A stretch of DNA of 64,000 nt, taken from assembly GCF_947503385.1 (NCBI RefSeq), contig NZ_CANNDO010000003.1:124001-188000 (forward strand). Reading direction: 5' to 3'. Position 1 is the stretch's first letter. Each line of letters starts with the position of its first letter. The notes under the pieces are model-generated. The model worked only from the letters and a program-made list of their open reading frames with translations. It did not search any database and was not told the DNA's origin. This DNA comes from an uncultured Tateyamaria sp. (GTDB lineage Bacteria > Pseudomonadota > Alphaproteobacteria > Rhodobacterales > Rhodobacteraceae). This document shows, piece after piece, positions 1 to 64,000 of this stretch. The position numbers were made by a program, and so were the translations under genes.

Positions 1-6
1 GCCACC

Positions 7-2301
7 TCAGCCACATTTCGAATAGCCGCAAGACGCGCAGGTCATGCAACCTTCGATCATCCGCATCTCAAAGCTGCCGCAACTGGAACAGGCTTTGCCC
101 TTTGGCGCATCAAGCCCCACCACCTGCGCCTGCGGATCGGTCTTCAATCCCATGCCCTCGCCTTCGATGAACCCTGTGGCCACCATATGCTGCTCGATCA
201 CACCACCGATGGCCGCAAGGATCGAGGGAATGTACTTGCCCTGCATCCACGCACCGCCGCGCGGGTCGAACACCGCCTTTAACTCCTCCACGACAAAGCT
301 CACGTCGCCACCGCGCCGGAACACTGCCGAAATCATCCGGGTCAGCGCCACGGTCCACGCAAAGTGCTCCATGTTCTTGGAATTGATGAACACCTCGAAC
401 GGGCGCCGGTGCCCACCGATCACCAGATCATTGATGGTGATATAAAGCGCATGTTCGCTGTCGGGCCATTTCACTTTATACGTATTGCCCTCAAGGGCAC
501 TTGGTCGGTCCAGCGGTTCCGCCATATAGATCACATCGCCATGGGGCTGCAGCGGCTCTGCATCATCCGTGGCCACGACATCCCGCGCACCTGCGTCCTT
601 CTTCTCTTCTGAAATACTCAAAACACTGCCCGTGACGTCATTGGGCCGGTAGGTCGTGCAGCCTTTGCACCCCTGATCCCACGCCGCCATATAGACGTCC
701 TTGAAATCGTCAAAGCTGATGTCCTCGGGACAGTTGATCGTTTTGGAGATCGAAGAGTCGACCCATTTCTGCGCCGCCGCCTGCATCTTCACATGCTCGA
801 TCGGGGCCAGTGTCTGCGCGTTCACGAAATAGTCGGGCAGGTCCGCGTCACCAAACATCTCGCGCCACATCTGTACGGCGTAATCTTCGACCTCTTCCTC
901 GGTACGCGTGCCATCCTTTTGCAGCACCTTGCGGGTGTAAGAATAGGCAAAGACGGGCTCGATCCCCGAACTGACGTTCCCCGCATAAAGCGAGATCGTG
1001 CCCGTGGGCGCGATGGACGTCAGCAAGGCGTTACGGATGCCATGTTCCGCCACCGCGTCCCGCACGTCCGCATCCATCGCCTGCATCGCGCCTGACTTCA
1101 GGAACCCCTCCGCATCAAAGAGTGGAAAGGCGCCCTTTTCGGTCGCCAATTGCACCGACGCCAGATACGCGGCGCGGGCGATCGCTTTCAGCCAGTGCTC
1201 CGTCTGACGCGCCGCCTCGTCGGATCCATAGCGCAGACCGACCATCAACAGCGCATCGGCCAGCCCCGTTACCCCAAGGCCGATGCGCCGCTTGGCCTGC
1301 GCCTCGCGCGCCTGCGCCTCCAGCGGGAATTTCGAGGCATCAACCACGTTGTCCATCATCCGCACTGCCGTGCCCACCAGATCGGCCAGTCCCGCTTCGT
1401 CCAGTTGCGCCGCAGCGTCAAGAGGGTCGCGGACCAACCGCGCGAGGTTGATCGACCCCAACAGGCACGCGCCATAGGGCGGCAGGGGCTGTTCGCCACA
1501 GGGGTTGGTGGCGGCAATCGTCTCGCAATAGTTCAGGTTGTTGGCCGCGTTGATCCTGTCGATAAAGATCACCCCCGGCTCGGCATAATCATAAGTCGAC
1601 CGCATGATCGCGTTCCACAGGTCCCGCGCCTGCACGGTCTTGTAGACCGTGTCGCCAAACACCAAATCCCACGACCCGTCCGCCTTGACCGCGTCCATGA
1701 ACGCATCCGTGACCAGCACGGACACGTTGAACATGCGCAGCCGTGCGGCATCCGACTTGGCGGTGATGAACTCTTCGATATCGGGATGGTCACAGCGCAT
1801 CGTGGCCATCATCGCGCCACGGCGGCTGCCTGCGGACATGATCGTGCGGCACATCGCGTCCCACACGTCCATAAAGGACAATGGCCCCGACGCATCCGCC
1901 GCCACACCGCTGACCGCAGCCCCCTTGGGCCGGATGGTCGAGAAGTCATAGCCGATGCCGCCGCCCTGCTGCATGGTCAGCGCGGCCTCCTTGAGCATGT
2001 CGAAAATGCCACCCATGCTGTCCGGGATCGTCCCCATGACAAAGCAATTGAACAACGTCACCGACCGCGCCGTGCCAGCGCCTGCTGTGATCCGGCCGGC
2101 GGGCAGGAATTTGAAATCCTCAAGCGCCGCATAGAACGTGTCTTCCCACTCCGCCGGGTCTGCCTCAACCGACGCCAGATCGCGCGCGATGCGCCGCCAC
2201 GTATCCTCGACCGTGCCGTCAATGGGTGTGCCATCGGCCTCCTTGAAGCGATACTTCATGTCCCAGATCTGTTCGGCAATCGGCGCGGCAAAGCGTGTCA
2301 T
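7..2301 (-). CDS. nrdJ: Class II (adenosylcobalamin-dependent) ribonucleoside reductase
   Basis: Reduces ribonucleotides to deoxyribonucleotides in the cytoplasm using a B12-derived radical. The 764-residue product shows the family cysteines: Cys86 in TLFNC, the presumed thiyl-radical Cys268 in ATNPCGEQPLPPYG, and Cys279 just after it as second member of the redox pair. The last 27 residues carry six cysteines in CxxC-like spacing (CSSCG, CMTCASCGYSKC), the usual swinging redox tail. The ATG at 2301 is chosen because TRFAAPIAEQIWDMKYRF is a typical family N-terminus; the frame stays open to 2394 but that stretch has no family character. Two NrdR-box-like sites lie upstream. No other ribonucleotide reductase is in the window. 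Family assignment is firm; regulation is inferred. Confidence 0.96.
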   Translation of the reverse strand: MTRFAAPIAEQIWDMKYRFKEADGTPIDGTVEDTWRRIARDLASVEADPAEWEDTFYAALEDFKFLPAGRITAGAGTARSVTLFNCFVMGTIPDSMGGIFDMLKEAALTMQQGGGIGYDFSTIRPKGAAVSGVAADASGPLSFMDVWDAMCRTIMSAGSRRGAMMATMRCDHPDIEEFITAKSDAARLRMFNVSVLVTDAFMDAVKADGSWDLVFGDTVYKTVQARDLWNAIMRSTYDYAEPGVIFIDRINAANNLNYCETIAATNPCGEQPLPPYGACLLGSINLARLVRDPLDAAAQLDEAGLADLVGTAVRMMDNVVDASKFPLEAQAREAQAKRRIGLGVTGLADALLMVGLRYGSDEAARQTEHWLKAIARAAYLASVQLATEKGAFPLFDAEGFLKSGAMQAMDADVRDAVAEHGIRNALLTSIAPTGTISLYAGNVSSGIEPVFAYSYTRKVLQKDGTRTEEEVEDYAVQMWREMFGDADLPDYFVNAQTLAPIEHVKMQAAAQKWVDSSISKTINCPEDISFDDFKDVYMAAWDQGCKGCTTYRPNDVTGSVLSISEEKKDAGARDVVATDDAEPLQPHGDVIYMAEPLDRPSALEGNTYKVKWPDSEHALYITINDLVIGGHRRPFEVFINSKNMEHFAWTVALTRMISAVFRRGGDVSFVVEELKAVFDPRGGAWMQGKYIPSILAAIGGVIEQHMVATGFIEGEGMGLKTDPQAQVVGLDAPKGKACSSCGSFEMRMIEGCMTCASCGYSKCG

Positions 2302-2430
2302 CAGAGCATCCCCATGAGAGCCGCCGATTCTGTCGGCAGCTGTGCAGGCGAACAAGCTACCATTTCTGACGCAAACCACAACTGATAGATGCACTTGACC
2401 CCGCGCCTACCAAATCTAGCGGCAGCGAAA

Positions 2431-2477
2431 GCACAATAGGTTGCAGCTTTTGCACGCCGCGCTACAATATTTGGTGT
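2431..2477 (-). promoter_or_regulatory. Putative pair of NrdR boxes in the nrdJ / DUF1489 intergenic region
   Basis: Two 16-base segments, 2431-2446 and 2462-2477, resemble the NrdR box ACACWATATATWGTGT at about 10 and 12 of 16 positions; both keep the ACAATA core. Their starts are 31 bases apart, about three helical turns, a spacing known for paired NrdR boxes. They lie 130-176 bases upstream of nrdJ and just before the divergent DUF1489 gene. The match was made by eye, so this is a prediction. Confidence 0.5.
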
Positions 2478-2494
2478 GGACAAGAGGTGAGTCT

Positions 2495-2926
2495 GTGGAA
2501 AAAACCGTCAATCTGATCAAACTCAGCGTCGGCAGCGACAGCTACGACGACCTTGTGGCGTGGCAATCGACCAAGCGGGCGCAGACGGCGGACGGCTATC
2601 CCCGCCATGTGACCCGGATGTGGCCCAAGCGCGAAGCCGAGATACTGAACGGCGGTTCCATCTACTGGATCGTCAAAGGCGTCGTGACCTGCCGCCAGCG
2701 CGTGATCCGTCTGGACGAAGTGATTGGCGATGACGGCATCCGGCGCTGCGCCATTGTCTCTGATCCCGAACTGGTCCGGGTGCAAGGCGCGCTCAAGCGC
2801 CCGTTTCAGGGCTGGCGCTACCTCAACACCGAAGACAGCCCGCCCGACCTGCCCAAGGGCCGCGCGCTCGAAGAGCCGCTTCCCGTCGAACTGAACCGCG
2901 CTTTGGCGGAAATCGGTGTTCTCTGA
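2495..2926 (+). CDS. DUF1489 family protein
   Basis: A 143-residue cytoplasmic protein of unknown function, common in alphaproteobacteria. The sequence after the start, VEKTVNLIKLSVGSDSYDDL, followed by RPFQGWRYL near the C-terminus, is typical of DUF1489. The GTG at 2495 is chosen because AGAGGTGA (2483-2490) sits just before it as a ribosome-binding site; an in-frame ATG at 2441 would put 18 uncharacteristic residues in front. It is divergent from nrdJ and shares the promoter region with the NrdR-like sites. It ends a few bases before the converging SnoaL-like pseudogene. No function is claimed. Confidence 0.85.
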   Translation: MEKTVNLIKLSVGSDSYDDLVAWQSTKRAQTADGYPRHVTRMWPKREAEILNGGSIYWIVKGVVTCRQRVIRLDEVIGDDGIRRCAIVSDPELVRVQGALKRPFQGWRYLNTEDSPPDLPKGRALEEPLPVELNRALAEIGVL

Positions 2927-2929
2927 ACC

Positions 2930-3325
2930 CGCCTGTGTTTCCGCCACCTGCCGGGGACAGTCATCTCCATCACACCAGCCGCGCGATGCGTTGACCTGTG
3001 CATTGGCATCGCGATCCCAATCCTCGCATCCGGATATGGTCAACGGGTTCTTGATGGTGGTGTCATGGCCAGTGACGGACCACAAAAACACTGCATGATC
3101 CCCCGCCGCGCGCACCCGGTCGTATGTGAGTGTCAGGTCAGGCACTTCGGCATAGAAGCCGGTCGCCATCTCGGCCACCTTGGCGCGACCATTTCACGGC
3201 TCGCCCCGGTTGAGGACGATCACGTCATCCGCGACACAAAACGATGCCACAGCCTCCGGTGATTTGGAATTCCAAGCTGCTGTGTAACGCGCCGCTATTT
3301 GGGTCAGTTCGGCGTGCGTGGCCAT
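2930..3325 (-). pseudogene. SnoaL/NTF2-like protein, interrupted by an in-frame stop
   Basis: Starting at the ATG at 3325 the frame reads MATHAELTQIAARYTAAWNS and continues to NRGEP, where codon 44 is TGA (3194-3196). Without a shift the same frame continues as NGRAKVAEMATGFYAEVPDL, then ENPLTISG-like and WDRDANAQVNASRGW segments, so this is one ancestral gene of about 130 codons. TGA probably replaced TGG (Trp), because small SnoaL-like proteins often have an aromatic residue there. The original stop also seems lost: the frame runs on, antisense, through DUF1489. The 3' border at 2930 is approximate. A sequencing error at one base is the main alternative for the stop. Confidence 0.7.
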
Positions 3326-3430
3326 CAAAGTACCCCTTTGGAAAAATGCGCATGTCGCCACGCTGCGCAGCTCCCCATGTTGCTGTCCATCGTTTCACGT
3401 CGATCTTGGGGGCGGTGCATCACGCACATC

Positions 3431-3450
3431 GCGCGCCACAACAGGCGCGC
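3431..3450 (-). terminator. Hairpin downstream of hisG
   Basis: A perfect 7-bp inverted repeat, GCGCGCC, loop ACAACA, GGCGCGC, lies 14 bases beyond the hisG stop. There is no run of T, so it may only protect the 3' end or act with Rho. Confidence 0.3.
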
Positions 3451-3463
3451 GCAGGCCAATTGT

Positions 3464-4153
3464 TCAGCCCAGCCGCGCCTTTAGCGCGCGCAGTGCCGCG
3501 CGCTCTGCATCATCCACCGGCGCCGTGCGGCTGCGCCACAACGTGGCCTGGCTTGCAAGGATCAGACCGTCCGTCAGGATCTTGAGGTGGTTGGCGCGCA
3601 GGGTTTCACCGCTTGAGGTGATGTCGGCAATCGCCTCCGCCGTCTCGTTCAGCACGGTGCCTTCGGTCGCCCCCTGGCTGTCCACGATGGCATAATCCGC
3701 AACACCCGCATCCCGCAGGAAATCGCGCACAAGCCGGTGGTACTTGGTCGCGATGCGCAGCCGAAAACCGTGGGCAGCCCGAAATGCCGCGGCGGCAGCA
3801 TCAAGGTCATCTGTTACGTCCACGTCGATCCAGCCCTGCGGCACGGCCAACACCAGATCGGCATGGCCAAACCCCATCTCTTCCAGCGGTTCGACCTGCT
3901 GTTCCCACAAGGGCAGCTTTTCCTGCACGAGATCAGTGCCGGTCACGCCAAGGTGGATGCGCCCGGCGGCCAGTTCGCGGGGAATTTCGCTGGCGGACAG
4001 CAGGACAAGAGACGTGTTTTCAATACCCTCGACCGCACCCGCATATTCACGGTCGGACCCCGTGCGGCTTAGCGTAATGCCCCGCTTGGCAAACCAGTCA
4101 AAGGTTTTGTCCATAAGCCGCCCCTTGGACGGCACGCCCAGTTTCAGCGTCAT
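3464..4153 (-). CDS. hisG: ATP phosphoribosyltransferase catalytic subunit, short form
   Basis: First step of histidine synthesis: ATP plus PRPP to phosphoribosyl-ATP. The 229-residue length marks the short form, which lacks the C-terminal regulatory domain and needs HisZ. Visible family features are LGVPSKGRLMDKTFDWF at the N-terminus, the VTGTDLV segment, and the PRPP-binding loop in DSQGATEGTVLNET. Its ATG overlaps the hisZ stop as ATGA (4150-4153), so translation is probably coupled. It is the last gene of hisS-hisZ-hisG. A GC-rich hairpin follows. Confidence 0.97.
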   Translation of the reverse strand: MTLKLGVPSKGRLMDKTFDWFAKRGITLSRTGSDREYAGAVEGIENTSLVLLSASEIPRELAAGRIHLGVTGTDLVQEKLPLWEQQVEPLEEMGFGHADLVLAVPQGWIDVDVTDDLDAAAAAFRAAHGFRLRIATKYHRLVRDFLRDAGVADYAIVDSQGATEGTVLNETAEAIADITSSGETLRANHLKILTDGLILASQATLWRSRTAPVDDAERAALRALKARLG

Positions 4154-5214
4154 GTCGCCTCCTCCAGCGCGACAACGAGACCGGGGCGGATCACGCCGCC
4201 GACCGCCGGAACCCCGTCGGCCCCACCCAAACGGCGGGTCAGCGCATCATAGCGCCCGCCCGAGACAACAGGCGGCAAATCGGGTCGCGATGTGGCGTAA
4301 AACCCAAAGACAAAACCGTCGTAATACTCCATCGATGTGCGCCCAAAGCTCGCCTCGAATTCCAGCGATGCCACATCCACACCTCGTTCGGCCAAAGCGT
4401 CCGTGCGCGCACGCAGGCGCGCAACCGCCACCCCGATGGACGGCAAATCAGCCGCAAGGTTCTGTAACTGCTGCAACGCAAAGGGCAGCGTTTCGCGCAC
4501 GTTCAGCAGCGCATCAAGCCCTTCCATTTCGCCCGCGCTTATGGGGGGTTGGGCGGCATCTTCGTGCAAGGCCGCGATGCGTGCGTCGATCTCTGCCTGA
4601 CTGCGCAATCCGGTCAGCGGACCGGTTGCCGCAACCTCTCCGGCGAGCAGAGCCTTGCGGCTGGCCGGTGCCGCCGTGCGTCCCCCGAACCGGTCGAGCA
4701 AGGCGCGAAAACGCCGTGGACGCCAGATATGCCGCCGGAGGGCGGCCTTGCGCCTGTCCGACGTCTGCAACCCATCCACTGCCGCCATAAGAATGCCGAT
4801 GTCACCCGTCGCGGCCCGTACCGGCAAATGTGTCACCGTGTCGGCCAAAGTGGCAAACACCTCGGCATCCGCAGCCGCAGGATCGGCGGCGTCAAACACC
4901 TCGTATCCCACTTGCAGGTACTCATTGTCGCGCTCAGGGTCGTCTTCCTGCTTGCGGAACACCTCGCCCGCATAGGTGTAGCGCGCAGGGGCCGTGCCGT
5001 CGGCCAGATGCATCTGAACGACGGGCACCGTAAAATCCGGGCGCAGCATCTGTTCGCCCCGCAGCGCGTCCGCCGTGATATAGGCCCGTCCCCGGATGTC
5101 CTCACCATAGAGGTCCAAGAGCACATCCGCCTGCAAAAGCACAGGCGGTTCAACCACCCGCGCCCCCATCCCCGCAAATCGGTCACGCAGCGCCAGCGCG
5201 CGGGCACGTATCAT
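4150..5214 (-). CDS. hisZ: ATP phosphoribosyltransferase regulatory subunit
   Basis: HisZ is a histidyl-tRNA synthetase paralogue that binds short-form HisG and makes it active and histidine-sensitive. The 354-residue product keeps synthetase core motifs ([61 protein letters not shown]) but lacks the C-terminal anticodon-binding domain. The ATG at 5214 is chosen because it overlaps the hisS stop as ATGA and [20 protein letters not shown] is a normal start; the open frame before it lies inside hisS. It sits between its paralogue hisS and its partner hisG. Confidence 0.95.
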
Positions 5215-6683
5215 GGGGTCAGTATCTCGCGCAGCTTGGCCACCATCTGATCGCGGGGCACTTCGAACTGGCTTGGGTTTTCGGCCCATTCCTCATGTGT
5301 GGCGGTCTCTGCGATTTTAGAGCCGAGGACCAGATCCTTGATCTGAACGACGCCGCGCCCGCGCTCTTCGGCGCCCACGATGATCGCTGCGGGGCTGCCC
5401 CGTTTGTCCGCGTATTTCAACTGGTTGCCAAAGTTTTTGGGATTGCCAAGGTAGACTTCGGCCCGGATGCCCGCATTGCGCAGTTCCGCCACGATAGACT
5501 GGTAATCGGCCATCTGGTCCCGGTCCATAACGGTGACGACCACCGGCCCATGACTGTCCGTTCCAACACGACCCGTGGCGCGCAGCGCGGCCAATAAGCG
5601 GTCGACGCCAATGGACACACCCGTTGCAGGAACCTCTTGTCCGGTGAACCGCTTGACCAGATCGTCGTACCGCCCGCCGCCTGCGACCGACCCAAAGTTG
5701 CGCGGACGACCCTTTTCGTCGGTGACTTCGAAGGTCAACTCCGCCTCGTAGACCGGACCGGTGTAATATCCCAGACCGCGCACAACGGACGGGTCGATGA
5801 TGATCCGGTCTGGTCCGTACCCTTGGGAGGACAGCAGCGCCTCGATGTCCTGAAGTTCAGCGACACCTTTTTGGCCGATCTCCGACCCCTCGACGAGAGT
5901 CATCAGACGCGCCACCGTGCCAGCATTGTCGTCCTCCCGTGCGTCCATGAACCTCATTATGATGTCTGCCCTGTCATCGGACAGACCTGCACCATCGGTG
6001 AAATCCCCGCTGTCGTCCTTGCGCCCGGCCCCCAACAACGCGCGCACACCTTCGGGCCCCAGCCGGTCGAGCTTGTCGATGGCCCGCAGCACGATGCCCC
6101 GGGCGGCAGCCCTGTCGTCACCTGCCAGACCCGCAACCTCCATCACGCCGTTCAGAACCTTGCGGTTGTTGATCCGGATGACATAGTCGCCGCGCGGAAT
6201 GCCGACCTCTTCGAGGCAATCGCTCAGCATTGCGCAAATCTCAGCGTCCGCCGCCATTGAGGCCGAGCCAACAGTATCCGCATCACATTGATAAAACTGC
6301 CGAAACCGGCCCGGGCCGGGCTTTTCATTGCGCCACACCGGACCCATCGTGAAACGGCGGTAGGGGCTCGGCAGATCGTTGCGGTGCTGTGCATAGACCC
6401 GCGCCAAAGGGGCGGTCATATCATAGCGGAGGGCAAGCCAGTCATCGTCCTCCTGCCAAGCGAACACACCTTCGTTCGGACGATCCACATCGGGCAGGAA
6501 CTTGCCCAACGCCTCGACCGTCTCCACCGCACTGCTTTCCAGCGCATCAAAACCGTAACGATGGTAGACCCCGGCAATCTTTTGCAGCATTTCGGCGCGT
6601 TCGGTCACGTCCGAGCCGAAATAGTCGCGGAACCCCTTGGGCGTCTGCGCCTTGGGGCGGGGGGTCTTCTTGGGCTTGGCCAT
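5211..6683 (-). CDS. hisS: Histidyl-tRNA synthetase
   Basis: Class II synthetase charging tRNA-His. The 490-residue product shows [11 protein letters not shown] at the N-terminus, [16 protein letters not shown] (motif 2 area), [20 protein letters not shown], the histidine-binding [23 protein letters not shown], and the C-terminal anticodon domain. It belongs to the longer form found in alphaproteobacteria. The ATG at 6683 is preferred over a GTG three codons upstream because GGAG lies at proper distance from the ATG and touches the GTG. It is the first gene of hisS-hisZ-hisG, so one transcript links tRNA-His charging to the first enzyme of histidine synthesis. Confidence 0.97.
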
Positions 6684-6800
6684 GCCTGCCACTCCATCTG
6701 CGGTACGGGCGCGTCACTAGCCCAGCCACGCCAAGGGGGCAAGGCGCGGCCTTGCGCTGCGGTGCGATCGGGCCCAGATGACGGAGTAAGGAGGCCCACC

Positions 6801-6995
6801 ATGACACAGTTGGAAGAACGCATCGCCCATCTTGAACGCGCCGTCGAAGACCTGTCAGACGTGGTTGCCCGTCAGGATGCCGAAATTGCGCGCCTGATCC
6901 GGCAAGCCGACATATTGATAAAGCGCGAGGCCGAACGCGACGCCGCTGGGACAGGTGGCGTGGTCATTGGTGACGAACGCCCACCACATTATTGA
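6801..6995 (+). CDS. slyX: SlyX family protein
   Basis: A 64-residue, largely alpha-helical protein of unknown biochemical role. MTQLEERIAHLERAVEDLSD has a heptad pattern of Leu/Ile/Val that predicts a coiled coil, and the C-terminus ends in ERPPHY, as SlyX proteins do. AAGGAGG at 6788-6794 is a strong ribosome-binding site for the ATG. It is divergent from hisS across about 117 bases. Nothing indicates an operon partner downstream. Confidence 0.9.
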   Translation: MTQLEERIAHLERAVEDLSDVVARQDAEIARLIRQADILIKREAERDAAGTGGVVIGDERPPHY

Positions 6996-7020
6996 TGCCG
7001 CACGCGTCTTGGCCAATCGA

Positions 7021-7056
7021 CCTTCGGGGGGGGATTATTGGGGGACAGAGACGGGG
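7021..7056 (+). repeat. Family-1 dispersed repeat, copy A
   Basis: Reads CCTTCGGGGGGGGATTATTG followed by the core GGGGACAGAGACGGGG. It lies in the slyX-lipoprotein spacer and is inverted relative to copy B. The GGATTTTT part is altered to GGATTATT. Confidence 0.8.
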
Positions 7057-7179
7057 CGGCGTTCACGCTTTCTCAACCATATGCGTGTGATTTGGAGTTG
7101 CACCGGGAGCAGGGATGCGAACCGGTGTGGACGGAGACGGCCCTTGGTCCAATGCGACCGGGGGTCGGACTCTACCCTA

Positions 7180-7205
7180 AACCGCCCGTGACAACCGCCC
7201 GTGAC
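7180..7205. repeat. 13-bp perfect tandem duplication
   Basis: AACCGCCCGTGAC occurs twice head to tail at 7180-7192 and 7193-7205. It could be a replication-slippage product or a pair of binding sites; nothing else supports either reading. Confidence 0.6.
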
Positions 7206-7362
7206 GTGTAAACTTTAGTGCTTGTTAAGGTTGATCCGCATTAAGGTTAATGCGCGGTGATCGGAAGGTTCTGTACAACACCTCTTTCGACATTGCGGAT
7301 AAAATAGCTAAGATTTCCGTCCACCTGCCCCACACGATTGCGCACGACGTTACAAAACACCG

Positions 7363-7410
7363 CCGTCCCTGTCTCTGTCCCCCAAAAATCCTCCCCGAAG
7401 GGCCGGGTTC
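7363..7410 (-). repeat. Family-1 dispersed repeat, copy B
   Basis: On the minus strand it reads CCCGGCCCTTCGGGGAGG, GATTTTTGGGGGACAGAGAC, then AGGGACGG. CCCTTCGGGG can form a small hairpin. It lies 14 bases past the stop of the lipoprotein gene and could serve as its transcript end. Confidence 0.8.
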
Positions 7411-7423
7411 AGCTTGGTCGGCG

Positions 7424-8542
7424 CTAAGGCGATTTCAGCGCTGCCGCCAACACCTGACCATCGTGCAGCAGGATGTCATTCCAGCGCGCATTCTCGCCGA
7501 AATTCTCATACACGCTCACAAAAGTTGTGGTGTTGTCGAGCCGAGAGATGCGTGGGCCGCACGGCTTTGTACGCCCCACGTTGCACACCCGCGCCTTGAC
7601 CTTCTCATAGGCTTCGTCCGTGGCGGAATACGGGAAATCGCGCGCAGGCAACCCGTAGCGCAGCTGTTCATGCAGCAGTGGCTCCCCAAACAGAGCAATT
7701 GCAGCCGTGAACTGACGGGGGCAATTATCCGCGAAACCCGTAACATAAAACGTTCGGGCGGTCGGGCTGTTGGGCACGCTGTCATACAGGACATACCCAC
7801 GCCCCTTGCGTGCAGCGCGGGCGACGATCTCGCCCATATCGCGCGGAGTGGCGTCGCAGACGCGGGCAATTTCGCCAAACGGCAACATCGTCCCAAGCGC
7901 GACGTCACGCGCATCCGGTCCCGTTCGTGTCTTTGGCCTGCCAATGGACGGGGTGCGGTTGCTGCGCAGACCAAATAGACCGCGCCGCTTCTGCGGCTCT
8001 GGTGCCAGCACGGCGGTGTCCAATGCCGCGATCTCGACATCTTCGGGAACGTCGGCCGTCTTGTCAGGCGCAACGGCCAACTCCGCTTCGGCGACATCGG
8101 TCACCGCATCTGCGGGAGAGAGATCAGCGCCGGCTTCCGCCGTCTGATTGTCCGCTGCACGGCGCAACCACCCCAGCACGCCGCGGCGTTCTGCAACGGT
8201 CGCGGGGACCGGGGTCGCGGGGGGTAGCCCAGCCGATGCAGCGCTGGCAGCGGAGTCCAGTTCCGGTGCGACCTCTTCGGACGCATCAATCGCGGGCGCG
8301 ACACCATTGGCCTCGCGCAGGGCAGCTTCGATCGCGGGATCTGGCGCGGGCTTCTTGCGCCGGAACAACCCTGCAAAGATGGGTGTGTCGGCATTAACCT
8401 CAGTGCTGTCTGGCAGCGCCGACGCCGCGTCTGTCTGGGGCAGCAGCTCAGGCAGTTCCGACACGCGTTCGATGCCCGCCAAAGGGTCGCCGCACGCGGC
8501 CAAAGCCGCAAGGATCGGTAGTGCTGACCAAGTCCTGCGCAT
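7424..8542 (-). CDS. Predicted lipoprotein, conserved hypothetical
   Basis: A 372-residue protein with an N-terminal signal and lipobox (ALAAC, Cys17), so probably anchored to a membrane on the periplasmic side. Residues 20-190 are rich in Ala, Pro, Asp and Glu and look disordered. A folded C-terminal part starts near residue 205 (DARDVALGTMLPFGEIARVC) and has paired cysteines (ARVCDAT, DNCPRQF, ARVCNVG, TKPCGPR) that could form disulphides. It lies 74 bases downstream of dnaE on the same strand. I do not recognise the domain; the layout is seen in lipoproteins of Rhodobacterales. Confidence 0.75.
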   Translation of the reverse strand: MRRTWSALPILAALAACGDPLAGIERVSELPELLPQTDAASALPDSTEVNADTPIFAGLFRRKKPAPDPAIEAALREANGVAPAIDASEEVAPELDSAASAASAGLPPATPVPATVAERRGVLGWLRRAADNQTAEAGADLSPADAVTDVAEAELAVAPDKTADVPEDVEIAALDTAVLAPEPQKRRGLFGLRSNRTPSIGRPKTRTGPDARDVALGTMLPFGEIARVCDATPRDMGEIVARAARKGRGYVLYDSVPNSPTARTFYVTGFADNCPRQFTAAIALFGEPLLHEQLRYGLPARDFPYSATDEAYEKVKARVCNVGRTKPCGPRISRLDNTTTFVSVYENFGENARWNDILLHDGQVLAAALKSP

Positions 8543-8616
8543 TGCGCCTCCCCCAGTTTTCCACAGGTTTACCGTCTCGTAACCTCTGCGTCCAGCGCGC
8601 GGGCGAGGGTCCGCCG

Positions 8617-11600
8617 TCAGATCTCTTCGACCTCGACCACACCGGTCAGTGATTTGATAGCGCCGCGGATCTGAGGGGACACGGGAAATTCGGCGCCAAG
8701 GTCCATTTCAACCTCCCCCGGCAAGCTGTCGTCCATAAGGCAGACAGAGATTGGTCCGCGCCCTGCCCCCTTGGCCGCTTGCCGCGCGCCGTCCAGTACC
8801 GAAGCGACCGATGCGATGGCCGAAGGGGCCTCGACATAGATGCGCAGCCCCATGCCCGTGACGTCCGCCACAACCGTGTCGATGGGCGCCACGGATCGGC
8901 CCAGCAGCTTGAGTTGATCGGATTCCATCGTCGCCTCGACCGTCACGATTACTTTTGCGCCGGTCTCCAGCGTGTCCTGCGCCTTTTCCAGACTCTCGGA
9001 AAACAGAGTGACCTCATACGCCCCCGTGTGGTCTGACATCTGGCAAAAGGCAAAGCGATTGCCCCGCGCGGATTTGCGGATCTGCAGGCCCGAAACCACG
9101 CCCGCCAGCTTGGCCACCAGCGGCGCGCCTTCGGCTTTGGCGGTGACCTCGTCCAATGTGACCACACCTTTGCGTTTCAGTGCGCCCGCGTAGTCGTCCA
9201 GCGGATGGCCGGACAGGTAGAAGCCCACGGCCTTGTGTTCCTCGCCCAGCCGCTCAGCGGGCAGCCAGTCGTCTACGGGCATCAGGCGCGGTTCCGGCAG
9301 GTCATCCCCGGCCTCACCAAACAGGGACACCTGGTTCGAATTTTTCTGATCATGGATCGCCGCCGAATAGGCACTGAGCGCATCCAGCGCGTCAAAGACG
9401 CGCCGCCGGTTCGGGTCCAGTTGATCAAACGCCCCGGCCCGCGCCAGCATCTCAAGCGGACGTTTGCCCACACGTTTGAGGTCTACCCGGCGAGCGAAAT
9501 CGAACAAGTTGACAAAGGGCTTGTCTTCCCGCGCCTCCTGTACCAGCCGCATCGCCTCGACACCGACATTCTTGAGCGCGCCCAACGCGTAGACCAGCGC
9601 GCCGTCCACCACCTTGAACGTCGCATCGCTGCGGTTCACGCAGGGTGGCACCCAAGGCAGCCCCAGCCCCTTACGGACCTCCTCGAAATAGATCGACAGC
9701 TTGTCTGTCAGATGAATATCGCAATTCATCACACCGGCCATGAACTCAACCGGGTGGTTCGCCTTGAGCCACGCGGTCTGGTAGCTGACCACCGCATAGG
9801 CCGCCGCGTGCGATTTGTTGAAGCCGTAGTTGGCGAATTTGTCGAGGAGTGCCCAGGTCTCCATCGCCTTGGCCTCATCGACGCCGTTTTCCTTGGCACC
9901 GGCAAGGAATTTCGGCTTTTCGGCGTCCATCGCCTCTTGGATTTTCTTACCCATCGCGCGGCGCAACAGGTCGGCCCCCCCAAGGCTGTAATTCGCCATC
10001 TCTTGCGCGATCTGCATCACCTGTTCCTGATAGACGATGATGCCTTGGGTCTCGTCGAGGATGTGATCGACCGTGGGGTGCAGCAGTTCGCGCTCGCTGA
10101 GGCCATTCTTGACCTCGCAATATTTCGGGATGTTCTCCATCGGGCCGGGACGGTAGAGCGCCACAAGAGCCACGATATCCTCGATGCAGGTGGGCTTCAT
10201 CCGCTTGAGCGCGTCGATCATGCCCGAGCTTTCCACCTGGAACACGGCGACCGTCTTGCCGGCTGCGTAGAGTTTGTACGACGCCTCGTCGTCCAACGGG
10301 ATGCCCCCGATGTCGTTCTCCATCCCCTCCGCTGGCGCATAGAGTTCAGTGCCATCCGCGGCGATGTGAAGCGGACGCTCCGAGGCGAGGATCTGATCCA
10401 CCGCGTTCTGGATCACGGTCAGGGTTTTCAGCCCCAGAAAGTCGAATTTTACCAGCCCCGCCTGTTCGACCCATTTCATGTTGAACTGGGTCGCGGGCAT
10501 GTCGGATCGCGGGTCCTGATAAAGCGGCACAAGCGCGTCCAGCGGCCGGTCCCCGATCACAACGCCCGCCGCGTGGGTCGACGCGTTGCGCAGCAGCCCC
10601 TCGACCTGCTGGCCATAGGTCAGAAGCCGGTCCACGACCTCTTCGTTCCGCGCCTCCTCGCGCAGGCGCGGCTCATCGGTCAGGGCTTTCTCGATGCTGA
10701 CCGGTTTGACGCCCTCGACCGGGATCAGCTTGGACAGCCGGTCCACCTGACCATAAGGCATCTGCAAAACGCGTCCGATATCCCGCACCGCAGCCTTGGA
10801 CAACAGCGCACCAAAGGTGATGATTTGCCCCACCTTGTCGCGGCCATATTTCTCTTGCACGTAGCGGATCACTTCCTCGCGCCGGTCCATGCAAAAGTCG
10901 ATGTCAAAGTCGGGCATGGACACCCGTTCGGGGTTCAAAAACCGCTCGAACAGCAGCGCATAGCGCAGCGGATCGAGGTCTGTCACGGTCAGCGCATAGG
11001 CCACCAGCGATCCGGCACCTGACCCGCGCCCCGGCCCCACGGGAATGTTCTGATCCTTGGCCCATTTGATGAAATCGGCCACGATGAGAAAGTAGCCGGG
11101 AAAGCCCATGCCTTCGATGATGTCCAACTCGAAATCGAGCCGTTTCTGGTAATCTTCTTCGCTGGCCGCGTGCGGGATGACCTTGAGCCGGGCTTGCAGG
11201 CCGTCATTGGCCTGACGGCGCAACTCCTCCACTTCGTCATCGGCGAACTTTGGCAGGATCGGATCGCGCCGATACGCCATAAAAGCGCAGCGACGGGCGA
11301 TTTCCACAGTGTTCTCAACCGCTTCGGGCAGATCCGCAAACAGCGTCACCATCTCGGCCTGCGATTTGAAATAGTGCTGCGGCGTCAGGCGGCGGCGCGG
11401 TTCCTGCTGGTCGACATAGGCCCCATCGGCGATACAGATCAGCGCATCGTGGCTCTCGTACATGTCCGATTTCGGGAAATAGACGTCGTTGGTGGCCACC
11501 AGCGGCAGATCCTTTGCATAGGCCATTTCGACGAAGGGCCGTTCGGTCAACCGTTCTGCCTGCGGTGCGCCACCGTCACCAGGGTGCCGCTGCAATTCGA

Positions 11601-12117
11601 CATAAAGACGGTCGCTGAACATCTCCTTGAGCGCATCCATCAGCGTCTCTGCGGCCGGGCGCTGGCCTGCCTGCAAAAGCTGCCCCACCGGACCGTCCGC
11701 CCCCCCGGTCAGGCAAATCGTACCCAAGGCATGGGCGCGTAACTCGTCCAGCGTCACATGCGGCAACTCCGACCCCTCCCGCAGGTAAAGGCACGAATTC
11801 AGCTTCATCAGGTTTTCATAACCCGCCTCGCTTTGGGCCAGCAGCACAACCGGTGCCGGGTCCCGCGGACGTTCACCGGGCCGCGGGGTGACGTATTGCA
11901 CATCCACCTGACAGCCGACGATAGGTTGCACGCCCGCCCCTGACATACCCACCGAGAACTCCAGCGCGGCGAACATATTGTTGGTGTCGGTCAGCGCAAT
12001 CGCGGGCATTCCCGCATCGCGCACCATACCCGGCAGCTTCTTCAGCCGCAGCGCGCCTTCGAGCAGCGAATATTCGGAATGGGTGCGCAGGTGAATGAAT
12101 CGGGGGGCATCTGTCAT
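8617..12117 (-). CDS. dnaE: DNA polymerase III alpha subunit
   Basis: Replicative polymerase catalytic subunit. The 1166-residue length is normal for DnaE1. The N-terminal PHP domain is seen in FIHLRTHSEYSLLEGA and MPAIALTDTNNMF; the palm carries the catalytic aspartates in MPDFDIDFCMDRREEVIRYV near residue 400; GPGRGSGAGSLVAYAL, NKSHAAAYAVVSYQTAWLKA and an OB-fold (GVVSGLQIRKSARGNRFAFC) follow in the expected order. The ATG at 12117 gives the family N-terminus MTDAPRFIHLRTHSEYS; the upstream open frame to 12294 lacks family character. It stands apart from other replication genes. Confidence 0.97.
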   Translation of the reverse strand: MTDAPRFIHLRTHSEYSLLEGALRLKKLPGMVRDAGMPAIALTDTNNMFAALEFSVGMSGAGVQPIVGCQVDVQYVTPRPGERPRDPAPVVLLAQSEAGYENLMKLNSCLYLREGSELPHVTLDELRAHALGTICLTGGADGPVGQLLQAGQRPAAETLMDALKEMFSDRLYVELQRHPGDGGAPQAERLTERPFVEMAYAKDLPLVATNDVYFPKSDMYESHDALICIADGAYVDQQEPRRRLTPQHYFKSQAEMVTLFADLPEAVENTVEIARRCAFMAYRRDPILPKFADDEVEELRRQANDGLQARLKVIPHAASEEDYQKRLDFELDIIEGMGFPGYFLIVADFIKWAKDQNIPVGPGRGSGAGSLVAYALTVTDLDPLRYALLFERFLNPERVSMPDFDIDFCMDRREEVIRYVQEKYGRDKVGQIITFGALLSKAAVRDIGRVLQMPYGQVDRLSKLIPVEGVKPVSIEKALTDEPRLREEARNEEVVDRLLTYGQQVEGLLRNASTHAAGVVIGDRPLDALVPLYQDPRSDMPATQFNMKWVEQAGLVKFDFLGLKTLTVIQNAVDQILASERPLHIAADGTELYAPAEGMENDIGGIPLDDEASYKLYAAGKTVAVFQVESSGMIDALKRMKPTCIEDIVALVALYRPGPMENIPKYCEVKNGLSERELLHPTVDHILDETQGIIVYQEQVMQIAQEMANYSLGGADLLRRAMGKKIQEAMDAEKPKFLAGAKENGVDEAKAMETWALLDKFANYGFNKSHAAAYAVVSYQTAWLKANHPVEFMAGVMNCDIHLTDKLSIYFEEVRKGLGLPWVPPCVNRSDATFKVVDGALVYALGALKNVGVEAMRLVQEAREDKPFVNLFDFARRVDLKRVGKRPLEMLARAGAFDQLDPNRRRVFDALDALSAYSAAIHDQKNSNQVSLFGEAGDDLPEPRLMPVDDWLPAERLGEEHKAVGFYLSGHPLDDYAGALKRKGVVTLDEVTAKAEGAPLVAKLAGVVSGLQIRKSARGNRFAFCQMSDHTGAYEVTLFSESLEKAQDTLETGAKVIVTVEATMESDQLKLLGRSVAPIDTVVADVTGMGLRIYVEAPSAIASVASVLDGARQAAKGAGRGPISVCLMDDSLPGEVEMDLGAEFPVSPQIRGAIKSLTGVVEVEEI

Positions 12118-12325
12118 ATCCGGCAGACTATGGCCCAACTGCCCCCATATCCAGTGGTGCCGCAAAGTTATGCACACCAAATACGCAGGGCCCGCCGCAT
12201 CGCTTGGGGTCTTGCAAAGACAACCCGCCACACCGTAGCCTGCATCGGGACGCCCGGCCCGACCTCTACGCCGCATCGAGGTTCGCGCCACCACTTAGGG
12301 CTTGGTACCGCGGCAGGCGACATCC

Positions 12326-13705
12326 ATGCGCACGACCTTTCTTCTGAACGGAAGCGAGATCACGGCTGACACTTCCGACACCACGACATTGCTCGATTGG
12401 CTACGCGAGGATCAGAACCTCACCGGCACCAAGGAAGGGTGCAACGAAGGCGATTGCGGCGCCTGTTCCGTCATGGTGACGGACGCCAGCGGCGCGCGGG
12501 CGCTGAACGCCTGCATCCTGTTTATACCCCAGCTTGAGGGCAAGGCCGTTCGCACCGTCGAAGGCATCGCATCGCCCGACGGAACGCTGCATCCCGTGCA
12601 GGCGGCGATGGTGCGTCATCACGGCGCACAATGCGGGTTCTGCACACCCGGTTTCATCACCACAATGGCCACGGCACATCTGAACGGGGTCACAGATTTC
12701 GACACTGAACTGGCGGGCAACCTGTGTCGCTGCACAGGCTACGCACCGATCATCCGCGCAGCACAAGCGGCGGCAGATGCGCCCGTCCCCGATCACGTCA
12801 ACGACGCCCCGCTTCTTCTGACCAAAAATATCACGGGGGAGGCGCAGCCGGGGGCAGAGCCCCCAACCACGCCTGACGCCCTTGCAAGATGGCTGGATCA
12901 GAATCCGCATGGCACGCTCGTGGCCGGGGCCACCGATGTGGGCCTTTGGGTGACCAAGCAATTTCGCGATCTGGGTCCGACCGTTTTCCTCAACCGCATC
13001 CCGGGTCTCGCGGGTGTTGCAATCACCGAGGACGAAATTCGCATTGGCGCGGCCACCACCCTGACTGATCTGCAAGCGGCGATTGCCCCTTATCATCCGG
13101 CCTTTGCCGAACTGATCCGCCGATACGGTTCCGTGCAGGTGCGCAATGCCGCCACCATTGGCGGCAATGTGGCAAACGGATCACCCATCGGTGACGGCTC
13201 GCCCGCGCTGATTGCGCTGGATGCCTATGTCCATCTGCGCAGCGTCAATGGCACGCGCTCTGTGCCAATCGCTGATTTCTTCATCGACTACGGCAAGCAA
13301 GACCGCGCTCCGAACGAATTTGTCGAAGCGATCAGTTTTGACCGACAAACGGACCATTTGCGTTGCTACAAGCTGTCCAAACGCTTTGATCAGGACATCT
13401 CGGCCGTGTGCGGTTGTTTCTGGATAGATGTTGCAGACGACGAGGTGCGCGAGGTGCGGCTTGCCTTTGGCGGTATGGCCGGTACCCCGAAACGCGCCCC
13501 CCACGCAGAGGCTGCGCTGCGCGGGATGCCTTGGACAGATGGAACGGTGGGTGCGGCGATGACAGCGCTGGAACGTGACTTTGCCCCAATGTCGGACATG
13601 CGCGCCTCAGCCGCCTACAGGATGGAGGCCGCGCAGAACATGCTGCTGCGGGCGTGGCTGGAAGATCAGGCGCAGGCCACATCCGTACTTGAGGTGTGCC
13701 CGTGA
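12326..13705 (+). CDS. xdhA: Xanthine dehydrogenase small subunit (2Fe-2S and FAD domains)
   Basis: Carries electrons from the molybdenum site of XdhB to NAD in hypoxanthine/xanthine oxidation. The first [2Fe-2S] cluster is bound by CNEGDCGAC (Cys39, 44, 47) and a later Cys in ALNACILF; the second by GAQCGFCTPG and NLCRCTGYAPI. The FAD domain starts near residue 185 and shows ATIGGNVANGSPIGDGSPAL. The 459-residue length is slightly short for the family. Residues 163-180 between the two domains (LLLTKNITGE...GAEPP) are encoded by a family-2 repeat. The start ATG at 12326 fits the domain border. It is the first gene of the purine operon and its stop overlaps the xdhB start. Confidence 0.95.
   Translation: MRTTFLLNGSEITADTSDTTTLLDWLREDQNLTGTKEGCNEGDCGACSVMVTDASGARALNACILFIPQLEGKAVRTVEGIASPDGTLHPVQAAMVRHHGAQCGFCTPGFITTMATAHLNGVTDFDTELAGNLCRCTGYAPIIRAAQAAADAPVPDHVNDAPLLLTKNITGEAQPGAEPPTTPDALARWLDQNPHGTLVAGATDVGLWVTKQFRDLGPTVFLNRIPGLAGVAITEDEIRIGAATTLTDLQAAIAPYHPAFAELIRRYGSVQVRNAATIGGNVANGSPIGDGSPALIALDAYVHLRSVNGTRSVPIADFFIDYGKQDRAPNEFVEAISFDRQTDHLRCYKLSKRFDQDISAVCGCFWIDVADDEVREVRLAFGGMAGTPKRAPHAEAALRGMPWTDGTVGAAMTALERDFAPMSDMRASAAYRMEAAQNMLLRAWLEDQAQATSVLEVCP
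12812..12864 (+). repeat. Family-2 dispersed repeat inside xdhA
   Basis: CTTCTTCTGACCAAAAATAT, then CACGGGGGAGGCGCAGCC and the hairpin GGGGGCAGAGCCCCC (12850-12864). It encodes residues 163-180 of XdhA, exactly in the linker between the iron-sulphur and FAD domains. The same element occurs in urtC and, reversed, at 18439-18482. Confidence 0.8.
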
Positions 13706-16005
13706 GCGTCGCCCAGCCCCTGCCCCACGACGCGGCCCACCTGCACGTAACCGGGCAGGCCCGGTATATAGATGATATGCCGGTGCCCGCCGGAACGCTG
13801 CACCTTGCCTTTGGCATCAGTGACACGGCCTGCGGGCAGATCACGCGCCTCGACCTTGATGCGGTGCGCGCTTCGACGGACGTGGTGGCGGTTCTAACCG
13901 CAGACGACCTGCCCTTTGCCAATGACGTCTCGCCGTCCGCGCATGATGAGCCGCTGCTGGCCACAGGCACCGTGCATTACGTCGGACAGCCCATTTTTCT
14001 TGTCATCGCACGGTCGCACATGGCGGCGCGGCGCGCGGTCCGTCATGCGCGTATCGAGATTGCTGGCGCACCTGCCATACTCAGCATCGACGATGCGCTG
14101 GCGCGCAACAGCCGCTTCGAAGATGGGCCGCGCATCTATGCCCGAGGTGACGCGCAGGCCGCCTTGGCAGCGGCGCAACATTGCCTGTCCGGCACGTTCG
14201 AGATCGGCGGGCAAGAGCATTTCTATCTCGAAGGACAGGCCGCCCTCGCCATGCCCGGCGAGGATGGCGATATGCACATCATCTCGTCGACCCAGCACCC
14301 CACCGAAATTCAACACAAGGTGGCCGATGCCATCGGCCTGCCGATGCACGCGGTGCGCTGCGAGACACGGCGCATGGGCGGTGGGTTTGGCGGCAAGGAA
14401 AGTCAGGGCAACGCCCTTGCCGTTGCCTGCGCCGTCGCCGCACGCGCCACCGGACGCCCCTGCAAAATGCGCTATGACCGTGACGATGATATGGTCATCA
14501 CCGGCAAGCGTCACGATTTCCGCATCGCCTACGATGTGGGCTTTGACGGAGAGGGTCATATCTCCGCCTTGGACGTGCGCCAGTTCACCCGCTGCGGCTG
14601 GGCGCAGGATCTGAGCCTGCCGGTTGCGGACCGGGCCATGCTGCATGCCGACAACGCCTATTGGCTGCCTGACATACGCATCGAAAGCCACCGTTTGCGC
14701 ACCAACACGCAAAGCGCCACGGCGTTTCGCGGCTTTGGCGGGCCGCAGGGCATGGTCGCGATGGAGCGGATCATGGACCACGTGGCCGCGGCGCTGGATC
14801 TTGATCCGCTGAACCTGCGCCAAAAGAACTTTTATGCCTCCGGCGGGGATTTTTCAGGGACAGAGACGGGGCGGACGACGCCCTATGGGCAGGTGGTGGA
14901 CGATTTCATTGGCGACGCACTGGTCGCGCAACTGGTCGATACATCCGATTATGCCGCGCGCAGAGCGGCCGTGGCCGCGTGGAACGCGACGCATTCCGTG
15001 CTCAAGAAGGGCATTGCCCTGTCGCCCGTAAAATTCGGCATCTCGTTCACCCTCACCCACCTCAATCAGGCCGGCGCGCTGGTGCATGTGTATCAGGACG
15101 GCTCGGTTCATCTGAACCACGGTGGGACTGAGATGGGGCAAGGCCTGTTTCAGAAGGTGGCACAGGTCGCGGCAAGCCGGTTTGGTGTGCCGATGGACGC
15201 CATCAAGATCACCGCGACCGACACCGCCAAGGTGCCCAACACCTCCGCCACAGCTGCGTCCTCGGGCAGTGACCTGAACGGAATGGCGGTCAAAGCCGCC
15301 TGTGATACCCTGCGAACGCGTATGGCCGAACACGTGGCACAACTGCACCAATGCCGCCCGGATGTGGTGCGCTTTGCCGACGGGACAGTGCAGGCGGGCG
15401 AAGCCACCTACAGCTTTGGCGAAGTGGCGGCGATGTGCCATCAGGCGCGGATCAGCTTGTCGTCCACTGGGTTTTACAAGACGCCGGACATTCAGTGGGA
15501 CCGGATCAGGGGGCATGGCAGGCCGTTTTTCTATTTTGCCTACGGCGCCGCCGTGACCGAGGTCGTGATCGACACGCTCACGGGCGAAAACCGTATCCTG
15601 CGGGCGGATGTCCTGCATGATGCAGGCGCGTCGCTGAATCCGGCACTGGATATCGGGCAGGTCGAAGGGGGTTATGTGCAGGGCGCAGGCTGGCTGACGA
15701 CCGAAGAACTGATCTGGGACGCGTCAGGTGCATTGCGCACCCACGCCCCCGCGACGTACAAGATCCCCGCCTGTGCAGACCGGCCCGACATCTTTAACGT
15801 CGCGTTGTGGGAAGGGGAGAACAAGGCTGAGACCATCTACAAATCCAAAGCCGTGGGCGAGCCGCCCCTGATGCTGGGCATTTCGGCCTTCTTGGCGCTC
15901 GGTCAGGCGGCGGCGGCTTGCGGGCCGCATTACCCGGACCTGCACGCCCCCGCGACACCCGAAGCGGTGCTGCGCGCAGTCAAAACGGCGCGTGGCGATG
16001 TTTGA
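13702..16005 (+). CDS. xdhB: Xanthine dehydrogenase molybdenum-binding subunit
   Basis: Hydroxylates hypoxanthine and xanthine at the molybdopterin centre. The 767-residue product begins SVAQPLPHDAAHLHVTGQARY and shows RMGGGFGGKESQG (pterin binding), TAFRGFGGPQGM, GGTEMGQGLFQKVAQVA, and near the end KSKAVGEPPLMLGISAF with the catalytic Glu. The GTG at 13702 overlaps the xdhA stop (GTGA), with GAGGTG upstream. Residues 382-390 (GDFSGTETG) are encoded by a family-1 repeat within a surface loop before TTPYGQVVDDF, where homologues vary in length. The 3' end overlaps xdhC by 8 bases. Confidence 0.95.
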   Translation: MSVAQPLPHDAAHLHVTGQARYIDDMPVPAGTLHLAFGISDTACGQITRLDLDAVRASTDVVAVLTADDLPFANDVSPSAHDEPLLATGTVHYVGQPIFLVIARSHMAARRAVRHARIEIAGAPAILSIDDALARNSRFEDGPRIYARGDAQAALAAAQHCLSGTFEIGGQEHFYLEGQAALAMPGEDGDMHIISSTQHPTEIQHKVADAIGLPMHAVRCETRRMGGGFGGKESQGNALAVACAVAARATGRPCKMRYDRDDDMVITGKRHDFRIAYDVGFDGEGHISALDVRQFTRCGWAQDLSLPVADRAMLHADNAYWLPDIRIESHRLRTNTQSATAFRGFGGPQGMVAMERIMDHVAAALDLDPLNLRQKNFYASGGDFSGTETGRTTPYGQVVDDFIGDALVAQLVDTSDYAARRAAVAAWNATHSVLKKGIALSPVKFGISFTLTHLNQAGALVHVYQDGSVHLNHGGTEMGQGLFQKVAQVAASRFGVPMDAIKITATDTAKVPNTSATAASSGSDLNGMAVKAACDTLRTRMAEHVAQLHQCRPDVVRFADGTVQAGEATYSFGEVAAMCHQARISLSSTGFYKTPDIQWDRIRGHGRPFFYFAYGAAVTEVVIDTLTGENRILRADVLHDAGASLNPALDIGQVEGGYVQGAGWLTTEELIWDASGALRTHAPATYKIPACADRPDIFNVALWEGENKAETIYKSKAVGEPPLMLGISAFLALGQAAAACGPHYPDLHAPATPEAVLRAVKTARGDV
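14845..14871 (+). repeat. Family-1 dispersed repeat inside xdhB (copy C)
   Basis: GGGGATTTTTCAGGGACAGA followed by GACGGGG lies in frame and encodes GDFSGTETG. It matches the intergenic copies at nearly every base but has not broken the reading frame. Confidence 0.85.
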
Positions 16006-16921
16006 CCGGGACGCGCTGATCGCAGCCTGCAGGGCCCATGGCACCGTGGTCAGGATCGTAGTTGTCCGCGTGCACGGCTCCACCCCACGCGAAACCGGGG
16101 CGGCAATGCTTGTGTGGGACAATGGGCAGTCGGGCACTGTCGGGGGCGGTGCGCTGGAGTTTGAATTGACCCGCCGGGCGCGGACCCTGACGCGCGACGC
16201 GTTCAGCCAGCACGCGCTGGGGCCTGACATGGGCCAGTGTTGTGGCGGCGTGGTCGACGTCCTGAGCGAAGTCTACGATCTGGCGCGTGCGCAGGCCCTG
16301 CCCAAGGACGTGATCGCGCGCGGGCCAGACCCGATGCCACTGTCGATCAAACGCATGATGAAAGCCGCGCGCAATCAGGGCAAATTGCCGCCCACGCAAC
16401 TGTGTGACGGATGGCTGATCGAACCGGCGCGCCCGGCAGATCGCGACCTGTGGATCTGGGGCGCAGGCCATGTGGGTCGCGCGCTGGTCGATGTTTTGCA
16501 ACATATGCCGGGGCACACGCTGACATGGGTCGATACGGCAGCCAATCGGTTCCCGACGGACATCCCCAAGAGCGTCCGCGACGTGGTGGCCACAGACCCT
16601 GCGCGGCTCATGGCCCACGCGCCGACACATGCAAATCACCTGATCTTGACCTATTCGCATGAAATCGACCTTGGCCTGTGCCACGCCGCACTGGCGCATG
16701 GCTTTGGCTCCTGCGGTCTGATCGGATCACGTACCAAATGGGCGCGGTTCCGCAAACGGTTGAGCGCGCTTGGGCACACGGAAACGCAGATTTCCCGCAT
16801 CACCTGCCCGATCGGTGATCCGTCACTGGGCAAGGAGCCGCACATGATCGCCCTTGGCGTCGCACACCGTTTTGCGCAGATGCGGCTTGGCACTGGTGCC
16901 ACACGCGAGGCACGCGCATGA
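15998..16921 (+). CDS. xdhC: Xanthine dehydrogenase accessory protein XdhC
   Basis: XdhC proteins bind and sulphurate the molybdenum cofactor and hand it to XdhB. The 307-residue product has the XdhC/CoxI N-terminal part (VRIVVVRVHGSTPRETGAAM, GTVGGGALEFEL, PDMGQCCGG) and a C-terminal Rossmann part (LWIWGAGHVGRALVDVL, FGSCGLIGSRTKWARFRKRL). ATG at 15998 is used; a GTG two codons upstream is also possible. It overlaps xdhB at the front and the ABC ATPase gene at the back (ATGA), so it links the enzyme genes to the transporter genes in one transcript. Confidence 0.93.
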   Translation: MFDRDALIAACRAHGTVVRIVVVRVHGSTPRETGAAMLVWDNGQSGTVGGGALEFELTRRARTLTRDAFSQHALGPDMGQCCGGVVDVLSEVYDLARAQALPKDVIARGPDPMPLSIKRMMKAARNQGKLPPTQLCDGWLIEPARPADRDLWIWGAGHVGRALVDVLQHMPGHTLTWVDTAANRFPTDIPKSVRDVVATDPARLMAHAPTHANHLILTYSHEIDLGLCHAALAHGFGSCGLIGSRTKWARFRKRLSALGHTETQISRITCPIGDPSLGKEPHMIALGVAHRFAQMRLGTGATREARA

Positions 16922-18435
16922 GCACACCTTTGCTGTCCATCAACGGACTGACCAAGGCCTATCCGGGCGTGGTTGCAAACGACGATGTGAGCCTCGCCAT
17001 AGCGGCAGGCGAAATCCACGCATTGCTGGGTGAAAACGGTGCGGGCAAGTCGACGCTGGTCAAAATGATTTACGGGCTGGTCAAGCCCGATGCCGGACAT
17101 ATGGAGATGCGCGGCGCGCCCTTTGCGCCCACGGACCCGCGGGCGGCGCGCGGTGTGGGTGTGGGCATGGTGTTCCAGCATTTTTCACTCTTCGACGCGC
17201 TGAGCGTGGCCGAAAACATCGCATTGGGGATGGAGACCCCGCCGCCCATGCGCACGCTGGCCGATCAAATCCGCGCAGTCTCTGAGACCTATGGCCTTCC
17301 ATTGAGCCCGGACCGCGTTGTGGGTGATCTTTCGGCAGGCGAACGGCAACGGGTCGAAATCATCCGCTGCCTGCTGCAGGAGCCGTCGCTTTTGATCATG
17401 GACGAGCCGACATCGGTTCTGACGCCGCAGGAGGTGGACATATTGTTCGAGACCCTGCGCAAGCTGAGCGCCGAAGGCACCGCGATCCTGTACATCTCGC
17501 ACAAGCTAGAGGAAATCCGGTCCTTATGTGACGCCGCAACCATTCTGCGTGGCGGCAAGGTGGTGGGCACCTGCGTACCGCAGGACACCTCTGCGCGCGA
17601 CATGGCCGAGATGATGGTGGGCGCGCGACTGGTTGCGCCCAAGGCGCAGGACCACAGCTTTGGCGGTGTGAAACTGGCGGTGAAAGGGTTGAGCGTGGCC
17701 TCGCCTTCTGCCTTTGGCATGTCGCTCAAGGACGTATCGTTCGACGTGCAGGCGGGCGAGGTGCTGGGCATCGGGGGCGTTGCAGGCAACGGACAGGACG
17801 AACTGCTGGCGGCCCTGTCGGGCGAGGTGCCCTGCGCACCGGGCATGGTGGCCTTTGACGGACGCTGCCTGAGTGGTGCCGGACCGGAAACGCGCCGGGG
17901 CATGGGCGTGCTGGCCGCACCCGAAGAACGTCTGGGCCATGCCGCCGCGCCCAACATGTCGCTCACCGAAAATGCGATGCTGACAGGCGCGGCGCGCCAA
18001 GGTCTGGCGCGGCGCGGCTTTCTCGACTGGGCCAAGACGCGCGCCTTTGCGGAACGGATTATTGACAGCTTTGACGTGCGCACACCGGGCCCCGGCAATG
18101 CGGCGCGGTCGCTGTCTGGTGGGAACCTGCAGAAATTCGTGATCGGACGCGAGGTGCTGCAAAGGCCCGAAGTGCTTGTGGTGAACCAGCCCACATGGGG
18201 CGTTGATGCAGCCGCAGCCGCAGCGATCCGGCAGGCACTGCTGGATCTGGCGGCAGGCGGTGCCGCTGTGGTGGTGATCTCGCAGGATCTGGACGAGCTT
18301 ATGGAGATCTCGGACCGCTTTGCCGCGTTGAATGAAGGACGGTTGAGCGCGCCGCGCCCCACCTCGGAACTGGACGTGGAGCAGATCGGCCTGATGCTGG
18401 GAGGCGCACATGGAATGGAGGTCGCGCATGTGTGA
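16918..18435 (+). CDS. BMP-family nucleoside/purine ABC transporter, ATP-binding protein
   Basis: A 505-residue ATPase with two fused nucleotide-binding domains, as in NupA/RbsA-type proteins. Domain 1 has a full Walker A (GENGAGKST, residues 38-46), signature LSAGERQRVEI and Walker B LLIMDEPTSVL. Domain 2 has a degenerate Walker A (GVAGNGQDELL, no GKS/T) but a signature LSGGNLQKFVIGREV, so one ATP site is probably inactive, usual for this family. It is translationally coupled to xdhC and followed by two permeases and a BMP binding protein. Purine base or nucleoside uptake is inferred from the xdh genes. Confidence 0.92.
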   Translation: MSTPLLSINGLTKAYPGVVANDDVSLAIAAGEIHALLGENGAGKSTLVKMIYGLVKPDAGHMEMRGAPFAPTDPRAARGVGVGMVFQHFSLFDALSVAENIALGMETPPPMRTLADQIRAVSETYGLPLSPDRVVGDLSAGERQRVEIIRCLLQEPSLLIMDEPTSVLTPQEVDILFETLRKLSAEGTAILYISHKLEEIRSLCDAATILRGGKVVGTCVPQDTSARDMAEMMVGARLVAPKAQDHSFGGVKLAVKGLSVASPSAFGMSLKDVSFDVQAGEVLGIGGVAGNGQDELLAALSGEVPCAPGMVAFDGRCLSGAGPETRRGMGVLAAPEERLGHAAAPNMSLTENAMLTGAARQGLARRGFLDWAKTRAFAERIIDSFDVRTPGPGNAARSLSGGNLQKFVIGREVLQRPEVLVVNQPTWGVDAAAAAAIRQALLDLAAGGAAVVVISQDLDELMEISDRFAALNEGRLSAPRPTSELDVEQIGLMLGGAHGMEVAHV

Positions 18436-18438
18436 GGC

Positions 18439-18482
18439 GGGCCCTCCGGGGGTGGTATTTTTGGTCAGAAGAAACAACAGGC
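18439..18482 (-). repeat. Family-2 dispersed repeat between ABC ATPase and permease genes
   Basis: On the minus strand it reads CCTGTTGTTTCTTCTGACC then AAAAATACCACCCCCGG AGGGCC. It fills nearly the whole 54-base spacer between two genes of an otherwise overlapping operon and ends 7 bases before the permease ATG. Confidence 0.65.
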
Positions 18483-18489
18483 GGCGCCC

Positions 18490-19572
18490 ATGATCCGGCT
18501 TGAGGCGCGCCCGCAGCCGTCACAGGCCATGGCTTATGCCACGCCAGTACTGGCGGTGGTGCTGACCATGATCTTTGGCGGCGCGCTATTTGCAGTGCTG
18601 GGCAAAGATCCGGTCGCGGCGATTGCCACGATTTTCTGGGAGCCGATCTTTGGCGAGTTCGCGTTTTTCTACCGTCCGCAATTGCTGATCAAGGGCGCGC
18701 CGCTGGTCCTGATCGCCATTGGTCTGGCGCTGGGGTTTCGGGCGGGCATCTGGAATATCGGCGCCGAGGGGCAGTACATTGTCGGCGCCATATGTGGCGC
18801 TGCGGTGGGCTTGGCGTTTTATCCGACCGAAAGCGCGCTGATCTTTCCACTGATGGTGCTGGCGGGGGCGCTGGGGGGCTGGGCATGGGCCATGATCCCC
18901 GGCCTTCTCAAGGTAAAATTCGGCACAAACGAAATTTTGGTAAGCCTAATGCTGGTCTATGTGGCGGAACAATTGCTGGCCTCCATGTCATTGGGATTTC
19001 TGAAGAACCCCGAAGGGTTTGGTTTTCCTGGCAGTCGCAATTTGCAGCAATACCCGTCCGCGCATAATGCCGAACTGATTGCGGAAACGGGGATGCATTG
19101 GGGTGTTGTCGCCGCGCTGATTGCTGTCATTTTTGCCTATGTGCTGCTGTCGCGGCATCGCTTGGGCTTTGCCATTCGCGTCACCGGTGAGGCCCCACGA
19201 GCGGCGCGCTTTGGCGGGGTCAATCCGGGTCGGTTGATCCTGTTCTGTCTGGGCATGTCGGGCCTGCTGGCGGGACTTGCGGGCATGTTCGAAGTGTCGG
19301 GGCCGTCCGGCCAGATCAGCATTGATTTCAACGTGGGCTACGGGTTCACAGCAATCATCGTGGCCTTTCTGGGTCGCCTGAATCCGCTGGGAATTGTCGC
19401 TGCGGGACTGCTGATGGCGTTGACCTATATCGGGGGTGACATTGCGCAATCGCAACTGGGCCTTCCTGCTGCTGCCATTCAGGTGTTTCAGGGGATGCTG
19501 TTGTTTTTCCTGTTGGCGCTGGATTTGTTGACCAATTACCGCGTGCGCATCGGCACGGCAGAGGTGGCGTGA
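18490..19572 (+). CDS. BMP-family ABC transporter permease (first)
   Basis: A 360-residue inner-membrane permease of the BPD_transp_2 type. Several hydrophobic segments are visible, including the first at about residues 14-37 (YATPVLAVVLTMIFGGALFAVLG), and the family motifs GIWNIGAEGQYIVGAI and FGTNEILVSLMLVYVAEQL. It forms the channel with the second permease at 19963. The TGA overlaps the ATG of the small gene that follows (TGATG-type). Confidence 0.92.
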   Translation: MIRLEARPQPSQAMAYATPVLAVVLTMIFGGALFAVLGKDPVAAIATIFWEPIFGEFAFFYRPQLLIKGAPLVLIAIGLALGFRAGIWNIGAEGQYIVGAICGAAVGLAFYPTESALIFPLMVLAGALGGWAWAMIPGLLKVKFGTNEILVSLMLVYVAEQLLASMSLGFLKNPEGFGFPGSRNLQQYPSAHNAELIAETGMHWGVVAALIAVIFAYVLLSRHRLGFAIRVTGEAPRAARFGGVNPGRLILFCLGMSGLLAGLAGMFEVSGPSGQISIDFNVGYGFTAIIVAFLGRLNPLGIVAAGLLMALTYIGGDIAQSQLGLPAAAIQVFQGMLLFFLLALDLLTNYRVRIGTAEVA

Positions 19573-19958
19573 TGGCAGGTTTGGCCGCCGTGATCTTCCT
19601 CGCCTCCGTCGGGCACGGGCAGTGGTTTTGCACCAGCGGTCTGGTGCCCGGCGAAGACGCGCCCCACGCGGCGGTCCGCATCGACTTTACCCTGAGCGCG
19701 GGCGGAGATTTCAGCGCGACGGGCACGGTGCGCCCGCAGGGCGTGACGCATCAGTTCGACTGGCGCGGCGCATGGACGCTTGCTGACGGGCAATTGGCGA
19801 TGATCGGCAAGACCCGTGGCCGCACCTTTGGCATAGCCCCTGCCGGAGAGCTGCGCGCCATCGCGACCGTGACACAAGCGGATGTCATCCTGTTGACCCT
19901 GTCGAGCGACGCCGCCCCCGGACGGGCGATGCGTTGTCTGACCCACCCGATTGAGTGA
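19572..19958 (+). CDS. Hypothetical protein between the two permeases
   Basis: A 128-residue protein I do not recognise. It starts with a hydrophobic stretch (MAGLAAVIFLASVGHGQWFC) that may be a signal peptide, and the rest alternates polar and hydrophobic residues like a small beta-rich periplasmic protein; two cysteines (WFC, MRC) could pair. Its ATG overlaps the stop of the first permease and its stop is 4 bases before the second permease, so it is made with the transporter. A periplasmic or envelope accessory role in the same uptake system is a guess from position only. Confidence 0.7.
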   Translation: MAGLAAVIFLASVGHGQWFCTSGLVPGEDAPHAAVRIDFTLSAGGDFSATGTVRPQGVTHQFDWRGAWTLADGQLAMIGKTRGRTFGIAPAGELRAIATVTQADVILLTLSSDAAPGRAMRCLTHPIE

Positions 19959-19962
19959 GCCC

Positions 19963-20883
19963 ATGGACCTGTCTGCCATCAACCCTGTACTACTGATTGC
20001 CGCGATGATCGCCGCATCAACCCCCATCCTGCTCGCCGCGATTGGCGAGTTGGTGGTGGAACGCGCGGGTGTGCTGAACCTTGGGGTCGAGGGCATGATG
20101 ATCACCGGGGCGGTCTGCGGCTTTATCATCACGGTGAACAGCGGTTCTCCGACCGTGGGGTTTATCGCGGCGGCCATGGGCGGTGCGGTTCTGTCGCTGC
20201 TTTTTGCCTTTCTCACGCAGGTGGCGCTCGCCAATCAGGTGGCGAGCGGTCTGGCGCTGACGCTTTTTGGTCTCGGTCTTTCGGCACTGATGGGCCAGAG
20301 CTATGTCGGCATCAAACCGCCCCGGACCGAGACGACCCCTCTGGGGCCCCTCGCGGACATTCCAGTCATCGGACCCATCGTCTTTGGCCATGACCTGATC
20401 GTGTATTTGGGGCTGGTCATCATCGCGGCCACATGGGCGGTTCTGAAATTCACCCGCGCGGGCCTCATCCTGCGCGCGGTGGGTGAAAACCACGATGCCG
20501 CCCACGCGCTGGGGTACAAGGTCAAGCGCATCCGCACGCTTGCCATCATGTTCGGCGGGGCCTGCGCTGGACTGGGGGGCGCCTACATCAGCCTGATCCG
20601 CGTACCGCAATGGACCGAAGGCATGACGGCGGGCGTGGGGTGGATCGCACTGGCGCTGGTGGTCTTTGCCAGTTGGAAACCGTGGCGGGTGCTGCTGGGT
20701 GCTTATCTTTTTGGCGGGATCACTCAGTTGCAGTTGAACCTGCAAGGCGCAGGCGTTGCCATTCCGGTCGAGTATTTGGCAATGTCCCCCTACATCGTGA
20801 CGATCATCGTTCTGGTGATTCTGAGCGCAGACAAATCGCGCGCCCCCGGCTCACTGGGGCGCACATTCCACGCCTCAAGCTAG
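19963..20883 (+). CDS. BMP-family ABC transporter permease (second)
   Basis: A 306-residue membrane protein of the BPD_transp_2 type, partner of the permease at 18490. Family motifs include ATPILLAAIGELVVERAGVL, NLGVEGMMITGA, and GENHDAAHALGYKVKR in the cytoplasmic loop. ATG at 19963 is preferred to the upstream in-frame TTG. It is followed after 31 bases by the binding-protein gene. Confidence 0.92.
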   Translation: MDLSAINPVLLIAAMIAASTPILLAAIGELVVERAGVLNLGVEGMMITGAVCGFIITVNSGSPTVGFIAAAMGGAVLSLLFAFLTQVALANQVASGLALTLFGLGLSALMGQSYVGIKPPRTETTPLGPLADIPVIGPIVFGHDLIVYLGLVIIAATWAVLKFTRAGLILRAVGENHDAAHALGYKVKRIRTLAIMFGGACAGLGGAYISLIRVPQWTEGMTAGVGWIALALVVFASWKPWRVLLGAYLFGGITQLQLNLQGAGVAIPVEYLAMSPYIVTIIVLVILSADKSRAPGSLGRTFHASS

Positions 20884-20914
20884 AGGCCAATAAAACCGGG
20901 GGGTTCATCCACTC

Positions 20915-21997
20915 ATGAAATTCGGAAAACTGCTTGCTGGCGCTGTGCTGGCACTGGGTGTCGGCGGCGCTGCCTTTGCCGATGGCCACGAAAAAACCAA
21001 GGTCGGCTTTGTCTATGTCGGCCCGGTGGGCGACGGCGGCTGGACCTACGAACACGACCAGGGCCGCCTCGCCGTCGAGGCGGAGTTTGGCGACAAGGTC
21101 GAAACAGTCTACGTCGAAAACGTGGCCGAAGGCCCCGATTCTGAACGTGTGATGACGCAGATGGCGCTGGATGGGGCCGACCTGATCTTTACCACGTCCT
21201 TTGGTTACATGGACCCAACCAATAACGTCGCGGCCAAGTTCCCCGATGTGAAATTCGAACACGCCACAGGCTACAAACGTCTGCATCCGAACGTGTCGAC
21301 CTATTCCGCACGTTTTTACGAGGGGCGCGCGGTGCAAGGCCACATTGCGGGCAACATGACCAAGTCCAACATCATCGGCTATATCGGATCTTTCCCGATC
21401 CCCGAGGTGATCCGCGGAATCAACTCGGCCTATATCCACGCCAAGAAGGTGAACCCGGATGTCGAGATGAAAATCGTCTGGGTGTACACGTGGTTCGACC
21501 CGGCAAAGGAGGCTGACGCGGCCAAAGTGCTGATCGAACAAGGCGCGGATGTCGTTCTGCAACACACTGATTCCACCGCGCCGCAAGCCGCCGCTCAGGA
21601 AGCGGGCAACGTTGTGACCTTTGGTCAGGCCTCCGACATGGGGCAATACGCGCCCTTCCCGCGCGTGTCGTCAATCATCGACGACTGGGCGCCCTATTAC
21701 ATCGCGCGCACACGTGCCGTGATGGAAGGCACCTGGGAACAGATGGACACGTGGGACGGCATCGGTCCGGGCATGGTGAAAATCGGCGAGATCTCCGACG
21801 CTGTGCCGGCAGAGGTGAAAGCCGAGGCAATCGCCCTGCGTGACGCGCTGGCCGATGGGTCCTACCACGCATTTACCGGCCCCCTGAACAAGCAGGACGG
21901 GACGGCGTGGCTGGCGGATGGCGAGACAGCGGATGACGGCACGCTGGCCGGCATGAACTTCTATGTCGAAGGCATCGAAGGCGAAATTCCGCAGTAA
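20915..21997 (+). CDS. BMP-family ABC transporter substrate-binding protein
   Basis: A 360-residue periplasmic binding protein of the Bmp/Med family. The signal peptide is MKFGKLLAGAVLALGVGGAA with cleavage after AFA; then KTKVGFVYVGPVGDGGWTYEHDQGR is the classical Bmp start, and GADLIFTTSFGYMDPTNNVA and IGYIGSFPIPEVIRGINS follow. Known relatives bind nucleosides. With xdhABC upstream, the ligand is likely a purine nucleoside or base (inference). A strong terminator follows. Confidence 0.93.
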   Translation: MKFGKLLAGAVLALGVGGAAFADGHEKTKVGFVYVGPVGDGGWTYEHDQGRLAVEAEFGDKVETVYVENVAEGPDSERVMTQMALDGADLIFTTSFGYMDPTNNVAAKFPDVKFEHATGYKRLHPNVSTYSARFYEGRAVQGHIAGNMTKSNIIGYIGSFPIPEVIRGINSAYIHAKKVNPDVEMKIVWVYTWFDPAKEADAAKVLIEQGADVVLQHTDSTAPQAAAQEAGNVVTFGQASDMGQYAPFPRVSSIIDDWAPYYIARTRAVMEGTWEQMDTWDGIGPGMVKIGEISDAVPAEVKAEAIALRDALADGSYHAFTGPLNKQDGTAWLADGETADDGTLAGMNFYVEGIEGEIPQ

Positions 21998-22022
21998 ATC
22001 GCACGGAACGAAACACCTGCGT

Positions 22023-22050
22023 AAGGCCCTGCCTCTGGCGGGGCCTTTTT
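22023..22050 (+). terminator. Rho-independent terminator of the purine operon
   Basis: AAGGCCCTGCC, loop TCT, GGCGGGGCCTT forms an 11-bp stem with one T-G wobble, followed by TTTT. It lies 26 bases past the BMP protein stop. Confidence 0.9.
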
Positions 22051-22151
22051 CATGTCAGGGAACAGATTCAACTTTAAATAGTTGAAACGCGCAATATTCC
22101 ATTAAGTACGTTATCATTGAACGACAAACCAAGCTTTGGAGATTTGCGATC

Positions 22152-22883
22152 GTGCGCCAAATGCATCTTCTCATTGCTGCCTTTACCATTGCCATCGGCA
22201 GTGCATGGACGTCCCTTGCCGCGGAGCCTCGCGACAGGGTTGTCGCTGCGCACTATCCACCGCTCATGGTGGCGGGCGATACCGAATATCCGGGGTATGC
22301 CATTGAAATCATGCGCGAAGCCGCGCGGCGGGCAGGTCGTTCTGTCGATATTACCTTCCTTCCGTTCGAACGTGCGATCTTTGAATTGCAGAACACGCCC
22401 GGCACGTTGATGCCCGCGCTTTTCCGCGGCAAAGAGCGTGATGACCTGTTCTTGTGGGTGGTCGACATAAACGTGGCAGAGCTTCGGTTTGCATCGACAA
22501 CGGGCCGGATTGACGACCTGGATACCGCGCGAGCGCTGAAATCCATCGTGGTGGAAACCGGTACGACCGGAGAGATCCTATTAAATCGTCGCGCGTTCGA
22601 GAATGTCATTCGAATGCACGATCCCGCAGCCAGCGCACGCATGTTGGAATCCGGCCGGGTCGAAGCGTGGTTCCTGACCAAAAGCAATATGCAGCGGGTG
22701 TGGAGTGCACTCGATGCATCGCCTGCGCTGATCTTTGGCGACATCATCCACTCTGTCCCCATTTCGATGGTGGCCAGCACGGACTTACCCGACGACGTGA
22801 CAGCAGCATACCGCACGGCAGTACAATCCATGTATGATGACGGCACACTCACCGGTATATTGGAGCGGTACGAGGCCAATTAG
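22152..22883 (+). CDS. Periplasmic solute-binding protein (SBP_bac_3-like)
   Basis: A 243-residue exported protein: MRQMHLLIAAFTIAIGSAWT is a signal peptide with probable cleavage after SLAA. The body has YPPLMVAGDTEYPGYAIEIM and GRSVDITFLPFERAIFELQN, which is the first lobe of family-3 binding proteins, and VSIMVASTDLP-like second-lobe features. The GTG at 22152 is used; the ATG at 22161 is an alternative. No permease or ATPase lies nearby, so it may be an orphan receptor. Ligand unknown. Confidence 0.75.
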   Translation: MRQMHLLIAAFTIAIGSAWTSLAAEPRDRVVAAHYPPLMVAGDTEYPGYAIEIMREAARRAGRSVDITFLPFERAIFELQNTPGTLMPALFRGKERDDLFLWVVDINVAELRFASTTGRIDDLDTARALKSIVVETGTTGEILLNRRAFENVIRMHDPAASARMLESGRVEAWFLTKSNMQRVWSALDASPALIFGDIIHSVPISMVASTDLPDDVTAAYRTAVQSMYDDGTLTGILERYEAN

Positions 22884-22928
22884 TCACCGTCAGACCGACG
22901 TGTGCCTTTGTGCCGACAAATGCGGGGC

Positions 22929-23642
22929 TCAACCGGGAAAAATCTGCGCCATCTGTGCGTCGAATGCCGCCCACGTCATTGTCGCCTTGTTGCCTGCATA
23001 GCCGTGATAATGTGACTTGCCCGTGTCATTCGGCAAACCGGCCCAGATTTTGGCGAGGTTGTTCATAAACCCGTGCCGCGGCATTTCCCCGGCGAGGAAA
23101 CGGTGCAGGCCCGCCTCGCGCAGCAGCACATCGGCAAGCGCGTCCTGAACACGCGGCGTAAACACCGTGCTCTCGCTCAGATCCAAACGATTGGCCAAGC
23201 GGCGCAGCGTCGGGGGGATGAACTGGTATCGCCCAATCGCGTGCGGCATCCCCGGGGTTGCATCGATCCACGCATATATGTCGCCCAGCGTCATCTGCGT
23301 TGGCGGCGCGCCGGGCAACACCCATGCACCATACTGAACCGCGTCATACCCTTTGGCCCCGGCCTCGGCCTTGGCGATGAGGCTGCGCAATTGCTGAAGG
23401 GCCGTTCCGCCGGTGCCACGGGGCAGCGACGGGTCCGACAACGCCTTGCCAAACAGGCTGGTTGCGGTGGTGCCGACAAACAGGCTCGCCTGCCCGGCGG
23501 CCGCCGGGGTCGCCCGGTCAAAAAGCGGCGCCGCTTCGGTCAAAAGGCTCGCCCGCCGCATCATCGGCACAATCTCTGCCCATGTGGGCACAGCCGTTAC
23601 CGTCATCACGCTTGCAAGGCAAACGCCCCAAAACCCACGCAT
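22929..23642 (-). CDS. Exported lysozyme-like protein
   Basis: A 237-residue protein with signal peptide (MRGFWGVCLASVMTVTAVPTWA). The C-terminal 150 residues resemble phage-type lysozymes of the lambda-R/GH104 kind: IAKAEAGAKGYDAVQYG contains the likely catalytic Glu, and PHAIGRYQFIPPTLRRLA is the AxGRYQ-type motif. PRVQDALADVLLREAGLHRF is also typical. Probably acts on peptidoglycan in the periplasm. No holin, spanin or other phage gene surrounds it, so I read it as a chromosomal cell-wall enzyme. It converges on the binding-protein gene. Confidence 0.65.
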   Translation of the reverse strand: MRGFWGVCLASVMTVTAVPTWAEIVPMMRRASLLTEAAPLFDRATPAAAGQASLFVGTTATSLFGKALSDPSLPRGTGGTALQQLRSLIAKAEAGAKGYDAVQYGAWVLPGAPPTQMTLGDIYAWIDATPGMPHAIGRYQFIPPTLRRLANRLDLSESTVFTPRVQDALADVLLREAGLHRFLAGEMPRHGFMNNLAKIWAGLPNDTGKSHYHGYAGNKATMTWAAFDAQMAQIFPG

Positions 23643-23759
23643 CGCAACTCCGTTCTGAAATCATCGCGTGCGGTCATATGGACCGCGCCACATTGACAGA
23701 ACCTTGCCTGCGCCCGGTGATCTGTGACGGCTTTGACTAAAATGCGTTGGACTTGTGCA

Positions 23760-23996
23760 TCAGCGCGACAGAATGGCGTAAATCTCGTCCTTGAGCGTCA
23801 TCCGCTCCTTGCGCATATCGGCCATATGCGTGTCGCTCACCGGCTCCACGTCGGTTTCGGCCCGGTGCACATCGCGGTTGAGCCCGTGGTACTTGTCGAC
23901 CAGCCGCGCAAAATGCGCATCACTTTGGCGCAATTCGGAAATGCGTTCGGCATGTTCGGGAAAGTCACTGGCCAGTTCGTGCGGGGTATGCGTCAT
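23760..23996 (-). CDS. YdcH/DUF465 family protein
   Basis: A 78-residue helical protein. ELRQSDAHFARLVDKYHGLN followed by RDVHRAETDVEP and the Lys/Arg-rich MRKERMTLKDEIYAIL is the standard DUF465 pattern. The function of the family is unknown. ATG at 23996 begins MTHTPHELASDFPEHAERIS. It lies 17 bases downstream of ppk2 on the same strand and is probably co-transcribed. Confidence 0.88.
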   Translation of the reverse strand: MTHTPHELASDFPEHAERISELRQSDAHFARLVDKYHGLNRDVHRAETDVEPVSDTHMADMRKERMTLKDEIYAILSR

Positions 23997-24013
23997 GTTT
24001 CTTTGTCCTGATG

Positions 24014-24916
24014 TTAGCTTTTGCGTGTTTTTGGATGCAGCGATGCTGCAAGGATGTGATCCGACGCGTGCACAACCGTGTCGGCATGATGCACGATGTT
24101 CGGGTCCGGCGGCGTGACTACGTCCAGATCCTTGTCCGGGTAGTCGATGCTGGACAAAAAGTGCTTCATGCAGTTTATGCGCGCGCGTTTTTTGTCGTTG
24201 GATTTGATCACTGTCCACGGCGCATCCGCCGTGTCCGTATAGAAGAACATCGCCTCTTTCGCCTCGGTGTATTCGTCCCATTTGTCGAGGCTGGCGCGGT
24301 CAATCGGCGACAGCTTCCACTGTTTGAGAGGGTCGGTCTGACGCGCCTCGAACCGGCGGCGCTGCTCGCCTTGGGTGACCGAAAACCAGTACTTGAACAG
24401 GCGGATGCCGGAGCGTGTCAGCATCCGTTCGAATTCAGGCGTCTGGCGCATAAATTCGAGGTATTCGGTCGGTGCACAAAACTCCATCACCCGCTCGACA
24501 CCTGCACGGTTGTACCACGACCGGTCATAAAGGACGATTTCACCGCTGGTCGGCAAATGCTTGATGTAACGTTGAAAAAACCATTGCCCACGCTCTTCGT
24601 CGCTGGGTTTGTTCAACGCCACAACACGCGCGGCGCGCGGGTTCAGATGCTCCATGAACCGCTTGATCGTCCCGCCCTTGCCCGCAGCGTCCCGTCCTTC
24701 GAACAGCAAGACGAACTTTTGGCCGGTGTCCTGCACCCACAACTGCACCTTGAGCAATTCGACCTGAAGCGCGGCCTTTTCCTTCTCATAGTCCGACCGG
24801 GTCATGCGGTCCGAATATGGGTATTCGGATATGTCAAAGGCCTGCGCAGAGGCGTGTTCAGCCTCCGGCACGGGCACGGGTTTTAGCGGACTGTCGGTCT
24901 TGGTCACGGCGGGCAC
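24014..24916 (-). CDS. ppk2: Polyphosphate kinase 2
   Basis: Transfers phosphate between polyphosphate and nucleoside di- or monophosphates. The 300-residue, single-domain protein has Walker A at residues 73-82 (EGRDAAGKGG), the lid segment RGQWFFQRYIKHLP, and Walker B with VLYDRSWYNRAGVERVM around Asp131. A polar N-terminal tail of about 35 residues precedes the core. Single-domain PPK2 of this class usually makes GTP or ATP from polyP; subclass is not certain. Downstream neighbour is the YdcH gene. Confidence 0.93.
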   Translation of the reverse strand: MPAVTKTDSPLKPVPVPEAEHASAQAFDISEYPYSDRMTRSDYEKEKAALQVELLKVQLWVQDTGQKFVLLFEGRDAAGKGGTIKRFMEHLNPRAARVVALNKPSDEERGQWFFQRYIKHLPTSGEIVLYDRSWYNRAGVERVMEFCAPTEYLEFMRQTPEFERMLTRSGIRLFKYWFSVTQGEQRRRFEARQTDPLKQWKLSPIDRASLDKWDEYTEAKEAMFFYTDTADAPWTVIKSNDKKRARINCMKHFLSSIDYPDKDLDVVTPPDPNIVHHADTVVHASDHILAASLHPKTRKS

Positions 24917-24982
24917 CTCCGGTTTCGGAATTGCCCCATCAGACCGCGTTCAGCCGCCCTTGTCTTTGACGTGCGTCAATCG

Positions 24983-27484
24983 CTAGCCGTCTTGCCGGAT
25001 CACCGTGTTGCTTGGATCATAGGGGCTGTCTTCGACAATCTCGGCGTCCCACAACTGATCGAACATCTTGACCTTCAGTTTGGTGCCCGGCACGGCCAGA
25101 TCGGGCGTCACGTAGCCCATGCCGATGGACTTGCCAAACGCCACCGAATAGCCGCCGGATGTCAGACGCCCCACGCGGGTTTCGCCATCGTACAGCACCT
25201 CACGGCCCCATGGGTCCGCATCGTCTGGCCCGTCGATCAGCAGGGTCACGCATTTGGATCGAATGCCCTTGTCTTCCATCGCGGCCTTGCCATGGAAATC
25301 TTTCGACAGATCGACAAAACGCGGCAGGTCGGCCTCAAGCGGTGTCGCGTCCCGACCCAGTTCTGTCCCGAATGCGCGGTAGGATTTCTCCTGCCGGAGC
25401 CAGTTCTGCGCCCGCGCTCCTACCAGTTTCATACCGTGCGGCTCACCAGCCCGGACCAATTGATCCCAAAGGTAGTTCTGCATCTCAATGGGGTGGTGCA
25501 ATTCCCAGCCCAGTTCTCCGGTATAGGCCACGCGGATTGCGCGCACCGGGCACATGCCCAGTTCGATGTCCCGATAGGACAGCCACGGGAACCGTTTGTT
25601 CGACAGAACCGTTGCCGGATCGGCATCCTTGACCAGCGTGTTCAGCACGTCGCGCGACTTGGGTCCGGCAATGGCAAACACACCCCAACGGGTCGTTACA
25701 TCCTCTGCATTGATCCGTCCGAATGCGGCTTCTTTCTCCGCAACGGCCTTGTACAGGTAATCCTGATCATAGGCGTGCCAAGCGCCCGCCGACACGAGGT
25801 AATAGTCATCCTCGGCCAGCCGTACGATGGTGTATTCGGTTCGCGTGGTGCCCGCTTCTGTCAGCGCATAAGTCAGGTTGATCCGGCCAACTTTGGGCAG
25901 CTTGTTGGTGGTGAACCAATCGAGGAACGCGGTTGCCCCCGGCCCGGAAATCCGGTGCTTGGTAAAGGCCGTCGCATCCATCAGCCCGACACCCTCGCGG
26001 ATGGCCTTTGCCTCGTCGACCGCATATTGCCACCAGCCACCCCGGCGGAACGACCGCGCGTCGTGGTCAAAACTGTCCGGCGCATCCAGCGGCCCATAGT
26101 AGTTTGGCCGCTCAAAGCCATTCACACAGCCAAACTGCGCACCTGCGGCCTTTTGCCGGTCATAGGCAGGGCCGGTGCGCAGCGGACGACAGGCTTCGCG
26201 CTCCTCATCCGGGTGGTGCAGGATGTAAACATGCGCGTAGCATTCCTCGTTCTTGCGCGCCGCGTACTCGGTGGTCATCCAATCGCCGTACCGCTTGGGG
26301 TCGAGCGAGGCCATGTCGATCTCGGCCTCACCCTCCACCATCATCTGCGCCAAGTAGTAACCGGTGCCGCCCGCGGCCGTGATTCCGAACGAAAACCCTT
26401 CGGCCAGCCACATGTTGTGCAGACCCGGTGCCGGGCCAACCAGCGGGTTGCCATCAGGCGTGTAACAGATCGGCCCGTTAAAATCGTCCTTGAGCCCGGA
26501 TGTTTCACAGGACGGCACACGGTGGATCATCGCCATATACTGCTCTTCGATCCGCTCCAGATCCAACTGGAACAGATCGGCCCGGAAACTGTCGGGCACG
26601 CCGTGTTCGAACCGTGCGGGCGCGCCGTGTTCATAGACACCCAGTATCCAGCCGCCGCGCTCTTCGCGCACATAGGATTGCGCGTCAGCATCCCGGATCA
26701 CCGGATGTTCAGCATTACCTTCGGCTCGGAATTTGACCAGTTCGGAGTCCTGTTCCATCACAATGAACTGATGCTCGACGGGAATGGCGGGCATCTTGAT
26801 GCCCAGCATCCGGGCCGTACGCTGCGCATGGTTGCCGGACGCCGTCACCACATGTTCGGCCGTGATCACAATCTGCTCGTCCGACGGCACGAGGTTGCCG
26901 CCCTTTTCGACCATCTTGGTGGCCGTGACCTCCCACGCGTCTCCGGTCCAGTGGAACGCGTCCGCCTGCCACTTGCGTTCGATCATCACGCCCCGCTGAC
27001 GTGCGCCCTTGGCCATCGCCATGGTGACATCCGCCGGGTTAATGTAGCCATCTGTCTGGTGATAGAGCGCGCCCTTGAGGTCCTCGGTCCGGATCAGTGG
27101 CCACTTCGCCTTGATCTGCTCGGGCGTCATAAACGCGTAAGGCACCCCACAGGTCTCAGCGGTGGAGGCATAAAGCATATACTCCTCCATCCGCTCATCC
27201 GTTTGCGCCATACGCAAATTGCCCACAACGGCAAAGCCCGCATTCAGGCCGGTCTCCTCTTCGAGGGTCTTGTAGAACTTGATCGAATAGTCGTGGATAT
27301 GCGTCGTCGCATAGGACATGTTGAAATAGGGCAGCAGTCCCGCCGCGTGCCATGTGGAGCCGGAGGTCAGCTCGTCCCGCTCCAACAACATGACATCGTC
27401 CCAGCCCGCGCGCGCCAGATGGTACGCAATCGACGTGCCGACAGCACCACCACCCACAACCAGCGCTTTGACTTGCGTTTTCAT
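24983..27484 (-). CDS. Dimethylglycine/sarcosine dehydrogenase-like FAD and folate-binding protein
   Basis: An 833-residue two-part enzyme that oxidatively demethylates an N-methyl amine and can pass the carbon to tetrahydrofolate. The N-terminal DAO part has KALVVGGGAVGTSIAYHLAR and SGSTWHAAGL; His46 of that motif is the residue that holds FAD covalently in dimethylglycine dehydrogenase. The C-terminal half is a GcvT-like folate domain (RISGPGATAFLDWFTTNKLP, GELGWELHHP). The ATG at 27484 has GGGAG upstream. The exact substrate (dimethylglycine, sarcosine or related compound) cannot be read from sequence. It stands alone, with a family-1 repeat in the spacer upstream of its start. Confidence 0.9.
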   Translation of the reverse strand: MKTQVKALVVGGGAVGTSIAYHLARAGWDDVMLLERDELTSGSTWHAAGLLPYFNMSYATTHIHDYSIKFYKTLEEETGLNAGFAVVGNLRMAQTDERMEEYMLYASTAETCGVPYAFMTPEQIKAKWPLIRTEDLKGALYHQTDGYINPADVTMAMAKGARQRGVMIERKWQADAFHWTGDAWEVTATKMVEKGGNLVPSDEQIVITAEHVVTASGNHAQRTARMLGIKMPAIPVEHQFIVMEQDSELVKFRAEGNAEHPVIRDADAQSYVREERGGWILGVYEHGAPARFEHGVPDSFRADLFQLDLERIEEQYMAMIHRVPSCETSGLKDDFNGPICYTPDGNPLVGPAPGLHNMWLAEGFSFGITAAGGTGYYLAQMMVEGEAEIDMASLDPKRYGDWMTTEYAARKNEECYAHVYILHHPDEEREACRPLRTGPAYDRQKAAGAQFGCVNGFERPNYYGPLDAPDSFDHDARSFRRGGWWQYAVDEAKAIREGVGLMDATAFTKHRISGPGATAFLDWFTTNKLPKVGRINLTYALTEAGTTRTEYTIVRLAEDDYYLVSAGAWHAYDQDYLYKAVAEKEAAFGRINAEDVTTRWGVFAIAGPKSRDVLNTLVKDADPATVLSNKRFPWLSYRDIELGMCPVRAIRVAYTGELGWELHHPIEMQNYLWDQLVRAGEPHGMKLVGARAQNWLRQEKSYRAFGTELGRDATPLEADLPRFVDLSKDFHGKAAMEDKGIRSKCVTLLIDGPDDADPWGREVLYDGETRVGRLTSGGYSVAFGKSIGMGYVTPDLAVPGTKLKVKMFDQLWDAEIVEDSPYDPSNTVIRQDG

Positions 27485-27590
27485 GTCCCGACTCCCCATG
27501 ACATCGTCCCCCACGTTCTAGGAAAAGTGCAGGACCGCCGCGCCAACAAGCCGACCGGTCACAGCAGAAAAACGACGCGCGCCAACAGGC

Positions 27591-27652
27591 GTCCCCGTCT
27601 CTGTCCTGAAAAATCCTGGGGGGAGGCCGCAGGCCGGGGGGCAACGACCCCC
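27591..27652 (-). repeat. Family-1 dispersed repeat, copy D, with G/C hairpins
   Basis: On the minus strand it holds GGATTTTTCAGGACAGAGAC then GGGGAC; before it lie GGGGGTCGTTGCCCCC and GGCCTGCGGCC, both able to fold as hairpins. It sits between the spondin-like gene and the dehydrogenase gene. Confidence 0.8.
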
Positions 27653-27683
27653 TAAAACATGTCGTCGCGCAGCGGCATTGGGA

Positions 27684-28331
27684 TCAGGGCAGTCGGGTGA
27701 ATGTTGCGGTGCCAATGGGCGCGAGGCCCTCCGGGGTCAGGAATGCAGGGTGGCTCAGCAACCGCACCGACTGGCGCGGCTGCGTGTCTGCGTTTGGCCC
27801 CATGAAGGCCGGGCCACTGTCAGCCCCCGCATCCCACACCCACAAGGGCACCGTCACGGAGGCCAGCCAACCCGCATCATCCATCAGCGGTACCGCGCTT
27901 GCGCCCGAAAACCAGTCCGGACTTGGTGCCAACATGGTCGCAAAGGACACAAAACGGAACCTATCCGTGACCTCCACTTCTACACTGAATGTGCCAACGC
28001 CCGCATCCAGCCCCGGCACAACCAATTGCGCACCCACGCGCCCCCGACGGCGGGCTTCGGCCAGTTCGGCTTCCAGCACGCCGACACGCCCGTTTGTCGC
28101 GACCAAGGCCAGCCCGCTCGACGCTGTGTCCCCATCAGCAAAAAGCGTGTAACGCGACGAATGCGCAAACGCGATCAACCGCGACCAGTGTTTGTCCGCC
28201 GGATGCCCATCCTGCACAGACCCGTCCCAGTTCAATGCAATCTCAACGCGGTAGCGCGCCGTCTCATCGGCCAGCGCGCCCGTGACCGCACAACAACTGG
28301 CCAACACCCAAGCGATAAGACGCCTAGTCAC
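27684..28331 (-). CDS. Spondin-domain exported protein
   Basis: A 215-residue protein with a signal peptide (MTRRLIAWVLASCCAVTGALA). The rest resembles bacterial Spondin_N proteins: RYRVEIALNWDGSVQ, PADKHWSRLIAFAHSSRYTLF and DRFRFVSFATMLAPSPDWFSG, the last being the most diagnostic. The role of these bacterial proteins is unknown; they are exported, perhaps surface-attached. The start is a GTG at 28331 that overlaps the end of the upstream FAD dehydrogenase gene by 8 bases, so translation is likely coupled. Confidence 0.8.
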   Translation of the reverse strand: MTRRLIAWVLASCCAVTGALADETARYRVEIALNWDGSVQDGHPADKHWSRLIAFAHSSRYTLFADGDTASSGLALVATNGRVGVLEAELAEARRRGRVGAQLVVPGLDAGVGTFSVEVEVTDRFRFVSFATMLAPSPDWFSGASAVPLMDDAGWLASVTVPLWVWDAGADSGPAFMGPNADTQPRQSVRLLSHPAFLTPEGLAPIGTATFTRLP

Positions 28332-29736
28332 GGCGCGGGCCGAAAATCTTGCCGGGGTTCATGATCCCCTGCGGGTCCAGCGCGCCCTTGATGGCGGACA
28401 TGAATTCTGTTGTGGCCCCCAGTTCCTTGACCAGATAGGGCATCTTGCCCTGTCCGATCCCGTGTTCGCCGGTGCAGGTGCCATCCATCCGGATCGCCTC
28501 GTCGGCGAGAAAGGCGGTGAACGTTTCGGCGCGTTCGATTTCACTGGCATCTTCCATGTCGATCAGAACGAGGCTGTGGAAATTCCCATCGCCCACATGG
28601 CCGACAATCGGGGCCAGCAGGCCCAGTTCCGCCGCCTTGTCCTGCGCCCCTGTCACCGCCTCGGCCAGCCGTGAGATGGGCACGCACACATCCGTCGAAA
28701 TGCCTTGCGCACCGGGCCGCAATTGCAGCGTCGCCCAGTACAGATCGTGCCGCGCCTTCCACAGCCTGTTGCGCTCCTCCGCCGTGGCGGTGGTTGCGAA
28801 ATCGGTGCCGCCCACATCCTCTGCAATGGACCCGAACATCTCCGCCTGTTCAATCACACCCCGGTCGGATCCGTGGAATTCCAGCAGCAACAGCGGCGTT
28901 TCGGGCAGGTCGAGCTTGGCATAGGCGTTGGCGGCCTTCACGTTCAGTTCGTCCATCAGTTCGATCCGCGCCACCGGAATCCCGTACTGAATCGTCGTCA
29001 TCACCGCCCGACAGGCCGCATCAATCGACGGAAAGGACATCCGCGCCGCCGAAATAGCCTCCGGTATGCCTTGCAGCTTCAGCGTGATTTCAGTGATCAG
29101 GCCCAGTGTGCCTTCTGAGCCCACCAGCAACCGGGTCATGTCATATCCGGCAGAGGTCTTTTTGGCTCTTTGCGCAGTGCGGATCACGCGGCCATCAGCC
29201 ATGACGGCCTCTAGGCTCAGCACATTGTCCTTCATCGTTCCGTAGCGCACCGCATTGGTGCCCGATGCCCGCGTCGCCGCCATCCCTCCGAGTGACGCAT
29301 TGGCGCCGGGATCAATCGGAAAAAACAGCCCTCGGTCCCGTAAATGGGTGTTCAGATCCTCTCGCGTCACACCCGGCTGAACTACACAGTCGAGGTCTTC
29401 GGCATGAACGGCCAGTATTTTGTCCATCCGGCTCATATCGACCGAAATGCCGCCCGCGGGGGCATTCACATGCCCCTCAAGCGAGGTGCCCGTACCAAAA
29501 GGGATGATCGGCACCTTGTGTGTGGCACAGATCTTCACGATCTCTGACACGTCTTGGGTCGACGCCGGAAAGACCACCGCATCCGGTGCCTGCGCTCTGA
29601 TCCATGTGGTTGTGTGGGCGTGTTGGTCCCGAATGGCCTGCCCGGTCTGAAACTGATCGCCAAAACGCTGTTTCAAAACACCCAGCGCAGTGGCAATGCC
29701 CGCTTCATTGCGTGGCAGATCAATGGCTTGTGCCAT
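28324..29736 (-). CDS. FAD-binding D-lactate/glycolate-type dehydrogenase
   Basis: A 470-residue flavoprotein of the GlcD/Dld class that oxidises a D-2-hydroxy acid and passes electrons to the respiratory chain. FAD-binding PCMH domain: VVFPASTQDVSEIVKICA, VPIIPFGTGTSLEGHV, PIDPGANASLGGMAATRASG; C-terminal FAD-oxidase domain: IVGHVGDGNFHSLVL and GTCTGEHGIGQGKMPYL. No glcE/glcF gene follows, so a cytochrome-linked D-lactate dehydrogenase is more likely than glycolate oxidase. It lies 27 bases after ggt. Confidence 0.88.
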   Translation of the reverse strand: MAQAIDLPRNEAGIATALGVLKQRFGDQFQTGQAIRDQHAHTTTWIRAQAPDAVVFPASTQDVSEIVKICATHKVPIIPFGTGTSLEGHVNAPAGGISVDMSRMDKILAVHAEDLDCVVQPGVTREDLNTHLRDRGLFFPIDPGANASLGGMAATRASGTNAVRYGTMKDNVLSLEAVMADGRVIRTAQRAKKTSAGYDMTRLLVGSEGTLGLITEITLKLQGIPEAISAARMSFPSIDAACRAVMTTIQYGIPVARIELMDELNVKAANAYAKLDLPETPLLLLEFHGSDRGVIEQAEMFGSIAEDVGGTDFATTATAEERNRLWKARHDLYWATLQLRPGAQGISTDVCVPISRLAEAVTGAQDKAAELGLLAPIVGHVGDGNFHSLVLIDMEDASEIERAETFTAFLADEAIRMDGTCTGEHGIGQGKMPYLVKELGATTEFMSAIKGALDPQGIMNPGKIFGPRRD

Positions 29737-29763
29737 GCATGTCCTCCCTCATGGCGTCAGGGC

Positions 29764-31545
29764 TCAATCGCCCAGCGCAATCCCCTCGCGACGCGGATCG
29801 GCCCCGCCTTGCAGACCGTCACCAATGGCGATGGCGTGCAGGCCCGAAGTCAGATCGCGCATGTTCACCTCGTATCCCATGGCCTCAAGCGCCGGGGCAA
29901 GCTCTGTTGCCGTCGTGCCGGCCTCCACGTCATACGTGCCAAACCGGTTCACAGCATGAGGCAGATCGACAGCCTGTTGCACATCCATCCCCCAATCCAG
30001 ATGCGCAATGATCGTTTTGGCGGTGTAGCCAATGATGCGGCTGCCGCCGGGCGAGCCCACGGCCAGCACCGGTGCGCCGTCTTTCATAACGATGGTCGGC
30101 GACATGGACGACCGCGGGCGTTTGCCCGGTGCCAGCGCATTCGCAATCGGCACGCCGTCGCTCTGGGTGCGAAAGCTGAAATCCGTCAACTCGTTGTTCA
30201 GCAGGAACCCGTTGGTCATCAGGCGTGAGCCAAACGCGTTCTCGATGGTTGTCGTCATCGACGCCACATTGCCAAAACTGTCGACGATGGAGATATGCGA
30301 GGTCGAAGGCAGCTCAATGCTTTCATCATCCGCCCAGTTCAGCGCATGATCGAAAGCCGGCGCTCCCGGTGACACCTCTGCCAGTGCGGCGTCACCGGAC
30401 AGCAGTCCGGCACGTTCGGCAAGATAGGCCGGGTCTACCAACCCCGCCGTCGGCATGGGCACAAAGTCGCTGTCGGCCATGTACCGCCCCCGGTCCGCAA
30501 AGGCCAACCGCGAGGCATCCCCGATCAACCGCCAGCTTTCGGGATTTTCGGCCCCCAGTGCGGCGAGGTCGTAGCTGTCCAACATGCCCAGTATCTGACC
30601 GACGGTCAGCGCCCCTGAGGACGGAGGGCCCATGCCACAGACATCATGGCCACGATAGGCGGCGCAGACCGGTGCCCGCTCTTTGACCCGGTAAACTGCC
30701 AGATCAAGTTCAGACAGCACGCCGGGATTGCCGTCGGCGCCCGCGACGGTTGCCACGATATCCGCAGCAATCTGTCCAGTGTAAAACGCGTCCGTCCCGC
30801 TTGCGGCAATGGCCCGCAATGTCTGCGCATAGGCTGTGTTGGTCAGCGTGTCGCCCACCTGCAACGGCGTGCCGCCAGGCAGGAAATAGGCCGAGGTATC
30901 GGCAAAGCGTGACAGGCGTTCGGCGTCACGCTCCACCAACCCGGCAAGGCGCGGCGACACGGCAAAGCCACCATCCGCCAGATCAATTGCATCATCGAAC
31001 AGCCCCGCCCATGGCTGATTGCCCCAGCGTTCATGCAACGCCTCAAGCAGCGCAGGTGTACCGGGGGTCCCGACAGACCGCCCACCCACGACCGCATCAA
31101 AGAATTTCAGAGGTTCGCCCGCGTCGTCCTGAAACAACCGCGGCGTGGCCGCCAACGGCGCTGTTTCGCGCCCGTCCAGCGTCGTCAATGCGCCGCGCGC
31201 AGCATCATACCAAACCAGAAACGCACCCCCGCCCAGGCCCGAGGACTGCGGTTCCACCAGACCCAGCACCGCCTGCACAGCCACCATCGCGTCTGCGGCA
31301 GTCCCGCCTTCGGCCAGCACATCGACCCCCGCCTGAACAGCCAGCGGGTTCGCCGCCACGACCATGTAGCTTTGGGCGGATACCGGCGTGCCTGCGTCTT
31401 TCGCAGCTTGCGCGGCGGCCGCCGCCTCCGACAACACGGCCGCCGAACCGGAGGTGCTGCCCTCGGGCTGCACGGCATCTGCCGTCTCCTGCGCAATCGC
31501 GGCATTGGCAATCAGGGTGAGGGCAACAGTCAGGCAAAAGCGCAT
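29764..31545 (-). CDS. ggt: Gamma-glutamyltransferase
   Basis: Periplasmic enzyme that splits glutathione and other gamma-glutamyl compounds. The 593-residue precursor has a signal peptide (cleavage after AIA, residue 18) and matures by self-cleavage before the nucleophile Thr415 in LPSTSHISIVD. Other family elements are EGGTAADAMVAVQAVLGLVE, GRETAP, GPPSSGALT, the oxyanion area NNELTDFS and PRSSMSPTIV with GSPGGSRII. The long Ala-rich spacer after the signal peptide is unusual but harmless. AAGGAGG precedes the ATG. It lies 70 bases after the hydroxyacid dehydrogenase on the same strand. Confidence 0.94.
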   Translation of the reverse strand: MRFCLTVALTLIANAAIAQETADAVQPEGSTSGSAAVLSEAAAAAQAAKDAGTPVSAQSYMVVAANPLAVQAGVDVLAEGGTAADAMVAVQAVLGLVEPQSSGLGGGAFLVWYDAARGALTTLDGRETAPLAATPRLFQDDAGEPLKFFDAVVGGRSVGTPGTPALLEALHERWGNQPWAGLFDDAIDLADGGFAVSPRLAGLVERDAERLSRFADTSAYFLPGGTPLQVGDTLTNTAYAQTLRAIAASGTDAFYTGQIAADIVATVAGADGNPGVLSELDLAVYRVKERAPVCAAYRGHDVCGMGPPSSGALTVGQILGMLDSYDLAALGAENPESWRLIGDASRLAFADRGRYMADSDFVPMPTAGLVDPAYLAERAGLLSGDAALAEVSPGAPAFDHALNWADDESIELPSTSHISIVDSFGNVASMTTTIENAFGSRLMTNGFLLNNELTDFSFRTQSDGVPIANALAPGKRPRSSMSPTIVMKDGAPVLAVGSPGGSRIIGYTAKTIIAHLDWGMDVQQAVDLPHAVNRFGTYDVEAGTTATELAPALEAMGYEVNMRDLTSGLHAIAIGDGLQGGADPRREGIALGD

Positions 31546-31615
31546 GGGGTCCTCCTTGGGCGCAAAAGAATTTTACAAAAATTCCTGATCGGAAAACGCA
31601 CCGTTGTCCGATCCG

Positions 31616-32602
31616 TCACAGCATTGAGGGCACCACCTGATCCGGTGGGCGGTGGCCGTCATCGAACGTTTTGATGTTGATGATGACCTTTTCGCCCATT
31701 TCGATCCGGCTTTCCCGGGTGGCGGACCCCATATGCGGCAACAGTACCACGTTCTTCAGTTCGCGCAGGCGGGGATTCGCCTCCCGTCCCTGCTCGTACA
31801 CATCCAGCCCGGCACCGGCGATTTCACCTGCACGCAACATCCGCGTCAGGGCGTTTTCGTCGATCACCTCCCCGCGTGACGTGTTCACGATCACCGCGTC
31901 CGGTTTCATCAGTTTCAGACGCCGCGCGTTCATCAGGTGGAACGTGGACGGCGTATGCGGGCAGTTCACGCTGACCACATCCATGCGGCTCACCATCTGG
32001 TCGAGGCTTTCCCAATAGGTCGCATCCAGCGCGGCCTCGGTTTCGGGGCGCAGGCGCTTGCGGTTGTGGTAATGCACCTGCATCCCGAACGCCGCCGCCC
32101 GGCGCGCCACCGCCTGTCCAATCCGGCCCATGCCAAGGATGCCCAGCCTGCGCCCCGCAACCCGCCCCCCGAGGAACGCGGTGGGTGCCCAGCCGGACCA
32201 GTCATCGCCCTGCATGGCCGCAAGCCCTTCGGGGATGCGGCGCGTCACGGCGAGGATCAGCGCCATGGTCATATCCGCGGTGTCATCCGTCAGCACGCCG
32301 GGCGTGTTGGACACCAGAATGCCGCGCTGCCGCGCGGTGGCCACGTCGATATTGTCGACCCCTGCACCGTAATTGGCGATCAGTTTCAGGCGGTCCCCCG
32401 CCTGTCCGATCATCGCGGCATCCACAGTGTCGGTGATCGTCGGCACCAGCACATCCGCCGTCTTCATCGCTTCCACAATGTCGTTGCGCGACATCGGCGC
32501 ATCGTCTTCGCGCAACCGCACGTCGAACAGCTCGCTCAGCCGCGTCTCAACTTCATCCGGCAACCGTCGCGTAACGACAACACTCAGACGTTCCTTTGGC
32601 AT
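31616..32602 (-). CDS. D-isomer-specific 2-hydroxyacid dehydrogenase
   Basis: A 328-residue NAD(P)-dependent enzyme that reduces 2-oxo acids such as glyoxylate or hydroxypyruvate. NAD-binding: GRRLGILGMGRIGQAVARRA; catalytic Arg in VIVNTSRGEVIDENAL, Glu in the following segment, and catalytic His in VVLLPHMGSAT. The ATG at 32602 with GGGAGG upstream gives MPKERLSVVVTRRLP; the frame is open further up but inside the promoter region. It heads a minus-strand set with ggt, an FAD hydroxyacid dehydrogenase and the spondin-like gene. Confidence 0.9.
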   Translation of the reverse strand: MPKERLSVVVTRRLPDEVETRLSELFDVRLREDDAPMSRNDIVEAMKTADVLVPTITDTVDAAMIGQAGDRLKLIANYGAGVDNIDVATARQRGILVSNTPGVLTDDTADMTMALILAVTRRIPEGLAAMQGDDWSGWAPTAFLGGRVAGRRLGILGMGRIGQAVARRAAAFGMQVHYHNRKRLRPETEAALDATYWESLDQMVSRMDVVSVNCPHTPSTFHLMNARRLKLMKPDAVIVNTSRGEVIDENALTRMLRAGEIAGAGLDVYEQGREANPRLRELKNVVLLPHMGSATRESRIEMGEKVIINIKTFDDGHRPPDQVVPSML

Positions 32603-32700
32603 CGACGCCCTCCCCGCGCTTGGCCTCACGGCCCATGACTGGCATGGTGGCGGATGTGAGCACGAGGCACAAGAACCTCGGCCGCATCAAGAGGCGAGAG

Positions 32701-33219
32701 ATGAGTAGGCCCGTCACCATGTGGGGATATTTGTGCAGGCTGTGCCTGTGTCTGACCGTGATGCTTGTCGCGCTGCCTGCTGCGGCGCGCGATACCGGCC
32801 CTGTGACCAATCTGCCCCTGCCCCGTTACGTGTCGCTCAAGGCTGCCGAAGGCAATGTGCGTCGAGGCCCCTCGCTCACCCACCGGATTGACTGGGTGTT
32901 CCAGCGCCGGGACATGCCCCTGCGGATTACCGCCGAACATGGCCATTGGCGCCGGGTCGAAGACCGTGACGGCATGGGGGGCTGGGTACATTATTCTTTG
33001 TTGTCGGGCAGCCGCACTGTTTTGGTCGAACAAGACATGCTGACCCTGCGCACCCGCCCCGACACCAACGCGCCCGTAACCGCAGCGCTTGAGGCAGGCG
33101 TGATCGCGCGTCTTGGAAAATGCGGGCCGGAATGGTGCCGCGTTTCCTCGGGCGGATATCGCGGCTGGGCCCCCAAGGCACGCCTGTGGGGTGTGGCCAT
33201 TGATGAATTGCGCAACTGA
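32701..33219 (+). CDS. Exported SH3-domain protein
   Basis: A 172-residue protein with a signal peptide (hydrophobic CRLCLCLTVMLVALPAAA). Two tandem SH3-like units follow: LPRYVSLKAAEGNVRRGPSL...GGWVHYSLLSG and a second with DMLTLRTRPDTNAPVTAALE and GYRGWAPKARLWGV. The LKAAEGNVRRGPS segment is typical of bacterial SH3_4 proteins, which bind cell-wall or other ligands. It is divergent from the hydroxyacid dehydrogenase gene. An ATG six codons downstream is an alternative start. Confidence 0.83.
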   Translation: MSRPVTMWGYLCRLCLCLTVMLVALPAAARDTGPVTNLPLPRYVSLKAAEGNVRRGPSLTHRIDWVFQRRDMPLRITAEHGHWRRVEDRDGMGGWVHYSLLSGSRTVLVEQDMLTLRTRPDTNAPVTAALEAGVIARLGKCGPEWCRVSSGGYRGWAPKARLWGVAIDELRN

Positions 33220-33300
33220 TCCGGTCACAACGGCCTTTCATCTGCGCGCCTCTGCGCTAATCTGACCCGCAACCCGGATTCCAAAGAAAAGCCTATTGCC

Positions 33301-34293
33301 GTGCACGCCATTACCTATTCGCGCTTTGGCGCTCCTGCTGACGTCCTTGCGCTGACAGACTTGCCCACACCAGACCCTGCACCGGGTGAAGTGCTGGTCG
33401 AAATCAGCCATTCCGGGGTCAATCCCTCTGATATCAAGGCGCGCGCGGGTGCGCGCCCGGGCGTGACCAAGCCACCCTTTGACCTGATCGTGCCGCACAG
33501 CGACGGTGCTGGCAGGGTCGTCGCCGTGGGCGATGGCGTGCCACAAGACCGGATCGGCCAGTCTGTCTGGATCTGGAACGGGCAGTGGCAACGCCCCTTT
33601 GGCACCGCCGCCACGCATATCTGCCTGCCCGAAGTGCAAGCCGTCCCCCTGCCCGACGGTGTGTCCGCAACGGTGGGCGCAACGCTTGGCATCCCCGGCC
33701 TGACCGCAGCGCACGCCGTGTTCGGAGGCGGCGACGTCGCGGGCAAAACCCTGTTGATCCAAGGCGGCTCTGGGACGGTTGGCCACCTTGCCGTGCAACT
33801 GGCGCGCTGGGGCGGCGCACAGGTGATTGCAACGGCGCGCGGGGCCGGGCTTGACCGCTGCACCCGTGCCGGTGCGCATCATGTGGTCGACTTTGACAGC
33901 GACGAACTTGCCCAAAAGGTGCTGGCCGCCAATGGCGACGCGCCTGTGGACCGGATTGTCGAGGTGGAATACGGCCTGAACGCGGCCACGGATGCCGAGG
34001 TGATCGCACCCAACGGCACCATCTGTGCCTATGGCTCTGCGCGGGACATGACCCCCACGATCCCCTTTGGTCCAATGCTGTTCAAGGCGGCCAAGCTGGA
34101 CATCATCCTAATCTATATCCTGCCACCACAACAGCGCGCCACCGCGATATCCAAGCTGCACGATGCCCTGTCAGATAGCGCGCTGGACAGCCCCGTGGCG
34201 CAAATCTTTGCCCTCGCGGACTGCCACAGCGCCCATGACGCGGTTGCCCGTGGTGCGCGTGACGGTGCCATCCTGCTGGAGGTCGCGACATGA
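33301..34293 (+). CDS. Zinc-free NADPH:quinone reductase (MDR family)
   Basis: A 330-residue medium-chain reductase. The GroES-like N-terminus (HAITYSRFGAPADVLALTDL, SHSGVNPSDIKARAG) lacks the zinc-binding cysteines, and LIQGGSGTVGHLAVQLARW is the NADPH-binding loop, both pointing to the quinone reductase/zeta-crystallin group. The start is a GTG at 33301. The last four bases overlap the ATG of the MscS gene. Substrate unknown. Confidence 0.88.
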   Translation: MHAITYSRFGAPADVLALTDLPTPDPAPGEVLVEISHSGVNPSDIKARAGARPGVTKPPFDLIVPHSDGAGRVVAVGDGVPQDRIGQSVWIWNGQWQRPFGTAATHICLPEVQAVPLPDGVSATVGATLGIPGLTAAHAVFGGGDVAGKTLLIQGGSGTVGHLAVQLARWGGAQVIATARGAGLDRCTRAGAHHVVDFDSDELAQKVLAANGDAPVDRIVEVEYGLNAATDAEVIAPNGTICAYGSARDMTPTIPFGPMLFKAAKLDIILIYILPPQQRATAISKLHDALSDSALDSPVAQIFALADCHSAHDAVARGARDGAILLEVAT

Positions 34294-35609
34294 TCCGCGC
34301 GTTTTGCCTTGTCCTGTTTCTGTGTCTGCCGCTCGGCCTCGCGGCACAGACTGCCGATCAACCCAGCGGCACCATCGCAGTCGAAGACAGCGCCACCCAA
34401 GACGCCGCCATTGCCGTGCGCATACGCGACATCCTTGGCGAGCTGGAAGGCTACGAAGAGGTCACTGTGACCGTCTCTTCGGGTATTGTGACCCTGCGCG
34501 GCACAACCGTGGACGCCGCCACCGCCGAACGCCTCAACGAACTGGTTGGCAGGGTCGCAGGCGTTGTCGCCATCGAAAACGAAGTGGCAGAGACAACGGA
34601 CGTGGTCGCCCGACTGAACCCTGCCGTGGATCGCTTTATGGCGCGGATGCAGCAGATGGTGGCCCTGTTGCCGCTGGCCACTGTGGCCCTGCTTGCCTTC
34701 GTGCTCGTGACTGCTTTGGGTGTGGTGATCGCGCGCCTGCGTTATCCGTGGGACAGGATCGCGCCCAACGCATTTATCGCGGACATCTACCGGCAGGTCA
34801 TTCGCATCCTGTTTCTTGTGGGTGGCGTGGTCATTGCCCTTGATATCCTTGGCGCGACAGCGCTTTTGGGGACAATCCTCGGCGCTGCCGGTATTGTGGG
34901 TCTGGCCATTGGTTTTGCCGTCCGCGACACCGTCGAGAACTTTATCGCCTCAATCATGCTGTCGATCCGCCAGCCGTTCCGCCCCAATGACACCATCGAA
35001 ATCGAAGGCGACATTGGCAAAGTCATCCGCCTGACGTCCCGCGCCACCATCCTGCTCAGCTTTGATGGCAACCACATCCGCATCCCCAACGCCACCGTCT
35101 TCAAAAGCCGAATCGTCAACTACACCCGCAATGATGAACGCCGGTTCCTGATTGATCTGGGCGTGGCCTACGACACCGATCTGGCCCGTGCGCAGGCGCT
35201 GGCGCTGGACACCGTGCGCGCCCTGCCCTTTGTGCTGGATGCGCCCGAACCCTCCGTCTGGATCGAAGAGTTGGGCGACAGCGCCGTCATCATCAAGGTC
35301 GCCGCATGGATCGCGCAACACGAGACTTCGTTCCTCAAAGCGCGCAGCGAGGCGTGGCGACTGTGCATTGCCGCCTTTGACGCCGAAGGCATCGTAATGC
35401 CGGAAACCACCCTGCGCGTCTTGGGTGTGGGTGAGGTGGACGCCGACGCCCCAGCGCCAAAACCAGCCGCCCCAGCCCCTGTGCCAGAGGTCGCAGCACA
35501 GGACGTCCAAGCCACGGACGAGGCGGCGTTGGAGGCCATCGTGAACCAAGAACGCGAGGACGGCGCAAACGAAGATTTGCTCAACCGCGAGACCTTAAGA
35601 GAAGAATAA
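34290..35609 (+). CDS. BON-domain mechanosensitive channel (MscS family)
   Basis: A 439-residue inner-membrane protein that probably opens on hypo-osmotic stress. After a signal-like segment (residues 1-19) comes a periplasmic BON domain (about 28-105: AIAVRIRDILGELEGYEEV...GIVTLRGTTVDAATAERL), then transmembrane segments near 123-147 and 170-215, the pore-lining helix with GAAGIVGLAIGFAVRDTVEN, and the MscS beta domain (RPNDTIEIEGDIGKVIRLT, IRIPNATVFKSRIVNYT). A Pro/Ala/Glu-rich tail ends the protein. Translation is coupled to the quinone reductase gene. Confidence 0.9.
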   Translation: MIRAFCLVLFLCLPLGLAAQTADQPSGTIAVEDSATQDAAIAVRIRDILGELEGYEEVTVTVSSGIVTLRGTTVDAATAERLNELVGRVAGVVAIENEVAETTDVVARLNPAVDRFMARMQQMVALLPLATVALLAFVLVTALGVVIARLRYPWDRIAPNAFIADIYRQVIRILFLVGGVVIALDILGATALLGTILGAAGIVGLAIGFAVRDTVENFIASIMLSIRQPFRPNDTIEIEGDIGKVIRLTSRATILLSFDGNHIRIPNATVFKSRIVNYTRNDERRFLIDLGVAYDTDLARAQALALDTVRALPFVLDAPEPSVWIEELGDSAVIIKVAAWIAQHETSFLKARSEAWRLCIAAFDAEGIVMPETTLRVLGVGEVDADAPAPKPAAPAPVPEVAAQDVQATDEAALEAIVNQEREDGANEDLLNRETLREE

Positions 35610-35681
35610 ATCTCAGCCTGAATTTTTCGAAAGATCAGGGCTTGAACACGATCAAAACGCGGCGTATCAACCGGCGCACGT

Positions 35682-35757
35682 TGGGATGTAGATCAATTGG
35701 TAGATCAACTGTTTTTGGTACAGTAGGTTGTAGGTTCGAGTCCTACCATCCCAGCCA
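35682..35757 (+). tRNA. tRNA-Gln (anticodon UUG)
   Basis: The cloverleaf closes completely: acceptor TGGGATG/CATCCCA (35682-35688 with 35747-35753), D arm GATC/GATC, anticodon stem ACTGT/ACAGT with loop TTTTGGT (anticodon TTG at positions 34-36), variable loop AGGTT, T arm GTAGG-TTCGAGT-CCTAC, discriminator G and encoded CCA. The GTTTTTGGTAC block is typical of tRNA-Gln. Confidence 0.97.
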
Positions 35758-36022
35758 CTTCTCTACATCCGTCTTGGACAGTCTTGTGCACCCTGCACCA
35801 GCACCGCCCGCTGTTTGAACTGCGTGCAAAACGGAATGAACGCTGCGCCGCGACACCTAACCACCAAGCAGACACGATGCACCACGTGCGAAACGCCAAT
35901 CAGGCTGTTGCCGCGTCCCAAGCCGTGTCGAAGCGCGCTTTGCTGTTGCCACCACACCCAACCCCTAAAAGTTTTCAGAACGCACGCTTGTCAGGCGGAA
36001 ATTTTGCAGACATGCTCAAGAT

Positions 36023-36406
36023 GTGAGCAGAATAAAAACACTATCTTTCGCAGGCATCATCACAGCCTCAATGGCCACCCCAACGCTGGCCAGTCCTGAT
36101 CTTGTGCAAACCTTTGCCGGGTGCGCCGGGCGCATGTCAGCACAGATGGAACACGCATGGTTGGTGAATGACCCCGCCGCCCCCGACTACGAAGGGCAGC
36201 GGCTGACCTTTCTCACGCTGCTCGACGCGACATTGGCCCAAGGACAGGAACGTGACGCCTTGCACCACCGGATCGAATCCAAGCTGGCCCATGCCTCTCT
36301 TTTGACAATCGCCACCTTCAGCGACCGCCCCGACCGGGCCAAACAGGCGCGTATGCGGGCAAAATGGCACCTCATGTCCTGCACCGAGATGCTGCTGGAC
36401 AGCTGA
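36023..36406 (+). CDS. Small exported hypothetical protein
   Basis: A 127-residue protein with a probable signal peptide (SRIKTLSFAGIITASMATPTLA, cleavage after ALA). The mature part is helical, with two cysteines (AGCAGRM and SCTEML) that may pair. I do not recognise it. The start is a GTG at 36023. It stands between tRNA-Gln and urtA without an operon partner; the 265 bases upstream hold no other feature I can see. Confidence 0.6.
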   Translation: MSRIKTLSFAGIITASMATPTLASPDLVQTFAGCAGRMSAQMEHAWLVNDPAAPDYEGQRLTFLTLLDATLAQGQERDALHHRIESKLAHASLLTIATFSDRPDRAKQARMRAKWHLMSCTEMLLDS

Positions 36407-36703
36407 TCCGCCTGCATTTCGATAGCAGACCGCATAATGATTAAGCTGTTTCGGCAGATGCGCGTAATAATTGTGCGCCGCTTTTGACGTGTCGGGCCGA
36501 TTTGGCCGGAAACGACTCCTGCCTGCGCGCTTTCCCACCTACCACCTGAAGCGGGCGCCTTTGGTGTCCGGAGGAACACGTACGACGACCTGGCCTAGGA
36601 AACCGTTTGGCCGTCGCACGCCGCAATAGATTGCGTCAGAGGCATATGAGGGGTCCCGCCCCACGCTGCAAGCCCCCTGACGCGCGTAACGTGAGGAACA
36701 AAG

Positions 36704-37981
36704 ATGACCCGTAAACTCCTGTCCAGCACTGCTGCTGTGCTGATTGCCAGCGCTGGCGCTGCCTATGCCTGCGACGCTCCTATCAAGGTGGGCGTGCTGC
36801 ATTCGCTGTCCGGCACCATGGCGATCTCGGAAACGACGCTCAAAGACACGATGGAAATGCTGGTCGAACAGCAAAACGAAAAGGGCGGCGTTCTGGGCTG
36901 TGAGCTTGAGGCGGTTGTGGTTGACCCGGCCTCTGACTGGCCGCTTTTTGCTGAAAAAGCACGCGAGTTGCTGACCGTGCACGAGGTCGACGTGATCTTT
37001 GGCAACTGGACATCTGTCAGCCGCAAATCCGTTCTGCCCGTGATCGAGGAACTGAACGGCCTCCTGTTCTATCCTGTGCAATACGAGGGCGAAGAATCGT
37101 CGAAAAACGTGTTCTACACCGGTGCCGCGCCAAACCAGCAGGCCATCCCGGCCACCGACTACTTCCTCGAAGAGCTTGAGGTCGAGAAATTCGCATTGCT
37201 GGGCACGGACTATGTCTATCCCCGCACCACCAACAACATCCTTGAGGCGTACCTGAAAGACAAAGGCATCGCCGAGGAAGACATCTTTGTGAACTACACC
37301 CCCTTCGGGCACTCCGACTGGTCCAAGATTGTGGCTGACGTCGTGGCGTTGGGTGCCGACGGCAAAAAGGTCGGCGTGATCTCCACCATCAACGGTGATG
37401 CAAATGTAGGCTTTTACAAGGAACTGGCTGCCGCCGGTATCAGCGCCGACGACATCCCCGTTGTCGCCTTTTCCGTGGGCGAAGAAGAGCTTGCCGGTCT
37501 CGACACCTCCAACCTTGTCGGTCACCTCGCGGCATGGAACTACTTCCAGTCCGCCGAATCCGACGCCAACGAGGCATGGGTTGAAGCATGGAAAGCTCGC
37601 ATGGGCGAAGACCGCGTAACCAACGACCCGATGGAGGCGCATTACATCGGCTTCAACATGTGGGTGAATGCGGCCACCGAGGCAGGGACAACCGACGTGG
37701 ACGCTGTCCGTACGGCCATGTACGGCCAAGAGTTCCCGAACCTCACAGGTGGGACCGCCGTGATGCTGCCGAACCATCACTTGGCCAAACCCGTCCTGAT
37801 CGGCGAGATTCAGGAAGACGGCCAGTTTGACATCATCTCCCAGACCGTAGAAGTGCCGGGCGACGCCTGGACCGACTTCCTGCCGGAAAGCGCCGTGCTG
37901 AAGTCCGACTGGGCGACACTGGGCTGCGGTATGTACAACACCGAAACCGAGACCTGCGTGCAGATCAAGTCCAACTACTGA
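36704..37981 (+). CDS. urtA: Urea ABC transporter substrate-binding protein
   Basis: Periplasmic urea receptor of the branched-chain amino acid type. The 425-residue precursor has signal peptide MTRKLLSSTAAVLIASAGAAYA, then CDAPIKVGVLHSLSGTMAIS. UrtA-specific segments include FGNWTSVSRKSVLPVIEELN, LLFYPVQYEGEESSKNVFYT and GTDYVYPRTTNNILEAYL. TGAGGA precedes the ATG. First gene of urtABCDE; a hairpin separates it from urtB. About 300 bases upstream hold no gene and probably contain the promoter; no clear sigma-54 site was found. Confidence 0.95.
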   Translation: MTRKLLSSTAAVLIASAGAAYACDAPIKVGVLHSLSGTMAISETTLKDTMEMLVEQQNEKGGVLGCELEAVVVDPASDWPLFAEKARELLTVHEVDVIFGNWTSVSRKSVLPVIEELNGLLFYPVQYEGEESSKNVFYTGAAPNQQAIPATDYFLEELEVEKFALLGTDYVYPRTTNNILEAYLKDKGIAEEDIFVNYTPFGHSDWSKIVADVVALGADGKKVGVISTINGDANVGFYKELAAAGISADDIPVVAFSVGEEELAGLDTSNLVGHLAAWNYFQSAESDANEAWVEAWKARMGEDRVTNDPMEAHYIGFNMWVNAATEAGTTDVDAVRTAMYGQEFPNLTGGTAVMLPNHHLAKPVLIGEIQEDGQFDIISQTVEVPGDAWTDFLPESAVLKSDWATLGCGMYNTETETCVQIKSNY

Positions 37982-37997
37982 TCCGTCGCAAACGACC

Positions 37998-38039
37998 GGC
38001 ACCCGGGGGTCTTATCTCCTCCCTCGGTCCTCGGGTGCC
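37998..38039 (+). promoter_or_regulatory. Intercistronic hairpin between urtA and urtB
   Basis: GGCACCCGGGG (37998-38008) pairs with CCTCGGGTGCC (38029-38039) with one wobble, giving an 11-bp stem over a 20-base loop. No T-run follows, so it is more likely an mRNA stabiliser or partial stop that keeps urtA in excess of the membrane genes than a full terminator. Confidence 0.6.
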
Positions 38040-38068
38040 ACCTTGCCGCTCTCCCAAAGGTCTGACTC

Positions 38069-40024
38069 ATGCTCTGGCTCTGCCGCCTTTTTTTGTTCTG
38101 CGCAGTGGCCGTGATGCCCATGGGCGCAGGCGCGCAACAACTGGACGCGCCAATCCAGCAGCTTTTGCAGACCCATGGCGAGATCATCGCCAAATCTTCC
38201 CGCAAATCCATCGGCCCCGCCATCGACGCGCTTGCCGCCTCCGGCATGGCAGAGGCGCAAGTTGTTCTGCAACGCTGGCAGGACAAGGAAATGTGGTTCA
38301 ACAAAGACACCGCAGTCTTCGTCTTTGCCGAAGAGATTGAGAACAGGCAGCTGCGCCTGTTCGACGTGTCAGACGGGTCCGAGATCGGAACAGCCGAGAA
38401 GAACGCCTACAAACAACTCAAACCCAACTCGGGCATCCGCGGCATGATCGCCGCCGCTCTGGTGCAGTTCCAACTGTCCGACCCGGACCCCAACACGCGC
38501 ACGACAGCACTTGATGCGATCGAACGCGACGCAGAAGCCTCGCACCTCGCCGCCCTGCGTGCCGCCATCGACAGCGAACCCAACATCCAGATCAAGGCCC
38601 GCAAGACCCGGCTGGAACGGCTGCTCACCATCCGCTTCGACGACGATGACGACACCCGCATCGCCGCCATCGTAGGGTTCAAAGGCGACCTTGGCGTCGA
38701 TGTGCGCGCCGCGCTCAACCCGCTGGTGACGACCCGCGTGGAGTACGCCGAAACCGCCCCCAAAGGTGCCGTGATCCTGATCCCCGGCGCGGACACGCTC
38801 GGCGTGGCAGACGCCTATGACCTCATGGTCAGTGCAGGCGATGCGCCTGCGCGCACCGACGCCTCTACCATTCGTCAGACTCTGATCGACAACATCAACG
38901 GCACGACCGTCGCAGGCATCCAGATTGCCACGCTCGACAATGATGCAGCCCGGCTCAAAGCCTACGCCGCCCTCGCCCGGAACGGTGCCGCTGATCCTCT
39001 GGTGACAGATGAGACGGTCCGCGCGGCCCTCGGTGCCGTTACCTTCTTTGAGGTGTTCATCGGTGCTCCACCCCGCGTCGCGACCGCAGCCCAGGCTGCT
39101 CTCGACGACATTGAAGCCGCCGTGGCCTTCAACCAGACTGCGGACCTCGCACTTGATGCGCTCAGCCTCGCCTCGATCTACTTTCTGGCCGCCATCGGCC
39201 TTGCCATCACCTTCGGCGTGATGGGCGTGATCAATATGGCCCATGGCGAGTTCATCATGATGGGCGCCTACACCGGCTACGTGGTCCAGCTTTTTATCCC
39301 CGACTACACGCTCTCGATCCTTGTGGCCCTGCCGCTGGCTTTTGCTGTTACGTTCGGCGCAGGCGTTGCCATGGAACGTCTGGTGATCCGCTGGCTCTAC
39401 CATCGCCCGCTGGAAACGCTGCTGGCCACCTTCGGAATCTCCATCGCACTGCAACAATTGGCCAAAAACATCTTCGGCACGCAGGCCCGCCCCCTGACCG
39501 CACCCGGCTGGCTCGACGGGTCATGGGTCATCAACGACATCGTCTCGATCAGCTACATCCGCATCGCAATCTTCGTGCTGGCGCTGACATTCCTTGCGCT
39601 GTTCCTGTTTGTCATGAACCGCACGCGGCTGGGGCTCGAAGTGCGCGCCGTCACCCAAAACCCGCGCATGGCCGCCTCCATGGGCATCAACCCCGACCGC
39701 ATCAATATGCTCACCTTCGGCTTCGGCTCTGGCATCGCGGGCATCGCAGGCGTGGCGATCGGCCTTTACGCCAAGGTCACCTCCGAAATGGGCGCGGACT
39801 ATATCGTCCAATCCTTCATGACCGTGGTCGTGGGCGGCGTGGGCAATATCTGGGGCACCCTGCTGGGTGCCACTATGGTCGGGACGCTGCAAAAGGGGAT
39901 CGAATTCCTTAACCCGTCCAACACGCTTGCTGCTCAAACCTACATGATCCTCTTTATCATCCTCTTCATTCAGTTCCGGCCCAAGGGCATCATCGCCCTC
40001 AAGGGCCGCGCGGCCGAGGCATAA
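38069..40024 (+). CDS. urtB: Urea ABC transporter permease UrtB
   Basis: Inner-membrane permease of the urea importer. The 651-residue product has a signal-like start (LWLCRLFLFCAVAVMPMGAGA), a long helical periplasmic region to about residue 350 (repeating Ala/Asp/Arg-rich helices such as TTALDAIERDAEASHLAALR), then the LivH-like permease (IYFLAAIGLAITFGVMGVIN, MAHGEFIMMGAYTGYV, RPLETLLATFGISIALQQLA, ADYIVQSFMTVVVGGVGNIW). The N-terminal extension occurs in many UrtB proteins; its role is not known. Confidence 0.94.
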   Translation: MLWLCRLFLFCAVAVMPMGAGAQQLDAPIQQLLQTHGEIIAKSSRKSIGPAIDALAASGMAEAQVVLQRWQDKEMWFNKDTAVFVFAEEIENRQLRLFDVSDGSEIGTAEKNAYKQLKPNSGIRGMIAAALVQFQLSDPDPNTRTTALDAIERDAEASHLAALRAAIDSEPNIQIKARKTRLERLLTIRFDDDDDTRIAAIVGFKGDLGVDVRAALNPLVTTRVEYAETAPKGAVILIPGADTLGVADAYDLMVSAGDAPARTDASTIRQTLIDNINGTTVAGIQIATLDNDAARLKAYAALARNGAADPLVTDETVRAALGAVTFFEVFIGAPPRVATAAQAALDDIEAAVAFNQTADLALDALSLASIYFLAAIGLAITFGVMGVINMAHGEFIMMGAYTGYVVQLFIPDYTLSILVALPLAFAVTFGAGVAMERLVIRWLYHRPLETLLATFGISIALQQLAKNIFGTQARPLTAPGWLDGSWVINDIVSISYIRIAIFVLALTFLALFLFVMNRTRLGLEVRAVTQNPRMAASMGINPDRINMLTFGFGSGIAGIAGVAIGLYAKVTSEMGADYIVQSFMTVVVGGVGNIWGTLLGATMVGTLQKGIEFLNPSNTLAAQTYMILFIILFIQFRPKGIIALKGRAAEA

Positions 40025-40027
40025 CCC

Positions 40028-41344
40028 ATGACCGACACCGCCCCTTCTTCTCTTTCCAAATACTCCGGGGGTGCGGGGGCAGAGCCCCCGCGTTTGGCGA
40101 CGCCGTCAGGCGGCGCAAAACCTCTCGTCCAACGCCACCCATCCGTGCTGATCTTTATCGGCTGCCTCGCGCTCTTCACACTTGGCATCACGATCCTTGC
40201 CGAAGGGTTTGGCATCGGCGTAATCTCCACCAGCTTCGTCAAAACGCTGGGCAAAACGCTGTGCCTCTGTCTCGTCGCCCTCGCCATGGATCTGGTCTGG
40301 GGTTACACCGGCATCCTGTCGCTCGGTCACATGGCGTTCTTTGGCATCGGCGGCTACGCCATCGGCATGTGGCTGATGTATGCCCGCACCGAACTTATCG
40401 TGGTTGAAAGCCTTGCTCAGGCCCCGCTGCCACCAACGCCACAGGAAATCTCCGATGGGATCGCCGCGCAGATTTTCGGTGTGGTCGGCGCATCCGAGTT
40501 TCCCCCGATCTGGGCCGTCGCCCACTCGCTGCCGCTGCAACTGGCCGCCGTTGTGCTTGTCCCCGGCCTCATCGCGCTTGTCTTTGGCTGGCTTGCCTTT
40601 CGCAGCCGGGTCACAGGCGTGTATCTGTCGATCCTCACGCAGGCCATGACGCTCGCCCTCGCGCTTTACCTGTTCCAGAATGACAGCGGTCTAAGGGGCA
40701 ATAACGGCCTTTCGGGCCTGCAAAACCTCCCCGGCCTTGGTGACGTACCGCAATCCACCGTGTCCATGTGGTTCCTCTGGGCCTCGGCTGCCGCCCTCGG
40801 CCTTGGCTACCTCTTTTGCGCGTGGATCGTTTCGGGCAAGTTCGGCTCGGTCCTGCGCGCCATACGCGATGACGAGGCGCGGGTGCGGTTCCTCGGCTAC
40901 TCGGTGGAGGCGTACAAGCTCTTCATCTTCACCGTCACGGCAGTGATTGCCGGTATCGCAGGCGCGCTCTACTACCCGCAGGCCGGCATCATCAACCCCG
41001 CCGAAATTGCCCCTATCGCCTCCATCTACCTCGCTGTCTGGGTCGCCATCGGCGGGCGCGGCAGGCTCTATGGGGCGGTGATCGGGGCCGCTTTCGTATC
41101 GCTGTTGTCCACATGGTTCACCGGCGGTCAGGCCCCGGATATCAACCTCGGGCCCTACACGATCCAATGGGTCGACTGGTGGACGATCCTGCTGGGCCTC
41201 AGTTTTGTCGCCGTCACCCTCTTTGCCCCCAAGGGCATCGGCGGTCTCATCGTCATCATTGAACGCCGCACCACGCCCAATCGCCACGGCGCGGACCTTG
41301 GCCCCGACCCAGGTGCCCTGCGCGAGAAGGAGGCCGAGACATGA
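40028..41344 (+). CDS. urtC: Urea ABC transporter permease UrtC
   Basis: LivM-like second permease of the urea importer, 438 residues. Core motifs: LALAMDLVWGYTGILSLGHM, AFFGIGGYAIGMWLMYARTE, NNGLSGLQNLPGLG, RFLGYSVEAYKLFIFTVTAV. The first 35 residues form a polar tail, and residues 7-21 (SSLSKYSGGAGAEPP) are encoded by a family-2 repeat; the same GAEPP is found in XdhA. The ATG 3 bases after the urtB stop is the only good start before the core. The stop overlaps urtD (ATGA). Confidence 0.94.
   Translation: MTDTAPSSLSKYSGGAGAEPPRLATPSGGAKPLVQRHPSVLIFIGCLALFTLGITILAEGFGIGVISTSFVKTLGKTLCLCLVALAMDLVWGYTGILSLGHMAFFGIGGYAIGMWLMYARTELIVVESLAQAPLPPTPQEISDGIAAQIFGVVGASEFPPIWAVAHSLPLQLAAVVLVPGLIALVFGWLAFRSRVTGVYLSILTQAMTLALALYLFQNDSGLRGNNGLSGLQNLPGLGDVPQSTVSMWFLWASAAALGLGYLFCAWIVSGKFGSVLRAIRDDEARVRFLGYSVEAYKLFIFTVTAVIAGIAGALYYPQAGIINPAEIAPIASIYLAVWVAIGGRGRLYGAVIGAAFVSLLSTWFTGGQAPDINLGPYTIQWVDWWTILLGLSFVAVTLFAPKGIGGLIVIIERRTTPNRHGADLGPDPGALREKEAET
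40044..40091 (+). repeat. Family-2 dispersed repeat inside urtC
   Basis: CTTCTTCTCTTTCCAAATAC, TCCGGGGGT, then GCGGGGGCAGAGCCCCCGC (40073-40091) as a perfect hairpin with loop AGA. It encodes the N-terminal tail of UrtC and is followed by a second imperfect hairpin (about 40098-40116). Confidence 0.8.
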
Positions 41345-42081
41345 GCACTCTTCTCGAGGTTTCCGGCGTCTCTGTCTCATTCGACGGCTTCCGCGCCATA
41401 AACAATCTGAGCTTTCAGATCGGGCAAGCAGAGATGCGCGCCGTGATCGGACCCAATGGTGCCGGAAAGACAACTTTCATGGACATCATCACCGGCAAGA
41501 CCAAGCCTGACGCGGGCCGCGTGCTTTGGGGTGACAAATCCCAGTCCCTGCTCGCTATGTCCGAAAGCCAGATTGCCCAAGCCGGTGTTGGCCGCAAATT
41601 CCAGCGCCCCACAGTGTTCGAAGACCAGAGCGTGGCCGACAACCTCATGCTCGCGCTGCGCAAAAACCGCAGCCCCCTGTCGGTCCTGCGCTTTAGGGCA
41701 AGCGCACAGGATCACGGCAAAGTGGCCGAGATCGCGCAGGAAATCGGACTTGAGGCCGCCCTGCACCGCAAGGCAGGTGAACTCAGCCACGGGCAGAAAC
41801 AATGGCTCGAGATTGGGATGCTGCTGGCACAGGACCCGCAACTGTTGCTCGTGGACGAACCTGCCGCCGGAATGACGCCTGCCGAACGCGAACACACCAC
41901 AGCTCTGCTTGTTGAGGCGGCCAAGACCCGCGCCGTGGTGGTTGTCGAACATGACATGGAATTCGTCCGACGGCTCGATTGCAAGGTCACCGTCCTGCAC
42001 GAAGGGTCGGTGCTGGCCGAAGGCACGCTTGATCGCGTCACATCGGACGAGAAAGTCATTGAGGTGTATCTTGGCCGCTGA
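41341..42081 (+). CDS. urtD: Urea ABC transporter ATP-binding protein UrtD
   Basis: LivG-like ATPase, 246 residues. Walker A GPNGAGKTT (residues 37-45), UrtD-typical QAGVGRKFQRPTVFEDQSVA, signature LSHGQKQWLEIGM and Walker B LLLVDEPAAGMTP. It overlaps urtC by four bases and urtE by eleven. Confidence 0.95.
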   Translation: MSTLLEVSGVSVSFDGFRAINNLSFQIGQAEMRAVIGPNGAGKTTFMDIITGKTKPDAGRVLWGDKSQSLLAMSESQIAQAGVGRKFQRPTVFEDQSVADNLMLALRKNRSPLSVLRFRASAQDHGKVAEIAQEIGLEAALHRKAGELSHGQKQWLEIGMLLAQDPQLLLVDEPAAGMTPAEREHTTALLVEAAKTRAVVVVEHDMEFVRRLDCKVTVLHEGSVLAEGTLDRVTSDEKVIEVYLGR

Positions 42082-42778
42082 CCTCCTCCATCTCGAAAAT
42101 CTCACGCTGCACTATGGGGGCAGCCAAATCCTGAACGGTGTAGACATGACCGCTGCGGTGGGTGAGGTGACATGCGTCATGGGCACGAACGGCGTGGGCA
42201 AGACATCGCTGCTCAAGGCCATCTCGGGCACGCATCCCCGGTCAGGCGGCAGCTACACGCTCGACGGTGAGGATATCGGCAAAACCTCCGCCCACGCGCT
42301 TGCCCAGAAAGGCGTGGCCTATGTCCCGCAGGGGCGGGAGATTTTCCCCTTCCTCACCGTGCGCGAAAACCTCGAGACGGGCTTTGCCTGTCTGCCCCGC
42401 GACCAGCATCACTTGCCGGATGAGATCTTTGATCTGTTCCCGATCCTCAAGGATTTCCTCAGCCGCCGGGGTGGCGATCTGTCCGGCGGGCAGCAACAGC
42501 AACTGGCCATCGCCCGCGCGTTGATCACGCGGCCCAAACTCTTGCTGCTTGACGAGCCGACAGAAGGCATTCAGCCAAACATCATCAAACAGATCGGAGA
42601 AGTGATCGGCCAACTGCGCACACGCGGCGACATGGCCATCGTGCTGGTCGAACAGTTCTTTGACTTTGCCTTTGACCTCGGGGATCGGTTCCTTGTCCTC
42701 GAACGCGGCGCCGAGAAACTCAGCGGGCGGGCGGGCGACATTGAACGCGACAGGCTGCACGCCGCCGTCTCTGTCTGA
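42071..42778 (+). CDS. urtE: Urea ABC transporter ATP-binding protein UrtE
   Basis: LivF-like ATPase, 235 residues. Walker A GTNGVGKTS (38-46), GVAYVPQGREIFPFLTVREN, signature LSGGQQQQLAIARAL, Walker B LLLLDEPTEGIQP. No ATG or GTG precedes the conserved LLHLENLTLHYGGSQIL, so the start is taken as TTG at 42071, ten bases after a GAGGTG ribosome-binding site inside urtD. A 8-bp hairpin lies 24 bases past the stop. Confidence 0.93.
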   Translation: MAADLLHLENLTLHYGGSQILNGVDMTAAVGEVTCVMGTNGVGKTSLLKAISGTHPRSGGSYTLDGEDIGKTSAHALAQKGVAYVPQGREIFPFLTVRENLETGFACLPRDQHHLPDEIFDLFPILKDFLSRRGGDLSGGQQQQLAIARALITRPKLLLLDEPTEGIQPNIIKQIGEVIGQLRTRGDMAIVLVEQFFDFAFDLGDRFLVLERGAEKLSGRAGDIERDRLHAAVSV

Positions 42779-42801
42779 TCGCAATTGGACAAACGCGCCC
42801 C

Positions 42802-42823
42802 CGCGTGAGACAAAACTCACGCG
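42802..42823 (+). terminator. Hairpin after urtE
   Basis: CGCGTGAG, loop ACAAAA, CTCACGCG: perfect 8-bp stem. No T-run follows. Probably the 3' end of the urt transcript. Confidence 0.45.
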
Positions 42824-42882
42824 CATCCGCGCCACTGGTTTCCTCAAACAGAAGTCCGTACGCGGCACCACAGGTCCAAGCC

Positions 42883-43641
42883 ATGACCCCATTCGGCTTA
42901 CAACTCTACTCGGCACGCAACGTGCCCACCCTCTCCGCCTTTCTCACTGATCTGGCCGCCATGGGATACGCCCATGTCGAAGGGTTCGGCGGGGCCTATT
43001 CCGACCCGCAAGCGGTCCGCGCCACGCTGGACGAGGCTGGCCTGACCATGCCGTTAGGGCATTTCGGCCTTGCCGATCTGCGCAGGGATTTCGACGGCTG
43101 CGCGGATGTGGCCCGCACCTTGGGCGTCAAGACGATAATCGCGCCCTATCTCGATGCAACCAAACGGCCTGACGACAGGACCGGTTACGCCGCGCTGGCC
43201 CGCGAACTGGGCGCGCTGCACCGGCGCTGTGCTGATGCGGGGTTTGGCTTTGCGTGGCACAACCACGACTTTGAATTTGTCCCACTGCGCGACGGCAGCA
43301 CCGGCATGGACGTCATCCTTTCTGATGCGCCGGACATGGCATGGGAGGCGGATATCGCATGGATCATTCGCGGTGGTGCGGACCCGGCGGCGTGGATCGG
43401 CAAATACGGCAGTCGCATGACAGCGGTCCACGTCAAGGACATCGCGCCCAAAGGCGAAAACGCTGATCAGGATGGCTGGTCCGGTTTGGGTGACGGCACC
43501 GTGGACTGGCCCGCGTTGATCGCGGCGATCAAGGCCGAGGCAGGCGACGTGCTGTGGATTGCCGAACATGACAATCCGCGTGACCCCCACGTCTTTGCAG
43601 AGCAGGCGATTGCGACATTCAACGGCTGGATGGCAGGCTGA
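42883..43641 (+). CDS. Sugar phosphate isomerase/epimerase (TIM barrel)
   Basis: A 252-residue xylose-isomerase-like barrel protein. FGLQLYSARNVPTLSAFLTD is the characteristic N-terminus; metal-binding His/Glu/Asp positions are suggested by FAWHNHDFEFVP, DIAWIIRGGADP, HVKDIAP and LWIAEHDNP. Such proteins isomerise or epimerise sugars or act on inositol derivatives; the substrate is not known. The ATG at 42883 is used since the open frame upstream overlaps the hairpin after urtE. It converges with the MarR gene. Confidence 0.83.
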   Translation: MTPFGLQLYSARNVPTLSAFLTDLAAMGYAHVEGFGGAYSDPQAVRATLDEAGLTMPLGHFGLADLRRDFDGCADVARTLGVKTIIAPYLDATKRPDDRTGYAALARELGALHRRCADAGFGFAWHNHDFEFVPLRDGSTGMDVILSDAPDMAWEADIAWIIRGGADPAAWIGKYGSRMTAVHVKDIAPKGENADQDGWSGLGDGTVDWPALIAAIKAEAGDVLWIAEHDNPRDPHVFAEQAIATFNGWMAG

Positions 43642-43660
43642 GCCGTAGCACGCGCCAGCG

Positions 43661-44140
43661 CTATTTCAGATCATCAAGGCTAAGGCGCGGCGGCTTTGCC
43701 GCGTCCACATTGCCGCGCGCCTGTTGCATGAACTGCACGGCCTGCTCTACCGCATCAGCATCAAGCCCCAAATCCTCAAATCCCTGCATCACCACCGCAT
43801 GGGCCCGCGCCAGAACCGCGCGACCGGTGTCTGCAATGGCAAGCACCACGCGGCGCTCGTCTTCTTCGGCGCGCTGCCGGGTGATGAGGTCGAACGACGC
43901 CATCTTTTTCAACAGCGGCGACAGCGTGTTCGGCTCCACCGCCGCCCGCGCGGACAGTTCCGACACGGTCATGGGCCCGGCTTCGTTCAACGCGGTCAGG
44001 ATGACGAATTTCGGGTAGGTTAGCCCCGTCTCACCAAACGCCGCCTGATAGTACCGGCCAAACGCACGGTTCAGCGCATAGGCATTAAAGCACAGCAGGC
44101 TTGTGAGATGAGCGATGTCTTTTGCGTCTTTCATAGCCAT
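43661..44140 (-). CDS. MarR-family regulator, OhrR-like
   Basis: A 159-residue winged-helix repressor. The OhrR pattern is clear: SLLCFNAYALNRAFGRYYQA with Cys17 in the position of the peroxide-sensing cysteine of OhrR, TGLTYPKFVILTALNEAGPM, and helix-turn-helix MTVSELSARAAVEPNTLSPL. Only this one cysteine is visible, so it would be a one-Cys type sensor. It is divergent from an exported metallo-hydrolase gene, with a palindrome between them, the normal arrangement for a local repressor and its target. Confidence 0.88.
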   Translation of the reverse strand: MAMKDAKDIAHLTSLLCFNAYALNRAFGRYYQAAFGETGLTYPKFVILTALNEAGPMTVSELSARAAVEPNTLSPLLKKMASFDLITRQRAEEDERRVVLAIADTGRAVLARAHAVVMQGFEDLGLDADAVEQAVQFMQQARGNVDAAKPPRLSLDDLK

Positions 44141-44200
44141 CGGACGCTAAAGACTTATGTCAGCCTTGGAAAGGCTTGACTTCTGTATATTCGTGCTGGA

Positions 44201-44220
44201 TTAGTTCGTATACGAATTAA
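44201..44220. promoter_or_regulatory. Probable MarR/OhrR operator
   Basis: TTAGTTCGTATACGAATTAA is a near-perfect palindrome: the central TTCGTATACGAA is exact and one flanking pair (G/T) mismatches. It lies 17-36 bases before the metallo-hydrolase ATG and downstream of a TTGACT hexamer (44176-44181), so bound repressor would cover the start of transcription. Confidence 0.65.
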
Positions 44221-44236
44221 ATATAGGAGAGATCAT

Positions 44237-45199
44237 ATGCCCATGTTCACCCGCCGCGCCTTTGGCGCAGGTCTGCTTGCCGCGCCCGCGATCACTACCC
44301 TGTCTGCCGGGGCAACGCTGGCGGCCGCCCACGCCACGCCCAAGGCCGCACCGGCCATGTTCGACGCCCCTTTGGGCGCGTACCGCATCACGGCCCTGTT
44401 TGATGGCATGGCGGGTCTGGCCAAGGGATTCTTCTCCGGACCGGATCAAGGCGAGATTGACGCGGCCCTTGCCGCAGGTGGCATCACCGGCGACGCGCTG
44501 CCTGCCCCGGTCACCGCATTCCTGCTGCAATCGGACGACCGCACAATTCTGATCGACGCGGGCATGGGCGCGGTGGATATTCTTGGGCCGGGCTTTGGCC
44601 GCACCTTTGACGCGCTGGCGGCACTGGGCATTACCACCGACGACGTGGACACCATCATCGTCACCCACGCGCACCCCGACCACATTGGCGGGATGATCGG
44701 CGGTGACGGCGCGATTTTCGCCAACGCCGAAGTGATCATCTCCGAGGTCGAGTTCGGCTTTTGGGGGGATGCAGGTATGATGGCGCAGGCGCCGGAGGAG
44801 GCCCAAGGCCTGTTCCAGATCGCGCAAACCATGTACGCGTCCTATGCCGATCGCGTCCGTCCCGTGGCCGATGGGACAGAGGTCGCGCCGGGCATCACGA
44901 TGCAACTGGTCCCCGGTCACACCCCCGGCCACGCAGCGCTGTCCATCGACGGTGGCGACCAGCAACTGATGATGATTGCGGATACAATCCACAATTCGGT
45001 GCTGCACCTCGCTCTGCCTGACACCCGCTTTGGCTTTGACGTGGATTCGGCGCAGGCCGCAGCCTCGCGGCGGGCACTGCTCGACCAGATATCGGCGGAC
45101 AAAATGCTGGTGGCGGGCAGCCACCTGCCCTTCCCCGGCTTTGGCCGCGTCGTCACCTCGGGGGACGCCTATGCCTATGTCCCCGCCAGCTGGATGTGA
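44237..45199 (+). CDS. Tat-exported MBL-fold metallo-hydrolase
   Basis: A 320-residue hydrolase with a Tat signal: FTRRAFGAGLLAAPAITTLS has the twin Arg and a hydrophobic core. The metal site is seen in IIVTHAHPDHIGGM (HxHxDH), VPGHTPGHAALS and the final GSHLPFP. Export as a folded metal protein fits Tat. Control by the divergent OhrR-like regulator is inferred; substrates may be oxidised or lactone compounds. AGGAGA precedes the ATG. A terminator follows. Confidence 0.9.
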   Translation: MPMFTRRAFGAGLLAAPAITTLSAGATLAAAHATPKAAPAMFDAPLGAYRITALFDGMAGLAKGFFSGPDQGEIDAALAAGGITGDALPAPVTAFLLQSDDRTILIDAGMGAVDILGPGFGRTFDALAALGITTDDVDTIIVTHAHPDHIGGMIGGDGAIFANAEVIISEVEFGFWGDAGMMAQAPEEAQGLFQIAQTMYASYADRVRPVADGTEVAPGITMQLVPGHTPGHAALSIDGGDQQLMMIADTIHNSVLHLALPDTRFGFDVDSAQAAASRRALLDQISADKMLVAGSHLPFPGFGRVVTSGDAYAYVPASWM

Positions 45200-45206
45200 C
45201 AACAAT

Positions 45207-45237
45207 GGGGCCGCCGGTCTCGTACCGGTGGCCCTTT
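45207..45237 (+). terminator. Terminator after the metallo-hydrolase gene
   Basis: GGGCCGCCGGT, loop CTCGT, ACCGGTGGCCC gives an 11-bp stem with one wobble, followed by TTT. It starts 8 bases past the stop codon. Confidence 0.65.
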
Positions 45238-45339
45238 GCAATTGCGCAACCCGGTTTGCGCACGGTCTGATACGTCATCTGCTTGCCATGAACAGCTGCG
45301 ATGGCGCTAATGCAGCAGCAGACCATCAGGACCCGTCCC

Positions 45340-46269
45340 ATGCCCACAGATATCTTTGCCCTGCCCGGCCAGTTCTACCGCGGCAATCTGCATACCCATT
45401 CCACCCGGTCCGACGGGGCATTGCCCCCGGACGAGGTCTGCCGCCGTTACCGCGCCGAAGGCTATGATTTCATTGCGCTGACCGACCACTTTGTCGGCCC
45501 CTTTGACTATCCAATCGTGGACACGACGCCTTACCGCTCGGACGACTTCACCACGATCCTTGGGGCCGAACTGCACTCGGGTGCGATGGAAAACGGCGAG
45601 CTGTGGCATATCCTCGCTGTAGGGCTGCCACCTGATTTCGCACCTTCGAACGCGCCAAGTTTCCGGCCTATTCCAGATCAGGAAACCGGGGCCCAAATCG
45701 CCCGGCGTGCCCGCGACGCGGGTGCCTTTGTCGCCGTGGCGCATCCGGAATGGTCCGGCCTGACCACCGCAGATGCCCGCAGCATCGACGCCGCCCATGC
45801 TGTCGAAATCTACAACCACGGCTGTGCCGTCGACTGCGACCGGCCTCACGGGTTCTACACCCTCGATCAATTGCTGAGCGAAGGACGACAGCTGACGCTT
45901 TGTGCCACGGACGACGCGCATTTCAGCACACCTGACGCCTTTGGCGGCTGGGTCATGGTCAAGGCCGACAGCCTCGATCCCGACGCCTTGCTTGTCGCGC
46001 TGAAAGCGGGTCACTTTTATGCCTCAACAGGCCCCGAATTCCACGGCGTCCACTGGACCAAAGACACTGTCACCATCGAATGTTCCGCCGCCATCTCGGT
46101 TATCGTTCAGGGCCAAGGCACCGCGTCCGCTTGTGTCCGGGGCGATGCGCTCACCCATGCCACATTGCCGCTGGACCGGTTCGCAGGCAGCCCGTGGCTG
46201 CGCGCCACCATCATAGACGCTGCGGGCAAGCGTGCATGGACCAATCCGGTGTTCGACCGGCCCATGTGA
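45340..46269 (+). CDS. PHP-domain metal-dependent hydrolase
   Basis: A 309-residue protein with the PHP fold, which usually cleaves phosphoesters with two or three metals. RGNLHTHSTRSDGALPPDEV carries the HxH motif, DFIALTDHFVGPF the next ligand pair, and AVAHPEWSG and TDDAHFST further His/Asp ligands. The C-terminal 90 residues form a separate beta-rich piece. ATG at 45340 is favoured (MPTDIFALPGQFYRGNLH); an ATG at 45301 is possible. Substrate unknown. Confidence 0.83.
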   Translation: MPTDIFALPGQFYRGNLHTHSTRSDGALPPDEVCRRYRAEGYDFIALTDHFVGPFDYPIVDTTPYRSDDFTTILGAELHSGAMENGELWHILAVGLPPDFAPSNAPSFRPIPDQETGAQIARRARDAGAFVAVAHPEWSGLTTADARSIDAAHAVEIYNHGCAVDCDRPHGFYTLDQLLSEGRQLTLCATDDAHFSTPDAFGGWVMVKADSLDPDALLVALKAGHFYASTGPEFHGVHWTKDTVTIECSAAISVIVQGQGTASACVRGDALTHATLPLDRFAGSPWLRATIIDAAGKRAWTNPVFDRPM

Positions 46270-46307
46270 CGCTTGACCATCGCGCGCCCAGACGCCACGC
46301 TGATCTC

Positions 46308-46859
46308 ATGCGCTTCACCATTCTCCTCTGCCTGCTTGCAGGCCCCGCATGGGCCGACGCCTGTCACGACTGGTGGTTCACCCGCAACCTCGTGATCGAC
46401 CGGGCTGGCTACTGCTTTGGCTCTGTGCTGGGGCAGGCACAATTCGACAACACAGGCTGCATCGGCAAAACCGTGTCGCTGGACCCCGCCAGCACCGCCG
46501 CGGTGAACCAGATCCGCGGTCTTGAGGCCGATTATCAGTGCCGCGTCGACACCAGCCAGCCTGTGCTGAACCTGCCCGACCGCGACCTGCGCCTGCAACT
46601 TTTGGCGCTGCCCATCGCGGACGGATTGGAAAGCGCCTGTATCGGGTACCGCGCCACGCCGTTGGCCCTGCGCGCAGCCCCCTCCGCCAATGCGCCTGTA
46701 ATTGGCCAGATCACACCGGGTGACACCATCAGCTATGCCCACCTGCCCGCAAATGGCTGGAGCTACGTGACCACCTACACCGACACCCGTGCGTTCCGTA
46801 GCGGTGGCTGGTTCGCGGATGTCGTGGCCGAGGGCGATTGTGATCTGTGGGCCGGATAG
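46308..46859 (+). CDS. Exported DUF4453/SH3-like protein
   Basis: A 183-residue protein with signal peptide (MRFTILLCLLAGPAWA). The N-terminal part, CHDWWFTRNLVIDRAGYCFG with a later TGC, resembles DUF4453/YARHG-type modules; the C-terminal half is SH3-like (LRAAPSANAPVIGQITPGDT, NGWSYVTTYTDTRAFRSGGW). Six or more cysteines suggest disulphides. Role unknown; wall or envelope binding is plausible. It lies 38 bases after the PHP gene and may share its transcript. Confidence 0.72.
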   Translation: MRFTILLCLLAGPAWADACHDWWFTRNLVIDRAGYCFGSVLGQAQFDNTGCIGKTVSLDPASTAAVNQIRGLEADYQCRVDTSQPVLNLPDRDLRLQLLALPIADGLESACIGYRATPLALRAAPSANAPVIGQITPGDTISYAHLPANGWSYVTTYTDTRAFRSGGWFADVVAEGDCDLWAG

Positions 46860-46861
46860 GC

Positions 46862-47527
46862 TCAGAGGTGCATATCGAACTGCTGCCAGACGGGCAGCAA
46901 TGCCTCTACCCTCGACAGCGACGCCTTCAGCACACCCGCTGTGCGCCAATCGTCCGCCATCGGCGCTGACACCGCCAGCGCCTTGCGCCTGAGCAAATCC
47001 GCATGGGCGTGATCGGGATCATAGGGTTTGGGGACCTTCTTTAGCGGCTCCGACCCCCAATCGCTGATCTGTGCGCCAACGGATTGCGCGGCACCATCCA
47101 GTGCCTCCTGCACGCCATCACCCCAGTTGTCGACAAAGGCACGGTAGCGCGTCAGTGTTTCGCCCTTTAGTCCCATGATCCCCATGCCAACGATGAAATA
47201 GGACGGTGCAAGCCCCCAGAACCATGACGGTGCCAGCGCATCCTGATCAGCGGGCGACCACATCAAATGTAGATGTGTGTTCAGCGGTGTCTTGTCCTTA
47301 GAAAACCGCACATCGCGGTAGATGCGGAACAGTTTTGGTCTGTGCGCCTTGCCGGTCAGTCGGGCGATATCCTCGGCCATCAGATCGGCAAAGAACCCCG
47401 CAGGACCGGCTATCGCCTCTTTGTAATGGGCTTTGCGCGGCTCAAACCAAGCCTTGGAATTGTTCTGCTCCAGCTCAGTGAAAAAGCGCACAGCATCGTC
47501 TACCATCGTCTCGAACCCGTCCGCCAT
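46862..47527 (-). CDS. DUF2461 family protein
   Basis: A 221-residue cytoplasmic protein of unknown function. FFTELEQNNSKAWFEPRKAH near the start and FRIYRDVRFSKDKTPLNTHL are the defining segments of the family (TIGR02453). Its end lies 2 bases from the end of the converging DUF4453-like gene, with no room for a terminator. Confidence 0.9.
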   Translation of the reverse strand: MADGFETMVDDAVRFFTELEQNNSKAWFEPRKAHYKEAIAGPAGFFADLMAEDIARLTGKAHRPKLFRIYRDVRFSKDKTPLNTHLHLMWSPADQDALAPSWFWGLAPSYFIVGMGIMGLKGETLTRYRAFVDNWGDGVQEALDGAAQSVGAQISDWGSEPLKKVPKPYDPDHAHADLLRRKALAVSAPMADDWRTAGVLKASLSRVEALLPVWQQFDMHL

Positions 47528-47750
47528 CTCATGCCCTCCGTGCGGTGCGTGTCACCCTACCCTATCGCTGCGCCAGCCTCCGTCCACCGATAACACTGTG
47601 GTCGCAAATATACCCCTCGCCCTTGTTTGCGGGTGGCTATGCACAGACATGCGTCTGCAGAACCGGGCTTTGGCGGGCCACACGACCGTTTCGCGACACG
47701 CTATACGTTAACCGTTGCGCGTACCGTGCCCCCATGCCACCAATTCGGAC

Positions 47751-48677
47751 ATGATCACGTCTCTTAACGGCACCCCGCTATCGCCTCTCACCTTCGGCAC
47801 GATGCAATTCGGTGGCAGCGCCGATGCGTCGCAAAGTGCGGCGATGTTCGACGCTGCCCGCACCGCAGGGATCACGCATTTCGACACCGCCCATGTCTAT
47901 ACAGGCGGGGCCTCCGAAACGTTGTTGGGCCAATGCGCCAAGGCCGACCGCGACAGCCTGATCATCGCAACCAAGGCGGCGTATGAGGGAGGCTCAAGCC
48001 GCCGCAATATCCTCGACGGGTTCGACATCTCGCAGCGTCGGCTGGACATGGATGTCGTCGACATCCTCTACCTGCACCGTTTTGATGATGACACGCCGTT
48101 GCAGGAAACCTTTGACGCGTTGGCCACGCTGAAACATGCCGGTCGCATCCGGCACATCGGCGTGTCCAACTTTGCCGCTTGGCAAATCGTCAAGGCGCAG
48201 GGCGTGGCCGCCGGGTTCGATATACGCATCGACATCGCGCAACCGATGCACAGTCTTATCAAACGGCAGGCCGAGGTCGAAATTTTCCCAGCCTGTGTGG
48301 ACCAAGGCATTGAACTTGCGACCTATTCCCCGCTGGGCGGTGGTTTGCTGACCGGGAAATACGCCTCCGGCGGCACTGGCCGCCTGACCGAGGATCACCG
48401 CTATGCCGCCCGCTACAACGTGGCATGGATGCGCGAGGCGGCCGTCGGGCTCACCGCACTCGCCAACGAGATGGGCGTACACCCCGCCAGCCTCGCCGTG
48501 GCGTGGGCCATGGCCCATCCCGCGCGCCCGCGCCCCATCGTGTCGGCCCGGTCGACGGCACAGCTCGCCCCGTCGCTGGCGGCCCGCGACATCGAGATGA
48601 CGGCAGAACTGTATGACAGGATGACAGCGCTCAGCGTGACGCCGCCGCCAGCAACCGACAGGATCGAAGAGGCATGA
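47751..48677 (+). CDS. Aldo/keto reductase
   Basis: A 308-residue NADPH-dependent reductase. The catalytic tetrad is visible as Asp and Tyr in THFDTAHVYTGGASE, Lys in IIATKAAYEG and His in ILYLHRFDDDTPL; the cofactor-binding end is RPIVSARSTAQLAPS. ATG at 47751 follows the 223-base divergent spacer with the DUF2461 gene. Its stop overlaps the ATG of the oxidoreductase gene, so it heads a three-gene coupled operon. Confidence 0.9.
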   Translation: MITSLNGTPLSPLTFGTMQFGGSADASQSAAMFDAARTAGITHFDTAHVYTGGASETLLGQCAKADRDSLIIATKAAYEGGSSRRNILDGFDISQRRLDMDVVDILYLHRFDDDTPLQETFDALATLKHAGRIRHIGVSNFAAWQIVKAQGVAAGFDIRIDIAQPMHSLIKRQAEVEIFPACVDQGIELATYSPLGGGLLTGKYASGGTGRLTEDHRYAARYNVAWMREAAVGLTALANEMGVHPASLAVAWAMAHPARPRPIVSARSTAQLAPSLAARDIEMTAELYDRMTALSVTPPPATDRIEEA

Positions 48678-49747
48678 GCGATTTTGTTGTCATTGGCGGT
48701 GGCATTGCAGGCCTGTCCGCCGCCGCTCGGCTGGCCCCACACGGCCATGTCACCGTGCTGGAGGCTGAGGATGCGCTGGGATATCACGCCTCGGGCCGCT
48801 CTGCCGCGCTGTTCGAACAGAACTATGGCCTGCCGCCCGTGCGCGCCCTGAACCGCGCCAGCGCCGCCTTTCATCAGCCCTATCTCAGTCCCCGCGGACT
48901 GTTGCTGGTGGCACGACAGGGCGAAGATGCCGCGTTCGAGGCTGACATGGACGACATGCGCCTAACCGAGATCGACATGGAAAGAGCCCGCAGTCTGGTT
49001 CCCATCCTGAACGACACCGTGACGCGCGCGGCATATCACGCAGATGCGCAAGACATCGATACCGACCGCATGTTGCAGGATTTTGCCCGAACCGTGCGCC
49101 AGCATGGCGGCCAAGTGATCACCGGGGCGCGCGTCACCGCGATACGTCCGGGCTGGCACGTGGACAGCAAGGCCGGTGCGTATAAAGCAAAACGGATCGT
49201 AAACGCGGCAGGTGCATGGGCAGATGTAGTTGCCACGATGGCCGGTGTGCAACCCATTGGGATCAAACCCTTTCGCCGTTCCATGGCGCGCCTGCCCGCG
49301 CCGGGCGGTCACGATGTGACAAGCTGGCCAATGATCTTCGGCGTAAGCGAAAGCTGGTACGCGAAACCCGATGCCGGGGCGCTGCTGGTCTCTCCCGCGG
49401 ACGAAGATCCGGTGGAGCCGCACGACGCATGGGCGGATGATATGGTGCTTGCGCACGGGCTTGATCGGTACGCCAGCGCCGTGACGGAGCCGGTCACGCG
49501 GCTCGACACATCATGGGCCGGGTTGCGCAGCTTTGCCCCTGACCGGGCGCTGGTCCTTGGCCCCGATCCGCAGCAACCTGATTTCATCTGGTGCGCGGGC
49601 CAAGGCGGCTATGGTTTCCAATCCGCACCGGCGGCCAGCCAGTTGCTGGCCGATCTGACGATGGGCCATGCGCCTGCGCTTGATCCCGAGACCGTGCGCG
49701 CCCTGTCTGCCACACGTTTTGCCACACAGTCGGAGCCTGTGATATGA
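48674..49747 (+). CDS. FAD-dependent amino acid oxidase/dehydrogenase (DAO family)
   Basis: A 357-residue flavoprotein of the DAO group. The dinucleotide site is FVVIGGGIAGLSAAARLAPH; later segments ALGYHASGRSAALFEQNYG and WCAGQGGYGFQSAPAASQLL are typical of GlyOx/D-amino acid dehydrogenases and of L-2-hydroxyglutarate-type oxidases. The ligand is not known; an amino acid, possibly a D-amino acid, is likely. Both ends overlap their neighbours by four bases. Confidence 0.85.
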   Translation: MSDFVVIGGGIAGLSAAARLAPHGHVTVLEAEDALGYHASGRSAALFEQNYGLPPVRALNRASAAFHQPYLSPRGLLLVARQGEDAAFEADMDDMRLTEIDMERARSLVPILNDTVTRAAYHADAQDIDTDRMLQDFARTVRQHGGQVITGARVTAIRPGWHVDSKAGAYKAKRIVNAAGAWADVVATMAGVQPIGIKPFRRSMARLPAPGGHDVTSWPMIFGVSESWYAKPDAGALLVSPADEDPVEPHDAWADDMVLAHGLDRYASAVTEPVTRLDTSWAGLRSFAPDRALVLGPDPQQPDFIWCAGQGGYGFQSAPAASQLLADLTMGHAPALDPETVRALSATRFATQSEPVI

Positions 49748-50517
49748 TGCGCCGTGCCGCCGCCCTGATGCTCGTGTTTCTTGCCGCGTGCGGCACCCCG
49801 CGCCCCGCCCCCCAAGTGCCGATTGGTCCCATGGTGATCGGCGACAGTGCACCGGTCCGCTTTGCCGGACGCCAGCCCACCAGCTTTGCGGTACGCGGCA
49901 TGGATGCGGCCCGGTTTCAACAATATGTCGACTGGCCGCGCGCCAGGGCCGTGGGTATCGAGTTTGTCTTCCTCAAGGCGACCGAAGGTGGCGACCTGCT
50001 GGACCCGAAATTCCGCGATCACTGGCGCGATGCCGCCCGCGCAGGCATCGCGCGCGGTGCCTACCATTTCTATTATTTCTGCACCGCGCCAGAGGTGCAG
50101 GCCCGCTGGTTCATACGCAATGTCCCCCGCACCCGGGGCAGCCTGCCTCCCGTGCTCGATATGGAATGGAACCCGTTTTCCCCGACCTGCCAGCGCCGCC
50201 CGGACGGCGCGACGGTCCGCGCTGAAATGAAACGGTGGCTTGACATTGTGACCGTGCATTACGGCCAACGTCCCGTCATCTACACCACGCCGGGCTTTTA
50301 CAAGGATGCCGGACTAAACCGTTTGAACGGCTATGAATTCTGGTTGCGTACAACGGCCAAAACTCCCGCACAGGCCTATCCCGGCCAGCCTTGGCGCTTT
50401 TGGCAATATACCGCGACCGGCACCCTGCCCGGCACACCGGGTGCGATCGACATCAATGCTTTCAACGGCTCCGCGACCGACTGGGCAAACTGGAAGGCCG
50501 AACGCACCATTCGCTGA
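49744..50517 (+). CDS. GH25 lysozyme-like lipoprotein
   Basis: A 257-residue lipoprotein (lipobox FLAACG, Cys16) with a GH25 muramidase domain: AVRGMDAARFQQYVDWPRAR, IEFVFLKATEGGDLLDPKF, RGAYHFYYFC, the catalytic acidic pair in PVLDMEWNPF, and WRFWQYTATG. GH25 enzymes cut the glycan strands of peptidoglycan. It is coupled to the DAO gene by ATGA overlap. The pairing with an amino acid oxidase may reflect use of released D-amino acids (inference). Confidence 0.87.
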   Translation: MMRRAAALMLVFLAACGTPRPAPQVPIGPMVIGDSAPVRFAGRQPTSFAVRGMDAARFQQYVDWPRARAVGIEFVFLKATEGGDLLDPKFRDHWRDAARAGIARGAYHFYYFCTAPEVQARWFIRNVPRTRGSLPPVLDMEWNPFSPTCQRRPDGATVRAEMKRWLDIVTVHYGQRPVIYTTPGFYKDAGLNRLNGYEFWLRTTAKTPAQAYPGQPWRFWQYTATGTLPGTPGAIDINAFNGSATDWANWKAERTIR

Positions 50518-50522
50518 TCCCG

Positions 50523-50564
50523 CCCCGTCTCTGTCCCCGAAAAATCCTCCCCGAAGGGCCGGGG
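50523..50564 (-). repeat. Family-1 dispersed repeat, copy E
   Basis: On the minus strand it reads CCCCGGCCCTTCGGGGAGGA then TTTTTCGGGGACAGAGACGG GG, the clearest full-length copy. It occupies the whole 60-base gap between two converging genes and could end both transcripts through the CCCTTCGGGG hairpin. Confidence 0.85.
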
Positions 50565-50577
50565 TGCCGCCCGCGCT

Positions 50578-51105
50578 TCATCGCCATTTTATGGAACACC
50601 CCATGGACGCCACCTGCGCCTGCGGGCCGCGACCGGTCGCCGCCACCTGCCGCATCCCCTCAAGCAGGTCCCGCGTGCCGTCTGGTCCCGTCAACCGCCC
50701 GCGATATTGCAGCCCACCCGAGGCGTTAAAACCAAAGAAATCCGGCGTGCACACCGCGCCATAGGCCTGCGCCACCGCCTGATCCGCGTCCACCAGATAG
50801 GGGAAGTTGAACCCATGCGCGGCGGCAAATCGCACCATCTCCTCCGGTCGGTCTGCGGGGTAGGCGTCAAAGTCGTTGGACATCACAGCCAGAACGCCGA
50901 TCCCCTCATTCATCAACGCGGCAGCATCCGCCGCCAGTTGATCTGCGATCCGCATCACATACGGACAATGGTTGCAGATAAAGGCCACCAGCAACCCTGC
51001 GCCACCCAGATGATCCTGCATCCGGTGCTGCCTGCCATGAGCATCCGGCAGGGTAAAATCCGGCCCCTGCCAGCCAAAGTCGCAAACGGGGGTGTCCAGC
51101 AACAT
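50578..51105 (-). CDS. Thioredoxin-fold AhpC/TSA-type protein
   Basis: A 175-residue protein of the thioredoxin superfamily. GPDFTLPDAHGRQHRMQDHL is the usual AhpC/TSA beginning and LLVAFICNHCPYVMRIADQL holds the active-site region, with one Cys after NH and one before it (C-NHC). IGVLAVMSNDFDAYPADRPEEM and FGFNASGGLQYRGRL complete the group. It may act as a peroxiredoxin- or thiol-transfer-like enzyme; redox partner unknown. ATG at 51105 has GGAG at correct distance, while an ATG two codons upstream is too close to it. Confidence 0.85.
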   Translation of the reverse strand: MLLDTPVCDFGWQGPDFTLPDAHGRQHRMQDHLGGAGLLVAFICNHCPYVMRIADQLAADAAALMNEGIGVLAVMSNDFDAYPADRPEEMVRFAAAHGFNFPYLVDADQAVAQAYGAVCTPDFFGFNASGGLQYRGRLTGPDGTRDLLEGMRQVAATGRGPQAQVASMGCSIKWR

Positions 51106-51188
51106 GCGCATTCTCCTTTGCCCCTGCTCTATCACACTTGCATCTGCCGCGCAGCCGCGCACAACTGGCGCGCAAACGGGAGGTGAAC

Positions 51189-52862
51189 ATGGCGCAAATC
51201 GGGGGACATCTGCTGGTTGATTGCCTGCGCGGATTGGGGGCCACCAAGGCCTTTGGCGTGCCGGGGGAAAGCTACCTTGCCGTGCTCGATGCGCTGCATG
51301 ACACCGGCGGCGCGCTTGATTTTGTGCTATGTCGGCAAGAGGGCGGCGCCGCCTTCATGGCCGCCGCATGGGGCAAGCTGACGGGTCAACCCGGCATCTG
51401 CCTTGTGACCCGCGGACCCGGGGCCACCAACGCATCTATCGGCGTACATACCGCGATGCAGGACAGCAGCCCGATGATCCTGTTCGTCGGTCAGGTCGCC
51501 ACATATATGAAGGGGCGCGAGGCGTTTCAGGAACTTGATTACAGGGCTGTTTTTGGCCCTATGGCAAAATGGGCCGTCGAAATAGACGACGCCGATCGCA
51601 TTCCCGAAATCATCGCACGCGCATGGGTCACCGCCACCACAGGGCGTCCCGGTCCCGTGGTTGTGGCCCTGCCCGAGGACATGCTGACCACCCTCACAGA
51701 TGCCGCCCCGTTGACCGGCACCGCATCACTGCACGGCCCCCACCCGGCCCCGGATGCCGTCCGGCAAGCCCACGAAATGCTCAGCGCGGCCAAACGCCCC
51801 CTGATCCTCTATGCGGGCAGCCATTGGACCGCTGCTGGCCGCGCCGCACTGCAAGGCTTTGCCGAAGCATCCGACATCCCCGTGGCCGCCGTGTTCCGCT
51901 ATCAGGACCAGTTCGACAACCATTCATCCGCCTTTGTGGGCGAGGCCGGTGTGGGCATGGTGCCTTGGGTCAAACGCATGATGGGTGAGGCCGATGTGAT
52001 CCTCGCACTTGGCGCGCGTTTCGGCGAAAATTCGACCGACGGCTACACCCTGTTGGACGTGCCGGTGCCCCATCAAAAGCTGATCCACGTCCACGGCTCA
52101 GACGCGGAACTGGGCAAGGTCTACCAGCCCGCCCTTGGCATCCACGCTGATCCCGGTGCCTTTGTCACGGCTGTTGCAGAAATGGGTCCTGTGCAGGGCC
52201 AATGGCACAATTGGCGCGCAAAAGGGCGCGCCGAATACGAGGCCGGGCTGCACGCACCATCGCAACCCTCGCCCGTCGATATGGCCGCCGTCATGGCGCA
52301 CTTGCAAGACGTCCTGCCCAATGACGCGATCCTGACAAACGGTGCAGGCAACTTTGCCATCTGGCCCAACAAGCATTTCTGCTTTGGACCCGGCCAGCGC
52401 CTGCTCGCGCCGCAATCCGGTGCCATGGGCTACGGGGTGCCTGCCGCCATTGCCGCCAAGGTGGCAGAGCCTTTGCGCACCGTGATATGCTTTGCCGGGG
52501 ACGGGGATTTTCAGATGACGGGCCAAGAGCTTGCGACAGCACGGCAGGCCGACGCCTGCCCCGTCATCCTGATCCTCAACAATGGCATCTACGGCACTAT
52601 CCGCGCCCATCAGGAACGCCACTACCCCACCCGCGTGTCTGGCACTGAAATGGTCAGCCCCGACTTTGCGGCGCTGGCCCGGTCTTATGGCTGTCACGGC
52701 GAGCGGGTGGAGCGGACCCAAGACTTTGCCCCCGCCTTTGCCCGCGCGCTGGCCTCGCCGACCGGAGCGGTGCTGGATCTGGTGATCTCTGCCGAAGCGC
52801 TCACGCCGCGCATGACGTTGAGCGCCATACGTGCGGCGGGTGAGGCCGAAAGAGACCGATAA
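51189..52862 (+). CDS. Thiamine-pyrophosphate enzyme, acetolactate-synthase-like
   Basis: A 557-residue TPP enzyme of the IlvB/oxalyl-CoA decarboxylase type. The N-terminal domain has GATKAFGVPGESYLAVLDAL and the catalytic Glu51 in VLCRQEGGAAFMAAAWGKL; the C-terminal TPP domain has FAGDGDFQMTGQELATARQA followed by ILNNGIYGTIRAHQERHYP, i.e. the GDG...NN motif. No IlvN partner lies near, and the GMGYGVPAAIAAK-type segment is shared by many families. Position before acyl-CoA genes suggests a catabolic decarboxylase or ligase. GGGAGGTG precedes the ATG. Confidence 0.85.
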   Translation: MAQIGGHLLVDCLRGLGATKAFGVPGESYLAVLDALHDTGGALDFVLCRQEGGAAFMAAAWGKLTGQPGICLVTRGPGATNASIGVHTAMQDSSPMILFVGQVATYMKGREAFQELDYRAVFGPMAKWAVEIDDADRIPEIIARAWVTATTGRPGPVVVALPEDMLTTLTDAAPLTGTASLHGPHPAPDAVRQAHEMLSAAKRPLILYAGSHWTAAGRAALQGFAEASDIPVAAVFRYQDQFDNHSSAFVGEAGVGMVPWVKRMMGEADVILALGARFGENSTDGYTLLDVPVPHQKLIHVHGSDAELGKVYQPALGIHADPGAFVTAVAEMGPVQGQWHNWRAKGRAEYEAGLHAPSQPSPVDMAAVMAHLQDVLPNDAILTNGAGNFAIWPNKHFCFGPGQRLLAPQSGAMGYGVPAAIAAKVAEPLRTVICFAGDGDFQMTGQELATARQADACPVILILNNGIYGTIRAHQERHYPTRVSGTEMVSPDFAALARSYGCHGERVERTQDFAPAFARALASPTGAVLDLVISAEALTPRMTLSAIRAAGEAERDR

Positions 52863-52903
52863 CGACACGCGATGCGTCGCAAACCGGGGCAGCAGCGGGC
52901 AAG

Positions 52904-52925
52904 CAAATGCGCTTTGCTGCATTTG
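52904..52925. promoter_or_regulatory. Inverted repeat before the acyl-CoA dehydrogenase gene
   Basis: CAAATGC-(GCTTTGCT)-GCATTTG, a perfect 7-bp inverted repeat 20 bases before the ATG in an 82-base spacer. It could be an operator or an mRNA hairpin; which one cannot be decided here. Confidence 0.35.
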
Positions 52926-52944
52926 AAGGACAGGGGAAGACCAC

Positions 52945-54105
52945 ATGCAGTTCGGACTGAGCCAAGAACAGGAGATGATCGTCTCCACTGTGCGCAGCTT
53001 TGTCGAGAACGAGATTTATCCGTATGAGGCGGAGGTCGAGCGCACCGGTCAAGTCCCCCATGAGCTTGGCCAAGAGATCAAGCGTAAGGTCATCGACATG
53101 GGCTTTTACGCCTGCAACTTCCCCGAAGACGTGGGGGGGGCCGGGCTGAGCCATTTGGATTTCACGCTGGTCGAACGCGAGTTGGGGCGTGGGTCCATGG
53201 CGCTGACACATTTCTTTGGCCGCCCGCAGAACATCCTGATGGCCTGCAATGCCGATCAACGCGAACGCTACCTGTTGCCTGCCGTGCGCGGCGAACGGAT
53301 GGATGCGCTGGCCATGACCGAACCGGATGCCGGATCGGATGTCCGCGGCATGAAATGCACGGCGGTGCGGGATGGGGGCGATTGGGTGGTCAACGGCTCC
53401 AAGCACTTTATCTCGGGGGCGGAACACGCTGATTTCTTTATCGTTTTCATCGCAACGGGCGTAGACGACACCCCCAAAGGTCCCAAGAAACGCATCACGA
53501 CCTTTCTCGTGGATCGAGGCACGCCGGGGTTTGAGGTGCGCGATGGTTACGCGTCGGTGAGCCACCGGGGTTACAAGAATTGCATCCTCGATTTCTCTGA
53601 CTGCCGCCTGTCGGACGCGCAGGTGCTGGGCGAGGTGGATGGCGGGTTTGCGGTAATGAACGAATGGCTATACGCGACGCGCCTGACGGTGGCCGCGTTT
53701 TCCGTGGGGCGCGCGCGACGCTGTTTCGATTATGCACTGAACTATGCGGCTGAGCGCAAACAGTTCGGCCAGCCGATTGGCAAATTTCAGGGCGTGGGCT
53801 TTCAAATTGCAGATATGGTGACAGAGATCGACGCCGCCGATTGGCTGACCCTTGCCGCTGCATGGCGGCTCGACGCGGGGGGCCCGTCCAACCGGGAAAT
53901 CGCGTCTGCCAAGCTCTATGCCTCGGAAATGCTGGCGCGGGTGACGGATGCGACCTTGCAGATTTACGGCGGCATGGGACTGATGGACGATTTTCCCATC
54001 GAGCGGTTCTGGCGCGATGCACGGGTGGAACGCATCTGGGACGGCACATCCGAAATCCAGCGGCACATCATCAGCCGCGACCTGCTGCGACCGTTGGGGG
54101 CCTGA
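52945..54105 (+). CDS. Acyl-CoA dehydrogenase
   Basis: A 386-residue flavoenzyme. Typical segments: MQFGLSQEQEMIVSTVRSFV, ALAMTEPDAGSDVRGMKCTA (FAD/substrate site), GDWVVNGSKHFISGAEHADF, FGQPIGKFQGVGFQIADM, LQIYGGMGLMDDFPIERFWR, and WDGTSEIQRHIISRDLLRP, where the Glu is in the usual catalytic place. Its substrate should be the thioester made by the CoA ligase downstream. Resemblance to crotonobetainyl-CoA reductase (CaiA) is general only. Confidence 0.93.
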   Translation: MQFGLSQEQEMIVSTVRSFVENEIYPYEAEVERTGQVPHELGQEIKRKVIDMGFYACNFPEDVGGAGLSHLDFTLVERELGRGSMALTHFFGRPQNILMACNADQRERYLLPAVRGERMDALAMTEPDAGSDVRGMKCTAVRDGGDWVVNGSKHFISGAEHADFFIVFIATGVDDTPKGPKKRITTFLVDRGTPGFEVRDGYASVSHRGYKNCILDFSDCRLSDAQVLGEVDGGFAVMNEWLYATRLTVAAFSVGRARRCFDYALNYAAERKQFGQPIGKFQGVGFQIADMVTEIDAADWLTLAAAWRLDAGGPSNREIASAKLYASEMLARVTDATLQIYGGMGLMDDFPIERFWRDARVERIWDGTSEIQRHIISRDLLRPLGA

Positions 54106-54140
54106 TTTGGTTTCGAATGAGCAAGGCTCATCCGACAGAC

Positions 54141-54195
54141 CTGGGGGGCCAGCCCCCCAGACCCCCCGGGATTTTTTGGGGACAGAGACAGGGAC
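54141..54195 (+). repeat. Family-1 dispersed repeat, copy F, in front of the CoA ligase
   Basis: CTGGGGGGCCAGCCCCCCAG is a perfect hairpin, followed by ACCCCCCGGGATTTTTTGGG and GACAGAGACAGGGAC. It ends just before the TTG start, so the GGGAC part takes the place of a ribosome-binding site. Its frame reads RDFLGTETG. Confidence 0.85.
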
Positions 54196-54196
54196 A

Positions 54197-56206
54197 TTGC
54201 GCCGATTGCTGCGCCCCAGATCGATTGCGGTTGTCGGCGGGGGCGCATGGTGCGCGTCCGTGATCCGGCAGGCGGAGTTGATGGGCTTTGACGGGGCAAT
54301 CTGGCCTGTGCATCCGCAGAAAATGCACGTGGCGGGGCATGGAGCCTTTCCCACGGTTGAGGATTTGCCTGCGCCCCCTGACGCGTGTTTTGTCGGGGTG
54401 AACCGGCAAACCACGGTGGAGGTTGTGGCGGCGTTGGCGCGGATGGGCGCCGGAGGAGCGGTTTGCTTTGCCTCCGGCTTTGCGGAGGCGCATCGCGAGG
54501 ACGCAGCAAGCGGGGATTTACAGGCGGGTTTGGTGGTTGCGGCAGGTGACATGCCGATCCTTGGGCCCAACTGCTATGGTTTTATCAACGCTCTGGATGC
54601 CGCATTGCTCTGGCCGGATCAGCACGGTTGCACGCCGGTGGACCGGGGCGTGGCAATCCTGACGCAAAGCTCAAACATCGCAATCAACCTCACAATGCAG
54701 GATCGCGGCCTGCCCATCGCCTACGTGGTGACCTGTGGCAACATGGCACAGACCTCTCAGGCGCAGATCGCACTGGCCCTGCTGGATGATACCCGCGTGA
54801 CGGCCATCGGTGTACACATCGAAGGGTTTGGCGACATCGCCGCGTGGGAAGCGTTGGCGGCCAAGGCACATGCGTGCGGCGTGCCTGTCGTCGCACTCAA
54901 GGTTGGCGCGTCGGATCAGGCCCGTGTAGCAACCTTGTCGCACACAGCATCGCTGGCGGGGTCGGATGCGGGGGCACAAGCGCTGCTGGATCGGCTGGGT
55001 TTTGCCCGCGTGGGGGGGCTGACCGACTTTCTCGAAACGCTGAAGCTCTTGCATTGCACAGGTCCGCTGAACGGCAACCGGCTGGCTTCGATCAGCTGTT
55101 CTGGCGGTGAGGCGAGCCTTGTGGCCGACATGGCGCTGTCGCGCAGCCTCGAGTTTCCAGTGCTGAGCCCCCAGCAGCAAAAGGCGCTGCGCGCGACCCT
55201 TGGCCCGATGGTCGCCCTCAACAATCCATTGGATTACCATACTTATATTTGGCGTGACATTGATGCGATGACGCGGGCATGGTCCGCGATGACCGGGCCG
55301 GATATCGACCTCACGATGTCAATCGTGGACTATCCGCGCACCGATCCCAGCGATTGGGCCTGCACGGTCGATGCGGCATTGGCGGTGCGCGCACACACCG
55401 GGCGCCCTTTTGCGATTGTTGCCAGCTTGCCGGAGTTGATGCCCCAAGACACAGCCGCCACCCTGATTGCCGGGGGCGTGGTGCCCTTGTGCGGTTTGAA
55501 CGAAGCCTTGGCCGCAGCAGAAGCGGCCGCGCAGATAGGGGTGCCGCGTAGCGATGCGGTGTGGCCAGCGCCGAGCATAGACGGGGCGGAATTGCTAACC
55601 GAAGGCGCCGCCAAGGCGGCCCTTGCCACATATGGCGTCGACACGCCACGCAACATCACCACCACGCTTGCAGATGTGGATGCGGCCGTCGCGACATTCC
55701 AAGGTCCGCTTGCCGTCAAGGGCGTCGGCTTGGCACACAAAACCGACGCCGGAGCCGTCCGGCTGAACGTGACACCGCAAGACGCGGCCAGCGTTGCACG
55801 AGAGATTGGCACGGACACCGTGCTGATCGAAGAGATGATCACAGGGCCCGTGGCCGAACTGTTGCTGGGTGTCACGCGCGATCCGGCCCATGGCTTTGTC
55901 CTGACCATCGGCGCGGGCGGCATCTGGACCGAAGTGATGCGCGACACCGCATCCCTGCTGCTGCCGGCAACAGAGGCGGAGGTGTCCCGTGCCTTGTCGG
56001 GCTTGCGCATCGCTCCGGTGCTCGGCGGTTATCGCGGGCAGCCTGCGGCGTCCGAGGCCGCGATTGTGTCAGCGGTGATGGCGCTTCAGACTTACGTATC
56101 CGCGCACCGGGCGGGTATAAGCGAGATCGAGATCAATCCGCTCCTGTGTACGTCCACCCGGGCGGTGGCCGTGGATGCGCTGCTGCATATGAAAAAGGGG
56201 ACCTGA
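54197..56206 (+). CDS. ADP-forming acyl-CoA synthetase (acetate-CoA ligase family)
   Basis: A 669-residue fused alpha/beta synthetase that makes acyl-CoA with ATP and a phosphohistidine intermediate. The CoA-binding Rossmann part is RLLRPRSIAVVGGGAWCASV; ILGPNCYGFINA and the His in VATLSHTASLAGSDA mark the succinyl-CoA-synthetase-like part; the ATP-grasp domain starts near residue 460 (AKAALATYGVDTPRN, GVGLAHKTDAGAV). No ATG is in place: TTG at 54197 gives MRRLLRPRSIAVVGGG; a TTG at 54107 would add 30 residues, nearly all repeat-encoded. Fits with the dehydrogenase and CaiD-like genes. Confidence 0.85.
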   Translation: MRRLLRPRSIAVVGGGAWCASVIRQAELMGFDGAIWPVHPQKMHVAGHGAFPTVEDLPAPPDACFVGVNRQTTVEVVAALARMGAGGAVCFASGFAEAHREDAASGDLQAGLVVAAGDMPILGPNCYGFINALDAALLWPDQHGCTPVDRGVAILTQSSNIAINLTMQDRGLPIAYVVTCGNMAQTSQAQIALALLDDTRVTAIGVHIEGFGDIAAWEALAAKAHACGVPVVALKVGASDQARVATLSHTASLAGSDAGAQALLDRLGFARVGGLTDFLETLKLLHCTGPLNGNRLASISCSGGEASLVADMALSRSLEFPVLSPQQQKALRATLGPMVALNNPLDYHTYIWRDIDAMTRAWSAMTGPDIDLTMSIVDYPRTDPSDWACTVDAALAVRAHTGRPFAIVASLPELMPQDTAATLIAGGVVPLCGLNEALAAAEAAAQIGVPRSDAVWPAPSIDGAELLTEGAAKAALATYGVDTPRNITTTLADVDAAVATFQGPLAVKGVGLAHKTDAGAVRLNVTPQDAASVAREIGTDTVLIEEMITGPVAELLLGVTRDPAHGFVLTIGAGGIWTEVMRDTASLLLPATEAEVSRALSGLRIAPVLGGYRGQPAASEAAIVSAVMALQTYVSAHRAGISEIEINPLLCTSTRAVAVDALLHMKKGT

Positions 56207-56209
56207 GCC

Positions 56210-56815
56210 ATGCGCAAAATCGCCGCCGTGCTGTTTCCGGATTTCGAAATGCTGGACTTGTACGGCCCCTTGGAGATGTTCAGCTTTTTCCCGGAGGCGT
56301 TCGAGATACGGACTGTCGCGCTGGCGGCAGGACCGGTAAAGGCGTCGGGCGGGCCCGACACGGTGGCGCAGGATGCCGTCACGGACGGCGTGGATTATGA
56401 CTTGCTGTTGGTGCCCGGCGGGCGCGGCACCCGGAGCATCGTCGACAACCAAACCCTTTTAAACTGGCTTCGCGTGCAAGCGGCGCGCGCGGAATATGTC
56501 GCATCCGTTTGCACCGGGTCGCTGTTGTTGGCCAAGGCCGGCGTGCTGGACGGGCGCAAGGCCACCACGAACAAACTGGCCTTTGACAAAGTGGCAGGTC
56601 AGACCACGGGTGTGGACTGGCAACGTCGGGCGCGCTGGGTGTGTGACGGCAACCTCTTTACCGCGTCCGGCGTGTCGGCGGGCATGGACATGACGCTGGC
56701 CGTGATTGAAGACTGCCTTGGTGCCAAGGCCGCCAAGGACGCCGCCCGCTGGGCCGAATACACACGCAACACCGACGCCAACAACGATCCCTTTGCCGCA
56801 CCGGAGGCCCCATGA
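56210..56815 (+). CDS. DJ-1/PfpI family protein
   Basis: A 201-residue protein of the DJ-1/PfpI fold. LLLVPGGRGTRSIV and EYVASVCTGSLLLAKAGVLD surround the conserved nucleophile Cys; RRARWVCDGNLFTASGVSAG follows. This version (isonitrile hydratase/AraC-N-terminal type) acts on small reactive molecules in some relatives. It starts 3 bases after the CoA-ligase stop and overlaps the CaiD-like gene, so it is part of the acyl-CoA operon. Confidence 0.88.
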   Translation: MRKIAAVLFPDFEMLDLYGPLEMFSFFPEAFEIRTVALAAGPVKASGGPDTVAQDAVTDGVDYDLLLVPGGRGTRSIVDNQTLLNWLRVQAARAEYVASVCTGSLLLAKAGVLDGRKATTNKLAFDKVAGQTTGVDWQRRARWVCDGNLFTASGVSAGMDMTLAVIEDCLGAKAAKDAARWAEYTRNTDANNDPFAAPEAP

Positions 56816-57597
56816 CAGACAGCCCGATCAAGACCCGCATCGACGGCACCATTCTCGAAGTGACGTTGGACCGGCCAAAGGCCAATGCCATTGACCTCGC
56901 CACCAGCCGCATCATGGGCGAGACGTTCATGGCATTCCGGGACGACCCTGATCTGCGCGTGGCGATCATCACCGGATCGGGCGACCGATTTTTTTCCCCC
57001 GGGTGGGACCTCAAGGCGGCGGCGGATGGCGACGCTGTGGACGGCGATTATGGCGTCGGCGGCTTTGGCGGGCTACAGGAGCTGCGCGGGCTGAACAAAC
57101 CGGTGATCGCGGCCGTGAACGGCATTGCCTGCGGCGGTGGGCTGGAACTGGCGCTGAGCGCGGACATGATCCTTGCTGCGGATCACGCGACGTTTGCATT
57201 GCCCGAAATCCGGTCCGGCACCGTGGCCGATGCCGCAAGCGTCAAGCTGCCCAAGCGCATCCCTTATCATATCGCGATGGAGCTTTTACTGACCGGGCGT
57301 TGGTTCGACGCCGAAGAGGCGCACCGCTGGGGGCTGGTCAACGAGGTGGTGCCCGCAACGGATCTGATGGACCGCACATGGGAACTGGCGCGACTGATCG
57401 CCTCTGGCCCGCCGCTCGTCTATGCCGCGATCAAAGAGATCGTGCGCGACGCCGAGGACGCCAAGTTTCAGGACGCGATGAGCCGTATCACGCAAAGCAA
57501 ACTGGCGACGGTCGAGACGCTGTACCGGTCCGAAGATCAGTTGGAGGGCGCGCGCGCCTTTGCAGAAAAGCGCGATCCGGTTTGGAAGGGTCGATGA
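56812..57597 (+). CDS. CaiD-like carnitinyl-CoA dehydratase/enoyl-CoA hydratase
   Basis: A 261-residue crotonase. RFFSPGWDLKAAADGD and the end AFAEKRDPVWKGR strongly recall carnitinyl-CoA dehydratase CaiD. The oxyanion-hole glycines are in ACGGGLELALSADM, and the two acidic residues expected for catalysis are Glu112 and Glu132 (ALPEIRSG). It could hydrate crotonobetainyl-CoA or a similar enoyl-CoA. Last gene of the coupled set; a family-1 repeat follows. Substrate is inferred from similarity, not proven. Confidence 0.88.
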   Translation: MTDSPIKTRIDGTILEVTLDRPKANAIDLATSRIMGETFMAFRDDPDLRVAIITGSGDRFFSPGWDLKAAADGDAVDGDYGVGGFGGLQELRGLNKPVIAAVNGIACGGGLELALSADMILAADHATFALPEIRSGTVADAASVKLPKRIPYHIAMELLLTGRWFDAEEAHRWGLVNEVVPATDLMDRTWELARLIASGPPLVYAAIKEIVRDAEDAKFQDAMSRITQSKLATVETLYRSEDQLEGARAFAEKRDPVWKGR

Positions 57598-57650
57598 CCC
57601 CTGCCCCCTGATGCGCGCCGCGTCATTGCGCCGGGCTTTGTGTCCGATCG

Positions 57651-57688
57651 ACCCTCCGGGGGGGATTTTTGGGGACAGAGACGGGGAC
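57651..57688 (+). repeat. Family-1 dispersed repeat, copy G
   Basis: ACCCTCCGGGGGGGATTTTT followed by GGGGACAGAGACGGGGAC. It lies 53 bases past the CaiD-like gene and marks the edge of a 670-base region without an intact gene. Confidence 0.85.
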
Positions 57689-58358
57689 CTCGTGGTGTAT
57701 CAGCTGCGCCGGCACGAGCCGACCACAGTGGACTAGGCCAAAACAGTGGCCGCAACAGGGCGGATGGTAAGACGCTGACCATCGCCGACGGCCTTGCCCC
57801 ATGTCTTCGTCTTCGCCGCAGGAGTTAGAGGCGGCAACCGGCGACGAAACCGACCGAATTGACGCGGGACAGGTTCGGTCAAACTATCCCTGCCTCGGCC
57901 GGACTGCCCGGCGCTGGCATCGGGATCAGATTGGCTTTTTACAGGCTAAGACCTGCAATTTGCCGGTGCGCATGTTCGTATGCCGTCCCACCCACGGGGT
58001 GAAGTATCGACTGAAGCCCCATGCCGCAATCATCCGGTCCGTATCGCGCAGAAAGCCGGACGCTGCTCGTGCATCCGCCAACGAAGGTTTCGACTAGACA
58101 ATCCTGCGTTTGCGCGCGCGCAGAAATGTCAGGCCAGCCAACCCTGCAATCCGCTTGCCACCTGAGCATCGCGTTTGGCGAAAATCCAGATTCCACGTCG
58201 CCGACGGCTATGCCGGGATAGTCCGGCCATCTCGTTTTAAGAATAAACAACGCAAGCAATGCCAATGAAGCAGTTGAGATGCCCCCCAACTCTTCGGGAC
58301 TGGTTGGTCGTTCAACGCAATCTCACGCAGCCGGTGGGGCGTGCCTTACCCAGGGTGC
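57689..58358. other. Long region without an intact gene
   Basis: Frames here are short or lack recognisable character. The longest minus-strand frame (57939-58289) begins with a hydrophobic segment (SLALLALFILKT) but then loses all coherence. A VPLPA-like C-terminal remnant is noted separately. The region looks like a decayed gene or genes next to the peroxidase. Confidence 0.5.
58094..58165 (-). pseudogene. Possible remnant of a VPLPA/PEP-CTERM sorting signal
   Basis: One minus-strand frame ends GLAGLTFLRARKRRIV then TAG (58094-58096), and the frame just before it reads VASGLQG. Together they resemble the C-terminal tail of exosortase substrates (small residues, hydrophobic helix, Arg-rich end), split by a shift. 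The rest of such a gene is not recognisable. Chance resemblance is possible. Confidence 0.3.
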
Positions 58359-59681
58359 TCATGGCCGTTGCGCGTGATCGACAGGCAGGCCGCTCGGCAC
58401 CGCATCGGGAATACCGAACAATCCGTCCCGCGCCGACTGACCTGTCAACGCGTGCAGGAACTGGACAATCGCATCGACCTCTGCATCGCTGAGAACCGTC
58501 GGCTGCACCTGAACGGCAGCCCGCTGGCGCGCCATCTCGCGCGGGTCCTGCCAGACCATGAAGTCGATGGCGGCAAGCCACGGAACTTCGGGCAGCGCTG
58601 CAACTTCTGGCTGCCACTGCGCCAAGGCTTGTTCCGGATTGAGATGGTGGCGCACGATCCCGTCCAGCGTCGGATAGGCCCCGTTGTGCCCATAAGGCGC
58701 CGTCAGCGCCACGTTGCGCAACATCGGCGTGCGAAACGCATAGGCATCCTCAAGTGCGTCGCTTTCGCCCATGCGCCCCACATCGCGCACCATCGGATCA
58801 AAGCGCCGCGTACGCCCGGGGCCAAAGGGCGGCAGGCCAAGGGCGTGAAAGCCCTGATCGCTCATCAGGGGGCCACTGTGACACCCCGCACACCCCGCCG
58901 CACCGAAAAACAGGTCCATTCCTGCCCGCTGCGCCTGTGTCAGCGCGGTCAGATCCCCGTTCAGATATGCGTCAAAGGGACTGTCGAGACTGGTCCACTC
59001 AAAAATCATGAAGGCGGACAAAGCATTCGCGATGTCGGCGATGGTGATGTCTTGGGGACCATTGATGTGATCATATGCTGCGGCAAAGGCTTTGGTATAT
59101 TCAGGGATGTGCCGCACCCGGTCGGTGAGGATCGGCCAAGCGTAATCCATGCGGTTTTGAACCGCACCGGCAACTTCGTTTTCTTTGGGGTTCCCGGCCA
59201 TTTCAAACTGCGCCACGAGCGGAAAGATCGCCTGAGCCGCCAGCAGGTTCTCCAGCCCTTCGGGCAGCCATTCCTCCGCCGGAGAGTTGAACCCGTTCTC
59301 AAAGGTGTCCGCAATGCTCAGCCGGCCGTCGTGGAACATCACATGCAGGTCCTTGGCCCCGAGGTTCCACAGACCCGGCGCGTTGCGTGGGATGCGCTTG
59401 CGAATGCGGTTGTCGCCGGTTCCGGCGGTGCGCTGCGGCCCAAGGCCAACGCCGCCTTCCCCGATGCCAAGGCTCAGCCCGTCGGCGGTTCCAAGATCGG
59501 GATGATGGCATGTGGAACAGGCAATGTTCCGGTTGCCCGACAGGATGCGATCATAGAACAGCAGTTGCCCCAGTTTGGCTTGCGCAGGGTCCGGGGTGAT
59601 GAAATCATCCGCAGTCAGAGGACGCGGCAGATCGGTGGCAAAGGCCGGGGTCGCTGCAAGGAGTATGATATGCGTAAACTT
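58359..59681 (-). CDS. Di-haem cytochrome c peroxidase-like protein, 5' end unclear
   Basis: About 440 residues of the CCP/MauG family, with haem sites CSTCHH and CAGCHS and conserved NIACSTCHHPDLGTADGLSL and PYGHNGAYPTLDGIVRHHLN. It would act in the periplasm. The sequence begins KFTHIILLAATPAFA, a good signal peptide without a start codon: no ATG, GTG or TTG precedes it in frame for about 90 codons. ATG at 59684-59686 is two bases out of frame (ATG-GC-AAGTTT); removal of GC would give MKFTHIILLAATPAFA. The 5' end also overlaps the divergent Sel1 gene. It is a frameshift, a rare start codon or a sequencing error. Confidence 0.75.
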   Translation of the reverse strand, partial: KFTHIILLAATPAFATDLPRPLTADDFITPDPAQAKLGQLLFYDRILSGNRNIACSTCHHPDLGTADGLSLGIGEGGVGLGPQRTAGTGDNRIRKRIPRNAPGLWNLGAKDLHVMFHDGRLSIADTFENGFNSPAEEWLPEGLENLLAAQAIFPLVAQFEMAGNPKENEVAGAVQNRMDYAWPILTDRVRHIPEYTKAFAAAYDHINGPQDITIADIANALSAFMIFEWTSLDSPFDAYLNGDLTALTQAQRAGMDLFFGAAGCAGCHSGPLMSDQGFHALGLPPFGPGRTRRFDPMVRDVGRMGESDALEDAYAFRTPMLRNVALTAPYGHNGAYPTLDGIVRHHLNPEQALAQWQPEVAALPEVPWLAAIDFMVWQDPREMARQRAAVQVQPTVLSDAEVDAIVQFLHALTGQSARDGLFGIPDAVPSGLPVDHAQRP

Positions 59682-60140
59682 GCCATAGCTCTTTGTTGGC
59701 TGGCGTTGCCAGCGTGGGCGGAGATCGAGGAGGCGCGCGACCTGATGGAAGCCGGCGCATATGAGGCCGCCTATGAGGCGCTGTGGCCTGCTGCCCGCTC
59801 CGGCAACGCCGACGCTGAGGAATTGATCGGGGTGATGTACGCCCTCGGGCTCGGGGTCGAGCGGGACGACGAGCGGGCCTTCGAGTGGTATTTGCGGTCC
59901 TCGATGAAGGGCCATCCCGGCGCGCAGAGCGGGGTCGGCTGGTACTACGAGGTGGGCCGTGGAATGCCCGCGCCGGACCTTGTGCGGGCCTATATGTGGT
60001 ACACCCTGTCGGCCATCGGAGGCGACCCGGACGCGGCGATTTCGCTGGAAGAGGTGGTCAAGAAAATGACGCAGGATGAGATTGATCGGGCGCATATTCT
60101 GGTCGCTGACTACAAGGTGTGGATGTATCCGTTCCGGTGA
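59670..60140 (+). CDS. Exported Sel1-repeat protein
   Basis: A 156-residue protein with signal peptide (MRKLAIALCWLALPAWA). Sel1-like helical repeats follow: GNADAEELIGVMYALGLGVE, AFEWYLRSSMKGHPGAQSGV and VRAYMWYTLSAIGGDPDAAI. Sel1 proteins act as protein-binding scaffolds. GCAAGGAG before the ATG is a good ribosome-binding site, but lies inside the first codons of the divergent peroxidase gene, so the two genes overlap head to head with no room for a normal intergenic promoter. Confidence 0.85.
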   Translation: MRKLAIALCWLALPAWAEIEEARDLMEAGAYEAAYEALWPAARSGNADAEELIGVMYALGLGVERDDERAFEWYLRSSMKGHPGAQSGVGWYYEVGRGMPAPDLVRAYMWYTLSAIGGDPDAAISLEEVVKKMTQDEIDRAHILVADYKVWMYPFR

Positions 60141-60721
60141 GTTTGGCAGGGCTTGGGGCGTTTGAAAAGCGGGGAGAACAGGACCACGGATATCGGGATG
60201 TCCCACGCTGGGACACAAACCGGCCTGCGTGTTTTCAATGGGTTACAGAGACGGATTCACAATACGTTAATCTTTGCACCCAAAACAGAGGACGTTATAC
60301 GTCACGCGTGTACGTATATTGGACGCATTTTTGCAGGTATGAACCAAAGGGTGGCTTCCAGCCCAAAGGAGACACTCATCTCGCACGCATGAGTTACCGC
60401 CGGGTGGACGACGCACACCTAGTAAGGCGTTAAGCAATACATGCAATTCGGCTGATTTTGAGCGAACGCTGAAAGAGTTTTTATCGTTATTCCGAGTCCA
60501 ACTTTCGATCCATTCAAAAACACATCTTGTCAGAAAGTTGTCAAAGGCTTGGCGGCTCTTCGGGATGATCGCGATACGAATTCTATTTTTGCGGCTAGGC
60601 CCACCAGCCAAAGCAGAAATAATTGAGAAAGAAGTGAAAATTACCCCTGCTCTGGGTTGAATTTCACGCACAGGTGGTAAAACCTAGTGTGCACCAAATA
60701 ACACCATGAGGGACTTAAGCC
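60141..60721. other. AT-richer region before the RTX gene
   Basis: No gene is recognised. Base composition is visibly more AT-rich than in the operons to the left. A palindromic element at 60297-60317 is described separately. The longest frame (minus, 60267-60671) has no family character. Probably the promoter region of the RTX gene plus transferred DNA. Confidence 0.5.
60297..60317. promoter_or_regulatory. Palindromic element upstream of the RTX gene
   Basis: ATACGT-CACGCGTG-T-ACGTAT: an inverted repeat broken only by one extra T. Length and symmetry fit a dimeric regulator's binding site. It is about 405 bases before the RTX start; the target gene is not certain. Confidence 0.4.
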
Positions 60722-62311
60722 ATGTACACGCCAGGAAATGATACTGAAACTGAGTTGGCAACAGTGGGTATGGGGCAGAATCACTTCTACGCCAAAGGTG
60801 GAGATGACACGATCGACCTAGACTTTGGGAGTATTGATCGTTTTTCGTACGGTCACCATGGACGCGGCGACAACGATGGCTCGAGTATTCGTGGGTCAGA
60901 CACCTTTAATTTTGTAAATTTGCAGAATGTAGATCATGTCGTTGTTGGGCGGCTCGAGGATTTTGACCTCAGCAGGGATAAACTCAGAATTGGTAGCGAC
61001 CTGATCGAAGAAAATGATCTACTGGCAGGTTCAGGAACAACCGGAGGATACAATTGGCGGATTGTAGAATACGATTCTGATACTCGTGATGATCAAACTG
61101 CTACACAGCAGTGGCTGTTGATTGATACGGGTCAAGGATATGTATTCTATGCATTGGAAGGTGCCCGCGTTACAGATGGAAATGGCGGGTCAAACTCTGG
61201 CGACCAAGAAAGCCACTTCGTCGGTGCGTCTTTGGGGCATCGCGTGACAGCATCCGAGCTAGCGTCGCTCGAAACTGTTGGATACATAGACCCACAAAAC
61301 CATGTGCCGTTTGATTACTCTACACAAACGGGCATTACCTACATTGATGACGACAATCAGTATCTGGATTCCACCGATGTAATAGCACATGGCGTGGAGA
61401 TGCACACGCATGACGATGATCCGAACGACCCGGCTACTTTCAACAACAATTTAACGTTGGATCTTACCGGCGATGATTTGATAGCTGCTGGGCTGAACGA
61501 CGATGCCGTAAATGCTGGCGAAGGGAACGACACTGTTTGGGGTGGCAGTGGCAACGACACAATCAACGGCGGCAATGGAAACGATAGTTTGTCGGGAAAT
61601 ATTGGTGATGACAGCCTAATCGCCGAAAATGGCAACGACACGATTGATGGTGGTCACGGCAACGACTACGTCCAGGCAGGGACGGGACAGGATTTGGTGT
61701 ACGGCGGTGACGGTAACGATTGGCTGTCCGGATGGGGTGGCCACGACACAATCTATGGCGGCAACGGCAACGACGCTTTGTTGGGCGGAAACAATGCCGA
61801 TTCCCTCTTTGGAGAAGTCGGCGCGGATCGCCTTTTTGGCGAGGCTGGCGTTGATTTTCTGGACGGTGGTTCCGGCAATGACACACTGTGGGCAGGCAGC
61901 GAAAACGACACTGTGAACGGTGGCTCAGGCAACGACCTCGTACACGGGGATGCGCATGATGATATTGTGAATGGCGGTGCAGGTAATGATACCGTTTACG
62001 GTGATGGTGGGTTCGACACCATAAATGGAAATAGTGGTAATGACTTTTTGATCGGCGGCATGAACTGGGACGTTTTTGTTTTCAACGGTCAATTCGGGAA
62101 TGACACGATCAACGATTTTGATGTCGCCAACAGTTTTGAAGTTATCGATCTTTCTGGTGTCTCTGAATTTACAAGCTTTACCGATCTGCAAAACAATCAC
62201 TTGACGGAAGATGGTTCAGGAAACGCAATCATCGATGATGGAGCGGGCAACCAGATCACTTTGCTTGGCGTTAGCATGAATTCCCTAACAAGTTCCGACT
62301 TTATTTTCTGA
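60722..62311 (+). CDS. RTX calcium-binding repeat protein
   Basis: A 529-residue, very acidic protein with no N-terminal signal peptide. From about residue 258 to 450 lie 21 contiguous nonapeptide units of the GGxGxDxUx type (for example GGSGNDTIN, GGNGNDSLS, GGDGNDWLS), which bind calcium and form a beta roll. The C-terminus (SMNSLTSSDFIF) is of the kind read by type I secretion systems; no such system lies in the window. The N-terminal 250 residues also have Gly/Asp-rich stretches (AKGGDDTIDLDF) but no enzyme domain I can name. AT-richer codon use than neighbours suggests transfer. Confidence 0.9.
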   Translation: MYTPGNDTETELATVGMGQNHFYAKGGDDTIDLDFGSIDRFSYGHHGRGDNDGSSIRGSDTFNFVNLQNVDHVVVGRLEDFDLSRDKLRIGSDLIEENDLLAGSGTTGGYNWRIVEYDSDTRDDQTATQQWLLIDTGQGYVFYALEGARVTDGNGGSNSGDQESHFVGASLGHRVTASELASLETVGYIDPQNHVPFDYSTQTGITYIDDDNQYLDSTDVIAHGVEMHTHDDDPNDPATFNNNLTLDLTGDDLIAAGLNDDAVNAGEGNDTVWGGSGNDTINGGNGNDSLSGNIGDDSLIAENGNDTIDGGHGNDYVQAGTGQDLVYGGDGNDWLSGWGGHDTIYGGNGNDALLGGNNADSLFGEVGADRLFGEAGVDFLDGGSGNDTLWAGSENDTVNGGSGNDLVHGDAHDDIVNGGAGNDTVYGDGGFDTINGNSGNDFLIGGMNWDVFVFNGQFGNDTINDFDVANSFEVIDLSGVSEFTSFTDLQNNHLTEDGSGNAIIDDGAGNQITLLGVSMNSLTSSDFIF

Positions 62312-62670
62312 TACAAGCTCAGAATTGACTGGTGCGAACCTGGCCTTTGCGGATGGGTTCGTCCATGGCGCTTGAACCCAACTTTACTTTACGTGTTCGA
62401 GGTGCATCGGTCCAATTTGGCCGTGTATCGAACGGCTCTCTTCAGAGCGATATAAAACTGTCGTTGCTGAAAGGCTCGCGCTTTGCAACTTTGCAGTGTC
62501 CGCTTCCTGCGCATCGCTGACATTCGAGGCTACGCAGCATCGGTGACTTTGGGCTCGAAGCGGCCATCGGGTCAAACTTTGCAACCTCCCCTTCCCGCGC
62601 TGCGCAATCCAGTGGCGACGCGGCGTATCTATGGATCACGGCCCGCAAACCTAAGCGGCCAATGCCATGC
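62312..62670. other. Non-coding region after the RTX gene
   Basis: No gene with family character. The sequence returns to GC-rich in the second half, with a CTTTGCAACTTTGCAGTG-type short repeat near 62479. It may contain decayed sequence that flanks the RTX gene. Confidence 0.4.
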
Positions 62671-62700
62671 AAAAGGCCGCCCCGGTCGGGGGCGGCCTTT
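62671..62700 (-). terminator. Terminator after the TRAP binding-protein gene
   Basis: AAAGGCCGCCCC (62672-62683) and GGGGCGGCCTTT (62689-62700) form a perfect 12-bp stem with a 5-base loop; on the minus strand it is followed by T residues. It lies 26 bases past the dctP stop. Confidence 0.85.
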
Positions 62701-62726
62701 CGTTGGGATGCGGGTCTTGATCCGCC

Positions 62727-63785
62727 TTAGTTCAGGTCGGCAGCCCGTGCGGCGTTTACGTCAGCCTCGGCGGCGGCGACCGCTTCGGTCAGGGCGGCGA
62801 GGATTTCGTCGCCGCGGGCCACGTTGGCGGTGAACCACTCGGAGACCGGTGCCGCGGCTGCGGCGAAGGCGGCCTTTTGGTCCGGTGTCGGCACATAGAG
62901 ATCACCGCCACCGGCGACGAAGTCTTCGTAGGCCTGGATCGACTTGCGCTTGGGTGAAGCGAATGTCGCCTGTTGCAGCGCGTAGAAGCCATCGACCACC
63001 ACGCGGCGCATGTCTTCGGGCATCGCCATGAAGTTCTCGTTCGACATCCACCACAGCGCGCCCATGTAGGCGTGACCATCGAGCGTGACGTATTGCAGGC
63101 CCGCATCGGGGAATTTCATGCCCATGATGTCGGTGATGCCGTTTTTGGACCCTTCAACCACACCGGTCTGGAACGAGGTGAAGAGTTCAGGCCACGGGAT
63201 CGGGGTTGGGGACGCGCCCAGAGCCTTGACCAGTTCCTGCGGCAGATCGGCGACCACGGTGCGGATTTTCAGCCCTTCCATATCGGCAGGCTCGGCCACA
63301 CGGCGCTGCGTGTTGGCAAAGTTGCGCCAGCCACCGGTGTTGCCGATGGTCATCAGGCGGATCGCACCACCGGAATCCTCAAGCGCCATGTCCCGCATCT
63401 TGCGGGTGAAGTCGCCCGACAGCACGTGTTCGGCGATACGGTCATCGGCCATCAGGTAAGGCAGATCGAGGACCTGCACGTAAGGAAAGATGCCCGACGC
63501 GCCACCGGAGGTGGAGATGTAGACGTCGATGGAGCCGTCGGCCACACCTTGCAGGCATTCCGCGCCGTTCGAGCACAGCTGTGTGCCGATGAACAGTTCC
63601 ACGGCGATGGCACCGTTTGAGGCGGCCTCCACATAGTTTTTGAAGACGACGAGGCCGTCGTAATCCTCATCGTTGGTGTTGGAGTTGGCGGTGGCGCGGA
63701 TCGTGTATTCCTGCGCGCTGGCCATCATTGCGGAACCGGCGACAAGTGCCGCGACCGCAAGGGATTTCGTCAAAGTCTTGAGCAT
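62727..63785 (-). CDS. TRAP transporter substrate-binding protein (DctP family)
   Basis: Periplasmic receptor that feeds a sodium-coupled TRAP permease. The 352-residue precursor has a signal peptide (MLKTLTKSLAVAALVAGSAMMASA). Family segments: FKNYVEAASNGAIAVELFIG, the conserved Arg in MEGLKIRTVVADLPQELVKA, and PWPELFTSFQTGVVEGSKNG. Two nearby cysteines (QLCSNGAECLQG) are unusual for the family and may form a disulphide. GGGAGG precedes the ATG. It lies 32 bases after dctM. Ligand unknown, probably an organic acid. Confidence 0.93.
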   Translation of the reverse strand: MLKTLTKSLAVAALVAGSAMMASAQEYTIRATANSNTNDEDYDGLVVFKNYVEAASNGAIAVELFIGTQLCSNGAECLQGVADGSIDVYISTSGGASGIFPYVQVLDLPYLMADDRIAEHVLSGDFTRKMRDMALEDSGGAIRLMTIGNTGGWRNFANTQRRVAEPADMEGLKIRTVVADLPQELVKALGASPTPIPWPELFTSFQTGVVEGSKNGITDIMGMKFPDAGLQYVTLDGHAYMGALWWMSNENFMAMPEDMRRVVVDGFYALQQATFASPKRKSIQAYEDFVAGGGDLYVPTPDQKAAFAAAAAPVSEWFTANVARGDEILAALTEAVAAAEADVNAARAADLN

Positions 63786-63817
63786 TTGGATAGGTCCTCC
63801 CGTTTTTAACTCAAAGT

Positions 63818-64000
63818 CTAGTTCGCGAACCCCGTCAGGCGGGGGATCGTCATGGAAATGGCCGGAACGTAGGTGATCAGGAAGATCACCGCGATCTCGA
63901 TGGCCAGGAATGGCAGGATGGCGCGGGCGATGGTCTCGACCTTTTCGCGGCTGACGGCGGCGGCCACAAAAAGCACCAGCCCCATGGGCGGTGTGGCGAG
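63818..64000 (-). CDS. TRAP transporter large permease, 3' end (partial)
   Basis: The last 60 codons of a DctM-type permease: LATPPMGLVLFVAAAVSREK, then AILPFLAIEIAVIFLITYVP with the final hydrophobic segment, ending PRLTGFAN and TAG at 63818-63820. The start lies beyond the window. The gene order on this strand is permease then binding protein. Confidence 0.85.
   Translation of the reverse strand, partial: LATPPMGLVLFVAAAVSREKVETIARAILPFLAIEIAVIFLITYVPAISMTIPRLTGFAN

What the first reader, a model, noticed from the sequence alone, without database searches (positions are those of the whole stretch)
12812..40091. Family-2 repeat gives two unrelated proteins (XdhA and UrtC) the same GAEPP peptide
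At 12812-12864 (xdhA) and 40044-40091 (urtC) the DNA shares TTCTTCT, CCAAA..TA, CGGGGG and the hairpin GGGGGCAGAGCCCCC. Both are read in the same frame: LTKNITGEAQPGAEPP in XdhA and LSKYSGGAGAEPP in UrtC. In XdhA the peptide is the linker between the Fe-S and FAD domains, in UrtC the cytoplasmic N-terminal tail. A third copy at 18439-18482, reversed, fills the only long spacer in the purine transporter operon. Mobile palindromes absorbed into proteins are known from Rickettsia (RPE); I know of no description for this element.
Basis: partly seen in the sequence, partly recalled or inferred. Interest (0 to 1): 0.8.

Follow-up and report, generated by a model that had tools for sequence, protein, structure and literature searches.

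The report
Species-dialect DNA repeats overwritten in place
A family of mostly aquatic bacteria carries a short dispersed DNA element (a recognisable word plus a hairpin) at old inherited sites, a few of them inside genes, and each species spells the word in its own way at most of its sites, as if the word were rewritten in place by a process still unidentified.

Summary
The repeat is real. Its box (TTCTTCT-N6-AAATAC-NMCSG) plus a GC hairpin has 84 places in this Tateyamaria-like genome (reversed-pattern control 1). Copies sit at gene ends: 37 of 47 boxes that follow a co-oriented gene start within 15 nt of its stop codon. The copies inside xdhA and urtC are confirmed, but GAEPP is only the hairpin read in one frame; the boxes are read in different frames.

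Relatives hold the surprise. The xdhA site is occupied in 20 of 77 scored orthologues and an antisense xdhB site in 38 of 79, in several genera. Words differ between genomes, and the two xdh sites of one genome tend to agree (0 of 20,000 shuffles as good). Of 50 sister-species copies, 25 lie where this genome also has one; their hairpins are inherited (0 of 5,000 shuffles as alike), yet the word follows the genome and is sometimes wholly replaced. RAYT-type transposase is absent here. Reading: old sites whose words are overwritten in place by an unknown DNA-level, word-specific process. No earlier description was found in the papers searched.

The parts
12813..12836 (+). box, word A, inside xdhA
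12850..12864 (+). GC hairpin of the xdhA copy (encodes GAEPP)
12302..13705 (+). xdhA, xanthine dehydrogenase small subunit; copy lies between Fe-S and FAD domains (start codon not settled: TTG 12302 or a later one)
14847..14867 (-). box, Family-1 word, antisense inside xdhB; orthologous place holds Family-2 words in L138-L140
13696..16005 (+). xdhB, xanthine dehydrogenase molybdopterin subunit
18450..18473 (-). box, word A, in the spacer between ABC ATPase and permease genes
18442..18452 (-). short palindrome of the spacer copy (CCCTCCGGGGG on +; overlaps the 3' end of the box)
40045..40068 (+). box, word B, inside the N-terminal coding part of urtC
40075..40089 (+). GC hairpin of the urtC copy (encodes GAEPP)
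40028..41344 (+). urtC, urea ABC transporter permease; ATG 40028 is the only ATG start before the conserved part
7032..7052 (-). box, Family-1 word (1 mismatch)
7371..7391 (+). box, Family-1 word
27597..27617 (+). box, Family-1 word (3 mismatches)
50527..50547 (+). box, Family-1 word
54169..54189 (-). box, Family-1 word
57662..57682 (-). box, Family-1 word (1 mismatch)

Best explanation
One Rhodobacteraceae-wide dispersed element: a bipartite box of about 24 nt (an 11-nt word, two free bases, an A-rich half such as AAATACCAC or AAAAATCC) followed by a GC hairpin. Shown: many sites are old and inherited, mostly just past stop codons, a few inside permissive protein loops and linkers. Shown: this genome uses three words and its relatives use others; at orthologous sites the hairpin is inherited while the word is that of the genome, sometimes replaced outright. 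Inferred: the box is recognised on DNA by a word-specific factor, and when a new word takes over, existing sites are overwritten in place (box-limited gene conversion, or targeted re-copying anchored on the hairpin). The inserts in XdhA, XdhB, UrtC and BchB are tolerated passengers.
For: 84 + 68 places in one genome, controls 1 and 1. Two free bases inside a conserved box. Sister genome: T6/G21 in 36 of 36 listed places (65 in all), own form 0, against C6/A21 in 55 of 55 word-A copies here. 25 of 50 sister loci orthologous to an element here, 4 of them with a Family-1 word here. 20 of 23 aligned pairs same place and orientation. Hairpin side alike at orthologous sites, 11.2 against 4.07 shuffled, 0 of 5,000. 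Words at the two xdh sites agree within a genome, 2.1 against 5.4 of 15, 0 of 20,000, n = 10. Coding copies, sense (xdhA) and antisense (xdhB, bchB), follow the dialect, which speaks for DNA rather than RNA. Only chance-like single hits in 5 of 285 genomes of other families.
Against: No factor was identified and no rewriting was observed. Orthologous sites can be empty (L138, L139 spacer) and presence needs 12 (xdhA) and 19 (xdhB) changes on the XDH tree, so gain, loss or transfer also occurs. Some genomes hold several unlike words, and in L140, L172, L190 and L213 the two xdh words differ by 3-6 of 15. The two free bases agree only at chance between orthologous sites, 16 of 28, which fits conversion and mere saturation alike. 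G214 has many imperfect copies (23, 20 and 13 at 0, 1 and 2 mismatches). Half of the sister loci (25 of 50) found no partner in the own set, which held 30 of 68 Family-1 loci. 87 of 198 family genomes had no match to the own-type pattern, and 3 other family members in the class draw none to the looser one.
Confidence: 0.55

Rival explanations
1. Ordinary mobile palindrome (REP- or RPE-like): an unknown transposase inserts copies near stop codons and in loops; shared sites are hot spots hit repeatedly, and a dialect is just the currently active subfamily.
For: Dispersed copies, several words per genome, patchy presence on the tree, an empty spacer site in L138 and L139, clean gene-end preference.
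Against: Hairpins are inherited at sites whose words differ; the Gemmobacter pair L168/L176 differs in word at both xdh sites while the xdhB hairpin is nearly identical; no PF01797 transposase here and 3 of 24 element-rich family genomes against 15 of 174 others. Other transposase types were not searched.
Confidence: 0.25
2. An RNA-level signal: a gene-end element (terminator or mRNA 3'-end stabiliser) read by a fast-evolving RNA-binding factor.
For: Gene-end placement, avoidance of divergent gaps (4 of 68 against 106 of 333, P = 2e-6) and preference for convergent ones (17 of 68 against 22 of 333, P = 3e-5); on one strand a GC hairpin precedes TATTTTT.
Against: Both orientations occur beside co-directional genes (29 and 18); copies lie inside operons and inside xdhA (sense) and xdhB (antisense) in the local dialect; six window folds are not unusual (z from -1.72 to +1.59).
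Confidence: 0.12
3. A DNA-uptake-type word: biased uptake of conspecific DNA keeps and re-spells the word, as with neisserial DUS dialects.
For: Species dialects, copies in permissive coding places and at gene ends, in-place update; the DUS paper describes dialects, common intragenic DUS and association with terminators (PMC3630211, passages).
Against: About 150 copies here, far below the roughly 1,000-2,000 recalled for DUS; box fixed beside an unrelated GC hairpin; competence not examined; one paper only for Rhodobacterales with natural transformation and uptake sequence, seen as a listing.
Confidence: 0.06
4. Protein-level conservation or chance: linker peptides conserved for enzyme function, and GC-rich DNA mimicking a repeat.
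For: XdhB peptides look alike across genera (GISGQKK, DISEKMK); one of 84 hits is probably native purH.
Against: The same DNA lies between genes in dozens of copies; controls are near zero; many orthologues lack the insert.
Confidence: 0.02

Closest known systems
REP / BIME elements (with RAYT transposases)
   Same: Short dispersed palindromes close to gene ends, conserved tag beside a hairpin, species-specific families.
   Different: No PF01797 protein here; tag is a long bipartite box with two free bases; old sites shared between genera; words replaced in place; several coding copies. (REP facts recalled and from passages of PMC12306157.)
Rickettsia palindromic elements (RPE)
   Same: Palindromic repeats inserted in frame in unrelated proteins.
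   Different: Mostly outside genes here, in another order, with genome-wide dialects; RPE facts are recalled and from listings.
DNA uptake sequence (DUS) dialects of Neisseriaceae
   Same: Species dialects of a dispersed word; occurrence in coding DNA and at gene ends.
   Different: Far fewer copies, longer box tied to a GC hairpin, several unlike words in one genome, uptake untested (PMC3630211, passages).

Membership tests
REP elements mobilised by RAYT | short palindrome with conserved tag, many copies, gene-end placement | tested here: met
REP elements mobilised by RAYT | RAYT (Y1, PF01797) gene in the genome | tested here: not met
   0 in own genome; 18 of 198 family genomes, 3 of 24 with at least 30 element places
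REP elements mobilised by RAYT | GTAG/CGTC-type end tag | not tested
   only the box word was examined; tag classes known from a paper title and abstract start (PMC3733652)
Rickettsia palindromic elements (RPE) | in-frame insertion in protein genes, absent from many orthologues | tested here: met
   XdhA 20 of 77, XdhB 38 of 79; UrtC; BchB
Rickettsia palindromic elements (RPE) | sequence homology to RPE families | not tested
   no RPE sequence was compared
DNA uptake sequences | species-specific dialect of a dispersed word | tested here: met
DNA uptake sequences | copy number near or above 1,000 (recalled) | tested here: not met
   84 + 68 places for the three words found; further words may exist
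DNA uptake sequences | word promotes DNA uptake | not testable with these tools
   needs transformation assays
known RNA family (Rfam) | match at the gathering score | tested here: not met
   only a tRNA in the window; none in 8 element loci
intrinsic terminator | hairpin directly followed by a T run in the direction of the gene that ends | tested here: inconclusive
   present in one orientation only by inspection; both orientations are used; no termination data

The most novel reading that the evidence does not exclude
Rhodobacteraceae run an unrecognised word-specific DNA system: one recognition factor per word acts at some 150 hairpin-anchored sites per genome and rewrites their words in place, so that factor and words change together. 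That would be molecular drive acting on fixed, inherited sites rather than transposition, reaching even into enzyme linkers.
Probability: 0.3. Interest if true: 0.93.

Novelty: new variant of a known kind. Interest (0 to 1): 0.74.

Why it matters
Repeats with species dialects are known, but here site, hairpin and word evolve on separate clocks: sites and hairpins descend, words are replaced across the genome. That gives dozens of natural replicates per species pair for asking how a dispersed recognition word is re-spelled, and a search image (a factor in one to three versions per genome, changing with the word) for what does it. It also explains variable inserts in XdhA, XdhB, UrtC and BchB that could be mistaken for enzyme adaptation, and warns that repeat-derived peptides can look like conserved motifs.

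Tried and rejected
The hairpin alone as the repeat: not above shuffles. RAYT as the mobiliser: not supported. Rfam: nothing but a tRNA. A conserved unit between two head-to-head boxes (L018, L220, L122) was considered as a guide RNA; no complementarity test was made, so it stays a note. Terminator reading: weakened by orientation and coding copies. L238/L112 looked orthologous but is not the same site. L113 is probably native purH. The orientation background first taken from own loci was biased because centre pairs were left out; it was replaced by gaps of at least 50 nt in L138-L217, which come from the xdh neighbourhood of other species. Hand changes to automatic presence calls before the tree: for xdhA L187, L188 and L193 dropped and L208 added; for xdhB L160, L161, L189 and L207 dropped and L152 added. 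In one search, 14 of 30 UrtC loci lay in the opposite orientation and were not read. Literature: searches gave no description of this element; only open PMC papers were searchable, so an account elsewhere may exist.

Full report
WHAT IS THERE. The window lies in a 4.57-Mb genome (G000:C3:124001-188000) whose closest named XdhA relatives in the scan are three uncultured Tateyamaria (79-80% identity; records of the own or a very near genome may be left out there). The copies are at 12813-12864 (xdhA, +), 40045-40089 (urtC, +) and 18442-18473 (ABC spacer, -). The box is far above chance, the hairpin alone is not.

COPIES. TTCTTCT-N6-AAATAC-NMCSG at up to 1 mismatch has 84 places, reversed-pattern control 1; one, L113, is probably native purH. 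They split into word A (GAC-, 55) and word B (29). Within word A, box positions 11-13 carry about 1 bit each where positions 1-10 and 14-21 carry 1.8-2; in word B positions 11-13 carry 0.9, 0.1 and 0.5. Part of that conservation is built in: the pattern fixed some positions and GAC defined word A. Family-1 (GTCTCTGTCCC-NN-AAAANTCC) has 68 places at up to 2 mismatches, control 1, 7 in the window at up to 3 mismatches against 0.02 expected, with the same layout and hairpin types in the 30 loci fetched of 68. I treat all three as one element.

PLACE. With a codon-usage gene finder written for this, the 84 copies lie 29 in ++, 18 in --, 17 in +- and 4 in -+ gaps, 15 overlap a predicted gene and 1 is unresolved. 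Divergent gaps are avoided (4 of 68 against 106 of 333, P = 2e-6) and convergent ones preferred (17 of 68 against 22 of 333, P = 3e-5); the background is from other species. Of 47 boxes that follow a co-oriented gene, 37 start within 15 nt of its stop codon, median 5. In 8 of 55 word-A copies the gene's own stop codon (TGA or TAG) is formed inside the box, where most copies read CRR. The 50 sister-species loci look alike: ++ 23, -- 11, +- 9, -+ 4, inside 2, unresolved 1. The 30 Family-1 loci: +- 11, -- 7, ++ 6, -+ 3, inside 3.

INSIDE PROTEINS. XdhA: the copy lies between Fer2_2 and FAD_binding_5. Of 77 scored sequences (window included) 20 carry the element at this place in an open frame, under record titles that include Tateyamaria, Roseobacter, Roseovarius, Gemmobacter, Thalassovita, Sulfitobacter, Marivita, Epibacterium and Phaeobacter, with peptides such as GAEPP, GADSPP and GGRQPP; three of the 20 (L161, L207, L208) are degenerate. 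Relics of the box without hairpin are seen in L163 and L188. XdhB: an antisense site between NFYA and TPYGQ is occupied in 38 of 79; the window has the Family-1 word there, L138-L140 have Family-2 words. UrtC: of 30 loci 16 were read in the right orientation (own included); by eye the 15 others start 9-20 residues before the conserved segment, the window 37. In L272 and L281 the urtB-urtC junction holds an element in another word, upstream of the start codon. BchB (L306; TIGR01278): a Family-1 copy where the G198 orthologue has its own word. ABC spacer: minus-strand boxes in other words lie between the same two genes in L156, L158, L191, L209 and L215; of the three Tateyamaria, L138 and L139 have none and L140 has a hairpin plus ATTTTTTT followed by yet another sequence. 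So the site can be empty even within the genus.

DIALECTS. Of 198 family genomes 111 match the own-type pattern; in those whose places were listed the words differ from genome to genome (GTTG, TTGT, GTTC, TTGG and others, lists cut). Of 15 named genomes searched with a looser pattern 13 match, controls 0 (lists cut). In 285 genomes of other families 5 have a single hit each; 3 further members of the own family in that draw had none. In G198, sister to this genome, the 36 places listed of 65 all carry T6 and G21 and the own form is absent, while word A here has C6 and A21 in 55 of 55. The xdhA word is also found as a genome word in L138, L140, L142, L191 and L213. In the 10 loci with scorable words at both xdh sites the two agree far better than shuffled (2.1 against 5.4 of 15; 0 of 20,000), though L140, L172, L190 and L213 differ by 3-6. 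The Gemmobacter pair L168/L176 differs in word at both sites while the xdhB hairpin is nearly identical.

IN-PLACE CHANGE. Fifty loci from G198, G214 and G199 were compared with own loci: 25 lie at a junction where this genome also has an element, 21 with word A or B and 4 with Family-1 (own set = the Family-2 loci and 30 of 68 Family-1 loci; three sites are counted twice because G198 and G214 both hold them). Of 23 pairs aligned 20 agree in place and orientation, 1 does not and 2 were not scored by the box pattern; most flanks are 0.68-0.87 identical, four sides are lower or short. Over 19 pairs the 35 nt beyond the box are much more alike than shuffled (11.2 against 4.07, sd 1.26; 0 of 5,000) while the word follows the genome, even TTCTTTTGACC against TTCTTCTCTTT or GTCTCTGTCCC. 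Part of that likeness can come from flank beyond short hairpins. The two free bases agree only at chance (16 of 28). Both sets were fetched because they hold elements, so agreement in place alone says little; the inherited hairpin with the swapped word is the evidence.

READING. Independent insertion does not readily give inherited hairpins with swapped words. An RNA signal does not readily explain sense and antisense coding copies that keep up with the dialect. What remains is word-specific recognition on DNA with overwriting in place: conversion of the box alone, or re-targeting of existing sites. Which of these, and by which factor, is not shown. On the XDH tree presence needs 12 changes for xdhA (shuffled mean 17.9; 1 of 500 shuffles as low) and 19 for xdhB, so gain, loss or transfer at fixed sites happens as well. 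PF01797 transposases are not the answer: none here, 18 of 198 family genomes, 3 of 24 element-rich ones. No description of the element was found in the papers searched (listings; passages of PMC12306157 and PMC3630211; PMC3733652 had none of the terms asked).

CONFIDENCE. That this is one dispersed element with genome-specific words at partly inherited sites: about 0.9. That words are overwritten in place: about 0.65. That a DNA-level, word-specific factor does it: about 0.5.

Noticed in passing
L018:1500-1670, L220:1350-1520, L122:1525-1675: A conserved unit of about 130 nt between two head-to-head boxes in three genomes, ending in L018 in a GC hairpin plus TTTTT; it looks like a small RNA gene and has no Rfam match.
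   Followed up: partly
L127, L129, L136 and L124 (G010): A longer hairpin of a related form (TCGTCC..ATTGGTTCAAGCCCAATGGACGA) follows the box in four loci of one genome.
   Followed up: no
L118, L119, L121 (G124): Pairs of facing boxes with the same 111-nt spacing at three unlinked places; interiors look unlike each other.
   Followed up: no
window 61522-62043: Repeats spaced in multiples of 27 nt inside the ORF 60722-62311, like RTX-type glycine/aspartate-rich repeats (name recalled).
   Followed up: no
L140:14165-14200: Hairpin plus ATTTTTTT followed by a sequence unlike words A, B and Family-1: possibly a fourth word in the genus.
   Followed up: no
L003 and L061: Reversed elements just upstream of a gene lengthen the predicted reading frame (peptides GIFGQKK, GISGQKK), so automatic start calls may be wrong there.
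   Followed up: no
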